64,000 nt of DNA from an uncultured Pelagibacteraceae bacterium (GTDB taxonomy: Bacteria; Pseudomonadota; Alphaproteobacteria; Pelagibacterales; Pelagibacteraceae). Below the pieces are notes generated by a model. It did no database searches. It saw only the letters and a program-made list of their open reading frames with translations, and was not told the DNA's origin. The DNA lies in the NCBI GenBank assembly GCA_902541285.1, contig CACBQD010000007.1, positions 1 to 64,000 of the forward strand, written 5' to 3'. Both the position numbers and the translations under genes were made by a program. This document shows, piece after piece, positions 1 through 64,000 of the stretch (position 1 is the stretch's first letter; every line of letters starts with the position of its first letter).

Positions 1-1040
1 AGCAATGTTTAGTTAAAAACCAAATAAAGTTTTTTGAAACAGGAATTGAACATGGCACAATCACAGCAGTGATTGATGATCAAAATTTTGAAATTACAAC
101 ATTAAGAAAAGATGTAAAAACAGATGGAAGGCATGCTGTCGTAGAATATACAACTAATTGGAAGGAAGATTCATTAAGGAGAGATTTTTCAATAAATTCA
201 ATATATTCAGATTTAGACGGGAATTTATATGATCCAAATTCTGGTCATAAAGATTTAAATATTGGAATAATTAAATTTATAGGTGATCCAGAAACTAGAA
301 TAAAAGAAGATTATTTAAGAATTATTAGATATTTAAGATTTTATACTGAATATAGCAAAAACGATCATGAAATTAATATAATAAAAATTATTAAAAAAAA
401 TATAGAGGGTTTAGGAAAAATATCAAAAGAAAGACAATTCAATGAATTAAAAAAAATTCTAAAATTGGATAACTTTTTAAAGTTATTTAAAAATAAAACC
501 TCTTGTGAATTATTTTCATTAATTTTCCCTCAACTAAAAAATTATAAAAAATTGAGCAAATTATCAAAACAACAAGAAAAGATATTAAAAAATAAAAGTT
601 TAAATTTCGTTATTTCTTTTCTTGTAATCGATGAAACTGACAATTCTGACTATTTTGCATATAAATATAATTTACCCAATGAGTTAAAAGATAAAATTAA
701 TTTTCTAAAAAATAATTCGCTTAATAAAGATAGCACTAAAATTTTTAACAAGAAAGATTTACAAAAAATATTTTATTATGAGGGTAAATCTAGCACAATC
801 GATTTAATTGATTTCAATTTGTTATATTTTAAACAAAGTAATAAACTTTCAGAATTAAAAACTTACTTTGAAAAATTAGATAAACCAGAATTTCCAATAA
901 AAGCTCAGTTATTAATAAATGATTATGGATTAAAGGAGGGAAGGGAATTGGGTCAAAAATTAAAAAATTTAGAAATGAAATGGATTGAAAATAATTTTAA
1001 TTTATCAAAAAAAGATATGGAAAAAGTTCTATCAAATTAA
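1..1040 (+). CDS. cca: CCA tRNA nucleotidyltransferase, 5'-truncated by window edge
   Basis: Class II nucleotidyltransferase/poly(A) polymerase family protein that adds or repairs the 3' CCA of tRNAs. The reading frame is open from base 3 upstream of any start codon, and those extra codons read [11 protein letters not shown], which is family sequence, so the gene begins before the window. Visible motifs are the TLRKDV..DGRHA segment, RRDFSIN, and the RNA-binding-side motif [12 protein letters not shown]. The catalytic DxD should lie upstream and is not visible. The 3' end overlaps the end of convergent greA by 4 bases. A poly(A) polymerase role cannot be excluded, but the DGRHA/RRDFSIN pattern is typical of the alphaproteobacterial CCA enzyme. 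Confidence 0.9.
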
Positions 1041-1513
1041 ACGTATTTTACGTCTACAATCTCAAAATTTTTTGTCCCTGCTGGTGTATTTATCTCTACA
1101 AGATCCCCTTTATTTTTACCTATAAGACCTTTTCCTATTGGTGATTGAAAATAAAGAAGCTTTTGTTTTAGATCTGCCTCGTCTTTACCAACAATTTTGT
1201 AATTTATTTTTTCATTTGTATCTAAATTTTGAAGGTAGACTGTAGATCCAAATATCACTTTTCCATCATTACTAATCTTGGTTATGTCAATTACATTTGC
1301 TCTTGCAATTAAATCCTCAACTTCTTGAATTCTTCCCTCGTTATGTGATTGCTGTTCTTTTGCAGCATGATATTCAGCATTTTCTTTCAAATCTCCATGT
1401 GATCTCGCTTCAGCAATGGCTGCAACAATTTCGGGTCTCTTTTTTTCTTTTAAAAAAATTAATTCACTTTTTAATTTTTCTAATCCTTCAGTAGTAATTG
1501 GTTCTTTATCCAT
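1037..1513 (-). CDS. greA: Transcription elongation factor GreA
   Basis: Binds the RNA polymerase secondary channel and stimulates cleavage of backtracked transcripts. At 158 residues it has the normal family length. The N-terminal half (about 8-75) is a helical hairpin coiled coil whose tip carries the conserved GDLKENAEY (40-48), including the acidic residues D41 and E44 that position the catalytic metal. The C-terminal half (about 80-158) is the FKBP-like domain. It is the last gene of a trmL-hemF-greA run, 3 bases after hemF, and meets the CCA-enzyme gene tail to tail with a 4-base overlap. Confidence 0.97.
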
Positions 1514-1516
1514 AAT

Positions 1517-2341
1517 TTACCATTTAGCTGTTGGTGGTAATGACATAAGTATAGCTTCAACATTTCCACCAGTTTGTAAACCAAATTTTGTCCCCCTATC
1601 ATGTAATAAATTAAATTCAACATATCTGCCTCTTTTTTTGTATTGGATTTCTTTATCTTTAATTGTCCATTTTAATTTATTTTTTTTCTCAATTATTTCA
1701 TTAGAAATGTTTTTAAAACTTATTCCCACTTCTCTAACAAAAGAAAAATCTTTTTCCCAATTATTTTTTTTATAATCAAAAAAAATTCCACCAATACCTC
1801 TTGGTTCTTTCCTATGCGGTAAATAAAAATATTCATCACACCACTTTTTATATTTTTTGTAATAATTTTTGTTATGTTTATCACACGATTTTTTTAGTTC
1901 TGAATGAAACCAATTTTCTAATTTCTTATCTTTTATACAAGGTGTAACATCCATACCACCTCCAAACCAACCAAATGAAGTGACTATATACCTCGTATTA
2001 AAATGCATCGCAGGCACATGAGGATTTTTCATATGCATAACAACAGATATTCCAGATGCCCAAAATTTAGAGCTCTTTTTTGTACCTGGAACTTTATTTT
2101 TAAATTCGTTTGAAAATTTTCCATAAACTTCTGAAAAATTTACTCCAACTTTATCAAAAATTTTACCGTTTTCTAAAATTCTGTATTGTCCTCCACCTTC
2201 ATCATTACTTTTACTTCTATTCCAATTTGTAATTTTAAATTTAATTTTATTGCTCTCTTTTTCCTCTATTTCTCTACAAAGTACTTCTTGCAAAGTTTTA
2301 AACCAATTTCTTGCTAATTTTTTTTTTATGTATTGATCCAT
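1517..2341 (-). CDS. hemF: Oxygen-dependent coproporphyrinogen III oxidase
   Basis: Converts coproporphyrinogen III to protoporphyrinogen IX using O2 in haem synthesis, in the cytoplasm. The 274-residue protein carries the HemF signature around 97-118 with three histidines (H103, H108, H113) in HMKNPHVPAMHF, followed by GGGMDVTP (127-134). It starts one base after the trmL stop, so the two genes are probably co-transcribed. The bc1 complex genes, one of which encodes a c-type cytochrome, lie divergently next door, which fits joint supply of haem and haem proteins. That link is an inference from position only. Confidence 0.96.
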   Translation of the reverse strand: MDQYIKKKLARNWFKTLQEVLCREIEEKESNKIKFKITNWNRSKSNDEGGGQYRILENGKIFDKVGVNFSEVYGKFSNEFKNKVPGTKKSSKFWASGISVVMHMKNPHVPAMHFNTRYIVTSFGWFGGGMDVTPCIKDKKLENWFHSELKKSCDKHNKNYYKKYKKWCDEYFYLPHRKEPRGIGGIFFDYKKNNWEKDFSFVREVGISFKNISNEIIEKKNKLKWTIKDKEIQYKKRGRYVEFNLLHDRGTKFGLQTGGNVEAILMSLPPTAKW

Positions 2342-2818
2342 TTAACCTAACTGTCTTATAAATTCTGAAGCACCTATGGCCACTGATATTGAAATGTTTA
2401 AAGATCTTTTATTTTTAAGCATCGGAATTTTAATTCTTTCATTAACCTTATAGTGCACATCTTCTGGAACGCCTGCACTTTCTCTGCCAAAGAGCAATAT
2501 ATCATCACGCTTAAATTTAAATTTTGTATAAATTTTGCTAGCTTTTGTCGTCATTAAAACTACTCTATTTTTACTATTCTCATCAAAGAATTCTTTAGGG
2601 CTCTTGTAAAATTTTATTTCACTGTAATCTAAATAATCCATAACAACTCTCTTGAACCTTTTGTCGCTAAATAAAAACCCACAAGGTTCAATGATTTCTA
2701 AACTAGCCCCAAGGCAAGAACAAGTTCGAATTATTGAAGCTGTATTTTGAGGAATATCTGGCTGATATAAAGCTACTTTTGGACCGTGTTTTAAAGGTTT
2801 CTGTGTCATTGTTACCAT
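2342..2818 (-). CDS. trmL: tRNA (cytidine/uridine-34-2'-O)-methyltransferase, SPOUT family
   Basis: SpoU/SPOUT methyltransferase of the TrmL type, which 2'-O-methylates the wobble base of certain tRNA-Leu species using SAM. The 158 residues contain the three SPOUT motifs: [14 protein letters not shown] (20-33), [11 protein letters not shown] (108-118) and [19 protein letters not shown] (131-149), which form the trefoil knot. The short length without an extra N-terminal RNA-binding domain favours TrmL over other SpoU members. The start could be the ATG at 2818 or the one at 2809 ([10 protein letters not shown]). It is first in the trmL-hemF-greA run and divergent from petA. Confidence 0.9.
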
Positions 2819-2878
2819 AGAAATATCTCTTTTTTATTATATGAAATCATATATTACCAAAGATATAAAATATTAAAG

Positions 2879-3400
2879 ATGTCAGACCAAAAAGACGAAA
2901 AAAAGACCAACAGAAGAGATTTCTTGTTTACTGCTACTGCCGCTGCAGGTGTAGTTGGAGTAGGCGCTGCTGTTTGGCCATTAGTCGATCAAATGAACCC
3001 AGATGCCTCTGTAAAAGCATTAGCAAGCACAGAAGTAGATGTGAGTTCAATGCAACCCGGACAATCTTTAACGGTTCTTTGGAGAGGTAAACCTGTTTTT
3101 ATAAAGAGAAGAACGGATGATGAAATTAAAAAAGCGAGAGCAGTTGACATCAATGATCTTAAGCATCCTGAAAAAGATGAAGATAGAGCAAAAAATCCTG
3201 AATGGTTAGTGATGCTAGGGATTTGTACTCATCTAGGATGTGTTCCATTAACAGATAAAGGTGATTATGATGGTTGGTTTTGTCCTTGTCATGGTTCTCA
3301 TTATGATACATCTGGTAGAATTAGAAAAGGACCAGCTCCAACTAATATGGAGATACCTAAATACGAATTTGTAAATACTAACACGATTAAGATTGGATAA
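2879..3400 (+). CDS. petA: Ubiquinol-cytochrome c reductase Rieske iron-sulfur subunit
   Basis: Carries the 2Fe-2S cluster that takes an electron from ubiquinol in the cytochrome bc1 complex of the inner membrane. The N-terminus has a twin-arginine motif NRRDFLF (11-17) and a hydrophobic segment (about 18-35), the usual Tat-dependent signal anchor. Cluster box I is CTHLGC (C116, H118, C121) and box II CPCHGSH (C135, C137, H138). C116, H118, C135 and H138 are the expected ligands and C121-C137 the stabilising disulfide. The 173-residue length is normal. First of petABC, with only 2 bases before petB. Confidence 0.98.
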
Positions 3401-3402
3401 AT

Positions 3403-4674
3403 ATGAGTGATCACGAATACACACCTAGTTCAAAGTTTGGTAAATGGTTTAATGATAGATTGCCTTTGCTTACATTGGCAAATCACTTAACAGATTACCC
3501 TACACCAAAAAATTTAAATTACTGGTGGACTTTTGGCGGGATATTAACTTTTTGCTTAATTACCCAAATAGTTACAGGATTAGTTTTAGCTATGCACTAC
3601 ATTGCTCATGCAGATATGGCATTCAGCAGTGTCGAGCATATAATGAGAGATGTGAATTATGGATGGTTATTAAGATATGTTCACGCAAATGGTGCTTCTA
3701 TGTTTTTCCTAGCAGTTTATATTCATATTTTTAGATCTTTATTTTACGGATCATATAAATCTCCTAGAGAAATAATTTGGATACTTGGAATTATAATTTA
3801 TCTGCTAATGATGGCAGCTGCTTTTATGGGATATGTTCTTCCTTGGGGACAAATGAGTTTTTGGGGAGCAACAGTAATAACTAATTTATTTAGTGCAATT
3901 CCACTTGTGGGGGAGAGTATAACAACTTGGTTATGGGGTGGTTACTCAGTCGACAATCCAACTTTAACAAGATTTTTTACTCTTCATTATTTGATACCGT
4001 TTTTAATACTAGGGCTTGTAGTACTTCACATATGGGCATTACATGTTCCTGGAAATAACAATCCAGTTGGTATTGATATTAAAAAGCCTTCTAAAGATAC
4101 AGTTCCGTTTCATCCATACATCGTAATTAAAGATGCTTTTGCGTTATTAATGTTTTGTATTGTTTTTGCGTTGTTTGTATTTTATCAGCCAAATATTTTA
4201 GGACATGCTGATAATTATATCGAGGCGGATCCACTTGTAACTCCTGCTCATATAGTTCCTGAGTGGTACTTATTACCTTTTTATGCGATCTTAAGATCTG
4301 TTCCTGATAAACTTATGGGTGTTGTTGCAATGTTATCAGCTATTTTAATTTTAGCTGCTTTACCATGGTTGGATACGTCAAAAGTTAGATCAGCGGTTTT
4401 CAGACCGTTATTTAGACAGTTCTACTGGATCTTGGTAGCTGATGTCTTAATTCTAGGATATGTAGGGGCGATGCCAGCTGAAGGATTATACTTGTTAATT
4501 GCAAGAGTTGCTACAGCTTACTACTTTGCGCATTTTTTAATTATTCTTCCAGTTTTAGGATGGAAAGAAAAAACTACCCCGCTGCCTATGAGTATTACCG
4601 AGCCAGTTTTAGGAGGCTCACCAAATTTAGCTGCAGCAAGGAGTGATGAAAAAATAGAAAAAACAATAAAGTGA
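3403..4674 (+). CDS. petB: Cytochrome b of the bc1 complex
   Basis: Full-length (423 residues) membrane cytochrome b with about eight hydrophobic helices, holding both b haems and the quinol oxidation and reduction sites. Haem-helix histidines are seen in RYVHANGAS and [10 protein letters not shown] and again in [21 protein letters not shown]. The Qo-site PEWY motif is at about 286-289. The C-terminus ([10 protein letters not shown]) is short and polar. Length fits an unfused cytochrome b, not a b/c1 fusion, and petC follows as a separate gene. Its TGA stop overlaps the GTG start of petC. Confidence 0.98.
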
Positions 4675-5453
4675 GAAAGTTAAAAAATATTTTTTTTGTA
4701 TTAATATTCTCAGTTATAGTAATAAATTCATCTAACTCTGCTGAAAAATCACCTCCCTTTTTAGAGACTAAATGGACTTTCAAAGGTCTATTTGGAAAAT
4801 TTGATAGAGCATCACTGCAAAGGGGCTATCAAGTATATACAGAAGTATGTGCATCTTGCCATTCTATGAAATATTTAACTTATAGAAATTTAGCAGAAAA
4901 GGGTGGACCAGAATTTTCTGAAGCAGAGGCCAAAGCAATAGCAGCAAGTTTTGAGGTAACAGATGGTCCGGACAGCACTGGAGAAATGTTTGTAAGACCA
5001 GCCAAATTATCTGATAAATTTGTGATGCCATATGTTAACGAGCAAGAAGCTAAAGCTGCTAATGGCGGTGCTTATCCACCAGATATGTCTGTTCTAGTTA
5101 AGGCAAGAAAGGGCGGAGCAGATTATATTTATTCCTTATTGTTAGGATATTCTGAACCACCAGAGGGTGTAGAACTTGATGATGGTGTTTATTACAATAA
5201 GTATATGTATGGTAATAAAATTAAAATGCCAGCTCCTTTATCTGATGATTTAATTGAGTATACAGATGGAACAAAAGCAACAGCCGAGCAAATGTCTAAA
5301 GATGTTACAAATTTTCTGATGTGGTCAGCAGAACCACATTTAGAGCAAAGACATAAAACAGGATTTAGAGTCATAGCTTATTTGATAATATTGACTGTAT
5401 TGGTTTACTTTACAATGAAGAAGATATGGTCACGTGTTGAACCTAAAGTTTAG
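4671..5453 (+). CDS. petC: Cytochrome c1 of the bc1 complex
   Basis: Periplasmic haem c subunit that passes electrons from the Rieske protein to cytochrome c. It starts at a GTG that overlaps the petB stop (GTGA), so translation is probably coupled. A signal peptide covers about 1-24, the haem attachment site is CASCH (C60, C63, H64), and a C-terminal anchor helix spans about 233-251 before the basic tail. A likely methionine ligand lies in the [14 protein letters not shown] region typical of c1. Its last 24 bases are also coding for the end of ychF on the other strand, leaving no intergenic terminator. Confidence 0.97.
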
Positions 5454-6503
5454 AACATCCCCATCCTTAACGATATAATCTTTACCTTCTAATCTCATTT
5501 TACCATTTTCTCTAGATTTTAACCAACCACGATTACTAACAAAATCTTGATAAGACACAGTTTCTGCTCTTATAAAACCTTTTTCAAAATCTGTATGAAT
5601 TATACCTGCTGCTTGAGGTGCCATACAATTTTTGTTAATTGTCCAAGCTCTTGTCTCCTCAATTCCTGATGTAAAAAAAGTCTCTAAAGATAAAAGGTCA
5701 TATCCTTTTTTGATTAATAAATTTAATCCAGTATCATCAACGTTAATCATTTTCATATAGTTTTTTCTTTCTTCATTTTCTAGTTCATTTAATTGATTTT
5801 CTATTTCAGCTGAAATAGTTAGAGTGTTTTTAGAACCATATTTTTCAATAAAAATTTTTGTGTAATCGTTGCCTTTATCAATGCTATTTTCATCAACATT
5901 ACAAACATACAATTTAGGCTTTATTGACAATAATCCTGACAATTTGACATCTTTTTTATCAAATTCATCGTATAATTTATTTATATCATCGTTATCATTA
6001 ATTAAATTCTGCGCTCTTTCTAGAATTTGGTTTTGATTTTCATCATTATTTTTTTTATTTTTCTTATCTAGTCTTTTTTGAATAGATTCCAAGTCTGCTA
6101 AAGACATTTCTGTTTCAATTATTTCTAGATCTCTAATTGGATCAACAGTTGGATTTACATTCTGAATATCATCAGAATCAAAACACCTAATTAAATGAAT
6201 AACAGCATCTACTTCTCTTATGTGGGATAAGAATTTGTTACCCAATCCTTCACCTTTGGAGGCTCCTTCGACTAATCCCGCTATATCGACAAAAGATATT
6301 GTAGTATTTATTTTTTTTTTTGAATTTGAAATTTTAACCAATTCATCTAACCTATAATCTGGTACAGGAACTACACCTATATTTGGATCTATCGTGCAGA
6401 AAGGAAAATTTGCTGCTTGGGCTTTACTTGAATTTGTAAGTGCATTAAATAACGTAGATTTACCAACATTTGGTAAACCAACTATACCACACTTAAAACC
6501 CAT
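5430..6503 (-). CDS. ychF: Redox-regulated ATPase YchF (Obg-family)
   Basis: Obg-family P-loop protein that in characterised members prefers ATP to GTP and binds ribosomes; its cellular role is linked to stress response. The 357-residue protein begins with GIVGLPNVGKST (6-17), the Walker A loop, has DIAGLVEGASKGEGLG as the G3/switch region, a central helical coiled-coil section (about 130-200), and a C-terminal TGS domain (about 275-355, ending near [11 protein letters not shown]). It begins directly after pth, the last gene of the lgt-to-ychF run. Its 3' end overlaps petC by 24 bases. Confidence 0.96.
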   Translation of the reverse strand: MGFKCGIVGLPNVGKSTLFNALTNSSKAQAANFPFCTIDPNIGVVPVPDYRLDELVKISNSKKKINTTISFVDIAGLVEGASKGEGLGNKFLSHIREVDAVIHLIRCFDSDDIQNVNPTVDPIRDLEIIETEMSLADLESIQKRLDKKNKKNNDENQNQILERAQNLINDNDDINKLYDEFDKKDVKLSGLLSIKPKLYVCNVDENSIDKGNDYTKIFIEKYGSKNTLTISAEIENQLNELENEERKNYMKMINVDDTGLNLLIKKGYDLLSLETFFTSGIEETRAWTINKNCMAPQAAGIIHTDFEKGFIRAETVSYQDFVSNRGWLKSRENGKMRLEGKDYIVKDGDVLNFRFNT

Positions 6504-7064
6504 TTAATTATTGTTAACTTTGCTTGAGAATAAATCTAATTTTTTATCTATCAAAATAGCAATAGAGTCTATTATATTGTGAGTAATTTTTTCTAAGTGT
6601 TCTTGTTCATCATCAGAAAAATCATTTAAAACAAAGTCTGATACAGACATTTTATTTTCTGGCTTTCCAATCCCAATCCTCACTCTTGAATAGTCTTTTC
6701 CAATAAATTTATCTATTGAAGCAACTCCATTGTGACCTGCACTTGATCCACCAAATTTTGCCTTTATTTTTCCAAACTCTACATCTAGATCGTCATGAAA
6801 AACAATGACATCTTCTGCATCTATTTTGAAATATTCAAGCAATTCTCTGATACATATTCCTGAGTTGTTCATGAAAGTCAGAGGTTTGATTGCATAAATT
6901 TTCTTTTCCCCGATATTACCTGTTGTAAGTAAACCCTTAAATTTTGGCTTTTGCTTTGAAAGACCAAATTTTTGATTTATCGCATCTACAACTTTAAAAC
7001 CTATATTATGTCTATTATTATGACTGTTTGGGGTTGGATTGCCCAAACCTACGAGTAACAACAT
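6504..7064 (-). CDS. pth: Peptidyl-tRNA hydrolase
   Basis: Releases tRNA from peptidyl-tRNAs that drop off ribosomes. The 186-residue protein has the family start LLLVGLGNPTP with N10, the catalytic histidine H19, FMNNSG (64-69), the HDDLD segment (90-94) with the catalytic aspartate, and GGSSAGHNG (105-113) with N112. It lies between rplY and ychF, an order (L25-pth-ychF) common in bacteria, which ties it to translation quality control. The stop abuts the ychF start with no spacer. Confidence 0.97.
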   Translation of the reverse strand: MLLLVGLGNPTPNSHNNRHNIGFKVVDAINQKFGLSKQKPKFKGLLTTGNIGEKKIYAIKPLTFMNNSGICIRELLEYFKIDAEDVIVFHDDLDVEFGKIKAKFGGSSAGHNGVASIDKFIGKDYSRVRIGIGKPENKMSVSDFVLNDFSDDEQEHLEKITHNIIDSIAILIDKKLDLFSSKVNNN

Positions 7065-7092
7065 TTTATTTTATTATTATTTTCACAGATTA

Positions 7093-7809
7093 TTATTTTT
7101 TCTCTGCTGGAGCTTTTCCTTCTTCTTTTCCTTTATCACCATCTGCAGCTTTTTCTGCACCTTCTTCAGGTTTAACATCTCCATCCGCAGATGCCTCAGC
7201 AGCTTCTCCACCTTCTCCCTCAGCTTCTGCTGGTTTTTCAGGCTCTTTAACAACTGTTGGCGCTGCTACAGTCGCGATAACAAAGTCCCTTCCTTGAATT
7301 GTAGGTGTTACATTTTCAGGTAAATTTATAAAAGATATTTTAATACTTGCTCCAATCTCTAAGTTATTTAAATCTACAACTAACTCTGTCGGAATGTTTT
7401 CTGTAGGACATCTTAATTCAACTTTTCGTCTTACTATATTCAAAACTCCACCTCTTTTTAATCCTGGTGATAATTCATGGTTTATAAATTTAACTGGAAT
7501 TTCTAAAATTACTTTTGCACCTTTAACAATTCTTAAAAAATCTAAATGTATAGGTTCATCTGTAACTGTATTAAAATCAATAACTCTTGGTAAAACTTTT
7601 TGTTCTTTCCCATCAATATTAATTGAAATTATATTTGATAAAATATTTTCTTTATTTAATAAATTTTTTACTTCTTTAACAGATACAGAGATTTTTTGAT
7701 TTGGCTCCTCTCCTCCATAAATTATTCCTGGAACCATACCTTTATCTCTAAGAGATTTAACTTCACCCTTAGTTTTTGTTTCTCTTATTGTGGCTGCTAA
7801 TAAACTCAT
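7093..7809 (-). CDS. rplY: 50S ribosomal protein L25/CTC with long acidic tail
   Basis: Binds 5S rRNA in the large subunit. The first 95 or so residues are the L25 domain and 96-190 the TL5/CTC beta domain, giving the long form of the family. After about residue 191 comes a low-complexity tail of about 48 residues made of Glu, Ala, Lys, Gly and Pro (for example EGEGGEAAEASADGD), which is strongly acidic and locally more GC-rich than its surroundings. The tail creates spurious Ser/Pro- or Phe/Ser-rich open frames on the other strand. It sits 45 bases after prs and 28 before pth. Confidence 0.95.
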   Translation of the reverse strand: MSLLAATIRETKTKGEVKSLRDKGMVPGIIYGGEEPNQKISVSVKEVKNLLNKENILSNIISINIDGKEQKVLPRVIDFNTVTDEPIHLDFLRIVKGAKVILEIPVKFINHELSPGLKRGGVLNIVRRKVELRCPTENIPTELVVDLNNLEIGASIKISFINLPENVTPTIQGRDFVIATVAAPTVVKEPEKPAEAEGEGGEAAEASADGDVKPEEGAEKAADGDKGKEEGKAPAEKK

Positions 7810-7854
7810 AAAGTGACGGGTTTTTAACTTATGAAACTAAATTTTACAAGTAAA

Positions 7855-8787
7855 TTATTTAAATAGATCAGATACCGAGGTAGAATTTGATATTCTTTTA
7901 ATAGCTTCTCCAACCAAATTAGAGATTGTTAATACCTCAATATTCTTAGCTTTTTTAACTTTCATTGAATTATCTATTGTATCAGTAACAACTAAATTTC
8001 TTATCGAAGATTTCTTAATTTTTTCAACAGCATTACCACTTAATACACCATGTGTTACATACACATGAACATCTTTAGCTCCTCTTTTTTTTAATTCAGA
8101 AGCTGCATTTACAATTGTTCCACCAGAGTCGATTATATCATCAACTAATATACAAGTTTTATTTTTCACATTTCCAATTACATTCATTACTTCTGACTTT
8201 CCAGGAGCAGGTCTTCTTTTGTCTACTATTGCTAAATCTACATTTAACAATTTTCCTAAAGCCCTTGCTCTTGCGGTGCCACCGACATCTGGAGCAACAC
8301 AGATTATATTATTTTTTTTTAATTTCTTTTTTATATGTCTGGCAAATATTGGAGTTGCAAATAAGTTATCTACAGGAATATCAAAAAATCCTTGAATTTG
8401 TCCAGAATGTAAATCAACTGTAACGACTCTATCTGCACCTGCCTTTGCAATAAGATTAGATACAAGTTTAGCAGATATAGATGTTCTAGGAACCACCTTT
8501 CTATCTTGTCTTGCATATCCAAAATATGGTATCACTGCAGTTATGTTTTTGGCCGATGATCTTTTTAAAGCATCAATCGATAGTAGTAATTCCATTAAAT
8601 TGTCATTTGCAGGAGATGAAACGGATTGAATTAAAAAAATACTATTGCCTCTAATATTCTCATTAATTTCGATATAGATTTCTCCGTCTGCAAATTTTCT
8701 TATATTTGAATTTACCAGTCTATTTTTTAAAAATTTAGATATTTTTTGACTAAGATGTTTATTACTGTTTCCTGTGAGAATTTTCAT
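7855..8787 (-). CDS. prs: Ribose-phosphate pyrophosphokinase
   Basis: Makes PRPP from ribose 5-phosphate and ATP, feeding purine, pyrimidine, histidine, tryptophan and NAD synthesis. The 310-residue length is that of class I enzymes. Recognisable segments are FGYARQDRKVVPR (89-101), the metal-binding DLHSGQIQGFF (125-135), the flexible loop VDKRRPAPGKSEV (188-200) and the PRPP-binding loop CILVDDIIDSGGT (212-224). The gene begins 10 bases after pgeF ends, and is followed by rplY, the common prs-rplY-pth-ychF order. Confidence 0.97.
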   Translation of the reverse strand: MKILTGNSNKHLSQKISKFLKNRLVNSNIRKFADGEIYIEINENIRGNSIFLIQSVSSPANDNLMELLLSIDALKRSSAKNITAVIPYFGYARQDRKVVPRTSISAKLVSNLIAKAGADRVVTVDLHSGQIQGFFDIPVDNLFATPIFARHIKKKLKKNNIICVAPDVGGTARARALGKLLNVDLAIVDKRRPAPGKSEVMNVIGNVKNKTCILVDDIIDSGGTIVNAASELKKRGAKDVHVYVTHGVLSGNAVEKIKKSSIRNLVVTDTIDNSMKVKKAKNIEVLTISNLVGEAIKRISNSTSVSDLFK

Positions 8788-8797
8788 CCGAGATTGC

Positions 8798-9550
8798 CTA
8801 TTTAATCATAATTGCAGATATATTTCTACCATAATCGTTATGCTTATTTTTTTTTGATCTCCTAGAACTAAAAAAGTTATTTTCTAGAGCGTAGGTATCT
8901 TTCCTGATTATATCTATTTTTTTAACTCCGTTTTCATAAAATTGAGATTTTATATATTTGCCTAAATCAAAATAAATTTTTTTCTTTTTAAATGTGAAGA
9001 AATTCACATTTTTTTTATTCTTATTCTTAAACAAATTAAAAAAATCATTTTTTACTTCGTAGTTATTTTTTTTTATACATGGCCCAATGCAAGCAATCAT
9101 ATCTTTCTCTGAGCATCCATTTTTTTTTAAAAGTTGGATTGTTTTTTTTACTATTCCTTTAAAAGCACCTTTCCACCCAGCATGTATTGCACCAACAAAT
9201 TTTTGCTTTTTTTCTATAATTAGAATTGGTGCACAATCTGCAGTGAGTATACTAATCGCAATATTTCGCTTATTTGTGATCATCGCGTCTCCTGTCAATC
9301 TTTTTTTTGGAATACCACTTATTTTGTAAACTTTGTTACTGTGAATTTGATTAAGAGAAACTAGATTTCCACTTGTGCAGCCTATTTTTTTTGAAACTAT
9401 TTTTAAATTTTTACTTATATAAGCAATTTTATCTTTTGAACCTTTTCCACAATTTAAACTTTTGTAGATTCCTTTTGAGGTGCCACCCAATCTATTAAAA
9501 AAATAATGTGAAATGGATTTTTGATCTCTAAAAATTTTTGACTTAATCAC
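8798..9550 (-). CDS. pgeF: Peptidoglycan editing factor PgeF (YfiH/laccase-domain family)
   Basis: Member of the DUF152/YfiH family, often annotated polyphenol oxidase; in E. coli it removes wrongly incorporated L-Ser in place of L-Ala from the muropeptide stem. Some homologues act on purine nucleosides. The metal-ligand set is visible: H70 in LNQIHSNKV, C106 in TADCAPIL and H123 in AIHAGWKG. It overlaps midA by 4 bases. The wall-editing role fits a genome that keeps a full murein pathway, but substrate choice cannot be read from sequence. Confidence 0.9.
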   Translation of the reverse strand: MIKSKIFRDQKSISHYFFNRLGGTSKGIYKSLNCGKGSKDKIAYISKNLKIVSKKIGCTSGNLVSLNQIHSNKVYKISGIPKKRLTGDAMITNKRNIAISILTADCAPILIIEKKQKFVGAIHAGWKGAFKGIVKKTIQLLKKNGCSEKDMIACIGPCIKKNNYEVKNDFFNLFKNKNKKNVNFFTFKKKKIYFDLGKYIKSQFYENGVKKIDIIRKDTYALENNFFSSRRSKKNKHNDYGRNISAIMIK

Positions 9551-10587
9551 TTAAAACCCAAATTAAAATTATTTTTGGATTTGCTTACAAATAATACTTT
9601 AAACAAAGAGCCCATATATTTTGCATCAATTAATCTTTTTATTCTATAAAATATGTCAGCTTTCTTACTAAATTGTAAATTTTTACTTATAATCTCTGCT
9701 CTTTTTAATATTCCTAATTTCATTAAGAAATTACCTTGGGTTGTTATTAAAGATTTCAAATTAGAATTTGCAAACTCTTTCTCGTACATTTTAAAATTTA
9801 TTAAATGAGTAATATCTGAATTATAGGGATTTTCTAAAAAACTAATTTTTCTATGCTTCCAAACACTTTGCAAAGTATTTTTCATTTTTCCACTGGTAAA
9901 GCCATAGTCTATCATTAATAAACCACCATTATTTTTAAAAATAAAATTCCCTATTTCGTTAACAAATTTCATTGCTGAGGGTGAATATTCAACAAATTTT
10001 TCTTTTTTTATATACTTACCTAAATATTTCTCAATTATTTTTGACGACACTTTTTGATCACAAACTTCAAACTTATTTTTTTTGTACACTACATATTTTT
10101 CATACCAATTATTACTTTTCTTTAAAAACTGCTTGATAGGAAATGCATCAAAAAATTCATTAGCCAAGAATATAGTTGGAGCCTTTGGAATTTCTTTTAA
10201 ATTTCTAATCCAACTTGCTTTTTTCTTATCTATTTTACTTTTCTGAATTCTTATCAGTAATGGACTTTTTTCTAAAATTAAGAAATTGGCAGATAAACTA
10301 ATTTCACTAAAATTATTTAAAGTTTGTATAATTTGTGACATCATCTCACCATTACCTGCACCCAGCTCTACAATATTTATTTTTTTTGGCTTTTTTAAAT
10401 TCTCCCAAAATGAAATTAACCAAATAGATATCATTTCTGAAAAAAGAACAGAAATATTCGGAGATGTTATGAAATCACCTTTTATTCCGAAAGGATTTTT
10501 TTTAATATAATAACCATTATCCTTGTCATACAAAGATTTGTAAATAAATTTATCTAATGAGATTTTTTTATTCTGTCCTATTAGCAT
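9547..10587 (-). CDS. SAM-dependent methyltransferase, MidA/NDUFAF7 family
   Basis: Homologue of mitochondrial NDUFAF7 (MidA), which dimethylates an arginine of the complex I subunit NDUFS2. In bacteria the substrate is mostly inferred. The family markers are GDFITSPNIS (37-46), the SAM-binding ELGAGNGEMM (74-83), LANEFFDAFP for the post-motif strand, and LMIDYGF. The length of 346 residues is normal. It overlaps lgt by 20 bases and pgeF by 4, in an lgt-midA-pgeF order that is common in alphaproteobacteria. Confidence 0.88.
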   Translation of the reverse strand: MLIGQNKKISLDKFIYKSLYDKDNGYYIKKNPFGIKGDFITSPNISVLFSEMISIWLISFWENLKKPKKINIVELGAGNGEMMSQIIQTLNNFSEISLSANFLILEKSPLLIRIQKSKIDKKKASWIRNLKEIPKAPTIFLANEFFDAFPIKQFLKKSNNWYEKYVVYKKNKFEVCDQKVSSKIIEKYLGKYIKKEKFVEYSPSAMKFVNEIGNFIFKNNGGLLMIDYGFTSGKMKNTLQSVWKHRKISFLENPYNSDITHLINFKMYEKEFANSNLKSLITTQGNFLMKLGILKRAEIISKNLQFSKKADIFYRIKRLIDAKYMGSLFKVLFVSKSKNNFNLGFK

Positions 10588-11344
10588 TTTTATAATAGAT
10601 GATAATTAATCCGCAAGTTAGTGCTATACAACTTATTATTTGCCCCATACTCAAGTTGACGAATAAATAACCTAGCTGTTGATCTGGTTCTCTAAAGAAC
10701 TCGATAACAAATCTAAAAAAAGAGTATAAAATTAAAAAATACCCCGAAATAATCCCAGGTATATTCCTTAATCTATTAAACAACAAACGTAAAATAATAA
10801 ATAGAACAACTCCCTCAAATATTGCCTCATAAATTTGTGAAGGATGTCTATTTAAATCATCAATTTTTATAAACTTTACTGACCATGGCACATTTGTTTC
10901 TATGCCATAAAGTTCTGAGTTTATGAAATTTGATATTCTTCCTAAAAAAATTCCTATAGGAGAACAAACAGCAACCACATCTAAATAACTAAAAATATTT
11001 TGATTTTTATTTTTGCAGAAAAAATAAGTTCCTACAATAATTCCAATTAGTGCACCGTGAAAAGACATGCCACCTTGCCAAATTTTTATAATCTCAACTG
11101 GATTGCTCATAAAATAAATAGGGTCATAAATAATTACATATCCAAGTCTTCCACCAAGGATGATGCTTATGATCAAATAAGTTATATAATCATCAAAATA
11201 TTCTCTCTGAGCATTATCTTTGATTAGTTTGTTTTTTGCAAAATACCAGCCAAATAGTAAGCCAAATATATAAGACAAGGAATACCATCTAATTTCTAAT
11301 GAAAAGATCTCAAAAGCGACTGGGTCAAAATTATTAATAAACAT
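10568..11344 (-). CDS. lgt: Prolipoprotein diacylglyceryl transferase
   Basis: Inner-membrane enzyme that transfers diacylglycerol from phosphatidylglycerol to the lipobox cysteine of prolipoproteins. The 258-residue polytopic protein (about seven hydrophobic helices) has GGRLGYVIIYDP (64-75), GGMSFHGALIG (91-101, with the conserved histidine H96), and the Lgt signature GRISNFINSELYG (135-147, with R136). RHPSQIYEA (166-174) is a further family block. It heads the seven-gene run toward ychF, and BamD in this window is one predicted client. Confidence 0.97.
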   Translation of the reverse strand: MFINNFDPVAFEIFSLEIRWYSLSYIFGLLFGWYFAKNKLIKDNAQREYFDDYITYLIISIILGGRLGYVIIYDPIYFMSNPVEIIKIWQGGMSFHGALIGIIVGTYFFCKNKNQNIFSYLDVVAVCSPIGIFLGRISNFINSELYGIETNVPWSVKFIKIDDLNRHPSQIYEAIFEGVVLFIILRLLFNRLRNIPGIISGYFLILYSFFRFVIEFFREPDQQLGYLFVNLSMGQIISCIALTCGLIIIYYKNANRTE

Positions 11345-11392
11345 TTAATTGTAATATTATAAATATTACTTAAACTTTGATAAGAAATTATT

Positions 11393-11635
11393 ATGTCAAA
11401 ATCAAGATTCGTATTTGATAAATTTGCAAAATTTTTGGAAGAGGGACTGGTCAATTACAAAGATTTTAGTGATGAAGTCGTAAATATTTTACGATCAAAA
11501 AAAGAGGAAATTATTCTTAAAATGAATTTAGTAAGCAAAGATGAAATAGATATATTAAATAAAAGAATTGAAAAACTAGAAAAAAAAATTACTGAAAAAA
11601 AAATTAAAAAAAAAACTAAACGGGCAAAGAAATAG
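11393..11635 (+). CDS. UbiK/BMFP-type small coiled-coil accessory protein
   Basis: An 80-residue protein with an amphipathic N-terminal half (KFAKFLEEGLVNYKDFSDEV) and a coiled-coil C-terminal half rich in Lys and Glu (about 45-78). This matches the BMFP/UbiK family, whose enterobacterial member helps ubiquinone biosynthesis and binds lipid. The assignment rests on architecture plus the VSKDEIDILNKRIEKLE block, so it is moderate. It is divergent from lgt, and its last 20 bases overlap the 3' end of the sensor kinase gene on the other strand. Confidence 0.7.
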   Translation: MSKSRFVFDKFAKFLEEGLVNYKDFSDEVVNILRSKKEEIILKMNLVSKDEIDILNKRIEKLEKKITEKKIKKKTKRAKK

Positions 11636-12938
11636 TAACTTTTAATCCACCCAAACTAGACTTATCAAATTTAAGATCTCCCCCATGTGATTTTACGACA
11701 TCTGATGATATAGCTAAACCAAGACCAACACTTGACTTTGTTTCAGATCTACTTTTATCAATTTTATAAAATGGCTTCAAAACATTTTGGTGTTCTTTCT
11801 GTGGTATTCCTGGACCATCATCCTCAATTGAAATATTGATAGTTGATCTTCCTTTTTTTAAATATAATTCAACATTGTCAGCAAATTTTAAAGAATTATC
11901 TATTAGATTATTGATACATCTACTAATTAAATTCTTTCTTCCGTCAAAATAAACCCTCTCTTTTAAAAAATATTTTATATTTGGTTTCTCATATTTTTTA
12001 CAAATATCTTCAAGAAGAACAGAAATATCAAATGTTTCCGTCTTATCTTTTGCTCCAGATCTTGCAAATTGAAGATACTCATTTAACATTTTTTCCATTT
12101 CATCAACATCTCTTGAGAGTTTCTCTACAACACTCTTATCTTTTATCATCGCAATTTGAAGTTTTATCCTGGTCAAAGGTGTTCTTAAATCGTGGCTGAT
12201 ACCCGATAGCATTTCAGATCTTTGATTAAGATGTCTAATTATTCTTTTTCTCATTTTGTCAAACTCTAAGCCAGCTTTTCGTATTTCGAGTGCTCCAGAA
12301 GGTCTAAATTCATCAATATCTTCTCCTCGACCAAATCTTTCAGATGCCTCTGCAAGTTTAGTTATGGGTCTAGTTTGATTCTTTAAAAAAATTATTGCTA
12401 CAGCTATCATTAACAATGCTGGCAAAGTTATCCAAAGACCAAATAATCTAGCCGAACTCGTAGTTAGTCTATCTCTTGGAATATAAAATTGAAAATATCC
12501 TTTTGAATATTCTATTTTCAAATCAACAACTTCTTTGAAGTTTGTTGTATCAAACCAATAGGTTAAATTTTTTTTCTTTAATTCTCTTCTTAGTGAACGA
12601 TCAACTGGACTGAACCATCTTTCCGGTATTTTATTTGGCAAGATTTTATCTTTTTCATATTTAATGTTAAAACCCAAATGTTCCTTGAATAAAATTATTA
12701 TAAAATCTTTGTTCGTTTCATCGTTATCATAGGCGTCTACAAAAGTTTTGACTTCAGAAACCAATGCTCTTGTCATTCCAGAATTAGTTTTGATCCAAAG
12801 ACTATCAAAAAAAACTAAAGAGATAGTGATTTGCATAACAACTATTGGAACAGCAACTATGAGTAGACCTCTATAAAAAAGTCTTTTAGGTAAAATATTT
12901 TTTATATATTTACTCAATCCATAAAACATAACCTTCAC
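11616..12938 (-). CDS. envZ: EnvZ-like sensor histidine kinase
   Basis: Inner-membrane sensor kinase partner of the adjacent OmpR-type regulator. It has one helix at about 24-44, a periplasmic domain (about 45-165), a second helix (166-185), a HAMP linker (186-238), the phosphoacceptor H249 in SHDLRTPLTRI as in EnvZ, an N-box NNLIDNSLKFA (343-353), DDGPGIP (373-379) and GLGLAIS (405-411). All catalytic boxes are intact. The start overlaps ompR by 29 bases. EnvZ assignment comes from the H-box and pairing. The signal sensed (osmotic or other) is unknown here. Confidence 0.88.
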   Translation of the reverse strand: MKVMFYGLSKYIKNILPKRLFYRGLLIVAVPIVVMQITISLVFFDSLWIKTNSGMTRALVSEVKTFVDAYDNDETNKDFIIILFKEHLGFNIKYEKDKILPNKIPERWFSPVDRSLRRELKKKNLTYWFDTTNFKEVVDLKIEYSKGYFQFYIPRDRLTTSSARLFGLWITLPALLMIAVAIIFLKNQTRPITKLAEASERFGRGEDIDEFRPSGALEIRKAGLEFDKMRKRIIRHLNQRSEMLSGISHDLRTPLTRIKLQIAMIKDKSVVEKLSRDVDEMEKMLNEYLQFARSGAKDKTETFDISVLLEDICKKYEKPNIKYFLKERVYFDGRKNLISRCINNLIDNSLKFADNVELYLKKGRSTINISIEDDGPGIPQKEHQNVLKPFYKIDKSRSETKSSVGLGLAISSDVVKSHGGDLKFDKSSLGGLKVTISLPV

Positions 12939-13587
12939 CTCTTATTGTTTGTAAATAATTTGGGCTTTTAGGGTTTTCTTCAATTTTCTTCCTAAGTCTT
13001 GTAATGATTACGTCAACTGATCTTTCTTTATCAATTTTTATAAGATTTCCAATCTCTTCTCTTTTAAAAATTTTTCCAGGAGAGTTAACCATTTCATCCA
13101 AAATAATTTTTTCTGTATTATTGATTTTTATTGATTTATCATTTTTCAAAATAAACTGCTTGTTAAGATCTATTTCAATTTTACCAAATTTAAATTTTCT
13201 TTTTGTATTTCTATACTTTGTTTTATTTAAGATATTATTAATTCTAAGTATTAATTCTTTAGGCTCAAAAGGTTTTGGAAGGTAATCGTCTGCACCAATA
13301 TCTAAACCCTCTATTCTCTCTGAGGCCTCACCTTTTGCTGTTAAAAGAATTATTGGGGTTGAAATTTTGTCTTTATTTTCTTTTGTAAATTCCAAACCAC
13401 TTTTGCCAGGCATCATTATATCAAGAACTATTAAATCAAATTTTATAACCTGAACTTTTTCAAGAGCATCTTCTGCGCTACTTGAGCTGGTTACGAGATA
13501 GTTATTTTGAGAAAGATATTCTTTAACTAATTCTCTTATACCATCATCATCATCTACAACTAAAATATGTGCTTTAAATTTTTCCAT
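12910..13587 (-). CDS. ompR: OmpR-family response regulator
   Basis: DNA-binding response regulator. The receiver has the acidic pocket DDDD (12-15), the phosphoacceptor D56 in VLDIMMPG, T83 and K105 in LPKPFEP. The C-terminal winged helix (about 125-225) ends with the recognition helix and wing in RSVDVIITRLRKKIEEN and IRGEGYVLW, as in OmpR. At 225 residues it is of standard length. It lies between marR, overlapping by 14 bases, and the kinase, so the three are likely one transcript. Porin control is known for OmpR in enterobacteria but is not shown here. Confidence 0.9.
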   Translation of the reverse strand: MEKFKAHILVVDDDDGIRELVKEYLSQNNYLVTSSSSAEDALEKVQVIKFDLIVLDIMMPGKSGLEFTKENKDKISTPIILLTAKGEASERIEGLDIGADDYLPKPFEPKELILRINNILNKTKYRNTKRKFKFGKIEIDLNKQFILKNDKSIKINNTEKIILDEMVNSPGKIFKREEIGNLIKIDKERSVDVIITRLRKKIEENPKSPNYLQTIRGEGYVLWIE

Positions 13588-14017
13588 TAATTATTTTTTT
13601 TAAAACATTGTCAAAACTGACAACCTCATTTGCTTTTGATGCAGAGAATGCTTGGTAAATTCTTTTCTTTTGAGCTGAGAAAATTTCATTAAATAATTTC
13701 TCTCCCTCTTCTGTTAAGAAGACATGTTTTATTCTGGTATCTACTTGATCCTTTTCATATTTTATAGCTTTTAAATTTATTAAATCTTTCAAAACTCTAT
13801 TCAAACTTTGCTTTGTTACTTTCAATTTTCTTAAAAGTTCTGATATTGTAATACCCTCATATAATGAAATTAGATGGATAACCTTATTATGTGCGACACC
13901 TATGGAGTATTTATTCAACACATTTCTAGCATCTGAGACCGTTTCTCTGTAGCCAAGAAATATTTTTTCAATATATTGTTTGAGATCATCATCTTTTAAA
14001 TATAAAAGTTTTTTCAT
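13574..14017 (-). CDS. MarR-family transcriptional regulator
   Basis: A 147-residue winged-helix protein with dimerisation helices at both ends (about 5-45 and 105-147) and a DNA-binding core of helix-turn-helix (about 55-80, ITISELLRKLKVTKQSLNR) plus wing (82-102, with the typical DTRIKHVFLTEEG). It is the first gene of a marR-ompR-envZ set and diverges from ilvE across 59 bases. The effector is unknown. Being co-transcribed with a two-component pair, it may tune that pair or the divergent promoter, which is inference. Confidence 0.85.
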   Translation of the reverse strand: MKKLLYLKDDDLKQYIEKIFLGYRETVSDARNVLNKYSIGVAHNKVIHLISLYEGITISELLRKLKVTKQSLNRVLKDLINLKAIKYEKDQVDTRIKHVFLTEEGEKLFNEIFSAQKKRIYQAFSASKANEVVSFDNVLKKIINGKI

Positions 14018-14031
14018 ATTGGTAAGTTATA

Positions 14032-14060
14032 TTGACATATTATATATACAAATATATTTT
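14032..14060 (+). promoter_or_regulatory. Candidate sigma-70 promoter for ilvE
   Basis: In the 59-base divergent region between marR and ilvE, a perfect TTGACA (14032-14037) is followed after 17 bases by TATTTT (14055-14060), four of six matches to the -10 consensus. Predicted transcription would begin near 14067, about 10 bases before the ATG at 14077, giving a very short leader. The AT-rich background makes -10 matches cheap, so the -35 match and spacing carry the weight. Confidence 0.45.
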
Positions 14061-14076
14061 TTTATAAAATTAAATA

Positions 14077-14958
14077 ATGATACCTTTCGATAAACGATCA
14101 GGAAAAATTTGGTACAATAATGAGCTTGTTGAATGGCAAGATGCAAAATGCCATGTAATCAGTCACGGACTTCATTATGCAAGTTTAGTTTTTGAAGGTG
14201 AAAGAGTATACGACGGAGAAATATTTAAGCTAGAAGAGCATACAGATAGATTATTTTATTCTGCAAAAAGATTAGACATTAATATTCCTTATACAAAAGA
14301 TGAAATAAATGAAGCTTCTAAAAAAATAGTGGCGGTTCAAAATATTCAAAATGGATATGTTAGACCTTTTGCGTGGAGAGGAAGTGAGATGATGGGAGTG
14401 TCTGCACAGAAAAATACGATTAATGTAGCAATAGCTACGTGGGAATGGCCTGCGTACTTTGATCCAAAATTAAAAGCTGAAGGAATAAGATTAAATATTT
14501 CTAAATGGCGAAGACCGGCTCCAAATACTATTCCTTGGGATGCAAAAGCAGCTGGATTATATATGATTTGTACTCTTTCAAAACATGAAGCTGAACAACA
14601 AGGGTATTCTGAATCATTAATGTTAGATTTTGAAGGTAATGTTGCAGAAGGAACAAGTGCAAACATTTTTTTTAAAGATAAAAATAATGAATTACATACA
14701 CCAACACCAGATTCTTTTTTAAATGGTATTACAAGACAATCTGTAATTGAATTAGCCAAATCAAAAAATATTAAAGTTCATGAAAGAAAAATTTCTCCAG
14801 ATGAACTAAGTAATTTTGATGGATGTTTCTTAACTGGTACGGCAGCTGAAATAACACCTGTTGCAAGTATAGCAGATCATAAATACAAAATTTGTGAAGT
14901 TATATTAGGATTATCAAAAAGCTTTGATCAGTTAGTTAGACAAAAAAAAGCTGCCTAA
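14077..14958 (+). CDS. ilvE: Branched-chain amino acid aminotransferase
   Basis: Class IV PLP aminotransferase catalysing the last step of Ile, Leu and Val synthesis (and first step of breakdown) with glutamate. The 293-residue protein has HGLHYASLVFEGERVY (30-45), the PLP-binding lysine K157 in PWDAKAAGLY, and the EGTSANIF block (191-198) that binds the cofactor, with FLTGTAAEITPV near the C-terminus. The features fit BCAT rather than D-amino-acid transaminase or ADC lyase, though class IV members are hard to split. The last 4 bases overlap pgsA, which runs toward it. Confidence 0.92.
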   Translation: MIPFDKRSGKIWYNNELVEWQDAKCHVISHGLHYASLVFEGERVYDGEIFKLEEHTDRLFYSAKRLDINIPYTKDEINEASKKIVAVQNIQNGYVRPFAWRGSEMMGVSAQKNTINVAIATWEWPAYFDPKLKAEGIRLNISKWRRPAPNTIPWDAKAAGLYMICTLSKHEAEQQGYSESLMLDFEGNVAEGTSANIFFKDKNNELHTPTPDSFLNGITRQSVIELAKSKNIKVHERKISPDELSNFDGCFLTGTAAEITPVASIADHKYKICEVILGLSKSFDQLVRQKKAA

Positions 14959-15539
14959 TCTTTATTATCTTCAGATATTGCATGGTCTATTCCTTTTCTA
15001 AGATAATCATATCCAGTATAAAGTGTTAAAAATGCAGAAAGCCACAAAATAATAATGCCGATTGTTTGAGCATTATAATCTTGAAAATTTATTAATTTAT
15101 TTCCTGTTTCTCCGGTTAAAAGTATTGCTATCGAAAACATCTGCAAGAACGTTTTAAGTTTTGCTAAATTAGAAACTGGAAGCTTTATTTTTCCTTTCGC
15201 TAGAAATTCTCTTAAACCTGAAATTAGTATTTCCCTTGTAAGAATTATAATAGCTGCAATAACTTCATAATTTTTTATTGTTTGGTCCATAACTAATAAA
15301 ATTAATGCAGTTGCAACAATAATTTTATCTGCAATAGGATCTAAAAGTTCACCAAGTTTAGACTCTTCTTTAAACATCCTCGCCAAAAGGCCATCTAAAA
15401 AATCTGTAAATGAGGCAATTAAAAAAAGAGCAAATGGTATAACGTCTCCATAAAATCCAGGAAGGTAGAATGTAAAAACAAATATTGGAACAATTATTAT
15501 TCGTCCAATTGTTAAATAATTAGGTATTTTAAATTTCAT
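14955..15539 (-). CDS. pgsA: CDP-diacylglycerol-glycerol-3-phosphate 3-phosphatidyltransferase
   Basis: Makes phosphatidylglycerophosphate, the precursor of phosphatidylglycerol. The 194-residue membrane protein has the complete CDP-alcohol phosphotransferase motif: D46, D49-G50, A53-R54, G63, D67 and D71 with exact family spacing, placed after the first helices. Hydrophobic helices fill most of the rest. It is last in the uvrB-to-pgsA run, overlapping uvrC by 4 bases; uvrC-pgsA adjacency is common in proteobacteria. Phosphatidylglycerol is also the lipid donor for Lgt. Confidence 0.95.
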
Positions 15540-17371
15540 TCGTGAAAGAAGTTATATATTTTTTTTGCAACTTTTTCCTCAACTCCATCAACTGATTTTA
15601 TTTCATCTAAACTAGCTGATTCCACAGCTCTAGCTGAACCAAAATGATTTAATAATGCCCTTTTTCTGATAGATCCAATACCATCAATTTGATCTAATAA
15701 TGATTTGTTTATACCTTTTTTCCTTTTTGCTCTATGAGCACTTATAGCAAATCGATGAGACTCATCTCTTAATCTTTGTAAAAAGAATAATGTTGGATCA
15801 TTTTTCTCAAATTTGAACTCTTTTCCATTATGAAAAAATGTTTCATTTCCACTATTTCTCATCTTACCCTTTGCTATTGCAACAATAGGAATTTCATGTA
15901 AACCAAGCTCATTCATCGCATCTCTCGCAACTGAATATTGACCTTTACCTCCATCAATTAAAACTAAATCAGGGAAAGTTAAATAATTATCTTTCTCTTG
16001 AACTGCTCTTTTAAATCTTCTGTTAAGAACTTCTTTCATCATTCCATAATCATCTTGAGCATTTTTTTGAATTTTTATATCAAATTTTCTATACCTTTTT
16101 TTAACAAACCCTTCATCGCCATAAGTAATTAAAGCGCCCACACTATTTGTGCCTTGAATATGGCTATTATCATAAACCTCGACTAAATTAATATTAGTTT
16201 CAAGATTGAATTTTTTTGATACTGCATCGAAAAGTTCTCTATTATTCTGACTCTCATAAAGTTTTCTATTCAAACTATCTTTTGCATTATTTATTGCTTG
16301 ATTAATAACTTTTAGTTTTGTCCCTTTTTTTGCAACAGAAATTGTGATTTGTTTGCCTTCTTTTTGTGTAAGTGTTTTTTCAATTAATTCTTTTTCTTTA
16401 ATTTCATTTGATAAAATTATTGAAGATGGCACACTTTTATTTTCATAAAATTGAGAGACAAAAGAATTAATAATATCATTTAGATTTTCTTCTGGATCAT
16501 GCTTTGGAAAAAAAGCTTGATTCCCCCAATTTTGTTTTGACCTATAGAAAAAAACTTGAATGCAGGTTTTTCCAGACTCTTTGTATCCCGCAATAACATC
16601 TGCTTCGACTAAATTTGCTTCATTAATTCTTTGAGAAGATTGGATAATATTTAATGATTTAATTCGATCTCTTAATATTGCTGCTTTTTCAAAGTCTAAA
16701 TCCTCACTAGCCTTTTCCATTTGGTTGGATAAGCTTTTCTGAATTTTTCTAGATTTGCCTGACACAAACTCAATTGCATCATCAACAGTTTGTTTATAAT
16801 CACTCTCAGTTACGTAACCAACACAAGGTCCTGAGCACCTTTTAATTTGATAAAGTATGCAGGGTCTTTCTCTATTTTTGAAAACTGTATCATCACAAAT
16901 TCGTAGATGAAATATTTTTTGGATCATTTTTATAGTCCAATTTGCAGATCCAGCTGATGCAAATGGTCCAAAATAAAATCCTTCTTTGCCTTTTTTTCCT
17001 CTGTGCCTTTTGATTTGTGGCCATTTATCTTTGTCGCCTATAAAAATAAAAGGAAATGATTTGTCATCTCTTAGTAAAATATTAAATTTTGGTTTAAACT
17101 TTTTAATTAAATTTGCCTCTAAAAGTAAAGCCTCACTTTCATTTGAAGTAGTAGTAATTTCGAGCCTTTTTGTTTGAGAGAGCATTCTTTCAGTTCTAAT
17201 GATATGATTTTTCTCTGAAACATAACTTTTAAGTCTGTTTGGAAGGTTTTTTGCTTTACCCACATAAAGAATTTCTCCTTTTGAATTTAGCATCCTATAA
17301 ACACCTGGCAGCTTAGGAACCAAGGGCAATTCTTTTTTAATTACTTCTTTACCTACATCAGAGCTGATCAT
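15536..17371 (-). CDS. uvrC: Excinuclease ABC subunit C
   Basis: Makes both incisions around a lesion in nucleotide excision repair. The 611 residues comprise a GIY-YIG nuclease ([22 protein letters not shown] region, 22-43), a cysteine-bearing segment near 170-183, a UVR motif that binds UvrB (about 205-240, [13 protein letters not shown]), a UvrC RNase-H-like nuclease (about 385-540), and a C-terminal helix-hairpin-helix pair (about 565-610, [18 protein letters not shown]). It overlaps folB by 14 bases and pgsA by 4. uvrB lies four genes upstream in the same run, an unusual linkage of the two. Confidence 0.98.
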
Positions 17372-17783
17372 GGCTTCTTTTTTTAGAAATTTGGATCCCG
17401 ACTGAGCTGCAATCCTTCATTATTTCTAATTTTTCGATTTGAAGAGTAATTTTATCTATTCTTTTATCTTTGAATAGTTCATCAAAAACATCTTCCGCCA
17501 ATGTTTCAAGAAAATTGTAATGTTTATTTTTTACCAATTTTTTTATTAATTTTACAATTTTAGCATAATTCACTATCGATTTAATATCTTTATCATTCGA
17601 TGGCTGTTTATCTTGATAATTTACTTCTAAATTAAATTTTACTTTTTGAGGTTTTTCTTTTTCAAAATCAAAATAACCAAGTTTTAAGTCTAACACTAAT
17701 TCTTTTATTAAAACTTTTTTTTCGTAATTAAATAAACTTTTATTTTTATCTATTTTAACGATTTTAAGATTATTTTTTTTCAT
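17358..17783 (-). CDS. folB: FolB/FolX-like dihydroneopterin aldolase-family protein
   Basis: A 141-residue T-fold protein with an N-terminal extension. Family residues are [11 protein letters not shown] (36-46), where the glutamate contacts the pterin, and the C-terminal [19 protein letters not shown] with the lysine that is catalytic in FolB. The proline that usually follows that lysine is replaced by Leu. FolB cleaves dihydroneopterin in folate synthesis, while its relative FolX epimerises dihydroneopterin triphosphate toward monapterin. The PTR1/FolM-type reductase two genes upstream makes FolX-like activity worth considering. Overlaps the hydrolase gene by 4 and uvrC by 14 bases. Confidence 0.75.
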
Positions 17784-18796
17784 CTTAAAATCCGGGATTC
17801 TATAAAATTAATAATTTTTGGGTGGTAATATTTAAAACAAGGATATGAAACCATATAATGACCAGCTGCTTTCTTTTTCATTTCTTTCTTCAACTTTTTG
17901 TCAAGAGCTATAAATTTTTTTTCACTTGTAAGTTTTTCTTTACCTTCCGGCCATGCCTCTTCCCATCCACCTTTCATTTTTTCTTTAATTTTGCATTTCA
18001 TACCATTAACTTCAATATCTTTTCCTGTATGACCAGGGGTATCAATCCAATTAATACCAGGAATATTTCCTAAATCTTTCTTCATCCATTCGCTGTTGCT
18101 TCGCCAATCTCCCTCACCATCCACAGGACTGTGAAAAACTAATGCATCTATTCTCTCAAAACTTTTAATCTCGTCTATTACCATTTTTCTTAGAGGTGTA
18201 TTAGGTCTTCTATCCCAACAATTAGGCATAAAAGAAATCGTGGCATTAAAATCTTTTGGGTGTAAACCTTTGTGTCGAAGAGTGTCAATACCTCCACATG
18301 ATAGACCTGACATAAAAATTTGATTTCGTGGTGTTCCTTTAGAGACTAGTTTATCAATAAGATCTTTATTTACCTTTACCCTCTTTGGAATAGCCCATTC
18401 GGCAATTACACAGTCATACCAAGGTTTGTGCCAAGCCCCTTTAAATTTCCAGCCACATTTATATCCATCATCTCCACCTGCCTTATGGAGATTACCATTA
18501 AGCAATAGAACTAATTCTTTACCTTTAATTTTAGTTCCAGATATTTGACCTAATTGTTTAGGAAGAAAATCTTTACACACTCCCCATTTCTTTTCAACTT
18601 TCCACCCTCCTGTATTATAGATCATTATGATTTTATTTTCTGGATTTGGAATATCAGTTCCTTTTATTACAGTTACTTTTTTTCCATCACTATAAATAAA
18701 TGCATCTCCCTTTATATCTCCAGATTTACATTCTCTAGCTTCTGCTGAAGAAATTAATGTAAAAAATATTGAAATTGTAATTATTAATTTTTTCAT
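17780..18796 (-). CDS. Secreted alpha/beta-hydrolase-like protein of unknown function
   Basis: I do not recognise a named family. The 338-residue protein has a clear signal peptide (1-20, cleaved after AEA). The mature part has eight cysteines (23, 74, 114, 129, 167, 193, 268, 320), suggesting disulfides in the periplasm. G164-L-S166-C-G168 fits a nucleophile elbow, with D226 in SPVDGEGDW and H313 in AAGHYMVSYP in the right order for a Ser-Asp-His triad. These are predictions from order and spacing. It overlaps both neighbours by 4 bases, between a pteridine-reductase-like gene and folB. The substrate cannot be told from context. Confidence 0.6.
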   Translation of the reverse strand: MKKLIITISIFFTLISSAEARECKSGDIKGDAFIYSDGKKVTVIKGTDIPNPENKIIMIYNTGGWKVEKKWGVCKDFLPKQLGQISGTKIKGKELVLLLNGNLHKAGGDDGYKCGWKFKGAWHKPWYDCVIAEWAIPKRVKVNKDLIDKLVSKGTPRNQIFMSGLSCGGIDTLRHKGLHPKDFNATISFMPNCWDRRPNTPLRKMVIDEIKSFERIDALVFHSPVDGEGDWRSNSEWMKKDLGNIPGINWIDTPGHTGKDIEVNGMKCKIKEKMKGGWEEAWPEGKEKLTSEKKFIALDKKLKKEMKKKAAGHYMVSYPCFKYYHPKIINFIESRILR

Positions 18797-19548
18797 TCCT
18801 TACCACCCATTATGTCTGGAGTTTGCCAGTTTAAGTTTTGGCCACTATCAATTGCTAAAACTTGACCAGTAATAGATTTATTTTTGATAAAAAAGTCAAC
18901 TGCATTGCAGATTTCTTCTACATTTGTCTGTCTTTTAAGAGGTGTTGCCATATATTGTTTTTTAAAGTGCTTGTCAGACTGTCTTTTATTTTTAATAGTT
19001 GGACCTGGAGCAATTCCATTTACTCTAATATTTGGGGCAAGACTCATTGCGCTAGTTTTGGTTAAAGTGTAAAGACCAGTTTTACTTAATGTATATGAAA
19101 AAAAATATGGTGTTAATTTAAATATTCTTTGATCAATTATATTAATAATATTATTGTTTTTGCCTCTAGCATTTTTAGCAAAACCTTTTGTCAATAAAGC
19201 TGGCGCTTTTAAATTAGCTTTTAAATGGCTTTCCCAACTTTTTGTTGTAAAATTCTCAAGGTTGTCGTTTTCAAATAATGAAGCATTATTTATTAAACAA
19301 TCAAAATATTTCAATTTTGTTTTTGAAAACTTTAACATTTTCTGTATCTCGTTCTCTTTAGTTAAATCTGCTTTTACCAGATAAATCTTTGTACCACTTT
19401 TATTTAAATCTTTTTTAAGACTCTCTGCCTTGGATTTAGATTTATTATAATGGATAACAATTTCAATATTAGGTCCAGATAATTTTTTAGCTATTGCAGC
19501 TCCCATTCGAGTTGCTGCTCCAGTAATTATTATCTTCCGTGCTTCCAT
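18793..19548 (-). CDS. folM: Pteridine-reductase-type (PTR1/FolM-like) short-chain dehydrogenase
   Basis: NADPH-dependent SDR of 251 residues. The cofactor loop is TGAATRMG (9-16), the TGxxxRxG variant of pteridine reductases rather than the usual TGxxxGxG. NNAS (87-90) is followed by F92. The usual catalytic serine is D139, followed by Y152 and K156. The spacings S-x-F, D+13=Y and D+17=K match Leishmania PTR1 (S111, F113, D181, Y194, K198). Expected activity is reduction of dihydropterins or dihydrofolate. folB lies two genes downstream. The FolM name is by analogy; a general SDR role is the alternative. Confidence 0.78.
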
Positions 19549-21704
19549 TTTTTATCTCTTTTTTTTGTAACCCTTGTGCCAGGCATACCTAGTGTGGATC
19601 TACCTTTAGGATAAATTTTATTTTTAACATCGTACTGTCTAATTTTGGGGTTTAAAGTAATTTCTAATTCAGTACTTTGTAGTTTTCTCATCTCATCTCT
19701 AATTTTAGCGGCTTCCTCAAATTCCAGATTAGATGCAGCTTCTTTCATTTTTTTGTCCAATCCTTTTAAATGTTTTTTAAGGTTACCACCAATATTGGAA
19801 CCTTCACTTATTTTGACGTAATCTTTCTCGTAAACACTTTCTAGAATATCACTTATTTCTTTTTTTACAGATTTAGCGTCGATTTTATTTTTCTTATTGT
19901 ACTCTAATTGAATTTTTCTTCTTCGCTCAGTTTCTTTAATTGCTTTCTTTATACTTTTTGTTTCTTTATCAGCATAAAGAATAACTTTTCCATCTACGTT
20001 TCTTGCGGCTCTTCCTATTGTTTGAATTAGTGAAGTTTCTGATCGCAAAAATCCTTCTTTATCAGCATCTAGTATTCCAACTAAAGCACATTCTGGAATA
20101 TCTAAACCTTCTCTTAATAAATTTATTCCAACTAGAACATCAAATACACCCATTCTAAGATCTCTCATAATCTCTATTCTCTCAAGTGTATCTATATCAG
20201 AATGAAGGTATCTTACTTTTATCCCATTTTCATGAAGATACTCAGTTAAATCCTCTGCCATTTTTTTTGTAAGTGTTGTAACCAAAACTCTATAATTATT
20301 TTCAACTACTTTTTTGCATTCATGCATAAGGTCGTCTACTTGATTTTTTGCTGGTCTAATCTCAACTAGTGGATCTATTAATCCCGTAGGTCTTATTACC
20401 TGATCAATAAACTTGCCTTTAGTTTGTTCTAACTCCCACGGTCCAGGAGTTGCTGAAACAAATACAGTTTGTGTTCTCATCAAATCCCACTCTTCAAATT
20501 TTAAAGGTCTGTTATCCATGCAAGATGGTAATCTAAAACCATATTCGGCCAATGTGCTTTTTCGAGATCTATCTCCCTTAAACATCCCATTAAGTTGGGG
20601 AACTGTAACATGAGACTCATCTACAAAAACTAATGTGTTATCAGGAAAATATTCAAAAAGAGTAGGTGGTGGCTCTCCTGGTTTTCTACCAGATAAAAAT
20701 CTTGAATAATTTTCAATTCCTGCACAAGATCCAGTTGCTTCGATCATTTCTAAATCAAATTTAGTTCTTTCCTCTAATCGTTGCGCCTCTAATAATTTGT
20801 TTTCAGCTTTATGTTTTTTTAAAGTTTCCTCTAATTCTTTTCTTATTTTTATAATTGCTTGTTCTACAGTTGGTTTAGGAGTGATGTAATGAGAATTAGC
20901 ATAAACTTTTACTAGACTAAGATCTCTAACCTGATCTCCTGTCAAAGGATCAAATTCCTCAATCTTCTCAAGTTTATCACCAAATAAACTTAGTCTCCAT
21001 GCTCTATCCTCTAGATGAGATGGAAATATTTCTAAATATTCTCCCCTTGCCCTAAATGTTCCTCTAAAAAAATTTTGATCATTTCTCTTATACTGAAGAG
21101 CAACAAGAGATTTTATTATTTGTTCTCTATTATATTCATAGTTTTTCTGAAGAGTTAAAGTCATTTTGCTGTAAGCTTCGACTGATCCCAAACCATAAAT
21201 ACAAGAAACACTTGCAACTATTAAAACATCGTCTCTTTCAAGAAGAGATCTTGTTGCCGAGTGTCTCATTCTATCAATCTGCTCGTTTATAGAAGCTTCT
21301 TTCTCTATGTACGTATCTGATCTTGGTACGTAAGCTTCTGGAGTGTAATAATCATAGTAAGATACAAAATACTCAACAGCATTATCTGGAAAAAAAGTTT
21401 TCATCTCACCGTAAAGTTGAGCTGCCAAAGTTTTATTTGGTGCCAATATTAACGCTGGTCTATTCGTAGCTTCTATAACTTTTGCCATTGTAAAAGTTTT
21501 TCCAGATCCAGTTACTCCTAATAATACTTGATTAAACTCATTTTTTTTAGCTCCTTGGACAAGCTTTTTAATTGCCTCTGGCTGGTCACCAGCCGGGGTA
21601 AAATCTGACTTTATTTTGAATTTTTTTCCACCTTCGAGTTTTCCACCGATTTTTGGGTTTTTGCTCTGAATGTCTGTAATTAGGTCTTGATATGTATTCT
21701 CCAT
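19530..21704 (-). CDS. uvrB: Excinuclease ABC subunit B
   Basis: Damage-verifying helicase-like subunit of nucleotide excision repair. The 724 residues have Walker A GVTGSGKT (63-70), the damage-probing beta-hairpin region (about 115-150, [19 protein letters not shown]), DESH helicase motif II, the helicase C-terminal motifs ending in QTIGRAARN, and a C-terminal UVR domain (about 640-680, [14 protein letters not shown]) that contacts UvrC. It heads the minus-strand run and overlaps the SDR gene by 19 bases. The SDR, hydrolase and folB genes separate it from its partner uvrC. Confidence 0.98.
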
Positions 21705-21740
21705 ATATTAAACAACGTAATTGAATAATTTCATAATTCA

Positions 21741-22928
21741 ATGAGCATAATATCTAATAATTTAAAAAGAATTAAACCATCCCCAACTATTGCAGTTACT
21801 CAAAAGGCAAGAGAATTAAGAGCTGCAGGAAAAGATGTAGTTGGCCTTGGGGCAGGGGAACCAGATTTTGATACTCCTATCAATGTTAAAAATGCAGCCA
21901 TTAAAGCAATAAGAGATGGAGATACAAAGTATACTGCAGTTGATGGAACTCCAGCATTAAAAAAAGCAATTTTAAAAAAATTTAAAAGAGAAAATAAATT
22001 AAATTATAAACTAGATGAAATCACAGTTGGAACTGGAGGTAAACAAGTTCTCTATAACACTTTTATGGCAACTTTAAATAAAGGAGATGAAGTTATTATT
22101 CCTGCTCCATTCTGGGTTTCATATCCAGATATGGTTCTCTTAGCAGGAGGAAAACCAAAAATAGTAAAATGTGATGAAAAAGATGGATTTAAAATTACAC
22201 CTGCAAAATTAAAAGCTGCGATTACAAAAAGAACGAAATGGATAATTCTTAATTCTCCATCTAATCCAACTGGATCTGGATACAGCAAATCAGAAATTCA
22301 AAAATTAGCAAAGGTTTTAATAAAAAACAAAAAAGTTCACATTTTGAGCGATGATATTTATGAGCATGTTAAATATGATAATTTTAAATTTTTTACTATT
22401 GCTCAAATTTCAAAATTAAAATCTCGAACATTAACAATGAATGGAGTGAGCAAATCTTATGCGATGACTGGTTGGAGAATTGGTTACGCAGCTGGACCAA
22501 AAGAAATAATTTCTGCAATTAGAAAAATTCAATCTCAGTCTACTTCGAATCCATCATCAATTAGTCAAGCAGCAGCCGTTGAAGCTTTGAATGGCAAACA
22601 AGACTTTATTAAGAAAAGAGCAAAATCCTTTAAAGAAAGAAGAGATTTTGTTGTCAAAAGTTTAAATAATATTGATGGTATCAGCTGCTTGAAACCTAAT
22701 GGTGCATTTTACGTATTTCCGAATTGTAAAAAACTTCTTAATAAAAGAACTAAACTTAAAAAAGATACTGATTTTGTTCAAAAACTATTAGAAAAACAAA
22801 ATGTTGCTGCTGTTCAAGGCTCAGCATTTGGTTTAGATGGATATTTTAGAATTTCATATGCAACTTCAATGGCAAAACTTAAAATAGCAATGGCTAGAAT
22901 TAAAAAGTTTTGTGAGGATTTAGGATAA
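21741..22928 (+). CDS. aspC: Aspartate aminotransferase (class I, AspC/AAT-like)
   Basis: PLP-dependent aminotransferase exchanging amino groups between aspartate and 2-oxoglutarate; this subgroup may also take prephenate or aromatic substrates. The 395-residue protein has VVGLGAGEPDFDTP near the N-terminus, the NSPSNPTG block, the PLP lysine K238 in SKSYAMTGWRIGY, and RISYATS near the C-terminus with the carboxylate-binding arginine. It is divergent from uvrB across 36 bases and meets psiE tail to tail with a 2-base gap. Confidence 0.93.
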   Translation: MSIISNNLKRIKPSPTIAVTQKARELRAAGKDVVGLGAGEPDFDTPINVKNAAIKAIRDGDTKYTAVDGTPALKKAILKKFKRENKLNYKLDEITVGTGGKQVLYNTFMATLNKGDEVIIPAPFWVSYPDMVLLAGGKPKIVKCDEKDGFKITPAKLKAAITKRTKWIILNSPSNPTGSGYSKSEIQKLAKVLIKNKKVHILSDDIYEHVKYDNFKFFTIAQISKLKSRTLTMNGVSKSYAMTGWRIGYAAGPKEIISAIRKIQSQSTSNPSSISQAAAVEALNGKQDFIKKRAKSFKERRDFVVKSLNNIDGISCLKPNGAFYVFPNCKKLLNKRTKLKKDTDFVQKLLEKQNVAAVQGSAFGLDGYFRISYATSMAKLKIAMARIKKFCEDLG

Positions 22929-22930
22929 AC

Positions 22931-23305
22931 CTATTTTTTTTTATTTAGTCCAATTAGAGAAGAATTTCTAAATCTTAAAATTACAATTGCTAAAGCAATT
23001 AAAACAATCGCACCAGCTTCATAAAGTAATATCTCTGGATTTAAAGATTTTCCTTGTAAAATAATAAATCTAGCGAGTGCTGTTATAGCTATAAATAAAG
23101 GTAAAGTAATTTGAATTGATTGGCTTTCCCAAAATACTCTAACCATTGCAAGCACCTCAAGATATAGAAAAAGCAAAAGCAGATCTGCTAAAGTAACTCG
23201 TTGCACAAGTATCATTTGATACATCTCTTGCCCAAAAGCAATGACTGTACTAACTAAAATGATTACTAACGCTACAAGCTGGATTTGTTTTACGATATTT
23301 TCCAT
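22931..23305 (-). CDS. PsiE-family membrane protein
   Basis: A 124-residue protein with four hydrophobic helices (about 8-28, 36-58, 66-84, 92-110) and a polar C-terminal end. The ADLLLLFLYLEVLAMVR segment and overall pattern match the PsiE family, named for induction by phosphate starvation in E. coli; its biochemical role is unknown. It stands alone on the minus strand after trxB, 59 bases away. I see no Pho box that I could defend upstream. Family assignment is by pattern. Confidence 0.7.
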   Translation of the reverse strand: MENIVKQIQLVALVIILVSTVIAFGQEMYQMILVQRVTLADLLLLFLYLEVLAMVRVFWESQSIQITLPLFIAITALARFIILQGKSLNPEILLYEAGAIVLIALAIVILRFRNSSLIGLNKKK

Positions 23306-23364
23306 CTAATTAATTTATAATTTAATTCAAATATTTATTCTAGATCAAATTTATTGGAATATAA

Positions 23365-24312
23365 TCAATCGTGGGAGAGAAACTTTTCTGCCTCTAAAGC
23401 AGCCATACATCCCATTCCAGCCGCTGTTACAGCTTGTCTAAATATTTTATCTTTTACATCTCCAGCGGCGAATACACCTGGAATATTTGTTTCTGTCGAA
23501 TCATTCTTTGTTACTAAATATCCTTCTTTATCCATTTCTAGTTGGTTTTTAAATAATGATGTTGCTGGATCATGTCCTATAGCAATGAACAAGCCATCAA
23601 TTTTTAGTTCGTCTATTTTATTTGTTTTAACATTTTTAATTTTTAATCCAGTTACATTTTTAGGATCATTATCCCCAATAACTTCATCAACAACAGAGTC
23701 CCAAATTATTTCAATTTTTTTATTTTCCATTAATTTCTTTTGAAGTAATTTTTCTGCTCTCAAACTATCTCTTCTGTGTATAAGTTGAACTTTTGAAGCA
23801 AATTTTGTTAAAAACATAGCTTCTTCAACTGCAGCATTTCCACCTCCAACAACTGCTACAGTTTTGTCTTTAAAGAAAAATCCATCACATGTTGCACATG
23901 CAGACACACCAAAACCTCTGAAATTTTGTTCTGAGTCAATATTTAACCATCTTGCTTGAGCTCCTGTTGATATAATAATTGAGTCTGCCTCATAAATTTG
24001 ACCACTATCTCCAACAGCCTTAAATGGCTTAGATTTTAAGTCCACTGATGCAATATGATCTTGTATCATTTCAGTTCCAACTACCTCTGCCTGACCTTTC
24101 ATTTGATCCATAAGCCATGGCCCTTGTATTACATCTTTAAATCCAGGAAAATTTTCAACATCAGTTGTTGTTGTTAATTGGCCACCAGGTTCCATACCAT
24201 GAACTAATATTGGTTTTAACATTGCTCTTGCAGCATAAATTGCTGCAGTATATCCAGCGGGACCTGACCCAATTATTAACACTTTTGTTTGTTTAGTTGG
24301 ATTTTCACTCAT
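23365..24312 (-). CDS. trxB: Thioredoxin-disulfide reductase
   Basis: NADPH-dependent flavoenzyme that reduces thioredoxin. The 315 residues show the FAD-binding GSGPAGYTAA (15-24), the redox-active disulfide CATC (C139, C142) in CATCDGFFF, the NADPH-binding GGGNAAVEEA (156-165), and the C-terminal FAD block VFAAGDVKD. Length and the CATC motif fit the low-molecular-weight bacterial type. The start is only 21 bases from that of the divergent ELM1-like gene, so their promoters must overlap or extend into coding sequence. Confidence 0.96.
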   Translation of the reverse strand: MSENPTKQTKVLIIGSGPAGYTAAIYAARAMLKPILVHGMEPGGQLTTTTDVENFPGFKDVIQGPWLMDQMKGQAEVVGTEMIQDHIASVDLKSKPFKAVGDSGQIYEADSIIISTGAQARWLNIDSEQNFRGFGVSACATCDGFFFKDKTVAVVGGGNAAVEEAMFLTKFASKVQLIHRRDSLRAEKLLQKKLMENKKIEIIWDSVVDEVIGDNDPKNVTGLKIKNVKTNKIDELKIDGLFIAIGHDPATSLFKNQLEMDKEGYLVTKNDSTETNIPGVFAAGDVKDKIFRQAVTAAGMGCMAALEAEKFLSHD

Positions 24313-24333
24313 ATGAAAGCTATATAATGATTA

Positions 24334-25281
24334 ATGACTAAATTGAAAGGTATATTATTAACAGAAGGTATGCATGGGATGATTAGCCAAGTAGAAGGTT
24401 TGGCCAAAGCTTTAGATATAAATTATTCTCACCACACAGTTGAAACAAAAGCTTTCTGGAAAGTTATACCACCAAAATTTACTCCAGTATCCGACTCAGT
24501 TTTTAAACAAATTGAATGCGATGATGTTGATTTAATAATTTCATGTGGGAGAAAAAGTATTATTCCATCATTATTCATAAAAAAAAATTCAAAGAAAAAA
24601 GTATTTAACATTCATATTCAAAACCCAAAGATAAAACTAGAGAATTTTGATTTAGTTGTAGTACCCGAGCACGATAATCTTGATGGGCATAACGTAGTAA
24701 AAACAAAAGGAGCTATTCATTATTTAACAAGTGAAGAAATTGAAAAAGACAAAGAATATTTGTTTAGTATTTCAAGCAAATTGAAGGATAAAAATATAAT
24801 TTCATTAATAATTGGTGGTCCTACTCAGTATTATGATTATTCAGATAGAAACATCCAAGAAATTTTTTCAAAAGTAAATTATTTAGTTAAAGAAAATAAT
24901 CTTAATTTAGTAGTCATCCCCTCTATGAGAACGCCAAAGGGAACTATAGAACATGCAAAAATTTATTTTGGAAATGATCATTTAGTTTTAGATGGTGTTG
25001 ATAAGAAGGCCTATTTAAGTGCGCTTGCTATATCAAAGCATATAGTTGTTACTTGCGATTCAAGCTCTATGATTTCCGAGGCAGCTTTAACTGGGAAACC
25101 AATTTATGTTGCCACTATTCCACCTAAAAAAAGTGATAAAAGGTTTAGAAATTTTAGAAAATTATTTCAAGAAATGAATATTTTAAAAGAACTGGGAGAA
25201 AAATTAGAAAATTGGAACTATGAAAAATTAGATGAAACGAATAGAGTAGCAAATATCATTAAAGATAAAATTCAATTATAA
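24334..25281 (+). CDS. ELM1-like (mitochondrial fission ELM1 family, glycosyltransferase-like) protein
   Basis: A 315-residue protein of the family that includes plant mitochondrial fission factor ELM1, widespread in alphaproteobacteria with unknown function and a predicted glycosyltransferase-B-like fold. Characteristic are the start with LLTEGMHGMISQVEGLAKAL (about 8-27), IISCGRKSI, the IIGGPTQYYDYSD segment where a glycosyltransferase would bind nucleotide sugar, VVTCDSSSMISEA and TGKPIYV. It is joined to the next gene by a TAATG overlap of one base. No signal peptide is evident, so it should be cytoplasmic. Confidence 0.75.
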   Translation: MTKLKGILLTEGMHGMISQVEGLAKALDINYSHHTVETKAFWKVIPPKFTPVSDSVFKQIECDDVDLIISCGRKSIIPSLFIKKNSKKKVFNIHIQNPKIKLENFDLVVVPEHDNLDGHNVVKTKGAIHYLTSEEIEKDKEYLFSISSKLKDKNIISLIIGGPTQYYDYSDRNIQEIFSKVNYLVKENNLNLVVIPSMRTPKGTIEHAKIYFGNDHLVLDGVDKKAYLSALAISKHIVVTCDSSSMISEAALTGKPIYVATIPPKKSDKRFRNFRKLFQEMNILKELGEKLENWNYEKLDETNRVANIIKDKIQL

Positions 25282-25943
25282 TGGCATTTTTAAATTCAAT
25301 ATTGAAAAATTCTTCAAATCATAAATCCCCTTTTGAACATTGGGAATTAAATCAACCACTATCTGACGGCCAAGTTCAGGAAATTGTAAATGCTGATATA
25401 GCTAACCCCTTAGAGCATAATTTAAATTATGATGGGACTAGAGCAATTGATGGAGGCGAAGGTAAATTTAGAGAAGGTATATCAGACGGAGGCAAAGCAT
25501 TAAAATTTAGATGTTTTGTGACAAAAGAAAATTCAAATAAATTCCCTAATCTTGTTGAATTTATCAAAGAGCTGCAAAATCCATTAACTTACAAAAAAAT
25601 TTCCGAAATGATAAATAAAGATCTTTCTAATTCATATGTAAGAGTTGAAGTTATCTGTGATAGAAAAGGATTCTGGTTAAAACCACATTGCGATATTAAA
25701 GAGAAACTGATGTCATGTTTATTATTCGTAAACAAACATAATGAAAAAGAAGATTTAGGCACAGATTTTTATGATGAAAATCTAAAATTAGCAAAAACTG
25801 TTCCTTATAGAGATAATTATGGTTATTTCTTTTCAAGTGGCCCTAACACTTGGCACGGTATGGAAAAAAAAGAAATAGTAAAAGAGAGAAGATGTCTTCA
25901 AGTAAATTATGTTACATTCGAGACAGATTGGAAAGTTAATTAA
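25281..25943 (+). CDS. Putative 2-oxoglutarate/Fe(II)-dependent oxygenase
   Basis: A 220-residue protein with the facial-triad pattern of this superfamily: H136-x-D138 in LKPHCDIKEK, a distal H192 in GPNTWHGMEK, and an arginine about 11 residues later (R203 or R204) that could hold 2-oxoglutarate. This spacing is usual for prolyl-hydroxylase-like and related enzymes. The substrate is unknown. Its start codon shares one base with the stop of the ELM1-like gene, so the two are almost certainly translated together. The gene ends 2 bases from the 3' end of carB. Confidence 0.68.
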   Translation: MAFLNSILKNSSNHKSPFEHWELNQPLSDGQVQEIVNADIANPLEHNLNYDGTRAIDGGEGKFREGISDGGKALKFRCFVTKENSNKFPNLVEFIKELQNPLTYKKISEMINKDLSNSYVRVEVICDRKGFWLKPHCDIKEKLMSCLLFVNKHNEKEDLGTDFYDENLKLAKTVPYRDNYGYFFSSGPNTWHGMEKKEIVKERRCLQVNYVTFETDWKVN

Positions 25944-25945
25944 AA

Positions 25946-28900
25946 TTAATTATCTTGCAAAGATTTGACACTTAATTTTGTCGTTTTTAAAGATTTTATT
26001 GCTTCCAAGAATGAATAGGCTGTAGACATATTCGTACAATAAGGAATTTTGTTTGCAAGAGTTCCTCTTCTCAATGCTCTAGCATCACTAATTCTGTGCT
26101 CAGAGTTTCCACCTCCCGTATTTATTACCAAAGATATTTTTTTAGAATTTAAAACATCTACTATATGTGGTCTGCCACTGCTTACTTTATTAATTTTTTT
26201 ACATTTCATTCCATTTTGTTTTAAAATCTCAGAAGTTCCTTTGGTTGCAGAAAGTGTGAATCCAAGTTTTATTAATCTTTGAGCTATACCAATTATTTCT
26301 TGTTTGTGAGAGTCTTTTACCGACAAGAATGCCATTCCTTTAGTTGGCAATGAATTTGAAGCAGCAATTTGACTTTTTGCAACAGCCATTCCAAAATCAT
26401 CATCAAAACCCATTACCTCTCCAGTAGACTTCATCTCAGGGCCAAGCAATAAATCACTATCTGGAAATTTATTGAATGGAAATACAGATTCTTTTACAGC
26501 AAATTTTTTATTGGTTTTATATTTTAATTTATATTTGCTTAACTTTTCTCCAGACATTATTCTTGATGCAATTTTTGCAAGTGGAATACCATTTGCTTTT
26601 GAAACAAAAGGAACAGTTCTGCTTGCTCTAGGATTAACTTCAATGACAAAAATTTCATCATTTTTAATTGCAAATTGAATATTTAAAAAACCTTTAACTT
26701 TCAAAGCTAGAGCTAATTTTCTTGTTTGTATTTTAAGTTCTCTTAAAAGATTTGCCTTTATTGATACCGGCGGCAAGCAGCAAGCAGAGTCCCCAGAATG
26801 AATTCCTGCTTCTTCGATGTGTTGCATTATTCCAGCAACATAAACATCTTTTCCGTCAGAAATTGCATCTACATCTACTTCCATTGCATTGTCGATAAAT
26901 TTATCAATTAATATTGGATTTTGCTCTGATGCTTTGAAGGCCTCATTAATAAATTGTTTCAATTGACTTTTGTCATGAACAATTTCCATAGCTCTTCCAC
27001 CCAAAACATAAGAAGGTCTTACAACTACAGGCAATCCAATTTTTTCAGTAACATTTATAGCTTGATTAAACTTGTAGGCTATTCCACTTTCCGCCTGCTT
27101 TAATTTAAGTTTTATAAGCAACTCTCTAAATCTGTCTCTATCTTCAGCAAGATCAATAGATTTATATTGTGTCCCTAAAATAGGTAATTTATTTTCATCT
27201 AAAAATTTGGCTAATTTGATAGGAGTTTGTCCTCCAAATTGTGCAATAATCCCAATTAGATTTCCTTTTGATTTTTCTTTTAAAATTATATTCTCAACAT
27301 ATTCTTCAATTAAAGGTTCAAAGTATAATCTATCACTTGTATCATAATCTGTAGAAACAGTTTCTGGGTTACAATTTATCATTATTGTTTCAAAACCTGC
27401 TTCTTTTAAAGAAAAGCTAGCCTGACAGCAGCAGTAATCAAACTCTATACCTTGACCAATTCTATTTGGTCCTCCACCTAAAATTATTATTTTCTTTTTA
27501 TTACTTGGCGCAGCTTCGCATTCAGTTTTAATAGAAAAATTTCTTTGATATGTAGAATACATATAAGGTGTGAAAGATTTGAATTCAGCAGCACAGGTAT
27601 CAACTTTCTTAAAAACAGGCATAACTTTTAGCCCCTTTCTTTTTGATTTGACGACTATTTCTTTTTGACCAGTGATTTGTGATATCTTTTTGTCAGAAAA
27701 GCCTATTGATTTTATTCTATTAAATTCTTCAAAAGTTTTGGGTAGCCCTTTTAAACTTAATATTTTTTCTTCATCAACTATTTCCTTAATTTGATTTAAA
27801 AACCATGGATCTACTTTTGATAATTTATATATAACACCTAAAGAAATTTTTTTTCTAAAAGCTTCTGCAATTAATAGTAATTTATTTGGAATATTGATTT
27901 TTAAATTTTTTAGGATTTCTTTTTTTGAATATTTAAAAATATTATCTAATCCAGAAAAACCAGTTTCAAGTGAAACTAGAGCTTTTTGAAAAGACTCTTT
28001 GAAATTTCTACCAATTGCCATTGCCTCACCAACCGATCTCATGGATGTACCTAAAATTGCTTCTGTGTCAGAAAATTTTTCAAACGTAAACCTTGGAATT
28101 TTTGTCACAACGTAATCGATTGTTGGTTCAAAAGAAGCTGGTGTTACTTTTGTTATTTCATTTTGTAGTTCATCTAGAGTATAACCAATTGCTAATTTTG
28201 CGGCCACTTTTGCTATTGGAAAGCCAGTTGCTTTAGAAGCTAATGCAGATGATCTTGAAACTCTAGGGTTCATTTCAATAATTACCATTCTTCCATTTTT
28301 TGGATCTATGGCAAATTGAACATTGGAACCTCCAGTTTCAACACCTATTTTTCTTAAGCAAGCAATAGATGCATTTCTCATTACTTGATACTCTTTATCT
28401 GTCAACGTTAATGCTGGAGCTATAGTAACAGAGTCACCAGTATGAGTTCCCATTGGATCAACATTTTCTATTGAACAGATAATTATACAATTATCATTTT
28501 TATCTCTAACGACCTCCATCTCAAATTCTTTCCAACCATCTAAACATTCTTCAACTAAAACCTGATTTTGAGGAGACTCATTCATCCCTTCTTTTACAAT
28601 TTTAAAAAAATCTTTTTTTGTTCTCGCAATTCCTCCACCTAATCCACCTAAAGTGAATGAAGGTCTAATAATTGCAGGAAGACCAATTTTGTTTAAACAT
28701 TTTTTTGCGTTTGAAAATTTATTAAGAACTTCTGACTTTGGTAAATCAATACCAATATCAGACATATTCTTTCTAAATTTTTTTCTATCTTCAGCATTTG
28801 CTATTGCTTTAGAGTTTGCTCCAATAAGTTCAATTTTATACTTTTTAAGTAAACCAATTTTTTCTGCATTAATTGCAAGATTTAACGCAGTCTGACCACC

Positions 28901-29170
28901 CATTGTAGGTAGAATAGCGTCAGGCCTTTCTTTTTTGATAACTTCCTCAAGCACTTCCAAAGATATTGGTTCGATATAAGTTTTATCGGCAACACCAGGG
29001 TCAGTCATTATAGTTGCTGGATTTGAGTTAATTAATATTACTTTATAACCCTCATCTTTTAAGGCTTTACATGCCTGTGTTCCTGAATAATCAAATTCAC
29101 AAGCTTGGCCAATGATAATTGGACCAGCTCCAATGACTAAAATTTTTTTAATGTCTTTTCTTTTTGGCAT
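25946..29170 (-). CDS. carB: Carbamoyl-phosphate synthase large subunit
   Basis: Makes carbamoyl phosphate for pyrimidines and arginine from bicarbonate, ATP and ammonia delivered by CarA. The 1074 residues show the two homologous halves, each with an ATP-grasp domain: [23 protein letters not shown] at the start of the first (about 8-30) and the repeat [19 protein letters not shown] near 560-580. A methylglyoxal-synthase-like regulatory domain closes the protein (about 940-1060). carA precedes it, overlapping by 23 bases. Confidence 0.98.
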
Positions 29171-30341
29171 ATTTTTTTATGTCTTTAATAAAATTACTAA
29201 ATAGATATTTGCTATCCTGTGGCCCAGGATTAGCCTCAGGATGATATTGGACTGAGAAAACTGGTTTATTTTTCAATCTTATTCCTTCTATAGAGTTGTC
29301 AAACAACGATAAGTGAGTTATTTCAGTATTTTTTTTTAAGCTTTCTTTAACAACTTCAAAGCCATGATTTTGACTTGTAATTTCAACTTTATTTGTAATT
29401 ATATTTTTTACTGGATGATTTGCACCTCTATGTCCCAATTTCATTTTCTTGGTTTTTGCATCTAATGCTAAAGCTAATATTTGATGACCCAAACATATCC
29501 CAAATAATGGAATATTTTTTTTTATTAAATTTTTTACAACTTTAATTGCATACTTTCCTGTAGCTGCTGGATCTCCAGGACCGTTCGATAAGAAAATACC
29601 ATGAGGCTTTAAATTGAGTATGTTATCTGCATTTTCTGTGCAGGAAACAACTTTAACTTCGCAATCGAAGTCAGAAAAATATCTCAAGATATTTTTTTTT
29701 ATACCGTAATCTATTGCTACAACTCTAAATTTTTTCTTTTTATTTTTTTCATAACCCTTATTTTTTTTCCAAGTTTTATATCCTCTCCAAATATAAGTTT
29801 TATTTGTTGTGACCTCTTGGGCAAGATCCATTCCATTTAAACCAGGCCATTTTATTGATTTATTTATTAGTTTATTAATATTAAATTTACCATTTTTATT
29901 GTTTGATATTGTTCCTTTTGGAGCCCCTTTATCCCTTATAAAATTTGTTAAACTTCTAGTATCTAGACCAGTTATGCCTACTATTTTATTTATTTTAAGC
30001 CATCTATCTAAATTTTGAAGAGACCTATAATTAGAAGGACTCGTTATCTCTGAATTAAAAATAACTCCTCTCGTCCATATTTTATCAGACTCTATATCTT
30101 CATTATTAGCTCCTACATTGCCAATATGAGGAAATGTAAAATTTATAATTTGCCCAGCATAAGATGGGTCAGATATAATTTCTTGATAACCAGTTAATGA
30201 GGTATTAAAGCATACCTCTCCCGTTGCCTCTCCTTTATATCCTAGTCCGATACCTTTAAAGACTGATTTATTTTCTAAAACTAAAATAGCTGTGTTATAA
30301 TTTGAGAGATGTGAAGATTTGTTTTTTCGTTTTAAAGTCAA
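29148..30341 (-). CDS. carA: Carbamoyl-phosphate synthase small subunit
   Basis: Glutaminase subunit that releases ammonia for CarB. The 397 residues have an N-terminal CPSase domain ([18 protein letters not shown] onward) and a C-terminal class I amidotransferase domain with the nucleophile C283 in FGICLGHQ and the HxE pair in [11 protein letters not shown]. It overlaps carB by 23 bases and diverges from yqeY across about 120 bases. No PyrR-type leader or other pyrimidine-control element stands out in that gap. Confidence 0.97.
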
Positions 30342-30463
30342 TTACAACTCATGAGTTAAAGGTTAATACAATAAAACCTATTTATCCGCAACAGATCTAT
30401 AATAATTTTTTCAAAATACAATTTTTCTTTTGAACAATTTTGTCTATGAAGTACATTCCATAT

Positions 30464-30925
30464 ATGACCATGAGAGATAAAATAGATAATGATTACAAAA
30501 ATGCTTTAAAATCCAAAGATAAAAATAAGATATCAACTTATAGGTTAATTCTGTCAGGAATTAAGGACTTAGATATTAACAATAGGACTGGTCCAAATAA
30601 AAAAGATACAGATGACGAGGATATAAAAAAACTATTAAAGAAAATGATTAAACAAAGATCCGAATCAATTGAAATATACAAAAAAAATAACAGATCAGAT
30701 TTATTAGAAATTGAGCAAGGAGAGTTCGATATTTTATCAGATTATCTGCCTAAGCAATTATCTGAAGCTGATACAGAAAAAATTTGTAAAGAAATTATCA
30801 AAAATTCTGGGGCCTCTTCATTAAAAGATATGGGAAAAGTGATGGGTGAATTAAAAAAAAATCATGCAGATACAATTGATTTTTCAAAGGCAGGTCAAAT
30901 TATTAAAAATTTACTTAATGGCTAA
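30464..30925 (+). CDS. yqeY: GatB/YqeY-domain protein
   Basis: Small helical protein similar to the tail domain of GatB, the amidotransferase that corrects Asp-tRNA and Glu-tRNA; its own function is unproven. The first in-frame start is a TTG at 30440, but family members begin close to the MRDKI motif, so I place the start at the ATG at 30464 (30470 is equally possible). Segments RLILSGIKDLDI, DYLPKQLSEAD and MGKVMGELKK are typical. It overlaps dnaG by one base (TAATG), the common yqeY-dnaG-rpoD order in alphaproteobacteria. Confidence 0.88.
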   Translation: MTMRDKIDNDYKNALKSKDKNKISTYRLILSGIKDLDINNRTGPNKKDTDDEDIKKLLKKMIKQRSESIEIYKKNNRSDLLEIEQGEFDILSDYLPKQLSEADTEKICKEIIKNSGASSLKDMGKVMGELKKNHADTIDFSKAGQIIKNLLNG

Positions 30926-32700
30926 TGAAATATCCAAAGGAATATTTAGAAGAAATTAAAACTAGATTAAAAGTTTCAACAGTTGTCTCCAAAACTGTTA
31001 AACTAAAAAAAAGAGGTAAAGAGTTTGTTGGTTTATCTCCATTTAAAACAGAGAAGACTCCATCGTTTACAGTTAACGATGAAAAAGAGTTTTATCACTG
31101 TTTTAGTACAAGTGAGCATGGAAATATTTTTGACTTTGTAATGAAAACACAAAATCTTAGATTTGGTGAAGCAGTCAAAATGCTTTCAAATCTTGCGGGG
31201 ATGCAACCTTACACATTTTCAAAACAAGACGTGGAAAGAGAGAATAAATGGAAAATATATAAATCTATAAATCAGAATTTTTCTGAATTTTATAAAAATG
31301 AGTTATTTAAAAATGAAAAATCAGTTAAAGCAAAAAATTATCTTAAAGAAAGAGGACTGTCTGGTGCTGAGGTCAAAAATTTTAATCTTGGTTTTGTAAC
31401 AGAGGATTTAGATTATTATGAAGTTCTAACGAAGGATTTTGATGAAGAAATTATTAAAGATACAGGCCTATTTTATTTTGACGAGAAGAAAAAAAAATAT
31501 GTATCAAGATTCAAAAACAGAATAATCTTTCCAATAAACAATATATCAGGAAATATTATAGGTTTTGGTGGAAGAATTGTAGATGATAATAAAAATTTAG
31601 CTAAATATATAAATTCACCTGAGACACCTTTTTTTAAAAAAGGTTCAAATTTATATAATCTTGATAAAGCAAGAAAATTATCAAATAAATTAGAAGATGT
31701 GTATTTAGTTGAAGGATACATGGATGTTATTGGTTTATCAAAAAATGGAATAGAAAATACTGTTGCAAACCTTGGAACTGCTTTAACAAGCAAACAGATA
31801 CAAATTTTAAACCAATTCTATAATCATATCATTATATGTTTTGATGGCGATCAAAGTGGTTATAAAGCTGCATTAAGAGCTGCAGAAAATATTATTGTTG
31901 AATTAAAACCTGATAAAAAAATTTCATTTCTTCTTTTGGAAAATAATCTAGATCCAGATAATTATGTAAATAAATTTGGTAAAGAAAAGTTTTTAGAATT
32001 TTCAGAGCAAAAATCTATACCTATACATAAATTTATATTCGAGCATTATATCAGTTTGACAACTGAAAGCCCTAGTTCAAAAGCTATTTTCGAAAAAAAA
32101 CTTAGAGAAATTGCTTCAAATATTAAAGACGGATTTGTAAAAAAATATACTCTGGAATATTTTCTTGAAAAAGTTTCTGAGTTAACACCAAATATTAATT
32201 TGAAATTTAGCAAAAATAATATGAAATCCCCCAAATCTCTTTCTAAGACTAAAAGTTATTATAATGAAACAAAATCATTAAAATCTTTTGAAATTAAAGA
32301 ATTCTCATTTTTATATATATTACTTGCAAAACCAAAATTAATTCATGAAAACCTTCACTTAATTCATGATGTAAAATTATTTAGTGATGAAAATAAACAA
32401 TTATTTGATGAAATTTTAAATCAATCAGAAAATTTATTTAATTTAGATGTCCAAAAATTAAATGTAGATAAAAATCTTGTTAATAGAGTCATGAATTATG
32501 CTTCAGTTAAACATATAATTTCAAAAAATTTATATGATGACGAAAAAATTTTAGAAATTTTTACTGAGATTATGCAAGATCTTAAACATTATGAATTAGA
32601 GCAAAGAATATCTGAATTAGAATCGAAGTTCTCAAAAGATATGAGCGAAAGCACATTTAATCAGATAAAAGAGTTAAAAAAGCAACAAAAAATCAATTAA
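30925..32700 (+). CDS. dnaG: DNA primase with degenerate zinc-binding motif
   Basis: Synthesises RNA primers at the replication fork. The TOPRIM catalytic core is intact, with E263 in LVEGYMDV and D307-G-D309 in ICFDGDQSG. The N-terminal CHC2 zinc-binding module keeps its fold sequence (GLSPF..EKTPSF..FYHCF..HGNIFDF), but the C-x2-H-x17-C-x2-C ligands are S38, K41, C59 and T62, so three of four are lost with spacing preserved. At 591 residues it has a C-terminal helicase-interaction region (about 440-591). Between yqeY (1-base overlap) and rpoD (66-base gap). Confidence 0.96.
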   Translation: MKYPKEYLEEIKTRLKVSTVVSKTVKLKKRGKEFVGLSPFKTEKTPSFTVNDEKEFYHCFSTSEHGNIFDFVMKTQNLRFGEAVKMLSNLAGMQPYTFSKQDVERENKWKIYKSINQNFSEFYKNELFKNEKSVKAKNYLKERGLSGAEVKNFNLGFVTEDLDYYEVLTKDFDEEIIKDTGLFYFDEKKKKYVSRFKNRIIFPINNISGNIIGFGGRIVDDNKNLAKYINSPETPFFKKGSNLYNLDKARKLSNKLEDVYLVEGYMDVIGLSKNGIENTVANLGTALTSKQIQILNQFYNHIIICFDGDQSGYKAALRAAENIIVELKPDKKISFLLLENNLDPDNYVNKFGKEKFLEFSEQKSIPIHKFIFEHYISLTTESPSSKAIFEKKLREIASNIKDGFVKKYTLEYFLEKVSELTPNINLKFSKNNMKSPKSLSKTKSYYNETKSLKSFEIKEFSFLYILLAKPKLIHENLHLIHDVKLFSDENKQLFDEILNQSENLFNLDVQKLNVDKNLVNRVMNYASVKHIISKNLYDDEKILEIFTEIMQDLKHYELEQRISELESKFSKDMSESTFNQIKELKKQQKIN

Positions 32701-32766
32701 ATTTAACAAAAATCACATAGATTTTTTTGTATTAGATATTATATAAGTCCTTCTAACTTTTAAATT

Positions 32767-34590
32767 GTGGAACGAATTATTACAAAATCATTTGCGAGAT
32801 TAATGGGTCGAGGAATCCATAGAGGATTTATAACTCATGATGAACTAAATAAATCTTTAGGTAAAAGAAATTTATCGAGTGAAAATCTTTCTCAAGCGTT
32901 CATTCACATACTTGATGAAAAAATAATATTAGTAGAAAAAAAATCTGATTACAAAATTTTAAGAAAAAAAGACACATCATCTAAAGAAGAGGGCAAAACT
33001 CTTGAAAAAAGCGATGATCCAATCAGAATGTATTTAAGAGAAATGGGCGGTGTTGAACTTCTATCCAGAGAAGGCGAAATAGCTATAGCAAAAAGAATTG
33101 AAGCAGGCAAAGATGTCATGCTCAATGCTTTATCTCAAAGCCCAATAACTGCTCAGCAATTTTTTGAATGGAATAATAAACTTCATAATGATGAAATTTT
33201 AGTAAGAGAAATAATAGATATTGATACGAATTATATGGATGATGAAGATAATTCAAACAACTCAAAAACAAAAAAAATAGGTCAAGATCAAAATCAAGAA
33301 GAAAATAATTCTGAAGATGATGAATTTAATCCAACGTTGGCAGCTATGGAATCAGAAATTAAACCCAAAGTTCTAGAAACTGTTCATACACTCACAAAAG
33401 AATATAATAAGTTAATCAAGTATCAAAAAGAGAAACTTGAGTGCATACTTAATTCTAACAAATTTTCGTCGTCAAAAGAATCAAACTACAAAAAAATTGT
33501 AGATAGCATCTTAAATCAAATAAAATCACTACAACTCTCACCGTCAGTATTAGAAGACTTAGTTCAAAAACATTATTCAGAAAACAAAAAAATAGTTTCT
33601 CTTGAGGGTAATTTACTTCGATTAGCAATTGACTCAAAAATCAGTAGAGATGAATTTATAAAATTTTACATTGGAAATGAAATTAATCCTAATTTAAAAG
33701 AATTTTTAGATACAAATGATGTATGGAAAAAATTTTTTCAAAAAAACAAAAATGAGTTTAAAAATATTAGAGATAGATTAGTTGAATTTAGTAATAAGTT
33801 AGGAATTTCTGTTACAGATTTTAAAAAATTAGTTAGTAGAGTTCAGAAAGGTGAGAAGGAATCTAGAATTGCTAAAAAAGAAATGGTTGAGGCTAATCTA
33901 AGATTGGTTATTTCAATCGCAAAAAAATATACCAATAGAGGTCTTCAATTTTTAGATTTGATTCAAGAAGGAAATATAGGATTGATGAAAGCTGTAGATA
34001 AATTTGAATATAGAAGAGGTTATAAATTTTCAACTTATGCAACGTGGTGGATTAGACAAGCAATAACCAGATCTATTGCTGACCAAGCAAGAACAATTAG
34101 AATACCTGTACATATGATTGAAACAATAAATAAAATTGTAAGAACTCAAAGACTAATTCTTAGTGAATTTGGAAGAGAAGCAACCCCTGAAGAATTAGCA
34201 AAGAAACTAAGAATGCCATTAGAAAAAGTAAGAAAAGTACTAAAAATTTCTAAAGAACCAGTCTCGCTTGAAAAACCAGTTGGAGATGAAGAGGATAGTA
34301 GTTTAGGAGATTTTATAGAAGACACGAAAGCTTTAGCTCCGTTAGAGCAAGCTATTAAATCCAATTTAAGTGAGGCAACTACAAAAATTCTTTCTACACT
34401 TACACCAAGAGAAGAAAGAGTTTTGCGAATGAGGTTTGGAGTTGGCATGAACACTGATCATACCTTAGAGGAAGTAGGTCTTCAGTTTTCAGTAACAAGA
34501 GAAAGGATTAGGCAAATTGAGGCAAAAGCTCTTAGGAAATTAAAGCATCCAAGTAGATCTAAACAATTAAAAAGTTTTTTGGAAAGTTAG
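32767..34590 (+). CDS. rpoD: RNA polymerase primary sigma factor (sigma-70)
   Basis: Housekeeping sigma factor, 607 residues, starting at GTG. It has region 1.1 (about 1-65), region 1.2 from [11 protein letters not shown], a nonconserved acidic insert (about 150-200), region 2 (about 375-450, including [13 protein letters not shown] and the -10-binding [13 protein letters not shown]), region 3, and region 4 with the -35-binding helix-turn-helix (about 565-597, [18 protein letters not shown]). The TAG stop (34588-34590) contributes its final G as the first base of a tRNA gene, so the tRNA is likely processed from the same transcript. Confidence 0.98.
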
Positions 34591-34664
34591 GGCCGTTAGC
34601 TCAATAGTAGAGTACTGCATTGACATTGCAGGGGTAGTTGGAGCGTAACCAACACGGCCCACCA
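34590..34664 (+). tRNA. tRNA-Val (anticodon GAC) with non-standard elbow
   Basis: A 75-base cloverleaf with encoded CCA. The acceptor GGGCCGU pairs fully with ACGGCCC, D-stem GCUC/GAGU has one G-U, anticodon stem CUGCA/UGCAG is perfect with loop UUGACAU (U33, anticodon GAC, A37), the variable loop is GGGUA and T-stem GUUGG/CCAAC is perfect. The T-loop is AGCGUAA instead of a UUCRANN form, and the D-loop is AAUAGUA, with one G where G18-G19 are usual. Base pairing everywhere argues against a decayed copy. It starts on the last base of the rpoD stop codon. Confidence 0.8.
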
Positions 34665-34682
34665 TCACAAAATTATCTTTAA

Positions 34683-34709
34683 TTGCTTACTTAAAAAAAA
34701 TGATATAAT
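34683..34709 (+). promoter_or_regulatory. Candidate promoter of the tRNA-Ile2 gene
   Basis: Between the two tRNA genes there is a perfect TATAAT (34704-34709), with TTGCTT (34683-34688) 15 bases upstream. The spacer is shorter than the ideal 17, but initiation near 34716 would give a leader of about 9 bases before the tRNA at 34725. This would let tRNA-Ile2 be transcribed independently of rpoD. Confidence 0.5.
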
Positions 34710-34724
34710 TAACAATTCAATTTA

Positions 34725-34801
34725 GGGCCTGTAGCTCAGTTGGTTAGAGCAGTACACTCATAATGTATTGGTCCCAGGTTCGAGTCCTGGCGGGCCCACC
34801 A
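34725..34801 (+). tRNA. tRNA-Ile2 (anticodon CAU, lysidine type)
   Basis: A 77-base standard tRNA with encoded CCA: acceptor GGGCCUG/CGGGCCC, D-loop AGUUGGUUA, anticodon loop CUCAUAA, variable region UGGUC, and T-arm CCAGG UUCGAGU CCUGG. CAU can be initiator, elongator Met or Ile2. The C4-G69 and C5-G68 acceptor pairs, which are recognition elements for TilS in E. coli, and the C32 loop with UUGGUC favour Ile2, in which C34 becomes lysidine to read AUA. AUA codons are frequent in this AT-rich window, so it would be an important tRNA. Elongator Met is the alternative. Confidence 0.72.
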
Positions 34802-34855
34802 ATTATAGTAAAATCAAATTTATGAAATTTTACTTTTTCAAAATTATAGTAAAAT
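34801..34855 (+). repeat. 14-bp direct repeat flanking the tRNA-Ile2 terminator
   Basis: AATTATAGTAAAAT occurs at 34801-34814 and again at 34842-34855. The first copy starts on the final A of the tRNA CCA end. The repeats surround the putative hairpin. They may come from slippage or a small duplication. Confidence 0.6.
34807..34838 (+). terminator. Possible intrinsic terminator after tRNA-Ile2
   Basis: An 8-bp perfect inverted repeat, AGTAAAAT (34807-34814) and ATTTTACT (34827-34834), closes a 12-base loop and runs into five T residues (34834-34838). It begins 6 bases after the tRNA. The stem is AT-rich, hence weak, but position and U-tract fit. It is one of very few such structures in the window. 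Confidence 0.4.
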
Positions 34856-34876
34856 TGTATTATCTTTTTAAATAAA

Positions 34877-35332
34877 ATGAATTTTAAAATAAAAATAAAA
34901 CCTAAGATATCTTACTATTTTTCAATATTAGTATCTTTTATAATTCTTTTTTATTTTGCTTATAAAGGAGCTGTAGCATACTTAATTCATCGAGAATTAT
35001 ATGGAGGAGGACTAGATACTTTAGTCTTGTTACGCGCATCTATTTCAGGAATAATGCTCCTTTTAATACTTTTATTTATTCAGTTTATAAAAATTCCTGA
35101 TTTAAAAAGTCATCGCACTATCTTAAGAGGAATATTTATAGGTTGGACCACAGTTTTTATAATACTAATTATTGTTAATTTAAGCTCAATTTACTTTGTT
35201 CTATTAACTGGGTTAGTTTCTTTATTCTCTTTAATTACATTATTTTCTTTGGAGGACCAAATTAAAGAAGAAAAAAATACCCTCACTGAAAAAGAAATTT
35301 ACCTTCTTCAACAACTTGCAAAAAAAAAGTAA
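34877..35332 (+). CDS. Four-helix membrane protein of unknown function
   Basis: I do not recognise the family. The 151 residues contain four hydrophobic helices (about 11-28, 50-71, 82-101, 103-124), a basic N-terminus (NFKIKIKPK), and a charged C-terminal helix (126-151, with DQIKEEKNTLTEKE) likely in the cytoplasm. A glycine-rich loop YGGGLDTLVLLR lies before helix 2. The 3' end overlaps the following CIA30-family gene by 17 bases, so the two are presumably co-expressed. The coding sequence follows the second tRNA by 75 bases. Confidence 0.7.
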   Translation: MNFKIKIKPKISYYFSILVSFIILFYFAYKGAVAYLIHRELYGGGLDTLVLLRASISGIMLLLILLFIQFIKIPDLKSHRTILRGIFIGWTTVFIILIIVNLSSIYFVLLTGLVSLFSLITLFSLEDQIKEEKNTLTEKEIYLLQQLAKKK

Positions 35333-35900
35333 CTTTAATTTGAATAATATAATATTTTTAATTTTGCTCTTATTATTTCAAAGTAATGTTTATTCTAAAG
35401 ATATGATTTTAGATCAATTAAAAAACCCCAAATTAACTAATCAATCGCAAAAGTGGAACTTTATTACTGATCAAGTAATGGGAGGTGTATCAACAGGAAA
35501 ATTTATAGTTGAGAAAGTTGATGGATTAAAGTGTTATAGAATGACTGGGGATGTATCTACCAAAAATAATGGTGGATTTATTCAAATCAGAGCTAAATTG
35601 AATCCTGAAATTAATAGTAAAGAGTATGAAGGTGTATACATAAAAGTTTATGGTAACGAAAAAAAGTACAACCTACATTTAAGAACAGGACTAACGTTAG
35701 CTCCATGGCAATATTATAGTTACACTTTTGATACAAAAAAAAAATGGAGTGAAATCAGAGCGCCATTTCAAAAATTCAAAAAATCAAATTTCTATCAACC
35801 AAAAAGTATATTAGGACAAAATATAAAATCAGTCGGCTTAGTTGCAGGTTTTGATGATTTCAAATCAGATATTTGCTTAAGTGAAATTGGATTCTACTAA
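35316..35900 (+). CDS. CIA30-family protein with signal peptide
   Basis: Member of the family of complex I intermediate-associated protein 30 (a carbohydrate-binding-like beta-sandwich), recognised by WNFITDQVMGGVSTGKF (46-62), GGFIQIRAKL and the APWQYYSYTF region. Mitochondrial CIA30 assists NADH dehydrogenase assembly; bacterial members have no settled role. With the TTG start at 35316 it has a signal peptide (about 1-27, SNVYS); a TTG at 35340 would keep most of it. The ATG at 35402 would remove it. Export argues against direct action on the matrix arm of complex I. Overlaps the upstream membrane gene by 17 bases. Confidence 0.78.
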   Translation: MQKKSNFNLNNIIFLILLLLFQSNVYSKDMILDQLKNPKLTNQSQKWNFITDQVMGGVSTGKFIVEKVDGLKCYRMTGDVSTKNNGGFIQIRAKLNPEINSKEYEGVYIKVYGNEKKYNLHLRTGLTLAPWQYYSYTFDTKKKWSEIRAPFQKFKKSNFYQPKSILGQNIKSVGLVAGFDDFKSDICLSEIGFY

Positions 35901-35901
35901 A

Positions 35902-36498
35902 TTATTTAATTAAAAACTCTTCAAGCGTTTTAAATAATGCGTTTATATCTCCATCATTATTCTGTATTATAGAATTGAACTCCTCTTTTTGAGTTCTCGC
36001 CAAACTTAATCCTTCAACAATTAAATCTCTTATTAATGGTCTCTCTGGATTTTTAGTGTATATTCTCCAGTCAATTTTTACTTGAGGTCTCTTCGACGTT
36101 GCCTCCAAGACACTATTAACAATTGTATATTTATCATTAATTTTTTTTTGCGAAACAACATTTATTCTTGGATTTGTATAATCAACTAATCTACTAGAAA
36201 AGCTCTTTAAAAAATAACTACGAAATAATTTTTGATATTTAGATTTTTGTTCTTCATCAATCGTTTTTCTATATTTTCCAAGTGTATACATTCCAATACC
36301 ATTTATATCCACACTTCTTTCAGCAATAGCGTTTAATTTTATTATTTTGGACTCAACAGGGTCCTCACTGGATAATATCGAGGCAGCTTCATCTACAATA
36401 CCATTGATTAGTTCACTAGGTTCTTTTGCAAAGGTAATATTGATAGAATTTATAAAAATTGTAAAAAAAAAGAAAAATTTTAAAACCTTCATCTTCAA
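35902..36498 (-). CDS. mlaC: MlaC-family phospholipid-binding protein
   Basis: Periplasmic carrier of the Mla (maintenance of lipid asymmetry) pathway, also known as the Ttg2D/toluene-tolerance family. It has a signal peptide (about 1-24, cleaved near FAK). The 198 residues include GIGMYTLGKYRKTIDEEQKSKYQ and the YTNPRINVVSQK beta region, then a DLIVEGLSLARTQKEEF block near the C-terminus, all typical of MlaC. It follows mlaA by 7 bases. The inner-membrane MlaFEDB complex is not in the window. Confidence 0.9.
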   Translation of the reverse strand: MKMKVLKFFFFFTIFINSINITFAKEPSELINGIVDEAASILSSEDPVESKIIKLNAIAERSVDINGIGMYTLGKYRKTIDEEQKSKYQKLFRSYFLKSFSSRLVDYTNPRINVVSQKKINDKYTIVNSVLEATSKRPQVKIDWRIYTKNPERPLIRDLIVEGLSLARTQKEEFNSIIQNNDGDINALFKTLEEFLIK

Positions 36499-36505
36499 AG
36501 ATCTA

Positions 36506-37309
36506 TTATTGACTATCTAGCTCTTCCCAATCATCATCACTTAATGTGTTAGTTGTCTTATCTATATTTTTAATTTTTCTATATCTATCTTGTAAATAAA
36601 GACTTCTAACTGAAGCATAAAGATCAACAGAACTTTTTTCGAGGCTATCAAATGACTCCAGATTTTTTGCTCTAAAGTCTATTCCATCAAGTATTCTCGA
36701 TATGTAATAATCTGCTTCAGAAAAATATTGAGTGTCATTTACAACCGTAACATTGTACCATGCATCTCCACCAACTAAATTAACAATAGATCCAATTGAA
36801 TCCCTCACTGTTGTTGGTCCTAATACTGGTAATACAAAATAACATCCTGGTCCTGCTCCCCAAACACCTAATGTTTGCCCATAGTCTTCGTTATCACTTT
36901 TTTTCAAGCCATAATAGGATGCAACATCAAAAATTCCTGCAATTCCTAGTGTTGAATTGATAATAAATCTTGCAGTGTTTACTCCTGCATCTTTAAATTG
37001 ACCTTGCAGGACATTATTTGGAACTGTTACCACATTACTTAAATTTGAAAGAGCATTACTAGTTCCTGATCTAATTGGTTGAGGAAACATCCTATAACCC
37101 TTTGCAAGCGGCTTAAAAATAGCTTTGTCTACTACTTGATTAAATGCAAAGATCCCTCTGTTAAAATTTTCAAAACAATCATTAGCTTCCACATATCCAT
37201 TATTTTTTCCATTAATTTCTATTTTTCCATCATCACCTGCAATCGCTAGACTATTAATTAACGAGAATGTTATAATCACTAAAACTGAAAACAACTTTTT
37301 CATATTCAT
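36506..37309 (-). CDS. mlaA: MlaA/VacJ-family outer-membrane lipid-asymmetry protein, no obvious lipobox
   Basis: Homologue of MlaA (VacJ), which removes misplaced phospholipids from the outer leaflet of the outer membrane. Family blocks are DCFENFNRGIFAFNQVVD (44-61), GVNTARFIINSTLGIAGIFD, DYGQTLGVWG and GPTTVRDSIG. MlaA is normally a lipoprotein, yet the signal peptide here (1-24, SLAIAG) has no cysteine at the cleavage site. The first cysteine is C45, inside the conserved domain. Length 267 matches the family. It is followed by mlaC, the likely periplasmic partner. Confidence 0.92.
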   Translation of the reverse strand: MNMKKLFSVLVIITFSLINSLAIAGDDGKIEINGKNNGYVEANDCFENFNRGIFAFNQVVDKAIFKPLAKGYRMFPQPIRSGTSNALSNLSNVVTVPNNVLQGQFKDAGVNTARFIINSTLGIAGIFDVASYYGLKKSDNEDYGQTLGVWGAGPGCYFVLPVLGPTTVRDSIGSIVNLVGGDAWYNVTVVNDTQYFSEADYYISRILDGIDFRAKNLESFDSLEKSSVDLYASVRSLYLQDRYRKIKNIDKTTNTLSDDDWEELDSQ

Positions 37310-37361
37310 AAATAAGTTATATTATATTAGACATTAATATAAAGATAAAATGTTTTAATTT

Positions 37362-38081
37362 ATGCTAAAAAATGTTGAAAAAATGTCATTAAATTACTCT
37401 CCAAATTTTTATTTAAAGAAAAGAAGTATTTCAAAAGTAAAATACTTAATATTTCATTATACTGGTATGAAATCTGAGAATGGAGCAATAAGAAAACTGA
37501 CAGATAAAAATTCAAAAGTAAGTTGTCATTACTTTATAAAAAAGAATGGAACAATTATAAAGATGGTTCCAGACCTATATGTAGCTTGGCATGCTGGTAT
37601 ATCTTCTTGGAAGAAAGATAAGTTTTTAAATTCAAAATCTATTGGAGTTGAAGTATCAAATCCTGGACACCAACATGGTTACAAAAATTTTAATACAAAA
37701 CAAGTTAAATCTATAATTAAATTATCCAAAACTTTAAAAAAACAATACAAAATAAAAAAAGAAAATATTTTAGGTCATTCAGATATTGCACCTTTGAGAA
37801 AAAAAGATCCAGGAGAGAAATTTCCTTGGAAGATGTTACACAAAAAAAAATTATGCCTATGGCATAATTTAACTGAAAGAAATTGTAAGAAATTTAGGAA
37901 AATAAAATTAGATAATAGTATTAATTTTTATAAATTATTATTTAAGTTTGGTTATAAATTTACAAATAATTCATCCGACAAAATTAAAATATTAAAAAAT
38001 TTTCAAAGAAGATTTAGACCTGAATTAATTAGCAGTGTTATTGATAAAGAGTGTTATGCAATATTAAAATCGTTGATTTAG
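37362..38081 (+). CDS. N-acetylmuramoyl-L-alanine amidase (AmpD/AmiD type)
   Basis: Zinc amidase that cuts between MurNAc and L-Ala. The zinc ligands H32 (FHYTG), H139 (GHSDIAP) and D149 (KKDPG) are present, with E97 in SIGVEVSNPG. A C-terminal module (about 185-239, INFYKLLFKFGYKF...FQRRFRPELIS) resembles the peptidoglycan-binding helix bundle of AmiD, which AmpD lacks. There is no clear signal peptide, favouring cytoplasmic recycling of muropeptides, so the type is mixed. An internal ATG at 37383 is an alternative start. The stop is 50 bases before rnpB. Confidence 0.85.
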   Translation: MLKNVEKMSLNYSPNFYLKKRSISKVKYLIFHYTGMKSENGAIRKLTDKNSKVSCHYFIKKNGTIIKMVPDLYVAWHAGISSWKKDKFLNSKSIGVEVSNPGHQHGYKNFNTKQVKSIIKLSKTLKKQYKIKKENILGHSDIAPLRKKDPGEKFPWKMLHKKKLCLWHNLTERNCKKFRKIKLDNSINFYKLLFKFGYKFTNNSSDKIKILKNFQRRFRPELISSVIDKECYAILKSLI

Positions 38082-38131
38082 TTGAATTTATATAGGTTGA
38101 AATTCCCAAAAAATAGAATACTTCTAATTTT

Positions 38132-38486
38132 GCCAGATAAATGACTTATCGCTTTAATTTTTAAAGAGGAAAGTCCGGGCTCTACAAGGACACAGTGCCA
38201 GTTAATTGCTGGCGGGGGCAACCCTAGGGACAGTGCCACAGAAAATAAACCGCCTTATCAAGGCAAGGGTGAAAAGGTGTGGTAAGAGCACACCGGCTAA
38301 GTTGGTAACAACTAGCGCATGGAAAACCCCACTGGGAGCAAGACTGAGTAGAGATGACATTGTTAGAAATAACTAAAAGCAGTCTTTGGCTAGTCATCAG
38401 GGTTAGTTGCTTGAGCTTTAAAGTGATTTAGAGCCTAGATAAATGATAAGTTTAAATGACAGAACCCGGCTTATAGTTTATCTGGC
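38132..38486 (+). ncRNA. rnpB: RNase P RNA (type A)
   Basis: Ribozyme that matures tRNA 5' ends. The P1 stem is formed by GCCAGATAAA (38132-38141) and TTTATCTGGC (38477-38486). The universal cores are present: GAGGAAAGTCCGGGCTC near 38165 (P4 and flanking), CACAGTGCCAG, GGGTGAAAAGGTG, and AGAACCCGGCTTA near 38461 (second half of P4). The arrangement is the ancestral A type and about 355 bases long. A TAGAAT at 38114 could be its -10, but no good -35 stands at the proper distance. No convincing terminator follows. Confidence 0.95.
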
Positions 38487-38550
38487 ATTTCATTAAAATA
38501 AATCCAAATAATTATTAAATTTTTATATTAGAGTTCAACAATATTAGCTA

Positions 38551-38579
38551 TTGACGCTAACAAATAAAACCCATAATAT
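38551..38579 (+). promoter_or_regulatory. Sigma-70 promoter of the dcw cluster
   Basis: TTGACG (38551-38556) and TAATAT (38574-38579) are separated by exactly 17 bases, the best -35/-10 pair I found in the window. Initiation would fall near 38586, about 29 bases before the mraZ ATG at 38615. The region upstream to rnpB (38487-38550) shows nothing else. No other comparable promoter is visible until the ftsA-lpxC gap. Confidence 0.65.
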
Positions 38580-38593
38580 CCCATAAAAACCCA
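38570..38593 (-). promoter_or_regulatory. Putative MraZ operator: three TGGG repeats, 10-bp period
   Basis: CCCA appears at 38570-38573, 38580-38583 and 38590-38593, reading TGGG three times on the minus strand with an exact 10-base period. E. coli MraZ binds TGGGN direct repeats separated by 5 bases, the same 10-base period. The repeats surround the -10 box and reach just past the predicted start site, so bound MraZ would block RNA polymerase. Autoregulation is inferred. Confidence 0.65.
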
Positions 38594-38614
38594 AAATTTA
38601 GGATAATATGGTTT

Positions 38615-39070
38615 ATGTTTTTATCTACCTACGAAAACAAATTGGACAAAAAGGGAAGGGTTTCAGTGCCTGCTTCATATAGATCATATTTATCAAACAT
38701 AGGCTACAATGGAATAATTTGTTATCCATCATTTAACAATTTATGTATTGAAGCATGGCCACAAGACAGAATTGAAAAAATATCTAGTGCAATAGACTCA
38801 TTAAATCCATTTGAAGAAAAGAAAGATTATTTTGCAACATCTATATTATCAGAAAGTATAAATCTACAATTTGATAGTGAGGGGAGAGTTCAAATAACGA
38901 CAAAATTACTAAAACATGCAAGAATTAAAAATAGCATGTTATTTGTTGGTCAAGGCAAAACATTTCAAATTTGGGAACCAACAAATTTTGAAAAATTTAG
39001 GGCAAACGCAAAAAAAAAATCTAATATTAATAGAGCTAGTCTTAAATGGGAAAAACAATTTAACAACTAA
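38615..39070 (+). CDS. mraZ: Transcriptional regulator MraZ
   Basis: Ring-forming AbrB-like DNA-binding protein that in E. coli represses its own dcw cluster. The 151 residues hold two SpoVT/AbrB-type halves, each with a DxKGR-like motif: [14 protein letters not shown] (11-24) and [13 protein letters not shown] in the second half. The ATG at 38615 is chosen since it gives [15 protein letters not shown], matching family N-termini. The ATG at 38608 is out of frame. ftsZ follows after 11 bases. Three TGGG repeats upstream are its probable operator. Confidence 0.94.
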
Positions 39071-39081
39071 AAGGGGAAAAA

Positions 39082-40527
39082 ATGACAATAAATTTTAAAA
39101 CACCAGATATAAAAGAACTTAAACCAAGAATTTTAGTTTTAGGAGTAGGAGGAGCTGGAGGAAATGCAATAAATGGAATGATTGATGCTGGCCTTCAAGG
39201 TGTTGAGTTTATTGCAGTTAATACAGATGCCCAAGATTTAAGATTAAGTAAAGCACAAACAAAAATACAAATGGGTTTAAATTTAACTAAAGGACTGGGG
39301 GCAGGTGCAAAATTAGATATAGGTCAAGCTGCTGCAGATGAATCATTAAATGAAATAGTTAATATATTACAAGGTGCAAATATGGTTTTTATTACAGCCG
39401 GAATGGGTGGTGGAACTGGAACTGGATCTGCTCATGTAATTGCTAGAGCTGCGAAAGAATTAAATATTTTAACAGTTGGAGTTATTACCCTTCCATTTCT
39501 TTATGAAGGACCATCAAGAATGAGAAAAGCTCAACAAGGCTTAGAAGAACTTCGAAAACATGTTGATACCATTATAGTTGTTCCAAATCAAAATTTATTC
39601 AAGATTGCAAGTGAACAAACAACTTTTGAAGAATCTTTTGCTTTATCAAATGATGTTTTGCTGCATGGTGTTCAAAGTATAACTGATTTAATGGTTAGAC
39701 CTGGGCTTATTAACTTAGATTTTGCTGATGTTGAAACTGTTATGAGTTCAATGGGCAAAGCTATGATGGGCACAGGTCAAGCTGAAGGAGAAGGAAGAGC
39801 AGTCAAAGCTGCAGATTCAGCAATTAATAATCCATTAATTGATGATTATTCTTTAAAAGGGGCAAAAGGACTTTTGGTTAATATCACTGGAGGTAAAGAT
39901 TTAAAATTATTTGAAGTAGATGAGGCTGTTAATAAAGTCAGATCTGAAGTCGACCCAGAAGCTGAATTAATTATTGGTGCTATTACAGATGAAAATCTGG
40001 ATGGGTTAATGAGAGTTTCGATTGTTGCAACTGCACTTGATGGACAACAACCAGAGCCTAAGTCTGTAATTAATATGGTTCATAGAATTCAAAATAGAAA
40101 TCCAGGTTATTCTGATTTTTCAAATTCTGGATCAACTCAATCTTTTCAATTTACAAATAATAATTCAATAATTACTAATGGGGCTAACGCTCTTAAAATA
40201 GAGGAAGAAGAGAAAAATGAAGAATTGAGTTCTAAAAGTATAGATACTAATTATGCTAATGAGTTATCAAACACTATAAATGGTGAGGATTTAGAGCAAA
40301 TAGAAACACCTGTAGCTAGCTCAGTAAACTCTGAATTTGAAAGGGATATAGATGAGCAAGTATCTGAAAATAATGGTTTAGAGAATTTTGAGTTGAGTGA
40401 GGATGATACCCCCGAGCTATTTAATTCAGATGCTAACGATGAGTTATCAACTTCACCACAAGAGATAAACTCTGAGGATGAAGAAGATTTAGAAATTCCA
40501 GCATTTTTGAGAAGACAAAAGAATTAA
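39082..40527 (+). CDS. ftsZ: Cell division protein FtsZ, relocated to the head of the dcw cluster
   Basis: Tubulin-like GTPase that forms the Z ring. The nucleotide-binding GVGGAGGNA (21-29), the tubulin signature GGGTGTG (109-115) and the T7 loop N211-LDFAD (211-216), which supplies the catalytic aspartates, are all intact. After the GTPase core (about 1-320) comes a disordered acidic, Asn/Ser-rich linker (about 345-465) and the C-terminal peptide IPAFLRRQ (472-479) that binds FtsA and others. A strong ribosome site AAGGGG (39071-39076) precedes the ATG. Its place between mraZ and rsmH is unusual, since ftsA-ftsZ-lpxC is normal. Confidence 0.97.
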
Positions 40528-40545
40528 TGGTCTTCAAAAAAATAA

Positions 40546-41538
40546 ATGAATGCCACCATAAATCTGGAAAAACATTTTCCAGTATTACTAAACGAATTAG
40601 TTAGTATTATTTCCCCTCTTTATGGTGGCACATTTATCGATTGCACTTTTGGTGCAGGCGGTTATTCAAAAAAGATATTAGAGAATAATTTAAATAATAT
40701 AATAGCACTAGATAGAGATAATTCTGTCAATAGTACAGCTGATAAATTCTACACAAAGTATAAAAAAAGATTTAAATTTTATAACAAAAAATTTTCAGAT
40801 ATTGATAAAATAAAAGAAGATAATATTAAAGCAATTATTTTTGATCTGGGATATTCGTTAAATCAGATTTCTGATCTAAATAGAGGTATATCTTTTAATA
40901 GCAAAGGTAAACTAGACATGAGAATGGGATTAAATGATTTTTCTTGTGATGATGTAATATCAAAAATGAGCCAACAAAGTCTTTTTAAAATTTTCAAATA
41001 TTTTGGCGATGAAAAATATGCAAAACCAATATCAAAAAAAATAGTTCAATTAAGAAAAAATAAAAAAATTAAAACTGAAAATTTAGTAGAAATCATTGAA
41101 GGTGTAAAAAAAAAGAAAAGTGGAAAAAATAAATCTACTAAAGTTTTTCAAGCTCTTAGAATTTTTGTAAATAAAGAGATAACCGAGCTGATATATGGTT
41201 TAATAAAAGCTTATGATATTTTGCCAGTTGGTGGATTAATAGCAGTTGTTACTTTTCATTCTATCGAGGATAAAATAGTAAAGTTTTTTTTTAAAGAATA
41301 CTCAGAAGTACAAAATTCTTCTAGGTATTTACCAAAAAGTATTTCAACTAAAAAGTATTTTAATTTAACCAAAAAAAAACCAATAACTCCATCATCAATT
41401 GAGATTAATATTAATCCTCCCTCAAGATCAGCAAAACTTAGATTTGCATACAAATTAGAGAATGGATGTAACTTTAAAAAATTTATTAGTAATTTTAATT
41501 ATTTAATAGATATAGAAAATTTGAACTTTAATGCATAA
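40546..41538 (+). CDS. rsmH: 16S rRNA (cytosine-1402-N4)-methyltransferase
   Basis: Methylates C1402 in the ribosomal decoding centre. The 330-residue protein starts HFPVLLNEL (10-18), with the SAM-binding GGTFIDCTFGAGGYS (about 27-41), then IIFDLGYSLNQ, RGISFNSKGKLDMRM and the C-terminal VVTFHSIEDKIVK typical of RsmH/MraW. It starts 18 bases after ftsZ and overlaps ftsL by 8, keeping the canonical rsmH-ftsL-ftsI order after the inserted ftsZ. Confidence 0.97.
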   Translation: MNATINLEKHFPVLLNELVSIISPLYGGTFIDCTFGAGGYSKKILENNLNNIIALDRDNSVNSTADKFYTKYKKRFKFYNKKFSDIDKIKEDNIKAIIFDLGYSLNQISDLNRGISFNSKGKLDMRMGLNDFSCDDVISKMSQQSLFKIFKYFGDEKYAKPISKKIVQLRKNKKIKTENLVEIIEGVKKKKSGKNKSTKVFQALRIFVNKEITELIYGLIKAYDILPVGGLIAVVTFHSIEDKIVKFFFKEYSEVQNSSRYLPKSISTKKYFNLTKKKPITPSSIEININPPSRSAKLRFAYKLENGCNFKKFISNFNYLIDIENLNFNA

Positions 41539-41803
41539 AAAAATTCTTTTATTTATACCAATTATTATTCTTATAATTTCAACTGCTTATATAAAAAATT
41601 CGACAAAAAAACTTGATAAACAAATTTTTGAAATTCAAGAAGACATCAGAGCTCTCAATGATATTTATGAGTTAGTTTTATTTGATTTCAACTATCTTAC
41701 ATCGCCAAATAAATTAATGGAATATTCCAAAATATACTTTGACAAAGAATTAAAAAAAAAAAAAATTACGGAATTAAAAATTCTTAAATTTAATAATGAA
41801 TAA
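41531..41803 (+). CDS. ftsL: FtsL-like division protein
   Basis: A 90-residue bitopic protein: short cytoplasmic N-terminus (MHKK), one membrane helix (about 5-22), and a periplasmic coiled coil (about 24-50, KKLDKQIFEIQEDIRALNDI). FtsL is poorly conserved in sequence, so the call relies on this architecture plus its place between rsmH and ftsI with 8-base overlaps to both. In known systems it forms FtsQBL, which activates FtsWI. No FtsB-like gene is in this window. Confidence 0.85.
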   Translation: MHKKILLFIPIIILIISTAYIKNSTKKLDKQIFEIQEDIRALNDIYELVLFDFNYLTSPNKLMEYSKIYFDKELKKKKITELKILKFNNE

Positions 41804-43427
41804 TATTGACGAAAATTTTAAATTTGAAGCAAATAGATCAAATTTAAAAATATCTTTTGAACGTATATCATTCATTTTTTTCATTTTTTTTATAATTACA
41901 ATAATTTTTACATCTAAAACTATCTATTTAGGATTTAAGAAAACAAACCAAACTCAAACTGTAAAAGAAAAAGAGAAATATAGAGCATCTATCATGGATA
42001 GAAATGGAAATATTATTGCTAAAACTGTGCGTGTGACTAATTTGGGCATAAATCCAAATCAATTAATTAACAAAGAAAAATTATTAATTTCCTTAAAATT
42101 AATATTTCCTGACAAGAATTTTGAAAAGGAAATCAATGGAAAAAAATTTTTTTATGTCAAAAAGAAAATATCTCCATCAAAGCTTGAAAAAATAAAATTA
42201 CTGGGAGAAAAATCGTTTAAAGAGGAAGAAAACATTGCTCGTGTTTATCCTAACGGTAATCTATTCAGTCATATATTGGGACAGATTGATACAGATAACA
42301 ATGGTGTGTCTGGTATAGAAAAATCTTTTGACTATGAATTAACAACTTCAAACACGCCATTAAAGCTTACTTTAGATACTGAAATACAATATTTGATAAG
42401 AGAGGAATTAATAAAATTTCAAGAAATTTTTAATAGTTATGGAAGTACAGCTATTTTAATGAATGTTAACAGTGGTGAGATTCTTTCAATGGTTTCTTTA
42501 CCAGATTTTGATTTAAATAAAAGAGAAGACATTTCTGATAGAAAATTTATAAACAGATCCACAAAAGGTGTCTATGAACTTGGATCAGTTTTTAAAACAT
42601 TTACATTAGCTGCCGGGCTTCAACAAAATGTTATCCAAGAAGATACCCTTTTTAAAAATTTACCAAAAAAAATAAAATGTGCTGGAAGGTCAATCTCTGA
42701 ATATGATATGGACATTCCATCAAGTCTTACCGCTGAAGAAATATTAATTAGATCTGGAAATATTGGTTCAATCAAAATTGCTCAGAAAGTCGGTTTAGAA
42801 AATTTTAAAGATTTTCTAGAAAATTTAGATTTATTAAATAAAATACAATTTGATATAGAGGAAGTTGGAAATCCAATCCCGTTTAAATGGGGAAAATGTA
42901 AATTAGCTACATCAGCATATGGTCATGGTATAACAACCACACCACTTCAACTTGCAAAAGCCTATGCAATAATTACAAATGGTGGATATAAAATAAAACC
43001 AACTTTAATTAAAAAAGAGAAAAATATAAAAAGAGGTGAACAAATAATAACAGAAGAAAATTCCAATAAAATTAAAGAAATATTAAGAAAAATTGTAACA
43101 TCAGAACAAGGCACTGCTAATTTAGCAAATATTGCTGGTTATGAAATTGCTGGAAAAACAGGAACAGCCCAAAAATCTATAAAGGGTAAATATTCTAAAA
43201 AAAAAATAAATACTTTTGCTTCAATTTTTCCAATATCTTCTCCAAAATATGTTTTAATTGTTTTGTTAGATGAACCAAAATTGAGTGAAACTTATATTTA
43301 TGAATATAATGATGGTAAAAAAAGGAAGATAGTAGGCACACCTTTTAATACTGCTGGCTGGACCTCAGTTGAGGTTGCCAAAAATATAATAGAAAAAATC
43401 GGGCCTATTTTAGCCATAAAATATTAA
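41796..43427 (+). CDS. ftsI: Septal peptidoglycan transpeptidase FtsI (PBP3)
   Basis: Cross-links septal peptidoglycan. It has one membrane helix (about 23-40), a pedestal domain with RASIMDRNGNIIAKT, and a transpeptidase domain with the catalytic S264-x-x-K267 in GSVFK, S320-G-N322 and K454-T-G456. The 543-residue length is typical of alphaproteobacterial FtsI. The gene overlaps ftsL by 8 bases and is followed 11 bases later by murE/F. It is the transpeptidase partner of FtsW encoded downstream. Confidence 0.97.
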   Translation: MNNIDENFKFEANRSNLKISFERISFIFFIFFIITIIFTSKTIYLGFKKTNQTQTVKEKEKYRASIMDRNGNIIAKTVRVTNLGINPNQLINKEKLLISLKLIFPDKNFEKEINGKKFFYVKKKISPSKLEKIKLLGEKSFKEEENIARVYPNGNLFSHILGQIDTDNNGVSGIEKSFDYELTTSNTPLKLTLDTEIQYLIREELIKFQEIFNSYGSTAILMNVNSGEILSMVSLPDFDLNKREDISDRKFINRSTKGVYELGSVFKTFTLAAGLQQNVIQEDTLFKNLPKKIKCAGRSISEYDMDIPSSLTAEEILIRSGNIGSIKIAQKVGLENFKDFLENLDLLNKIQFDIEEVGNPIPFKWGKCKLATSAYGHGITTTPLQLAKAYAIITNGGYKIKPTLIKKEKNIKRGEQIITEENSNKIKEILRKIVTSEQGTANLANIAGYEIAGKTGTAQKSIKGKYSKKKINTFASIFPISSPKYVLIVLLDEPKLSETYIYEYNDGKKRKIVGTPFNTAGWTSVEVAKNIIEKIGPILAIKY

Positions 43428-43438
43428 GAAATTTCATA

Positions 43439-46267
43439 ATGATATTAAAAAGCTTTTTTAAAAATCTTAAAAAAGATTTTAACAATAAAAGTTTTAGTGG
43501 ATTTGAATTTAATTCGAAAAAAATAAAAAAAAATTATATATTTTTTGCAATACAGGGTAGTAAATTTAATGGAAATAATTTCATAAATGATGCCATAATA
43601 AGAGGAGCTCGAATAATAGTATCAAATAAGTTTAAAACTGGAATCAATAAAGATGTATTATATATAAAAGTAAGAGATCCTAGATTAGCCTTATCAAATT
43701 TTGCAAATAAATATTATAATAAAAAACCAAATAATATAATTGCTGTAACTGGAACAAACGGAAAATCGTCTATAGTCAATTTTTATCACCAGATATTAAA
43801 ACTTAATAAAAAAAGAGTAGCCTCAATTGGAACTTTAGGTGTCAAATCGAATGGTCTTAGTTTAAAACTTAATAATACAACTGTTGATGCTATTACAATA
43901 AATAAAATACTTACAAATTTAAAAAATAAAAAAATTGAAAATGTAATTTTAGAAGCTTCAAGTCATGGACTGCATCAAAAAAGATTACATGGTATTAAAT
44001 TTAACACATCTATATTCACTAATTTAAGCAGAGATCATTTAGATTATCACAAAAATTATAAAAATTATTTTAATTCAAAATTAATTTTATTTAATGAGTT
44101 GACAAAGAAAAATGGAAATTTGATATTTGATAATGATTTAAAATATTCACAAATCTTTAAAAAAATAGCCAAAAGAAAAAAATTAAATTTACTAAACATT
44201 GGTACATCAGATAGTCATTTAAAAATTAACTCAATTAAAATTTTAAATAACTGCCAACATATAAAGTTTACTTTTCAAAATAAGGAATACCAATTTAGAA
44301 CAAGCCTGACTGGAAAAATACAAATTAAGAATTTGATGATGGCTGTTGCAGCAGCTATTAAAAGTAATCTAAAAATAGATGATATTGTTAAAAAACTTAA
44401 GTATATTAAGCCTACAAAAGGCAGACTCGAGATAATCGGAACAACCAAAGATAATTCAATTTTTATCTTAGACTATGCTCATACTCCAGAGGCTCTTAAA
44501 ACTAGTATAGAAAATATTAAGGAACAATTTGGTTTAAGAAAAATTAATATTGTATTTGGATGTGGCGGTGAAAGAGATAAAGAAAAAAGACCAATAATGG
44601 GTAAAATTGCTAACAAACTATGTAATTATATTTATCTTACAGACGATAATCCTAGAAATGAAAATCCAGAAAATATCAGAGCAAGTATCAAGAAATCAAT
44701 TTTACCATCTAAAATGATAGAAATACCATCAAGGAAATTAGCTATAAAAAAAGCAATTTTAAATAGTAAGTCTGATGAGGTTTTAATTATTGCAGGAAAA
44801 GGACATGAAAATACTCAAGAATATATTAAGAAAAATAAATTTTCTGACAAAGACAATATAATAAAATCAATAATTTTAAAAAATAGATTTTTATCGAATG
44901 ATTGGAAATTAAATATACTTAAAGAAATTATAAATAACAAAAAATTAGACAGAATAAAAAATTTAAAAATTAGCACAAATTCGAAAGAACAAAATAATGG
45001 TAAAATTTTCATTGGAATTAAGGGGAAATCTCTGAATGGAAATGATTTTGCAGATGAAGCTCTAAAAAATGGAGCAATATTAGCAATACTTCAAAATAAC
45101 AAAAATGATAATAAAAAAAAGGTAAATGTTAAAAGTACTCTAGAATTATTAATTAAATTTTCACAAAAGATAAGAATTTCTTCTAAAGCATCCCAAGTTG
45201 CAATTACAGGATCTTCAGGCAAAACCTCGCTGAAAGAATTGTTAGGACAATGTCTTCAAAAAAATTATCCCACAATATTTTCAAAAAATTCATTCAATAA
45301 TAAATTTGGTTTACCAATTTCTCTAATAAATTTAAATAAGGATACGACTTACGGAATATTTGAAATCGGAATGGATAAAAAGGGAGAAATAGACTATTTA
45401 TCAAAAATAATTAAACCAGATGTAGGAGTTATTACAAATATTAGTTATGCGCATGCCAAAAATTTTAAATCTTTATTGGATATAGCTAAAGCCAAATCAG
45501 AGATTATTTTCAACGTAAGAAAAAATGGCACAATTGTATTGAATAGAGATGATAAATTTTTTGATTTTTTTTCAAATTTAGCAAATAAAAATAATTTAAA
45601 TATTATTTCATTCAGTAAACATAAAAATTCTAATGTTAGATTATCTAAATTAAAAAAATCTGCTAAATCTTATATCATTTATATTGATGTAGATTCTAAA
45701 ATTTTTAAATTTAAAATTAATAATAACTTATTACCTTATTTAGATAATATTTTGGCCTCCATAGCAGTTTGTAAAAGTTTAGATATTATTGATGAAATAA
45801 ACAGTAACTTTTTTTCTAATTATAAAATACCAAGTGGTAGAGGAAATATAAAAAAATTCATTTTAGGTTCTAAAAAAATTAACATAATTGATGAAAGTTA
45901 TAACTCAAATCCATTATCTCTGAATTTCTCAATTAAGAAATTTAATAATTTAAAAGTAAATCCAAATAAAAAATTTATGCTACTAGGCGACATGTTAGAA
46001 TTAGGAAAATTTTCAAAAAAACTCCATATTGAAGCTGCAAAAGATATCAATAAGGCAAAGTTCAAAAAGTTGTTTGTTTATGGGAATTATATCAAAGAAA
46101 CATTTAACAAAATTAGAACACAAAAAAGAGGAAAAATACTTAAATCAACTAGTGAAATTCTTAATATGATAAAAAATGATTTAAATAATGGTGATTTTTT
46201 AATGATAAAGGGCTCAAATTCTACAGGACTAAATCAAATAACCAAACAAATTGGATCAAAATCTTAA
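43439..46267 (+). CDS. murEF: Fused MurE-MurF ligase
   Basis: One reading frame of 942 residues holds two ligases. Residues 1 to about 480 are MurE (adds meso-diaminopimelate), with ATP loop GTNGKS (105-110), LEASSHGLHQKR and the diaminopimelate-selecting DNPRN (403-407). Residues about 484-942 are MurF (adds D-Ala-D-Ala), with GSSGKT (591-596), NSFNNKFGLP and IDESYNSNP. No stop or start codon lies at the join. The two usually occupy neighbouring genes murE-murF here, so a lost stop explains the fusion. Its stop overlaps mraY by one base (TAATG). Confidence 0.96.
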   Translation: MILKSFFKNLKKDFNNKSFSGFEFNSKKIKKNYIFFAIQGSKFNGNNFINDAIIRGARIIVSNKFKTGINKDVLYIKVRDPRLALSNFANKYYNKKPNNIIAVTGTNGKSSIVNFYHQILKLNKKRVASIGTLGVKSNGLSLKLNNTTVDAITINKILTNLKNKKIENVILEASSHGLHQKRLHGIKFNTSIFTNLSRDHLDYHKNYKNYFNSKLILFNELTKKNGNLIFDNDLKYSQIFKKIAKRKKLNLLNIGTSDSHLKINSIKILNNCQHIKFTFQNKEYQFRTSLTGKIQIKNLMMAVAAAIKSNLKIDDIVKKLKYIKPTKGRLEIIGTTKDNSIFILDYAHTPEALKTSIENIKEQFGLRKINIVFGCGGERDKEKRPIMGKIANKLCNYIYLTDDNPRNENPENIRASIKKSILPSKMIEIPSRKLAIKKAILNSKSDEVLIIAGKGHENTQEYIKKNKFSDKDNIIKSIILKNRFLSNDWKLNILKEIINNKKLDRIKNLKISTNSKEQNNGKIFIGIKGKSLNGNDFADEALKNGAILAILQNNKNDNKKKVNVKSTLELLIKFSQKIRISSKASQVAITGSSGKTSLKELLGQCLQKNYPTIFSKNSFNNKFGLPISLINLNKDTTYGIFEIGMDKKGEIDYLSKIIKPDVGVITNISYAHAKNFKSLLDIAKAKSEIIFNVRKNGTIVLNRDDKFFDFFSNLANKNNLNIISFSKHKNSNVRLSKLKKSAKSYIIYIDVDSKIFKFKINNNLLPYLDNILASIAVCKSLDIIDEINSNFFSNYKIPSGRGNIKKFILGSKKINIIDESYNSNPLSLNFSIKKFNNLKVNPNKKFMLLGDMLELGKFSKKLHIEAAKDINKAKFKKLFVYGNYIKETFNKIRTQKRGKILKSTSEILNMIKNDLNNGDFLMIKGSNSTGLNQITKQIGSKS

Positions 46268-47352
46268 TGTTGTTTGAACTTTTTTCAATTCTAGTAGATC
46301 AATTTAGTTTTTTGAATGTTTTTAAATATTTAACAGTAAGAACTGGTCTTTCTATGTTTACAGCTATGGTTGTCGTTTTTTTAGTTGGAAACCCATTAAT
46401 TAATTTTTTTTCTTCAAAACAGATTCATAATCCAATCAGAGAAGATGGACCTAGCGATCATATAATTAGAAAAATTGGAACACCTACAATGGGAGGACTA
46501 ATAATATTACTAGGTGTTTTTTCAGGAGTATTGCTATGGGGTGACTTATCAAATCCTTACAATTGGTTTTTAATATTTATTGCAGCTTCTTTTGGATTAT
46601 TGGGAGCTTATGATGATTATAAAAAAATAAAGTTAAAAAGTTCGAATGGAATTTCCTCTAAACTAAAGTTCTCTCTACAAATTATTTTAGCTTTGATTGG
46701 TATATTTATACTTTATATCACAAGTAATTCTGATCAAATAAACAATCTATATTTTCCTTTTTTCAAAAACTTAGTAATCAATCTTGGCTGGTTTTTTATA
46801 CCTTTTTATATGTTCATATTAGTTGGAGCTTCAAATGCAGTTAATTTAACAGATGGTTTAGACGGATTAGCAACAGTTCCTGTTATGTTAGTTGCCGCTT
46901 GTTTTGCATTTATTAGTTACGTTTCTGGTAACATAATTTTTTCTAATTATCTTCAGATCGCATATATAGAGGGTGTAGGAGAAGCTTCGATTTTTTGTGG
47001 ATCAATAATCGGAGCTTGTTTAGGTTTTTTATGGTTTAATGCACCACCGGCAAAAATTTTTATGGGAGACACTGGATCTTTATCATTAGGTGGTTCACTG
47101 GGAGCGGTTGGTATAATAACTAAGCACGAAATTGTGTTAGCAATAACAGGCGGGTTGTTTGTTTTAGAAGCTGTTTCTGTAATAGTTCAAGTTATTTCCT
47201 ATAAATTAACAGGTAAAAGAATATTTAAAATGGCTCCAATACACCATCATTTTGAAAAAAAAGGATGGCCAGAGTCAACGGTTGTAATTAGATTTTGGAT
47301 AATTTCTATTATTTTAGCAATGATTGGATTAGCAACTTTGAAACTTAGATAA
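46267..47352 (+). CDS. mraY: Phospho-N-acetylmuramoyl-pentapeptide transferase
   Basis: Inner-membrane enzyme that makes lipid I from UDP-MurNAc-pentapeptide and undecaprenyl phosphate. The 361 residues have about ten helices. DDYKK and TDGLDGLA (D196, D199) carry catalytic aspartates, FMGDTGSLSLGG a third conserved block, and MAPIHHHFEKKGWPES (321-336, H326-H328) the histidine loop. It joins murE/F and murD by one-base TAATG overlaps on each side, so the three should be translated in step. Confidence 0.98.
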   Translation: MLFELFSILVDQFSFLNVFKYLTVRTGLSMFTAMVVVFLVGNPLINFFSSKQIHNPIREDGPSDHIIRKIGTPTMGGLIILLGVFSGVLLWGDLSNPYNWFLIFIAASFGLLGAYDDYKKIKLKSSNGISSKLKFSLQIILALIGIFILYITSNSDQINNLYFPFFKNLVINLGWFFIPFYMFILVGASNAVNLTDGLDGLATVPVMLVAACFAFISYVSGNIIFSNYLQIAYIEGVGEASIFCGSIIGACLGFLWFNAPPAKIFMGDTGSLSLGGSLGAVGIITKHEIVLAITGGLFVLEAVSVIVQVISYKLTGKRIFKMAPIHHHFEKKGWPESTVVIRFWIISIILAMIGLATLKLR

Positions 47353-48641
47353 TGAAATTAAAAAATGAAACGTTAAGTAAAAATTTTTTAATTTATGGTT
47401 TTGGAAAATCTGGAATTTCATCATTAAAATATTTAAAAAAGAAAAATAGGTGTTTTATTTTCGATGATGATAAGAAAAAAATTAAAAATAAATATAAAAA
47501 ATTTTTTATTTCTAAATCAAAATTATTAAAAAATAATTTTGATTATATAGTTATAAGTCCCGGTATAAATATAAATAGATGCCAGTTATCAAATTATTTA
47601 AAAAAGAACCAAAAAAAAGTTATTACTGATTTTGATATTTTTTATAAATTTAACCCTGAAGTTTTAACAATTACGATTACTGGTACAAACGGAAAGTCAA
47701 CTACAAGTAAGTTGCTTTATAATATTTTAAAGAAACATCATTATGATACTAGGCTAACTGGAAATATTGGAAATCCTATTTTAGAAGAAAAAAGAGTTAC
47801 CAAAAATACTATCTTTGTTATTGAGGCTTCTTCTTATCAGCTGGCTTATAGTAAATATTTCAAATCAAAATTTTCTATAATCATTAATATTTCCCCAGAT
47901 CATTTAGAAAGGCATAATACAATGAAAAATTATGTGTTATCAAAATTAAAATGCGTAATAAGACAAAACGAAAATGATGTAGCAATAATAACAAACACCA
48001 ATTTATTGAAAGACATATTAAGAACTAAAAATATAAAATCCAAAATAATATATGTAAGTAAAAATAAGTATGCATATTTAAAAAATAAATTAAGTAATGA
48101 TAATTTTAAAAATTCAACAAATTTTCAAAATTTAAATTTTTTATTTGAGTTATCGAAACATATGAAACTTAATTTAAAAACTGTAATAAAAACTATTAAT
48201 AAATTTAAACCTTTGAAATTTAGACAGGAAGTGATCTATCAATCAAAATATTTAAAAATAATAAACGACTCTAAGTCAACAACATTATCTTCTACTGTTC
48301 CATTTTTAGAGTCTAATGAAAAAATCTTATGGATCTTGGGAGGGTTATTTAAAAAGGGCGACAAATTTAATTTAAATAAAAAGTATTTTAAAAATTTAGA
48401 AGCATATATTTACGGGAAAGATAGACAAGTTTTCCTCAATTTATTTAAAAATAAATTTAAAGTTAATCTATCAAAAGATCTGAAAAATACTCTTAAATTA
48501 ATTCCAAACCTTAAGGATATAAGAACAAAGGTTACAGTTTTATTTAGCCCATCGGCCGCATCATTTGATCAATACACAAATTTTGAAGAAAGAGGTAGAC
48601 AATTCAATATGTTAATTAAAAGATATTTACCAATTGAATGA
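47352..48641 (+). CDS. murD: UDP-N-acetylmuramoylalanine-D-glutamate ligase
   Basis: Adds D-Glu to UDP-MurNAc-L-Ala. The 429 residues show an N-terminal UDP-binding domain (YGFGKSGISSLKYLK), the ATP loop GTNGKS (111-116), ASSYQL, NISPDHLERH and the C-terminal SPSAASFDQYTNFEERG, typical of MurD. It is very lysine- and asparagine-rich, as expected from base composition. One-base overlap with mraY, four-base ATGA overlap with ftsW. Confidence 0.97.
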   Translation: MKLKNETLSKNFLIYGFGKSGISSLKYLKKKNRCFIFDDDKKKIKNKYKKFFISKSKLLKNNFDYIVISPGININRCQLSNYLKKNQKKVITDFDIFYKFNPEVLTITITGTNGKSTTSKLLYNILKKHHYDTRLTGNIGNPILEEKRVTKNTIFVIEASSYQLAYSKYFKSKFSIIINISPDHLERHNTMKNYVLSKLKCVIRQNENDVAIITNTNLLKDILRTKNIKSKIIYVSKNKYAYLKNKLSNDNFKNSTNFQNLNFLFELSKHMKLNLKTVIKTINKFKPLKFRQEVIYQSKYLKIINDSKSTTLSSTVPFLESNEKILWILGGLFKKGDKFNLNKKYFKNLEAYIYGKDRQVFLNLFKNKFKVNLSKDLKNTLKLIPNLKDIRTKVTVLFSPSAASFDQYTNFEERGRQFNMLIKRYLPIE

Positions 48642-49747
48642 ATAAATATTTTGATACATTTTATGATTGGTGGAAAAACATCGATAAAACAATTTTTTTG
48701 ATAATAAGCTTATTATTTTCACTAGGATTGTTCTTTTCTTTAGTTTCAACTTCAATAATCGCATCAGATAAATTAAACACAAATTCTTACTATTTTTTTT
48801 TAAAACATTTAATTTTTGTTTTAATAGGAATATTTTTAATTTTATTTTTATCTCTACTAGATCAAAAAATTTTAATTAGGTTATCAGTCGTATTATTTGT
48901 TATCACATTTATAAGTTTATTCTTAGTTCCCTTAATAGGAGTGGAGGTCAAAGGTTCAAAGAGATGGTTAGATATTGGCTCATTGCCTAGGTTTCAACCT
49001 ATTGAAACTTTAAAACCTTTTTTTGTTATTGTTATTTCACTAATAATTTCATTAGAAAAAAAAAACCTTTATATAAAATATCTCTTGAGTTCAGTCATTT
49101 TAGTTCCAATTATAATTTTACTCTTATCTCAACCAGACTTAGGACAAACATTATTAATAATATCTGTTTGGCTTGCCATTATTTTTGTTTCAGGAATAAA
49201 TTTATTACTTTTCGCAATTTCATTATTAGCTGTGGGTTCATTAACTCTATTTTTAGTCTTTTTGGTGCCAAAGTTTGAATACATAAGAATAAGATTAATG
49301 TCATTTTTAGATAATTCTAGCGGTAATAATTATCAGGCTGATAAAGCAAGCGATGCAATATCCAGTGGAAGTTTTTTTGGTAAAGGAATAGGTGAAGGAA
49401 CTTTAAATTCAAGAATACCAGAAGCACATACAGATTATATAATTTCTGTAATTGCAGAAGAATTTGGAGTAATTATCTTAATAGGTATAATATTACTTTA
49501 TTTAATATTATCTTATAGAGTTTTAAAAAAAATAAATTTTACAAAAAACAATAATTTTAAACTTATATTAGTTGGATGTATTTCAATAATACTATTGCAA
49601 ACTTTTATTCATATTGGTGTAAATATAAGAATGCTTCCTACTACAGGCATGACTATGCCATTTATTAGTTATGGTGGTTCTTCAATAGTTGGTACATCAA
49701 TTTTAACTGGAATAATATTAAATTTGACGAAAAGAAAATTAAATTAG
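48638..49747 (+). CDS. ftsW: Septal peptidoglycan glycosyltransferase FtsW
   Basis: SEDS-family polymerase of lipid II at the septum, partner of FtsI. The 369 residues form about ten helices. Conserved SEDS blocks are KGSKRWLDIGSLPRFQPIE, SQPDLGQTLLI (with the catalytic-region aspartate), GEGTLNSRIPEAHTDYIIS and the C-terminal MPFISYGGSSIVG. Starts within the murD stop (ATGA) and ends one base before murG. Confidence 0.97.
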   Translation: MNKYFDTFYDWWKNIDKTIFLIISLLFSLGLFFSLVSTSIIASDKLNTNSYYFFLKHLIFVLIGIFLILFLSLLDQKILIRLSVVLFVITFISLFLVPLIGVEVKGSKRWLDIGSLPRFQPIETLKPFFVIVISLIISLEKKNLYIKYLLSSVILVPIIILLLSQPDLGQTLLIISVWLAIIFVSGINLLLFAISLLAVGSLTLFLVFLVPKFEYIRIRLMSFLDNSSGNNYQADKASDAISSGSFFGKGIGEGTLNSRIPEAHTDYIISVIAEEFGVIILIGIILLYLILSYRVLKKINFTKNNNFKLILVGCISIILLQTFIHIGVNIRMLPTTGMTMPFISYGGSSIVGTSILTGIILNLTKRKLN

Positions 49748-49748
49748 T

Positions 49749-50825
49749 ATGAAAAATATACTTATAGTAACAGGTGGTTCTGGTGGCCATGTAGTACCAT
49801 CTACCTCTTTGTTTGAACATTTGAAAAATAAATTTTCTGTAAAAATGGTATCTGATTTGAGAGGAAGTAAATATATAAACACTAAAGAATTTAAATATGA
49901 ATTAATAGATGTACCTAATTTATTTTTAAAACCTTATTTACTTCCAATAAATATTTTTAAATATTTTCTAAACATTTTTCAATCTATTAGATTTTTAAAA
50001 AATAATAAGACAAATATTGTGATTAGTACTGGCGGGTACATGACATTTCCATTTTGCCTAGCTGCATTTATATTACAAAAAAAAGTTTTCTTGTTCGAGC
50101 CTAATAGTGTTTTAGGTAGATCTAACCGCTTTGCTTTGAAATTTTCAACAAAAATAATTTGTTACGATGAAAAATTAAGAAACTTCCCAATAAAATATAA
50201 TTCTAAAAAAGTTATAGTCAAACCCATTTTAAAAAAAGAAATATATAACTTAGAAAAAAATATAATTAATTTAAAAAAGGAAATAAAAAAAATTCTTATC
50301 ATCGGCGGCAGTCAGGGGGCCTCGTTTTTTGATGAAAATATTACTGAATTAATTATCGAAATTTCAAAAAAACGAAATTTCGAAGTTATACAACAAATAT
50401 CAAATATTAATAATTTATCTTCAATAAAAAATAAATATGACAAATCAAATATAAACTACAAATTTATTGAATTTACCAATGATAGTCATGAACTCTACAA
50501 TGGTATAGATTTAGCAATTACCAGAGGAGGAGCAAGCACATTAAGTGAACTTTCATTCTTAAACATACCGTTTATTTCAATTCCTCTCCCATCTGCAAGA
50601 GATAATCACCAATTCTATAATTCAGAATTTTATTATAAAAAAAATTGTTGTTGGTTAGTAAAGCAAAAGGAATTCGAATTTAAAAAATTTTCAAAGATGA
50701 TATTTGAAATATTTAACGATTATAAAAATTACAACGAAAAATTTAAAAATCTTGAGGAAATTACTAAAAAAAATACTTGGAATAATATAAACAATAAGAT
50801 TATAGAAATTATAGATGAAAATTAA
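49749..50825 (+). CDS. murG: UDP-GlcNAc:lipid I N-acetylglucosaminyltransferase
   Basis: Peripheral membrane GT-B enzyme that turns lipid I into lipid II. The 358 residues begin ILIVTGGSGGHVVPS (4-18), the glycine-rich loop for the lipid head group, then VISTGGYMTFP, FEPNSVLGRSNR, IIGGSQGASFFDE and the donor-site ITRGGASTLSEL. Overlaps murC by 11 bases. Confidence 0.97.
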   Translation: MKNILIVTGGSGGHVVPSTSLFEHLKNKFSVKMVSDLRGSKYINTKEFKYELIDVPNLFLKPYLLPINIFKYFLNIFQSIRFLKNNKTNIVISTGGYMTFPFCLAAFILQKKVFLFEPNSVLGRSNRFALKFSTKIICYDEKLRNFPIKYNSKKVIVKPILKKEIYNLEKNIINLKKEIKKILIIGGSQGASFFDENITELIIEISKKRNFEVIQQISNINNLSSIKNKYDKSNINYKFIEFTNDSHELYNGIDLAITRGGASTLSELSFLNIPFISIPLPSARDNHQFYNSEFYYKKNCCWLVKQKEFEFKKFSKMIFEIFNDYKNYNEKFKNLEEITKKNTWNNINNKIIEIIDEN

Positions 50826-52197
50826 TATCGGAAAAACTGAACTAATTCATTTTGTTGGAATTGGTGGTATTGGTATGAGTGGCTTAGCATTAATAATGGA
50901 TAGTTTAGGCTTTAAAATACAAGGAAGTGACAAATCAGATAATAAAAATCTTAATTTACTAAGAAAAAGAAAAATTCCAATTTATTTAAATCATAATAAG
51001 CAAAATATAAAAAATTGTACTGTATTAGTAGTTTCATCAGCTATAAAAAAATCAAATCCCGAATATAAACAAGCTAAAAAATTAAACTTACCGATATATA
51101 AAAGAGGAGAATTGTTAGGTCATATAGTTTCTTTAATGAAAAATATTGTTGTGACAGGATCACACGGTAAAACAACAACAACATCAATTTTGTCAAACAT
51201 TATGAACTACGCAAAATTAGATCCGACAATAATTAACGGAGGTGTTTTGAATTCAATAGGAAGTTCGGCAAAATTAGGAAAAAGCGACTGGAGTTTAGTT
51301 GAGTCAGATGAGTCGGATGGCAGCTTTCTACAAATACCTTTTAATTATTCAATAATAACAAACATTGACAATGAACACTTGGATTATTACAGAACCATGA
51401 AAAATTTAAAAAATAAATTCATAGAATTTATTGATAAAACACCTTCTTTCGGAAAGGCTTTTCTGTGTTTAGATGACAAAAATGTAAAAAATATTTTACC
51501 AAAAATTAAAAATAACAATTACTATACATTTGGTTTAAATAAGAAATCAAATTTTCATATTTTCAATATTATTCAGAACAAAAGTTATTCAAAATTTAAT
51601 ATTAAAATAAAAATACCGGGCAAAACAAAAATCATAAAAAATATTTCAATACCTTTGTTAGGTTTGCATAATATTAAAAATGCAACATCTGCATTAGCAG
51701 TAGCTTTTTCAATTGGTGTATCGGATAAAATAATTAAATTAGGTCTCAAAAACTTTAATGGAGTCCAGAGAAGATTTAATTTCTTATTTGAAATTAATAA
51801 AGTGCCATTTTTCGACGACTACGCTCATCATCCAACTGAAATTTCATCAGTGTTAGATGGTGTCAGTAAAGTATATAATAAAGAAGAAATAGTTTGTATT
51901 TTTCAACCGCATAGAATTTCAAGAGTAAAAAATTTAAAAAAAGAATTTTCCAAGTGTTTTAAAAATGCAAATACAATTTTACTATGCCCCATTTATAAAG
52001 CAAGTGAGAATACAAAACTAGGATTTTCATATAATTCATTTGCAAAACTAATAGCGACAAATTCTAAAGTGAATTTAATAATGCTTAAAAATGAAATAGA
52101 ATTAAAAAAAATTATCAAAAATATAGCATTTGGAAATAAAATATTTATTGCTATGGGAGCTGGGTCTATAACTAATTGGGTAAGAAATCTTAATTAA
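50815..52197 (+). CDS. murC: UDP-N-acetylmuramate-L-alanine ligase
   Basis: Attaches L-Ala to UDP-MurNAc, the first step of stem-peptide building. The 460 residues show HFVGIGGIGMSGLA (12-25), the ATP loop VTGSHGKTTT (about 117-126), ESDESDGSFL, NIDNEHLDYY and the DDYAHHPTEI block of the C-terminal domain. It overlaps murG by 11 bases; murB starts one base after its stop. Confidence 0.98.
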   Translation: MKINIGKTELIHFVGIGGIGMSGLALIMDSLGFKIQGSDKSDNKNLNLLRKRKIPIYLNHNKQNIKNCTVLVVSSAIKKSNPEYKQAKKLNLPIYKRGELLGHIVSLMKNIVVTGSHGKTTTTSILSNIMNYAKLDPTIINGGVLNSIGSSAKLGKSDWSLVESDESDGSFLQIPFNYSIITNIDNEHLDYYRTMKNLKNKFIEFIDKTPSFGKAFLCLDDKNVKNILPKIKNNNYYTFGLNKKSNFHIFNIIQNKSYSKFNIKIKIPGKTKIIKNISIPLLGLHNIKNATSALAVAFSIGVSDKIIKLGLKNFNGVQRRFNFLFEINKVPFFDDYAHHPTEISSVLDGVSKVYNKEEIVCIFQPHRISRVKNLKKEFSKCFKNANTILLCPIYKASENTKLGFSYNSFAKLIATNSKVNLIMLKNEIELKKIIKNIAFGNKIFIAMGAGSITNWVRNLN

Positions 52198-52198
52198 T

Positions 52199-53107
52199 AT
52201 GGAATTGAAAGATATTAAAGATTTTAAAAATAAATTTGATGCAGACATATTTTTTAATATCGATATTAAAAAGTTTAATTGGTTTAATATAGGAGGTAAA
52301 TCAAAAATCTTTTTTAAACCAAAAAATCTTATTGAGTTAAAAGAATTCTTAAAATTATATGACAATAGAGGGAAAATGTTCATACTTGGAATGGGTTCAA
52401 ATGTATTATTTAAAGATAATATTTATGAAGGTGTAATTATTAAACTTAGTAACAATTTTAGTACATTATCAAAACTTAAATCAGATACTATTATAGCAGG
52501 TTCAGCTTGTTCGCAAAAAAAACTTTCAGAATATGCTTTAGAGAATGGAATAAGTGGTTTTGAATTTATGTACTGTATTCCTGGTTCAGTTGGTGGCGGT
52601 CTTCAAATGAACTCCGGGTGTTTTGGAACAGAATTTAAAGATAAATTAATTTCACTTCAATGTATTGATGCAAAAGGTAACATTAAAATTATACCATCTA
52701 ATAAAATTAAATTTAAATATAGAAAGATAGAATTAAATGAATATTTAATTTTTTTAAGTGCTACATTTAAAGGAAATTTATCTAACAAAAGTAAAATAAA
52801 AAATTTGATGGAGGAATTGGCCATAAAAAAAAATAATTCTCAACCTTCAAAAATTAAGACCGGAGGAAGTACTTTTAAAAATCCAATCGATCAAACATCG
52901 AAGAAAGCCTGGGAACTTATAAAAGAATCAGTGCCAGAAAACATAAATTTTGGAGATGCCCACATATCAAATAAGCATTCAAATTTTTTTGTTAATAAAA
53001 ATAATGCATCATTTGATGAAATGAATGCGTTAATAAATTTTGTTAAAAAAAAAGTTAAAAATAAAACTGGAATTAATATTAATTTAGAAATTAAAATCAT
53101 AGAATAA
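52199..53107 (+). CDS. murB: UDP-N-acetylenolpyruvoylglucosamine reductase
   Basis: FAD-dependent reductase that makes UDP-MurNAc. The 302 residues contain NWFNIGGKSKIF, the FAD-binding ILGMGSNVLFKD, the IPGSVGGGLQMNSGCFG block and KTGGSTFKNP, whose serine is the proton donor. Between murC (1-base gap) and ddl (1-base overlap). Being the second committed step, its place among the ligases keeps the murC-murB-ddl order of other alphaproteobacteria. murA is not in the window. Confidence 0.97.
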   Translation: MELKDIKDFKNKFDADIFFNIDIKKFNWFNIGGKSKIFFKPKNLIELKEFLKLYDNRGKMFILGMGSNVLFKDNIYEGVIIKLSNNFSTLSKLKSDTIIAGSACSQKKLSEYALENGISGFEFMYCIPGSVGGGLQMNSGCFGTEFKDKLISLQCIDAKGNIKIIPSNKIKFKYRKIELNEYLIFLSATFKGNLSNKSKIKNLMEELAIKKNNSQPSKIKTGGSTFKNPIDQTSKKAWELIKESVPENINFGDAHISNKHSNFFVNKNNASFDEMNALINFVKKKVKNKTGININLEIKIIE

Positions 53108-54027
53108 TGAAGAAAATACTAATTTTAGCAGGTGGGTATTCGAAAGAAAAAGAAATTAGTATGAAAACTGCAAAAAGTGTTTTTTCTGAACTAAATAAAG
53201 AAAAAAAATATAATATTAAAGTTATAAATCCTGATGGGAAATTTGTAGAAGTATTAAGAAAGTTTAAGCCTAATACAGTATTAAATTTACTACATGGAAG
53301 ATACGGTGAGGATGGATATATTCAATCTATTTTAGAATCAGAAAAAGTAAAATATACTCATTCAGGAGTTTTATCATCTTCTCTTGCAATGGATAAAGAG
53401 GCATCAAAAAAAATATTTATTAAAAATAAGATTATAACTCCCAAATATATGAAATATTCTTATAAAAATTTTAAGAACAAAAAATTTTTAATAGACAATT
53501 TAAATAAGACTATTGGATTTCCATTAGTTTTAAAGCCTATAAATGAAGGATCAAGTGTAAATGTATTTATTTGTGCTAAAAAAAACTTTATTCAAAATTT
53601 ATTTAAACTCAAAGAATACGGAGAAGTATTAATTGAAAAATATATACCCGGAAGAGAAATTCAGGTTGCGGTACTTTCAGGCAAAATACTCGGAGCAATT
53701 GAATTAAAACCTAAAAGAAAATTTTATGATTACGAAGCAAAGTATAACCCAAAAGCGAAGACAGAGCATATAATTCCCGTAGATCTATCTAAAAGCCAAT
53801 ATAATAGAGTTACAAATATTGCTTTAAAAGCTCACAGATTACTTAAATGTAGAGGTGTAACTAGGTCTGATTTTAGATTTTTTAATAACAAATTTTACTT
53901 ATTAGAAACAAATACTCAGCCAGGAATGACATCATTATCATTAGTACCTGAAATTGCAAAATTTAATAACATTACTTTCAAAAATTTGATAAAAAAAATT
54001 TTGGAAGATGCATCAATTAATAAATAA
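53107..54027 (+). CDS. ddl: D-alanine-D-alanine ligase
   Basis: Makes the D-Ala-D-Ala dipeptide used by the MurF half. ATP-grasp protein of 306 residues, with LAGGYSKEKEISMKTA at the start, NLLHGRYGEDGYIQ, the ATP-binding KPINEGSSVNV, and the metal-binding ETNTQPGMTSLSLVPE near the C-terminus, ending in the normal family place. Its 3' end overlaps ftsQ by 20 bases, the longest overlap inside the cluster. Confidence 0.97.
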   Translation: MKKILILAGGYSKEKEISMKTAKSVFSELNKEKKYNIKVINPDGKFVEVLRKFKPNTVLNLLHGRYGEDGYIQSILESEKVKYTHSGVLSSSLAMDKEASKKIFIKNKIITPKYMKYSYKNFKNKKFLIDNLNKTIGFPLVLKPINEGSSVNVFICAKKNFIQNLFKLKEYGEVLIEKYIPGREIQVAVLSGKILGAIELKPKRKFYDYEAKYNPKAKTEHIIPVDLSKSQYNRVTNIALKAHRLLKCRGVTRSDFRFFNNKFYLLETNTQPGMTSLSLVPEIAKFNNITFKNLIKKILEDASINK

Positions 54028-54697
54028 AAAAAAAATATATTTTTATGTATTAACATTTGTATTTTTGTCAAATATTTTTAATTATCACCAAGTAGATGCT
54101 TTAAAAAATAAATTCAAAATTTTAGATATAAAAATTGAAACAAATAACCATCAAATAAGTAAGCTAATTTATTTTAATACAAAATTTTTAATAGATAAGA
54201 ATATTTTATTTTTAAATAAAAGAACACTTCAAGAGAGGTTATATAATTTAAAGTTTCTTGAATCTTTAAATGTAAAAAAAAAATATCCATCAACTATAAA
54301 AATAGAAGCAAAAGTAACAAAATTTCTAGCGACTACATTTATAGATAAAAAAAAATATTATGTTGGTTCAAATGGTGCTTTTATATTATCAGAAAAAATT
54401 TCAATTAAAAAAAACTTACCAATAATTTTTGGTAAATTTGATGCTACTGATTTTCTTTTTCTTAAGGAAAAACTTGCCAAAAATAAAATCAATGATGATG
54501 AAATACTTAAATATTACTTTCATAAAAATAAAAGATGGGACTTATATTTTAAAAAAAATATTATAGTCCAGCTTCCAAATACAAATATTTCTAATGCAAT
54601 TAAATTATATAAACAATTTAAAATTAGTAATAAAATAATCTCAGATACAGTTATTGATTTAAGAATTCAAAATAGATTAGTATTAAATAATGGATAG
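54008..54697 (+). CDS. ftsQ: Cell division protein FtsQ
   Basis: Bitopic divisome protein that joins FtsB and FtsL. It has a membrane helix at about 8-24, a POTRA domain (about 34-108: FKILDIKIETNN...LNVKKKYPSTIKIEAKV), and a beta domain to the end. The 229-residue length is short but normal for streamlined alphaproteobacteria. Sequence identity in this family is low, and position between ddl and ftsA supports the call strongly. Overlaps ddl by 20 and ftsA by 8 bases. Confidence 0.9.
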   Translation: MHQLINKKKIYFYVLTFVFLSNIFNYHQVDALKNKFKILDIKIETNNHQISKLIYFNTKFLIDKNILFLNKRTLQERLYNLKFLESLNVKKKYPSTIKIEAKVTKFLATTFIDKKKYYVGSNGAFILSEKISIKKNLPIIFGKFDATDFLFLKEKLAKNKINDDEILKYYFHKNKRWDLYFKKNIIVQLPNTNISNAIKLYKQFKISNKIISDTVIDLRIQNRLVLNNG

Positions 54698-55856
54698 AAA
54701 AAAGCTTTTTAATGTTATAGATTTTGGATCATCAAAGATTAGATTCTCAGTTTTCGATTTAAATTTAAATGAAAAATACTCTGAGTCAAAAAAAGTTTAC
54801 ATTAATGAAAATTTTCAAAATCATTTTGAGACTATAAATGAAATAATAAAAAAAGCAGAAAAAAAAATATCATTACATATTGAGGATATTATTTTAATTT
54901 TAGACTCAGCAAAATTATTTACTATTGATATATCTTTAAATAAAAATTTAAATCAAAATACTAAGATTATTGACGTATATAGTTCAATAATATTAGAACT
55001 GAATCAATTAATCAGTTCTCATTATAGTAGTTACAATTTATTACATATAATAGTAGATAAATGTACCATCGATAACTTACATTCATTTACTGAAATTCCT
55101 AAAGAAAGAATTATATCTAATAATTTTAAAATAGATTTTAAATTAATTTGTCTTCCAAAAAATTTAATAAATAATATTAAAAATAAATTTATAAAATATA
55201 ATATTAATGTAATAAATATTTATTGTACAAGTTATATAAAATCTCAAACTTACGTTAAGAAGATAAATAAAAGTAAAGTTTCATTTTTAGAAATAGGTTG
55301 TGAAAGGACGACTTTTATCTTTTACGAAAAAAATAAATTGAAATTTATACAAACTATACCAATAGGTGGATTTAATATAACTAAAGATATTTCAAAAATT
55401 TTTAATATTAATAAAGATGATGCAGAAAAATTAAAAAAATCTTTTAACAGGTCTTATACAGAGTTTTCATATGATACAAAATCTTCAGATAATGAAATGC
55501 TAGTTAAAGAAATTATTAATAAGAATATTTCAATAGATAAATTAAAAAAAGTAATTTTAAGCAGAGTGCAGGAAATCATCGACTTAACATTTAAAAAATC
55601 AAATATTAAACAATATAAAAATATCTTATCAGATACAGAATTATTTTTAATTGGGGATGGATCTTTGTTATTTAACGATAATTCGTTTTATCTTAACGAT
55701 ACATTTGATTTTAAATCAATAAATTTTTATGCTGAAAGAGACAGCCTAATCTGTAATTGTGGTCTGATCAGTCATTTAAATAATTTTGAATTACCCAAAA
55801 TAACTAACAAAAAACAAGGATTATTTGAAAAATTTTTTAATTTTTTCAGTAAATAA
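54690..55856 (+). CDS. ftsA: Divergent FtsA with eroded nucleotide-binding motifs
   Basis: Actin-like protein that tethers FtsZ to the membrane. The first phosphate motif is recognisable (NVIDFGSSKIRFSVFD, 8-23). In the second, the usual DIGGGTTD is EIGCERTTF (201-209), and the adenosine GGG motif is GDG (322-324). The IPIGGFNITKDIS stretch that normally follows motif 2 is kept (224-235). The last residues GLFEKFFNFFSK (377-388) form the amphipathic membrane helix. So the anchor and fold remain but ATP binding is doubtful. Overlaps ftsQ by 8 bases; ftsZ is absent after it. Confidence 0.88.
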   Translation: MDRKKLFNVIDFGSSKIRFSVFDLNLNEKYSESKKVYINENFQNHFETINEIIKKAEKKISLHIEDIILILDSAKLFTIDISLNKNLNQNTKIIDVYSSIILELNQLISSHYSSYNLLHIIVDKCTIDNLHSFTEIPKERIISNNFKIDFKLICLPKNLINNIKNKFIKYNINVINIYCTSYIKSQTYVKKINKSKVSFLEIGCERTTFIFYEKNKLKFIQTIPIGGFNITKDISKIFNINKDDAEKLKKSFNRSYTEFSYDTKSSDNEMLVKEIINKNISIDKLKKVILSRVQEIIDLTFKKSNIKQYKNILSDTELFLIGDGSLLFNDNSFYLNDTFDFKSINFYAERDSLICNCGLISHLNNFELPKITNKKQGLFEKFFNFFSK

Positions 55857-55918
55857 TTGTATTTTCTTGTAATATTTCTTGAGTATTTAGGCCTTTTAAC
55901 TTTTTGTATAAGTTAAAC

Positions 55919-56839
55919 ATGTCTATTCTTACTCAAAAAACTATCGCAGAAAAAATTTCATTCAAAGGTATTGGAATACATACTGGAAAAAACGCTAATT
56001 TAAGCATCCTCCCTGCCTCTCCTAATACTGGAGTAATTTTTAAAAGAATTGATGTGAAGAACAAAAATATTATTTATCCGATTTATTCTAATGTAGTTGA
56101 TACTACATTATGCACAACAATATCCAATGAGTTTGGAGTAGAAGTATCAACTATTGAGCATTTAATGGGTGCCCTTTATGGAGTTGGAGTCGATAATGCA
56201 ATTATAGAAATTGATACAAAGGAAGTGCCTATCATGGACGGTTCCGCAAAATTATTTGTTGATACAATAAATGATGTAGGACTAAAATTTAGTGATCAAC
56301 CAATAAAAATAATTAAAATTAACAAAAATATAGAATTTAAAGATGGTGAGAAATTTATAACTATTGATAAATCTAATGTGTCTGGAGATATAGAATTTGA
56401 AATAAAATATGATAATGAGTTAATTGGAACTCAAAAAAATAAAATTAATATTTTTGAAGATAAACTTGATGATGTTTATGCGTCAAGAACATTCTGTTTA
56501 TATGAAGATATAGAAAAATTAAAAAAACTAAATTTAGGAAAAGGTGGAAACTTAGAAAACGCAATTGTAATTAAAGATAAAATTATTTTAAATGAAACAG
56601 GATTAAGAAATAAACTTGAATTTGTGAACCATAAAATACTTGATTGTATGGGTGATTTATTTTTGTCAGGATATAAAATTATTGGTAGCATCAAATGTTC
56701 TCAGGGAGGACACAAACTTACTAATCAATTATTAAGAAAAATATTTAGTGATCAAAATAATTATTCTTTAATTGAAATTAAAGGAAAACAATTACCACAT
56801 ACTTTTGCAAATTATCACAATCTTAAGTCTATAGCTTAA
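55919..56839 (+). CDS. lpxC: UDP-3-O-acyl-N-acetylglucosamine deacetylase
   Basis: Zinc enzyme for the committed step of lipid A synthesis, indicating an LPS-bearing outer membrane. I place the start at the ATG at 55919 (MSILTQKTI), not the TTG 15 bases upstream, because family proteins begin at QKTI. Zinc ligands are in STIEHLMGALYG, and in NHKILDCMGDL (His and Asp). GGHKLTNQLL supplies the conserved catalytic histidine. The 62-base gap after ftsA is the place where ftsZ normally sits. A TATAAG at 55907 lies too far (22 bases) from TTGAGT to be called a promoter. Confidence 0.97.
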   Translation: MSILTQKTIAEKISFKGIGIHTGKNANLSILPASPNTGVIFKRIDVKNKNIIYPIYSNVVDTTLCTTISNEFGVEVSTIEHLMGALYGVGVDNAIIEIDTKEVPIMDGSAKLFVDTINDVGLKFSDQPIKIIKINKNIEFKDGEKFITIDKSNVSGDIEFEIKYDNELIGTQKNKINIFEDKLDDVYASRTFCLYEDIEKLKKLNLGKGGNLENAIVIKDKIILNETGLRNKLEFVNHKILDCMGDLFLSGYKIIGSIKCSQGGHKLTNQLLRKIFSDQNNYSLIEIKGKQLPHTFANYHNLKSIA

Positions 56840-56874
56840 AAGTTACAAAATATTTATTAATCTGTTAAAATTAT

Positions 56875-57714
56875 ATGATGATATTTAATATAAAATTTGT
56901 TTATTTTATTATTTTTATTTTATGTTTTTCATGTTCAAAAAAAACTGATCAAATATCAGATCTCAAAGAGAAAAATTTAGAAACACAGATGATCGAAGTT
57001 TATAATCAAGGAATGAAAGAGTTAGAAAGAGGAGATGTAATTTATGCAGGAAAAAAGTTTAGTGAGGCGGAATTATTATTTCCGCAATCCATTTGGGCCC
57101 CAAGAGCAGTTTTAATGTCAGCCTATGGTTATTTTTCTCAGGGATATTATGGTAATGCTATAAATGATATAGAACGCTTTTTAATTAAGTATAAAAATCA
57201 TCCTCAAACTGATTACGCTTATTATTTATTAGCATTGTGTCATTATGATCAAATAGTAGATGAAAAAAAAGATTTAAACCAAATAATATTATCAAAAAAA
57301 TACTTTCAAAAGGTTATAAATGATTATCCAAACACTGATTATGCTAGAGATTCAAAATACAAATTAGAATATATAACAGAAGTTATGGCATCAAAAGAAA
57401 TGTATCTAGCAAGATATTATTTTAAAAGAGAAAAGTGGATTCCAGCTATAAAAAGATTTCAAAAAGTAATTAATGATTACGAAACAACAATATATGTTGA
57501 GGAAGCACTCCACAGATTAGTGGAAATTAATTATAAAATTGGACTGGTAAATGAAGCTGAAAAATATGCATCATTATTAGGATATAATTACCAGTCAAGT
57601 TTATGGTATGAGGCTAGTTATAAAATAATTAATAAAGATTATGAAAAAAAAAAACCAAGCTCCCAAAAAGACAAGGAATCAATTCTAAAAAAATTTAAAA
57701 AACTTTTTAAATAA
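56875..57714 (+). CDS. bamD: Outer-membrane protein assembly factor BamD
   Basis: Lipoprotein of the BAM complex. The signal ends FILCFSC with the acylated cysteine at C20, followed by a TPR array (about 40-250) with repeats such as YNQGMKELERGDVIYAGKKF, YYLLALCHYDQI and YPNTDYARDSKYKL. 279 residues is normal. It follows lpxC by 35 bases and precedes ligA by 13. recN, often found between bamD and ligA in alphaproteobacteria, is not here. Confidence 0.93.
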   Translation: MMIFNIKFVYFIIFILCFSCSKKTDQISDLKEKNLETQMIEVYNQGMKELERGDVIYAGKKFSEAELLFPQSIWAPRAVLMSAYGYFSQGYYGNAINDIERFLIKYKNHPQTDYAYYLLALCHYDQIVDEKKDLNQIILSKKYFQKVINDYPNTDYARDSKYKLEYITEVMASKEMYLARYYFKREKWIPAIKRFQKVINDYETTIYVEEALHRLVEINYKIGLVNEAEKYASLLGYNYQSSLWYEASYKIINKDYEKKKPSSQKDKESILKKFKKLFK

Positions 57715-57724
57715 AAATTTTTAA

Positions 57725-61435
<3,711 letters not shown>

Positions 61436-63460
61436 CCAGGACTTTTAATTTCAGTTTCAAAATCAATGTCTTGATTAAATTCAAAATCATTTTCCTCTTG
61501 ATCTATAAAGCTATTGTTTTTCTTAATAAATTCATCTGGAAGTTCATCAATAAATCTTGAAGCAACACTATCCATCCAATCACCCTGATAAAATCTATTC
61601 ATAGAAAAAGAAATCTTTGCAATTTTTTTTGCTCTTGTTATGCCGACATATGCAAGTCTTCTCTCTTCCTCAAGACCATTTTCACCTTTCTCTTCTATAC
61701 TTTTTTGATGTGGGAACAAACCTTCTTCCCATCCTGGCAAATAAACTATATTAAATTCAAGTCCTTTAGATGCATGTAATGTCATTAAATTTACTTTTTC
61801 ACTTTCCCAATCTTGATCTAGAGATGTGGCCAAAGCAACATGTTCTAAAAAACTCTCCAAATTATCAAACTCTTTCATTGCATTTAATAATTCTTTAATA
61901 TTCTCTAATCTATTTTCATTTTCTAAATCCTTTTTGTTTTTTAACATTTCACTATATCCGGACTCATCCAAAACAATTTGCAAAAGCCTATTGTGATTTA
62001 ATTTTTTTTTTAAATCATATCTCCATTTATTTAATAAGTTTAACAATGAGTTTAAACCAATTTTTGTTTTAGGCTTTATTTTATTAAGCTCTATTAATTT
62101 TCTTGCAGCAACTTCTAATGAGCAATTATTTTTTTTTGAAAATTCTGCGATATTTTTTAAAGTTGTATCTCCAATAGATCTTTTGGGTACATTAATTATT
62201 CTTTCAAAAGATAGATCGTCCTTCGGTTGATGTATGCACCTTAGATATGCCACACAATCTTTTATTTCAGCTCTTTCATAAAACTTAATGCCACCTATTA
62301 TTCTGTATGGAATTCCAACTTTTAAAAATCTCTCTTCAAATTCTCTGGTTTGAAAAATAGCTCTTACTAATATAGCAATCTCGTTTAATGAATTATTTTT
62401 TTTATAATTTTCTATTGTGGTACTAATTTCAATTGCTTCATCTTTTACATTTCTAAAACAATCTAATGTAATTAATTCACCATCTTCTTGATTCGTATAT
62501 AAGGTTTTACCAACCCTATTTTGATTATTCTCAATTAATTTCGAAGCAACATTTAGAATATTCTGTGTTGATCTATAATTCTTTTCTAATCTAATAATTT
62601 TTGTATCTTTATAATTTTTATCAAATTCCAAGAAATTTTTAATCTCAGCACCTCTCCAGCTATAAATTGATTGATCATCATCACCAACACAACAAAGATT
62701 CATGTTGTTTAAAGATAAATATCTAAGCCATTCACTTTGAATAAAATTAGTATCTTGGTATTCATCAACCAGAATATATTTAAATTTTTTTGAATATATT
62801 GATCTTATATCTTCAAAATTTTTAAATATTTTAACAGTATGTAAAATTAAATCACTGAAATCTGAAGAATTTAAATCAATAAGTTTTTGTTGGTATATTT
62901 TATATATATTTAAAAAATTTTTTTCTAAAGTTTCTCCTCGTTTTAATATTACATCTTCAGGGTAATATCCTTTATTTTTCCATTTATCTATAATTGCCAA
63001 AATGTATTTTGGAGAAATTTTTTTAATATCTATGTTCTCAGCTTTACATATATTTTTAATTAATCGTGCTTGATCATCTTGGTCCAAAATAGTAAAATTT
63101 GATTTTAATCCAACTGCTTCCGCATGTTTTCTCAAAATTTTTGCACTAATTGAATGAAATGTTCCAAGCCATGGCAAACCAGTTGCATTTTTTTTCAAGA
63201 GTTTTGATACTCTAATTTGCATCTCTTTTGCAGCCTTGTTAGTGAAAGTAACAGCTAATATTTGACTAGAAAAAGCTTTGTGGCTTCTAATTATATGTGC
63301 AATTCTTGACGTTAAAACTTTCGTTTTTCCTGAGCCTGCTCCTGCAACAATTAAAAGTGGCCCATCAAGTTGTAGCACGGCTTCCTGTTGCTTTTCATTT
63401 AAATTTAACAAATAATCAGATTTATACATATTTTTTATTTTTATAATTTTAACTAATTTA

Positions 63461-64000
63461 ATGAATAAAATTAATCAAAACAAAACAACTTTCATATTAA
63501 TTTTGTCTGCAATCGCAATAATTTTTTCATCTCTTACAATTTTATCTTTACCAGTTTTATTCAATTATGAAAGCAAAGTTGGAATAATAGAAAAAAATTT
63601 TTACAAAAGTTTTAAAATTTATCTTAATTCATCAGGAAAGATTTCTTATAAACCATTTCCAAAACCACACTTGTTGGTAGAAAATGCTACAATTAACATA
63701 TTAAATAATGAGGATAGAGATAATTTAACAAAAACTTCTAATTTAAAAATATTTATATCTTTAAGAGATATATATTTACGAACTTATGATAATTTTTCTT
63801 CAATAGAAATTTCAAACTCTAATATAGATCTTAAAATCGATGACATAAAGGAAATTCGAAAACATTTATACCAAAAAATTAATAAACCTATTGTATTAAA
63901 AAATTGCAAAATTTTTGTTAGAAATAGTAAAAACGAAGCATTCCTAATTTCTCCTGTAAAAAGAATTATTTATAAAATTAATAACAAAAATAGAGTCAAA
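63461..64000 (+). CDS. AsmA-like envelope protein, 3'-truncated by window edge
   Basis: An open frame from the ATG at 63461 runs off the window after 180 codons. It begins with a membrane helix (about 10-32, FILILSAIAIIFSSLTILSLP), then SGKISYKPFPKPHLLVENA, which resembles the AsmA N-terminal pattern where strands alternate with IS...PSPxLxLENV. AsmA-type proteins are large periplasmic bridges thought to move lipids to the outer membrane. It diverges from uvrD across 31 bases. The call is on the N-terminal part alone. Confidence 0.6.
   Translation, partial: MNKINQNKTTFILILSAIAIIFSSLTILSLPVLFNYESKVGIIEKNFYKSFKIYLNSSGKISYKPFPKPHLLVENATINILNNEDRDNLTKTSNLKIFISLRDIYLRTYDNFSSIEISNSNIDLKIDDIKEIRKHLYQKINKPIVLKNCKIFVRNSKNEAFLISPVKRIIYKINNKNRVK

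Follow-up and report, generated by a model that had tools for sequence, protein, structure and literature searches.

Relocated ftsZ and divergent, partly shortened FtsA in the dcw cluster of Pelagibacterales

In Pelagibacterales, ftsZ lies between mraZ and rsmH at the front of the dcw cluster instead of between ftsA and lpxC, and FtsA is exceptionally divergent and, as judged from alignments, has lost its FtsZ- and ATP-binding half in most typed species of one genus. The dcw genes normally keep their order very well, with FtsZ and FtsA as the textbook pair of the cluster; the SAR11 bacteria are among the commonest of the ocean. In the literature searched, we met no prior account of the SAR11 ftsZ move or of the FtsA reduction, and the FtsA divergence and domain loss, as they appear in the alignments, are new here. 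The best explanation, which we consider probable as a whole, joins a relocation of ftsZ, a damping of FtsZ supply by MraZ and an uncoupling of FtsA. The genome comparison shows the relocation as that of a single gene, from the ftsA-lpxC gap to the mraZ-rsmH gap with the remaining dcw order kept; it took place on or before the Pelagibacterales stem and has been retained since.

Position of ftsZ in the window and across genomes

The window, the whole stretch of 64,000 nucleotides that was analysed, contains all dcw genes in the conserved order, ftsZ alone being displaced. Open reading frames and Pfam matches confirmed the layout mraZ-ftsZ-rsmH-...-ftsQ-ftsA-lpxC that the initial annotation had described, all on the forward strand. 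Directly 5' of mraZ (38615–39070, 151 aa; PF02381, 82 bits) stands rnpB, the class A RNase P RNA (38133–38489; Rfam RF00010, 288 bits, full length). After 11 bases mraZ is followed by ftsZ (39082–40527, 481 aa; PF00091, Tubulin, 162 bits; PF12327, FtsZ_C, 115 bits) and, 18 bases further, by rsmH (40546–41538; open reading frame and conserved neighbour searches). At the other end of the cluster, ftsQ (54008–54697; POTRA_1 and FtsQ_DivIB_C) precedes a full-length and very divergent ftsA (54690–55856, 388 aa; PF14450, 50 bits) and lpxC (55919–56839; PF03331, 302 bits), whose position 55919 is the first in-frame ATG. The vacated place of ftsZ (55857–55918) is the 62-base gap between the latter two genes, and ftsZ was likewise absent from ftsQ-(ftsA)-lpxC in 20/20 downstream stretches of the order.

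The displaced gene encodes a canonical FtsZ, with a GTPase domain, an FtsZ_C domain and a conserved C-terminal peptide of 12 residues read from the sequence (40489–40524, forward strand); its median identity to canonical alphaproteobacterial FtsZ is 52%, versus 55% among the canonical proteins. The motif EIPAFLR[RK]Q is found in every complete FtsZ tail from the named Pelagibacterales loci (50/50), five genomes with a shortened FtsA included. Regarding a possible second copy, a single FtsZ_C match was obtained in the window's own genome (1.16 Mb, 89% complete), while in the survey of the order 133 of 147 genomes were matched, each once, and none of the other 14. A second ftsZ was set aside as an explanation, none having been found: each matched genome gave one match.

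Across the order, ftsZ adjoins mraZ, rsmH or both in 52/52 named Pelagibacterales loci, with both neighbours in 49 and one missing at contig ends in L020, L030 and L032. In the second family (f2), mraZ is beside ftsZ in 30/30 loci and rsmH in 21, the other nine being cut at contig ends. The same arrangement was found in 20/20 further stretches, of which seven belong to genomes assembled as a single contig. Because identical junctions recur in so many independent assemblies, the layout is neither chance nor mis-assembly. The objection that the SAR11 position is an assembly or annotation artefact is refuted by these junctions, single-contig genomes among them; with nothing in its favour for SAR11, it is practically inconceivable there, and may apply only to the single assemblies G326 and G263, both of which read mraZ-rsmH-ftsZ.

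Outside Pelagibacterales, where distances were taken from genomes with both genes on one contig and strand, ftsZ lies 14.1–18.7 kb downstream of mraZ in all 46 non-alphaproteobacterial Pseudomonadota genomes, and the two genes are 15.7–31 kb apart in 88 of the 91 alphaproteobacterial genomes. The SAR11 order mraZ-ftsZ-rsmH is shared by one further alphaproteobacterial order (f10). In the order to which G326 belongs, two of the other three genomes are canonical and the third shows no FtsZ. The exceptional order put forward in the initial annotation, with a survey of SAR11 and outgroups as its check, proves to be order-wide in Pelagibacterales and is otherwise met in f10 and, as variants, in G326 and G263. 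Genome G176, which we take to be HIMB59, is canonical, and HIMB59 is thereby ruled out as a carrier of the SAR11 arrangement.

It is possible, if doubtful, that SAR11 and f10 inherited mraZ-ftsZ-rsmH from a shared ancestor, which would make it a rare marker of a kinship excluding HIMB59. The identical gene order in both groups and the canonical order of HIMB59 are consistent with this, as is an LG+C20 tree of seven dcw proteins that, once seven long or partial rows (HIMB59, L246 and five AG loci) are dropped, puts SAR11 and f10 on one side of a branch with a support of 24. However, SR4-recoded trees separate the two groups, weakly, and in a fuller C20 tree HIMB59, with 41% of its columns filled, and three AG loci come out closer to SAR11 than f10 does. 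Moreover, both groups have an AT-rich composition, the f10 protein compared has no SAR11 sequence among its nine best FtsZ matches, and independent moves exist, e.g., in G326.

The comparable moves elsewhere (in f10 and in the single assemblies G326 and G263) and the intact rest of the cluster would also suit a neutral reshuffling that became fixed in a single ancestor and persisted only through the rarity of later rearrangement, with ftsZ expression essentially unchanged through a promoter of its own. We regard this as unlikely: the arrangement is kept in all members of two families with visible ftsZ neighbours, though the spacer and linkers changed, and in 4/4 cases ftsZ shifted toward the promoter end. 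Loss of GcrA as the cause of the move was ruled out for SAR11, GcrA being present in G000 and G001. In G154 GcrA is missing, and the 115 matched genomes do not include G287, G326 or G263; nothing is drawn from absences outside SAR11, because 75 of 190 genomes are without GcrA.

Putative MraZ control and the ribosome site of ftsZ

A promoter ahead of mraZ had been claimed, and a promoter-like site is indeed present: a consensus scan gave a putative sigma-70 promoter of mraZ-ftsZ, TTGACG-17-TAATAT (38551–38579, forward strand), with 9/12 matches, such matches being no commoner in the region than in shuffles. Of the 22 Pelagibacteraceae upstreams inspected, most have a comparable TTGAC ... CATAATAT layout. 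A box scan, applying what we take to be the MraZ consensus TGGGN and its spacing, located a putative MraZ operator of three TGGG boxes with a period of 10 that overlaps the −10 element (38570–38593, reverse strand). On the forward strand, these boxes read CCCA at 38570, 38580 and 38590 and constitute the window's only period-10 CCCA pair or triple. A period-10 pair is found in 66/66 distinct upstreams of Pelagibacteraceae (f1) and 23/23 of f2, for shuffle expectations of 0.01 and 0; duplicates and upstreams of less than 120 bases had been removed beforehand. The region thus has the period-10 TGGG boxes ahead of mraZ that mark an MraZ-repressed operon. Of the "direct MraZ control" asserted earlier, the boxes are borne out as conserved putative sites, and the control itself is what they would predict.

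In its new place ftsZ stands 11 bases behind mraZ, and the promoter-like site upstream of both has its −10 overlapped by the putative boxes; given this position, FtsZ and MraZ are probably translated from one message. Since conserved MraZ-like boxes over a sigma-70-like promoter precede mraZ, FtsZ is likely made jointly with its putative repressor, and MraZ autorepression would then directly damp the supply of FtsZ. We infer that co-transcription may extend over about 18 kb from mraZ onward; a dedicated ftsZ promoter could also lie inside mraZ. In the passages available on Mycoplasma genitalium, ftsZ is overexpressed when mraZ is mutated; according to the authors' conclusion, repression requires linkage of mraZ with its operator and cluster (PMC8475190). 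The distance from the mraZ stop to the first possible FtsZ Met ranges from −50 to 171 bases (median 11, 65 Pelagibacteraceae loci) and, because of this variation, tight translational coupling of the two genes is not general. Counts of GANTC methylation sites before mraZ gave no sign, with 20 for 16.4 expected in Pelagibacteraceae (65 upstreams) and 1 for 5.5 in f2.

The Shine-Dalgarno sequence of ftsZ, AAGGGG (39071–39076, forward strand), has a duplex energy of −8.0 kcal/mol, the strongest of the 18 starts computed, the others ranging from −4.0 to +2.0 (lpxC being computed at its TTG). The ribosome site is therefore strong, as had been noted, but not as a novelty. Canonical alphaproteobacterial ftsZ genes have a median of −7.3 over 68 distinct starts, of which 52 reach −6 or lower, and those of Pelagibacteraceae −8.6 over 62, all of which do so, each start being taken as the best-pairing ATG, a choice that favours strong sites equally in every group. 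Since canonical alphaproteobacteria share it, the strong site is hardly part of what is new in SAR11.

That the move was selected for an altered FtsZ:FtsA ratio, with FtsZ made early and in quantity and FtsA late and sparingly, we consider quite unlikely. Its appeal is that ftsZ comes second in the cluster and ftsA close to its end, that the ftsA start in the window pairs at +0.4 versus −8.0 for ftsZ, and that the best ftsA site reaches −6 or below in only 4/32 loci of Pelagibacterales and f10 (a set in which f10 and canonical labels are mixed). Nevertheless, a strong ftsZ site is usual at the canonical place too, internal promoters are possible, and a ratio is meaningless in species whose FtsA is without the FtsZ-binding half. 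As this is so in most typed species of the genus, whether FtsZ is still held by FtsA at all may be more important than the ratio.

Divergence of FtsA and its short form

The same move unlinked ftsZ from ftsA. The window FtsA shares a median identity of 17% with canonical alphaproteobacterial FtsA, versus 34% among the canonical proteins, and is more diverged than ten other dcw proteins compared; FtsQ is likewise fast-evolving (18% versus 27%). By its sequence it is nonetheless an FtsA, with the actin-like fold and FtsA signature (PF14450) and a membrane helix, and a profile of eight full-length proteins matches PDB FtsA over residues 10–326. An AlphaFold model of the window FtsA (mean pLDDT 37) was set aside as too poor.

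A short FtsA of about 233 codons, hereafter mini-FtsA, occupies the dcw locus in 29/44 typed species of the window's genus; lengths are those of stop-to-stop frames, the split frame of G026 (76 + 175 codons) is counted as mini, and L299 and L321, which gave no lpxC match, were left out of the typing. In a joint alignment, all 29 lack the equivalent of E. coli residues 194–366, i.e., subdomains IIA and IIB with the ATP pocket and FtsZ-tail site, and retain IA, IC (SHS2) and the C-terminal amphipathic membrane helix. A profile of ten mini-FtsA aligns with full-length residues 1–204 (99.5% probability), and in a pair of near relatives the first 182 residues are 40% identical and the last 43 are 63% identical, residues 183–326 being missing. 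The short form matches PDB FtsA residues 99–194 with weak E-values. Pfam recognized SHS2_FTSA in three of ten and PF14450 in none; since its IC model also missed the window's own full FtsA, it is a weak judge for SAR11. The helix pattern GFFE is invariant in ten proteins and an aromatic-rich end is present in 29/29. With dN/dS of 0.14–0.30 over 11 pairs, which share genomes, the short protein is, on codon comparison, under purifying selection.

In sequence, FtsA has diverged and, in most typed species of the genus, is left as a membrane-bound IA+IC protein. In the portions consulted of PMC8998562, binding of the FtsZ tail is ascribed to IIA/IIB, as is, jointly with IA, that of ATP; the tail is bound by FtsA 2B, and FtsN is recruited by IC. 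In mini-FtsA species, FtsA would no longer tether FtsZ and would still serve a partner on the IC side, while the conserved FtsZ tail would be held by something else. It is conceivable, and we would stop only just short of calling it probable, that the FtsZ-FtsA partnership has dissolved in SAR11: ftsZ would sit at an MraZ feedback promoter and FtsA would be in the course of being dismantled, reduced in most Pelagibacter species to a membrane-bound IA+IC adaptor devoid of ATP pocket and FtsZ-binding site, with the Z-ring anchored by another protein through the FtsZ tail. Among the species typed, domain loss is limited to a single genus and came much later than the move, and the two events need not be linked; in f10, where ftsZ has also moved, FtsA is full in 3/3.

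Implications and comparison with known systems

Together, an order-wide break of dcw and a genus-level loss of FtsA's FtsZ-binding half provide a natural test of FtsA as tether or as FtsN adaptor, and make one ask what the anchor of FtsZ is in SAR11. If the partnership has indeed dissolved, the Z-ring of some of Earth's most abundant cells would be anchored other than by FtsA. In the sections consulted of PMC13349992, ftsZ transcripts normalised to RNase P serve to compare growth among marine groups, Pelagibacterales included. As ftsZ follows mraZ and, in the window, lies a short way past rnpB, its transcript level in Pelagibacterales may differ in meaning from that in other groups. For HIMB59, whose position is disputed according to the part consulted of PMC10308909, gene order may be of some, if not decisive, help in placing it.

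FtsA of known structure (7q6d, 1e4f and others), the actin-like Z-ring tether, is matched by the window FtsA and by mini-FtsA in its N-terminal half; both keep the C-terminal helix, whereas mini-FtsA is without IIA and IIB. The dcw cluster of E. coli K-12 (NC_000913.3) likewise begins with mraZ and agrees with the window in the order of their common genes between rsmH and ftsA, but its ftsZ starts 15.7 kb past the mraZ start, between ftsA and lpxC, whereas in the window ftsZ lies between mraZ and rsmH and lpxC directly follows ftsA. As far as the consulted text of PMC8475190 goes, a likeness is also found in Mollicutes, in which ftsZ and mraZ share a short operon, mraZ-mraW-MG_223-ftsZ, and MraZ represses ftsZ; there, however, rsmH (mraW) and MG_223 separate the two genes, cell wall genes are absent, and the phylum is another one.

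Place of ftsZ in the window and in Pelagibacterales

The genes of the window's cluster were named from open reading frames, six of the proteins by Pfam and the others by sequence and neighbours (for ftsL, the Pfam search gave no family), and they run in the order rnpB, mraZ, ftsZ, rsmH, ftsL, ftsI, fused murE-murF, mraY, murD, ftsW, murG, murC, murB, ddl, ftsQ, ftsA, lpxC, bamD and ligA. With gaps of 11 bases between mraZ and ftsZ, 18 between ftsZ and rsmH and 62 between ftsA and lpxC, the layout proposed in the initial annotation, with ftsZ between mraZ and rsmH instead of between ftsA and lpxC, is confirmed and proves to be order-wide. The check for a second ftsZ in the window's own genome (89% complete) returned a single FtsZ_C match. 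The window belongs to SAR11: among the nearest named matches to its FtsZ, at 96% identity, is that of the uncultured Pelagibacteraceae AG-900-G16.

Regarding the neighbouring genes, the RNase P RNA gene rnpB (38133-38489) ends 125 bases upstream of mraZ. The passage cited, naming neither the RNA nor the protein gene of RNase P as the one counted, describes ftsZ:RNase P transcript ratios as an index of Pelagibacterales growth (PMC13349992). murE and murF form one 942-aa frame (43439-46267), a fusion common to genomes G013 and G090; the two genes are separate in G001, G009 and G032 and in the clusters examined from the second Pelagibacterales family (f2) and from f10, a further alphaproteobacterial order.

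Among the best 80 loci in a scan with the window FtsZ, mraZ and/or rsmH adjoin ftsZ in all 52 from Pelagibacterales (both are visible in 49, contig ends cutting the other three); among the 28 from other alphaproteobacteria, mraZ adjoins ftsZ in none and lpxC is the next recognised gene after ftsZ in 25. Across the order, FtsZ was found in 133 of 147 genomes, with one match each, and mraZ-ftsZ in 30/30 f2 loci. The same pair occurs in 20/20 further stretches from 20 genomes (six f2, 14 Pelagibacteraceae), followed by rsmH in the 17 whose contig continues, and 20/20 downstream stretches of Pelagibacterales read ftsQ-(ftsA)-lpxC without ftsZ. In f2 (L084-L110), complete FtsZ frames span 491-613 aa, differing in length between relatives, the C-terminal linker carries EPEM/AEEEV-type or AEAEEARL repeats, and several assemblies break within this repeat stretch.

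Displaced ftsZ elsewhere and the question of one move or two

In a survey of 190 alphaproteobacterial genomes, about one per family, FtsZ was found in 179 and its place given for 149, of which 91 have mraZ and ftsZ on one contig and strand. The two genes lie 15.7-31 kb apart in 88 of these 91, the exceptions being 746 kb in one genome, 0.9 kb in a SAR11 genome and 2.1 kb in G326, a single MAG. The other 30 of the 179 are the window genome and 29 typed by ftsZ neighbours: three have a displaced ftsZ, namely two f10 genomes (mraZ-ftsZ-rsmH) and another single MAG, G263 (mraZ-rsmH-ftsZ); beside ftsZ in the remaining 26, neither mraZ nor rsmH was recognised, nor any dcw neighbour in 11 of them. 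Within a phylum set of 120 genomes, the distance is 14.1-18.7 kb in all 46 genomes from outside the alphaproteobacteria that carry the two genes on a single contig and strand.

In G326 and in G263, ftsA adjoins lpxC, and ftsZ has therefore shifted forward in each. Of the three other genomes compared from G326's order, two have the canonical arrangement and one gave no FtsZ match, so that the G326 move, provided it is genuine, happened recently and independently. The f10 case extends over an entire order, whose genomes are small and AT-rich: FtsZ occurs in 23/32, mraZ lies directly upstream of ftsZ in 19/21 loci (L205-L225; the other two are cut), and three clusters examined throughout read ftsQ-ftsA-lpxC without ftsZ. 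Two f10 oddities, a short ftsZ followed by an rsmH of opposite orientation (L213, G359) and a second partial FtsZ_C in one genome (L226, G353:C50), are probably assembly faults. At L285 (G300, group f25), a ftsQ-ftsA-ftsZ-lpxC-bamD-ligA block is inverted and placed directly upstream of mraZ.

Trees were built from seven dcw proteins, FtsZ excluded. Pelagibacterales form one group and f10 another both in the SR4-recoded tree, which keeps the two apart with weak support, and in the LG+C20 tree without seven long rows, which joins them with support 24. G176, which we take to be HIMB59, has the order ftsA-ftsZ-lpxC; its cluster (L267) is apparently broken upstream of murG, mraZ to ftsW being unrecognised within the 19.7 kb examined. 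In the all-rows tree, HIMB59, whose branch is long and whose row fills 41% of columns, stands at an open fork with both Pelagibacterales families, a position that its gene order would misfit. As the SAR11-f10 relation differs between trees, gene order gives a hint, and no verdict, in the dispute over HIMB59.

The literature listings searched, with subscription papers mostly outside them, gave no paper about ftsZ position or FtsA in SAR11. Grote et al. reportedly studied SAR11 synteny, and this gene order may already be tabulated in print.

Signals ahead of mraZ and ftsZ

A consensus scan places a promoter-like TTGACG-17-TAATAT before mraZ, together with CCCA boxes (TGGG on the opposite strand) at 38570, 38580 and 38590, a putative MraZ operator; nowhere else does the window have CCCA repeated with period 10. 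One or more period-10 pairs occur in distinct mraZ upstreams of Pelagibacteraceae (66/66; shuffle expectation 0.01), f2 (23/23; 0), f10 (17/21; 0.03) and canonical alphaproteobacteria (32/39; 0.44). The boxes before mraZ are therefore ancestral, ftsZ having been placed directly behind them in SAR11. In Mycoplasma genitalium, MraZ represses ftsZ in an operon of the mraZ-ftsZ type, according to the cited passage (PMC8475190), and MraZ might likewise repress SAR11 ftsZ.

The strong AAGGGG ribosome site pointed out before ftsZ is indeed the best of the cluster (-8.0 kcal/mol; ftsA has practically none, +0.4), but it is no novelty: 52/68 canonical alphaproteobacterial starts also lie at or below -6 kcal/mol (median -7.3), as do 62/62 distinct Pelagibacteraceae starts (median -8.6), so that a strong site is largely an old ftsZ trait. 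The mechanism suggested with it, a changed FtsZ:FtsA ratio, is possible.

As to other regulators, the cited text describes Pelagibacter as being without ctrA, and ftsZ, ftsA and ftsQ as regulated by CtrA in Caulobacter (PMC2877005), so that ftsZ may plausibly be controlled in another way here. In the class survey, GcrA is present in two SAR11 genomes and in HIMB59, and gave no match in f10 (G154).

Divergence and truncation of FtsA

The bigger result concerns what became of FtsA. Eleven dcw proteins of the window were compared with their canonical alphaproteobacterial counterparts (median % identity, followed by that among the counterparts themselves: FtsZ 52/55, MraY 54/55, LpxC 40/38, Ddl 39/44, FtsI 32/37, FtsW 31/40, MurC 37/49, MurG 25/35, RsmH 35/45, FtsQ 18/27, FtsA 17/34), and FtsA shows the strongest acceleration. 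The ftsQ-lpxC slot measures 710-751 bases in six of the nine first-examined genomes of the window's genus, FtsA is short in 23 of 35 further genomes, and in total 29/44 carry a mini-FtsA of 220-245 codons save one split frame. The other 15, including the window and G011, have a full FtsA (370-401 codons), as do other family genera (8/8), f2 (6/6), f10 (3/3), G263, G326 and HIMB59. The split frame (L135, G026; 76 + 175 codons) reflects decay, frameshift or sequencing error.

The loss is clean-cut. Between G028 (mini) and G011 (full), identity is 40% over the first 182 residues and 63% over the last 43, residues 183-326 being gone; in a joint alignment, 29/29 minis lack the stretch that starts at E. 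coli residue 194 and ends near 366 (194-368 with ten minis). When ten minis are combined in a profile, it matches full FtsA over residues 1-204 and, among solved FtsA structures, the IC stretch only, with weak E-values (best 0.0045); PF14450 matched none of the ten minis scanned. The C-terminal end is a conserved, amphipathic-looking helix. dN/dS is 0.14-0.30 in 11 close pairs, which are not independent, near or slightly above FtsQ in most pairs and above Ddl and LpxC; mini-FtsA is thus a conserved protein under constraint and no relic. A tree of four neighbouring proteins needs three or more changes to explain the distribution of the mini state, and well-supported branches force two of them, so that the mini form arose more than once or was exchanged.

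A link between the ftsZ move and the truncation would be a correlation only, because the move is older and spans the order, the truncation is confined to a single genus, and f10 keeps FtsA although its ftsZ has moved. The FtsZ tail EIPAFLR[RK]Q is conserved in 50/50 named Pelagibacterales tails and in 5/5 mini-FtsA genomes examined (two f2 tails read EIP[SA]FLRRQ), so that, judging from sequence, some partner probably still binds it; in mini-FtsA species, FtsZ may have another anchor. In the FtsA described in the cited passages, FtsN is recruited by IC and the FtsZ tail is bound by 2B, the ATP pocket being made up of 1A, 2A and 2B (PMC8998562), with FtsN binding in the IA-IC cleft (PMC7613929); by these subdomain roles, a mini-FtsA that has IA, IC and the membrane helix but no IIA/IIB should still serve FtsN and would have lost its FtsZ side.
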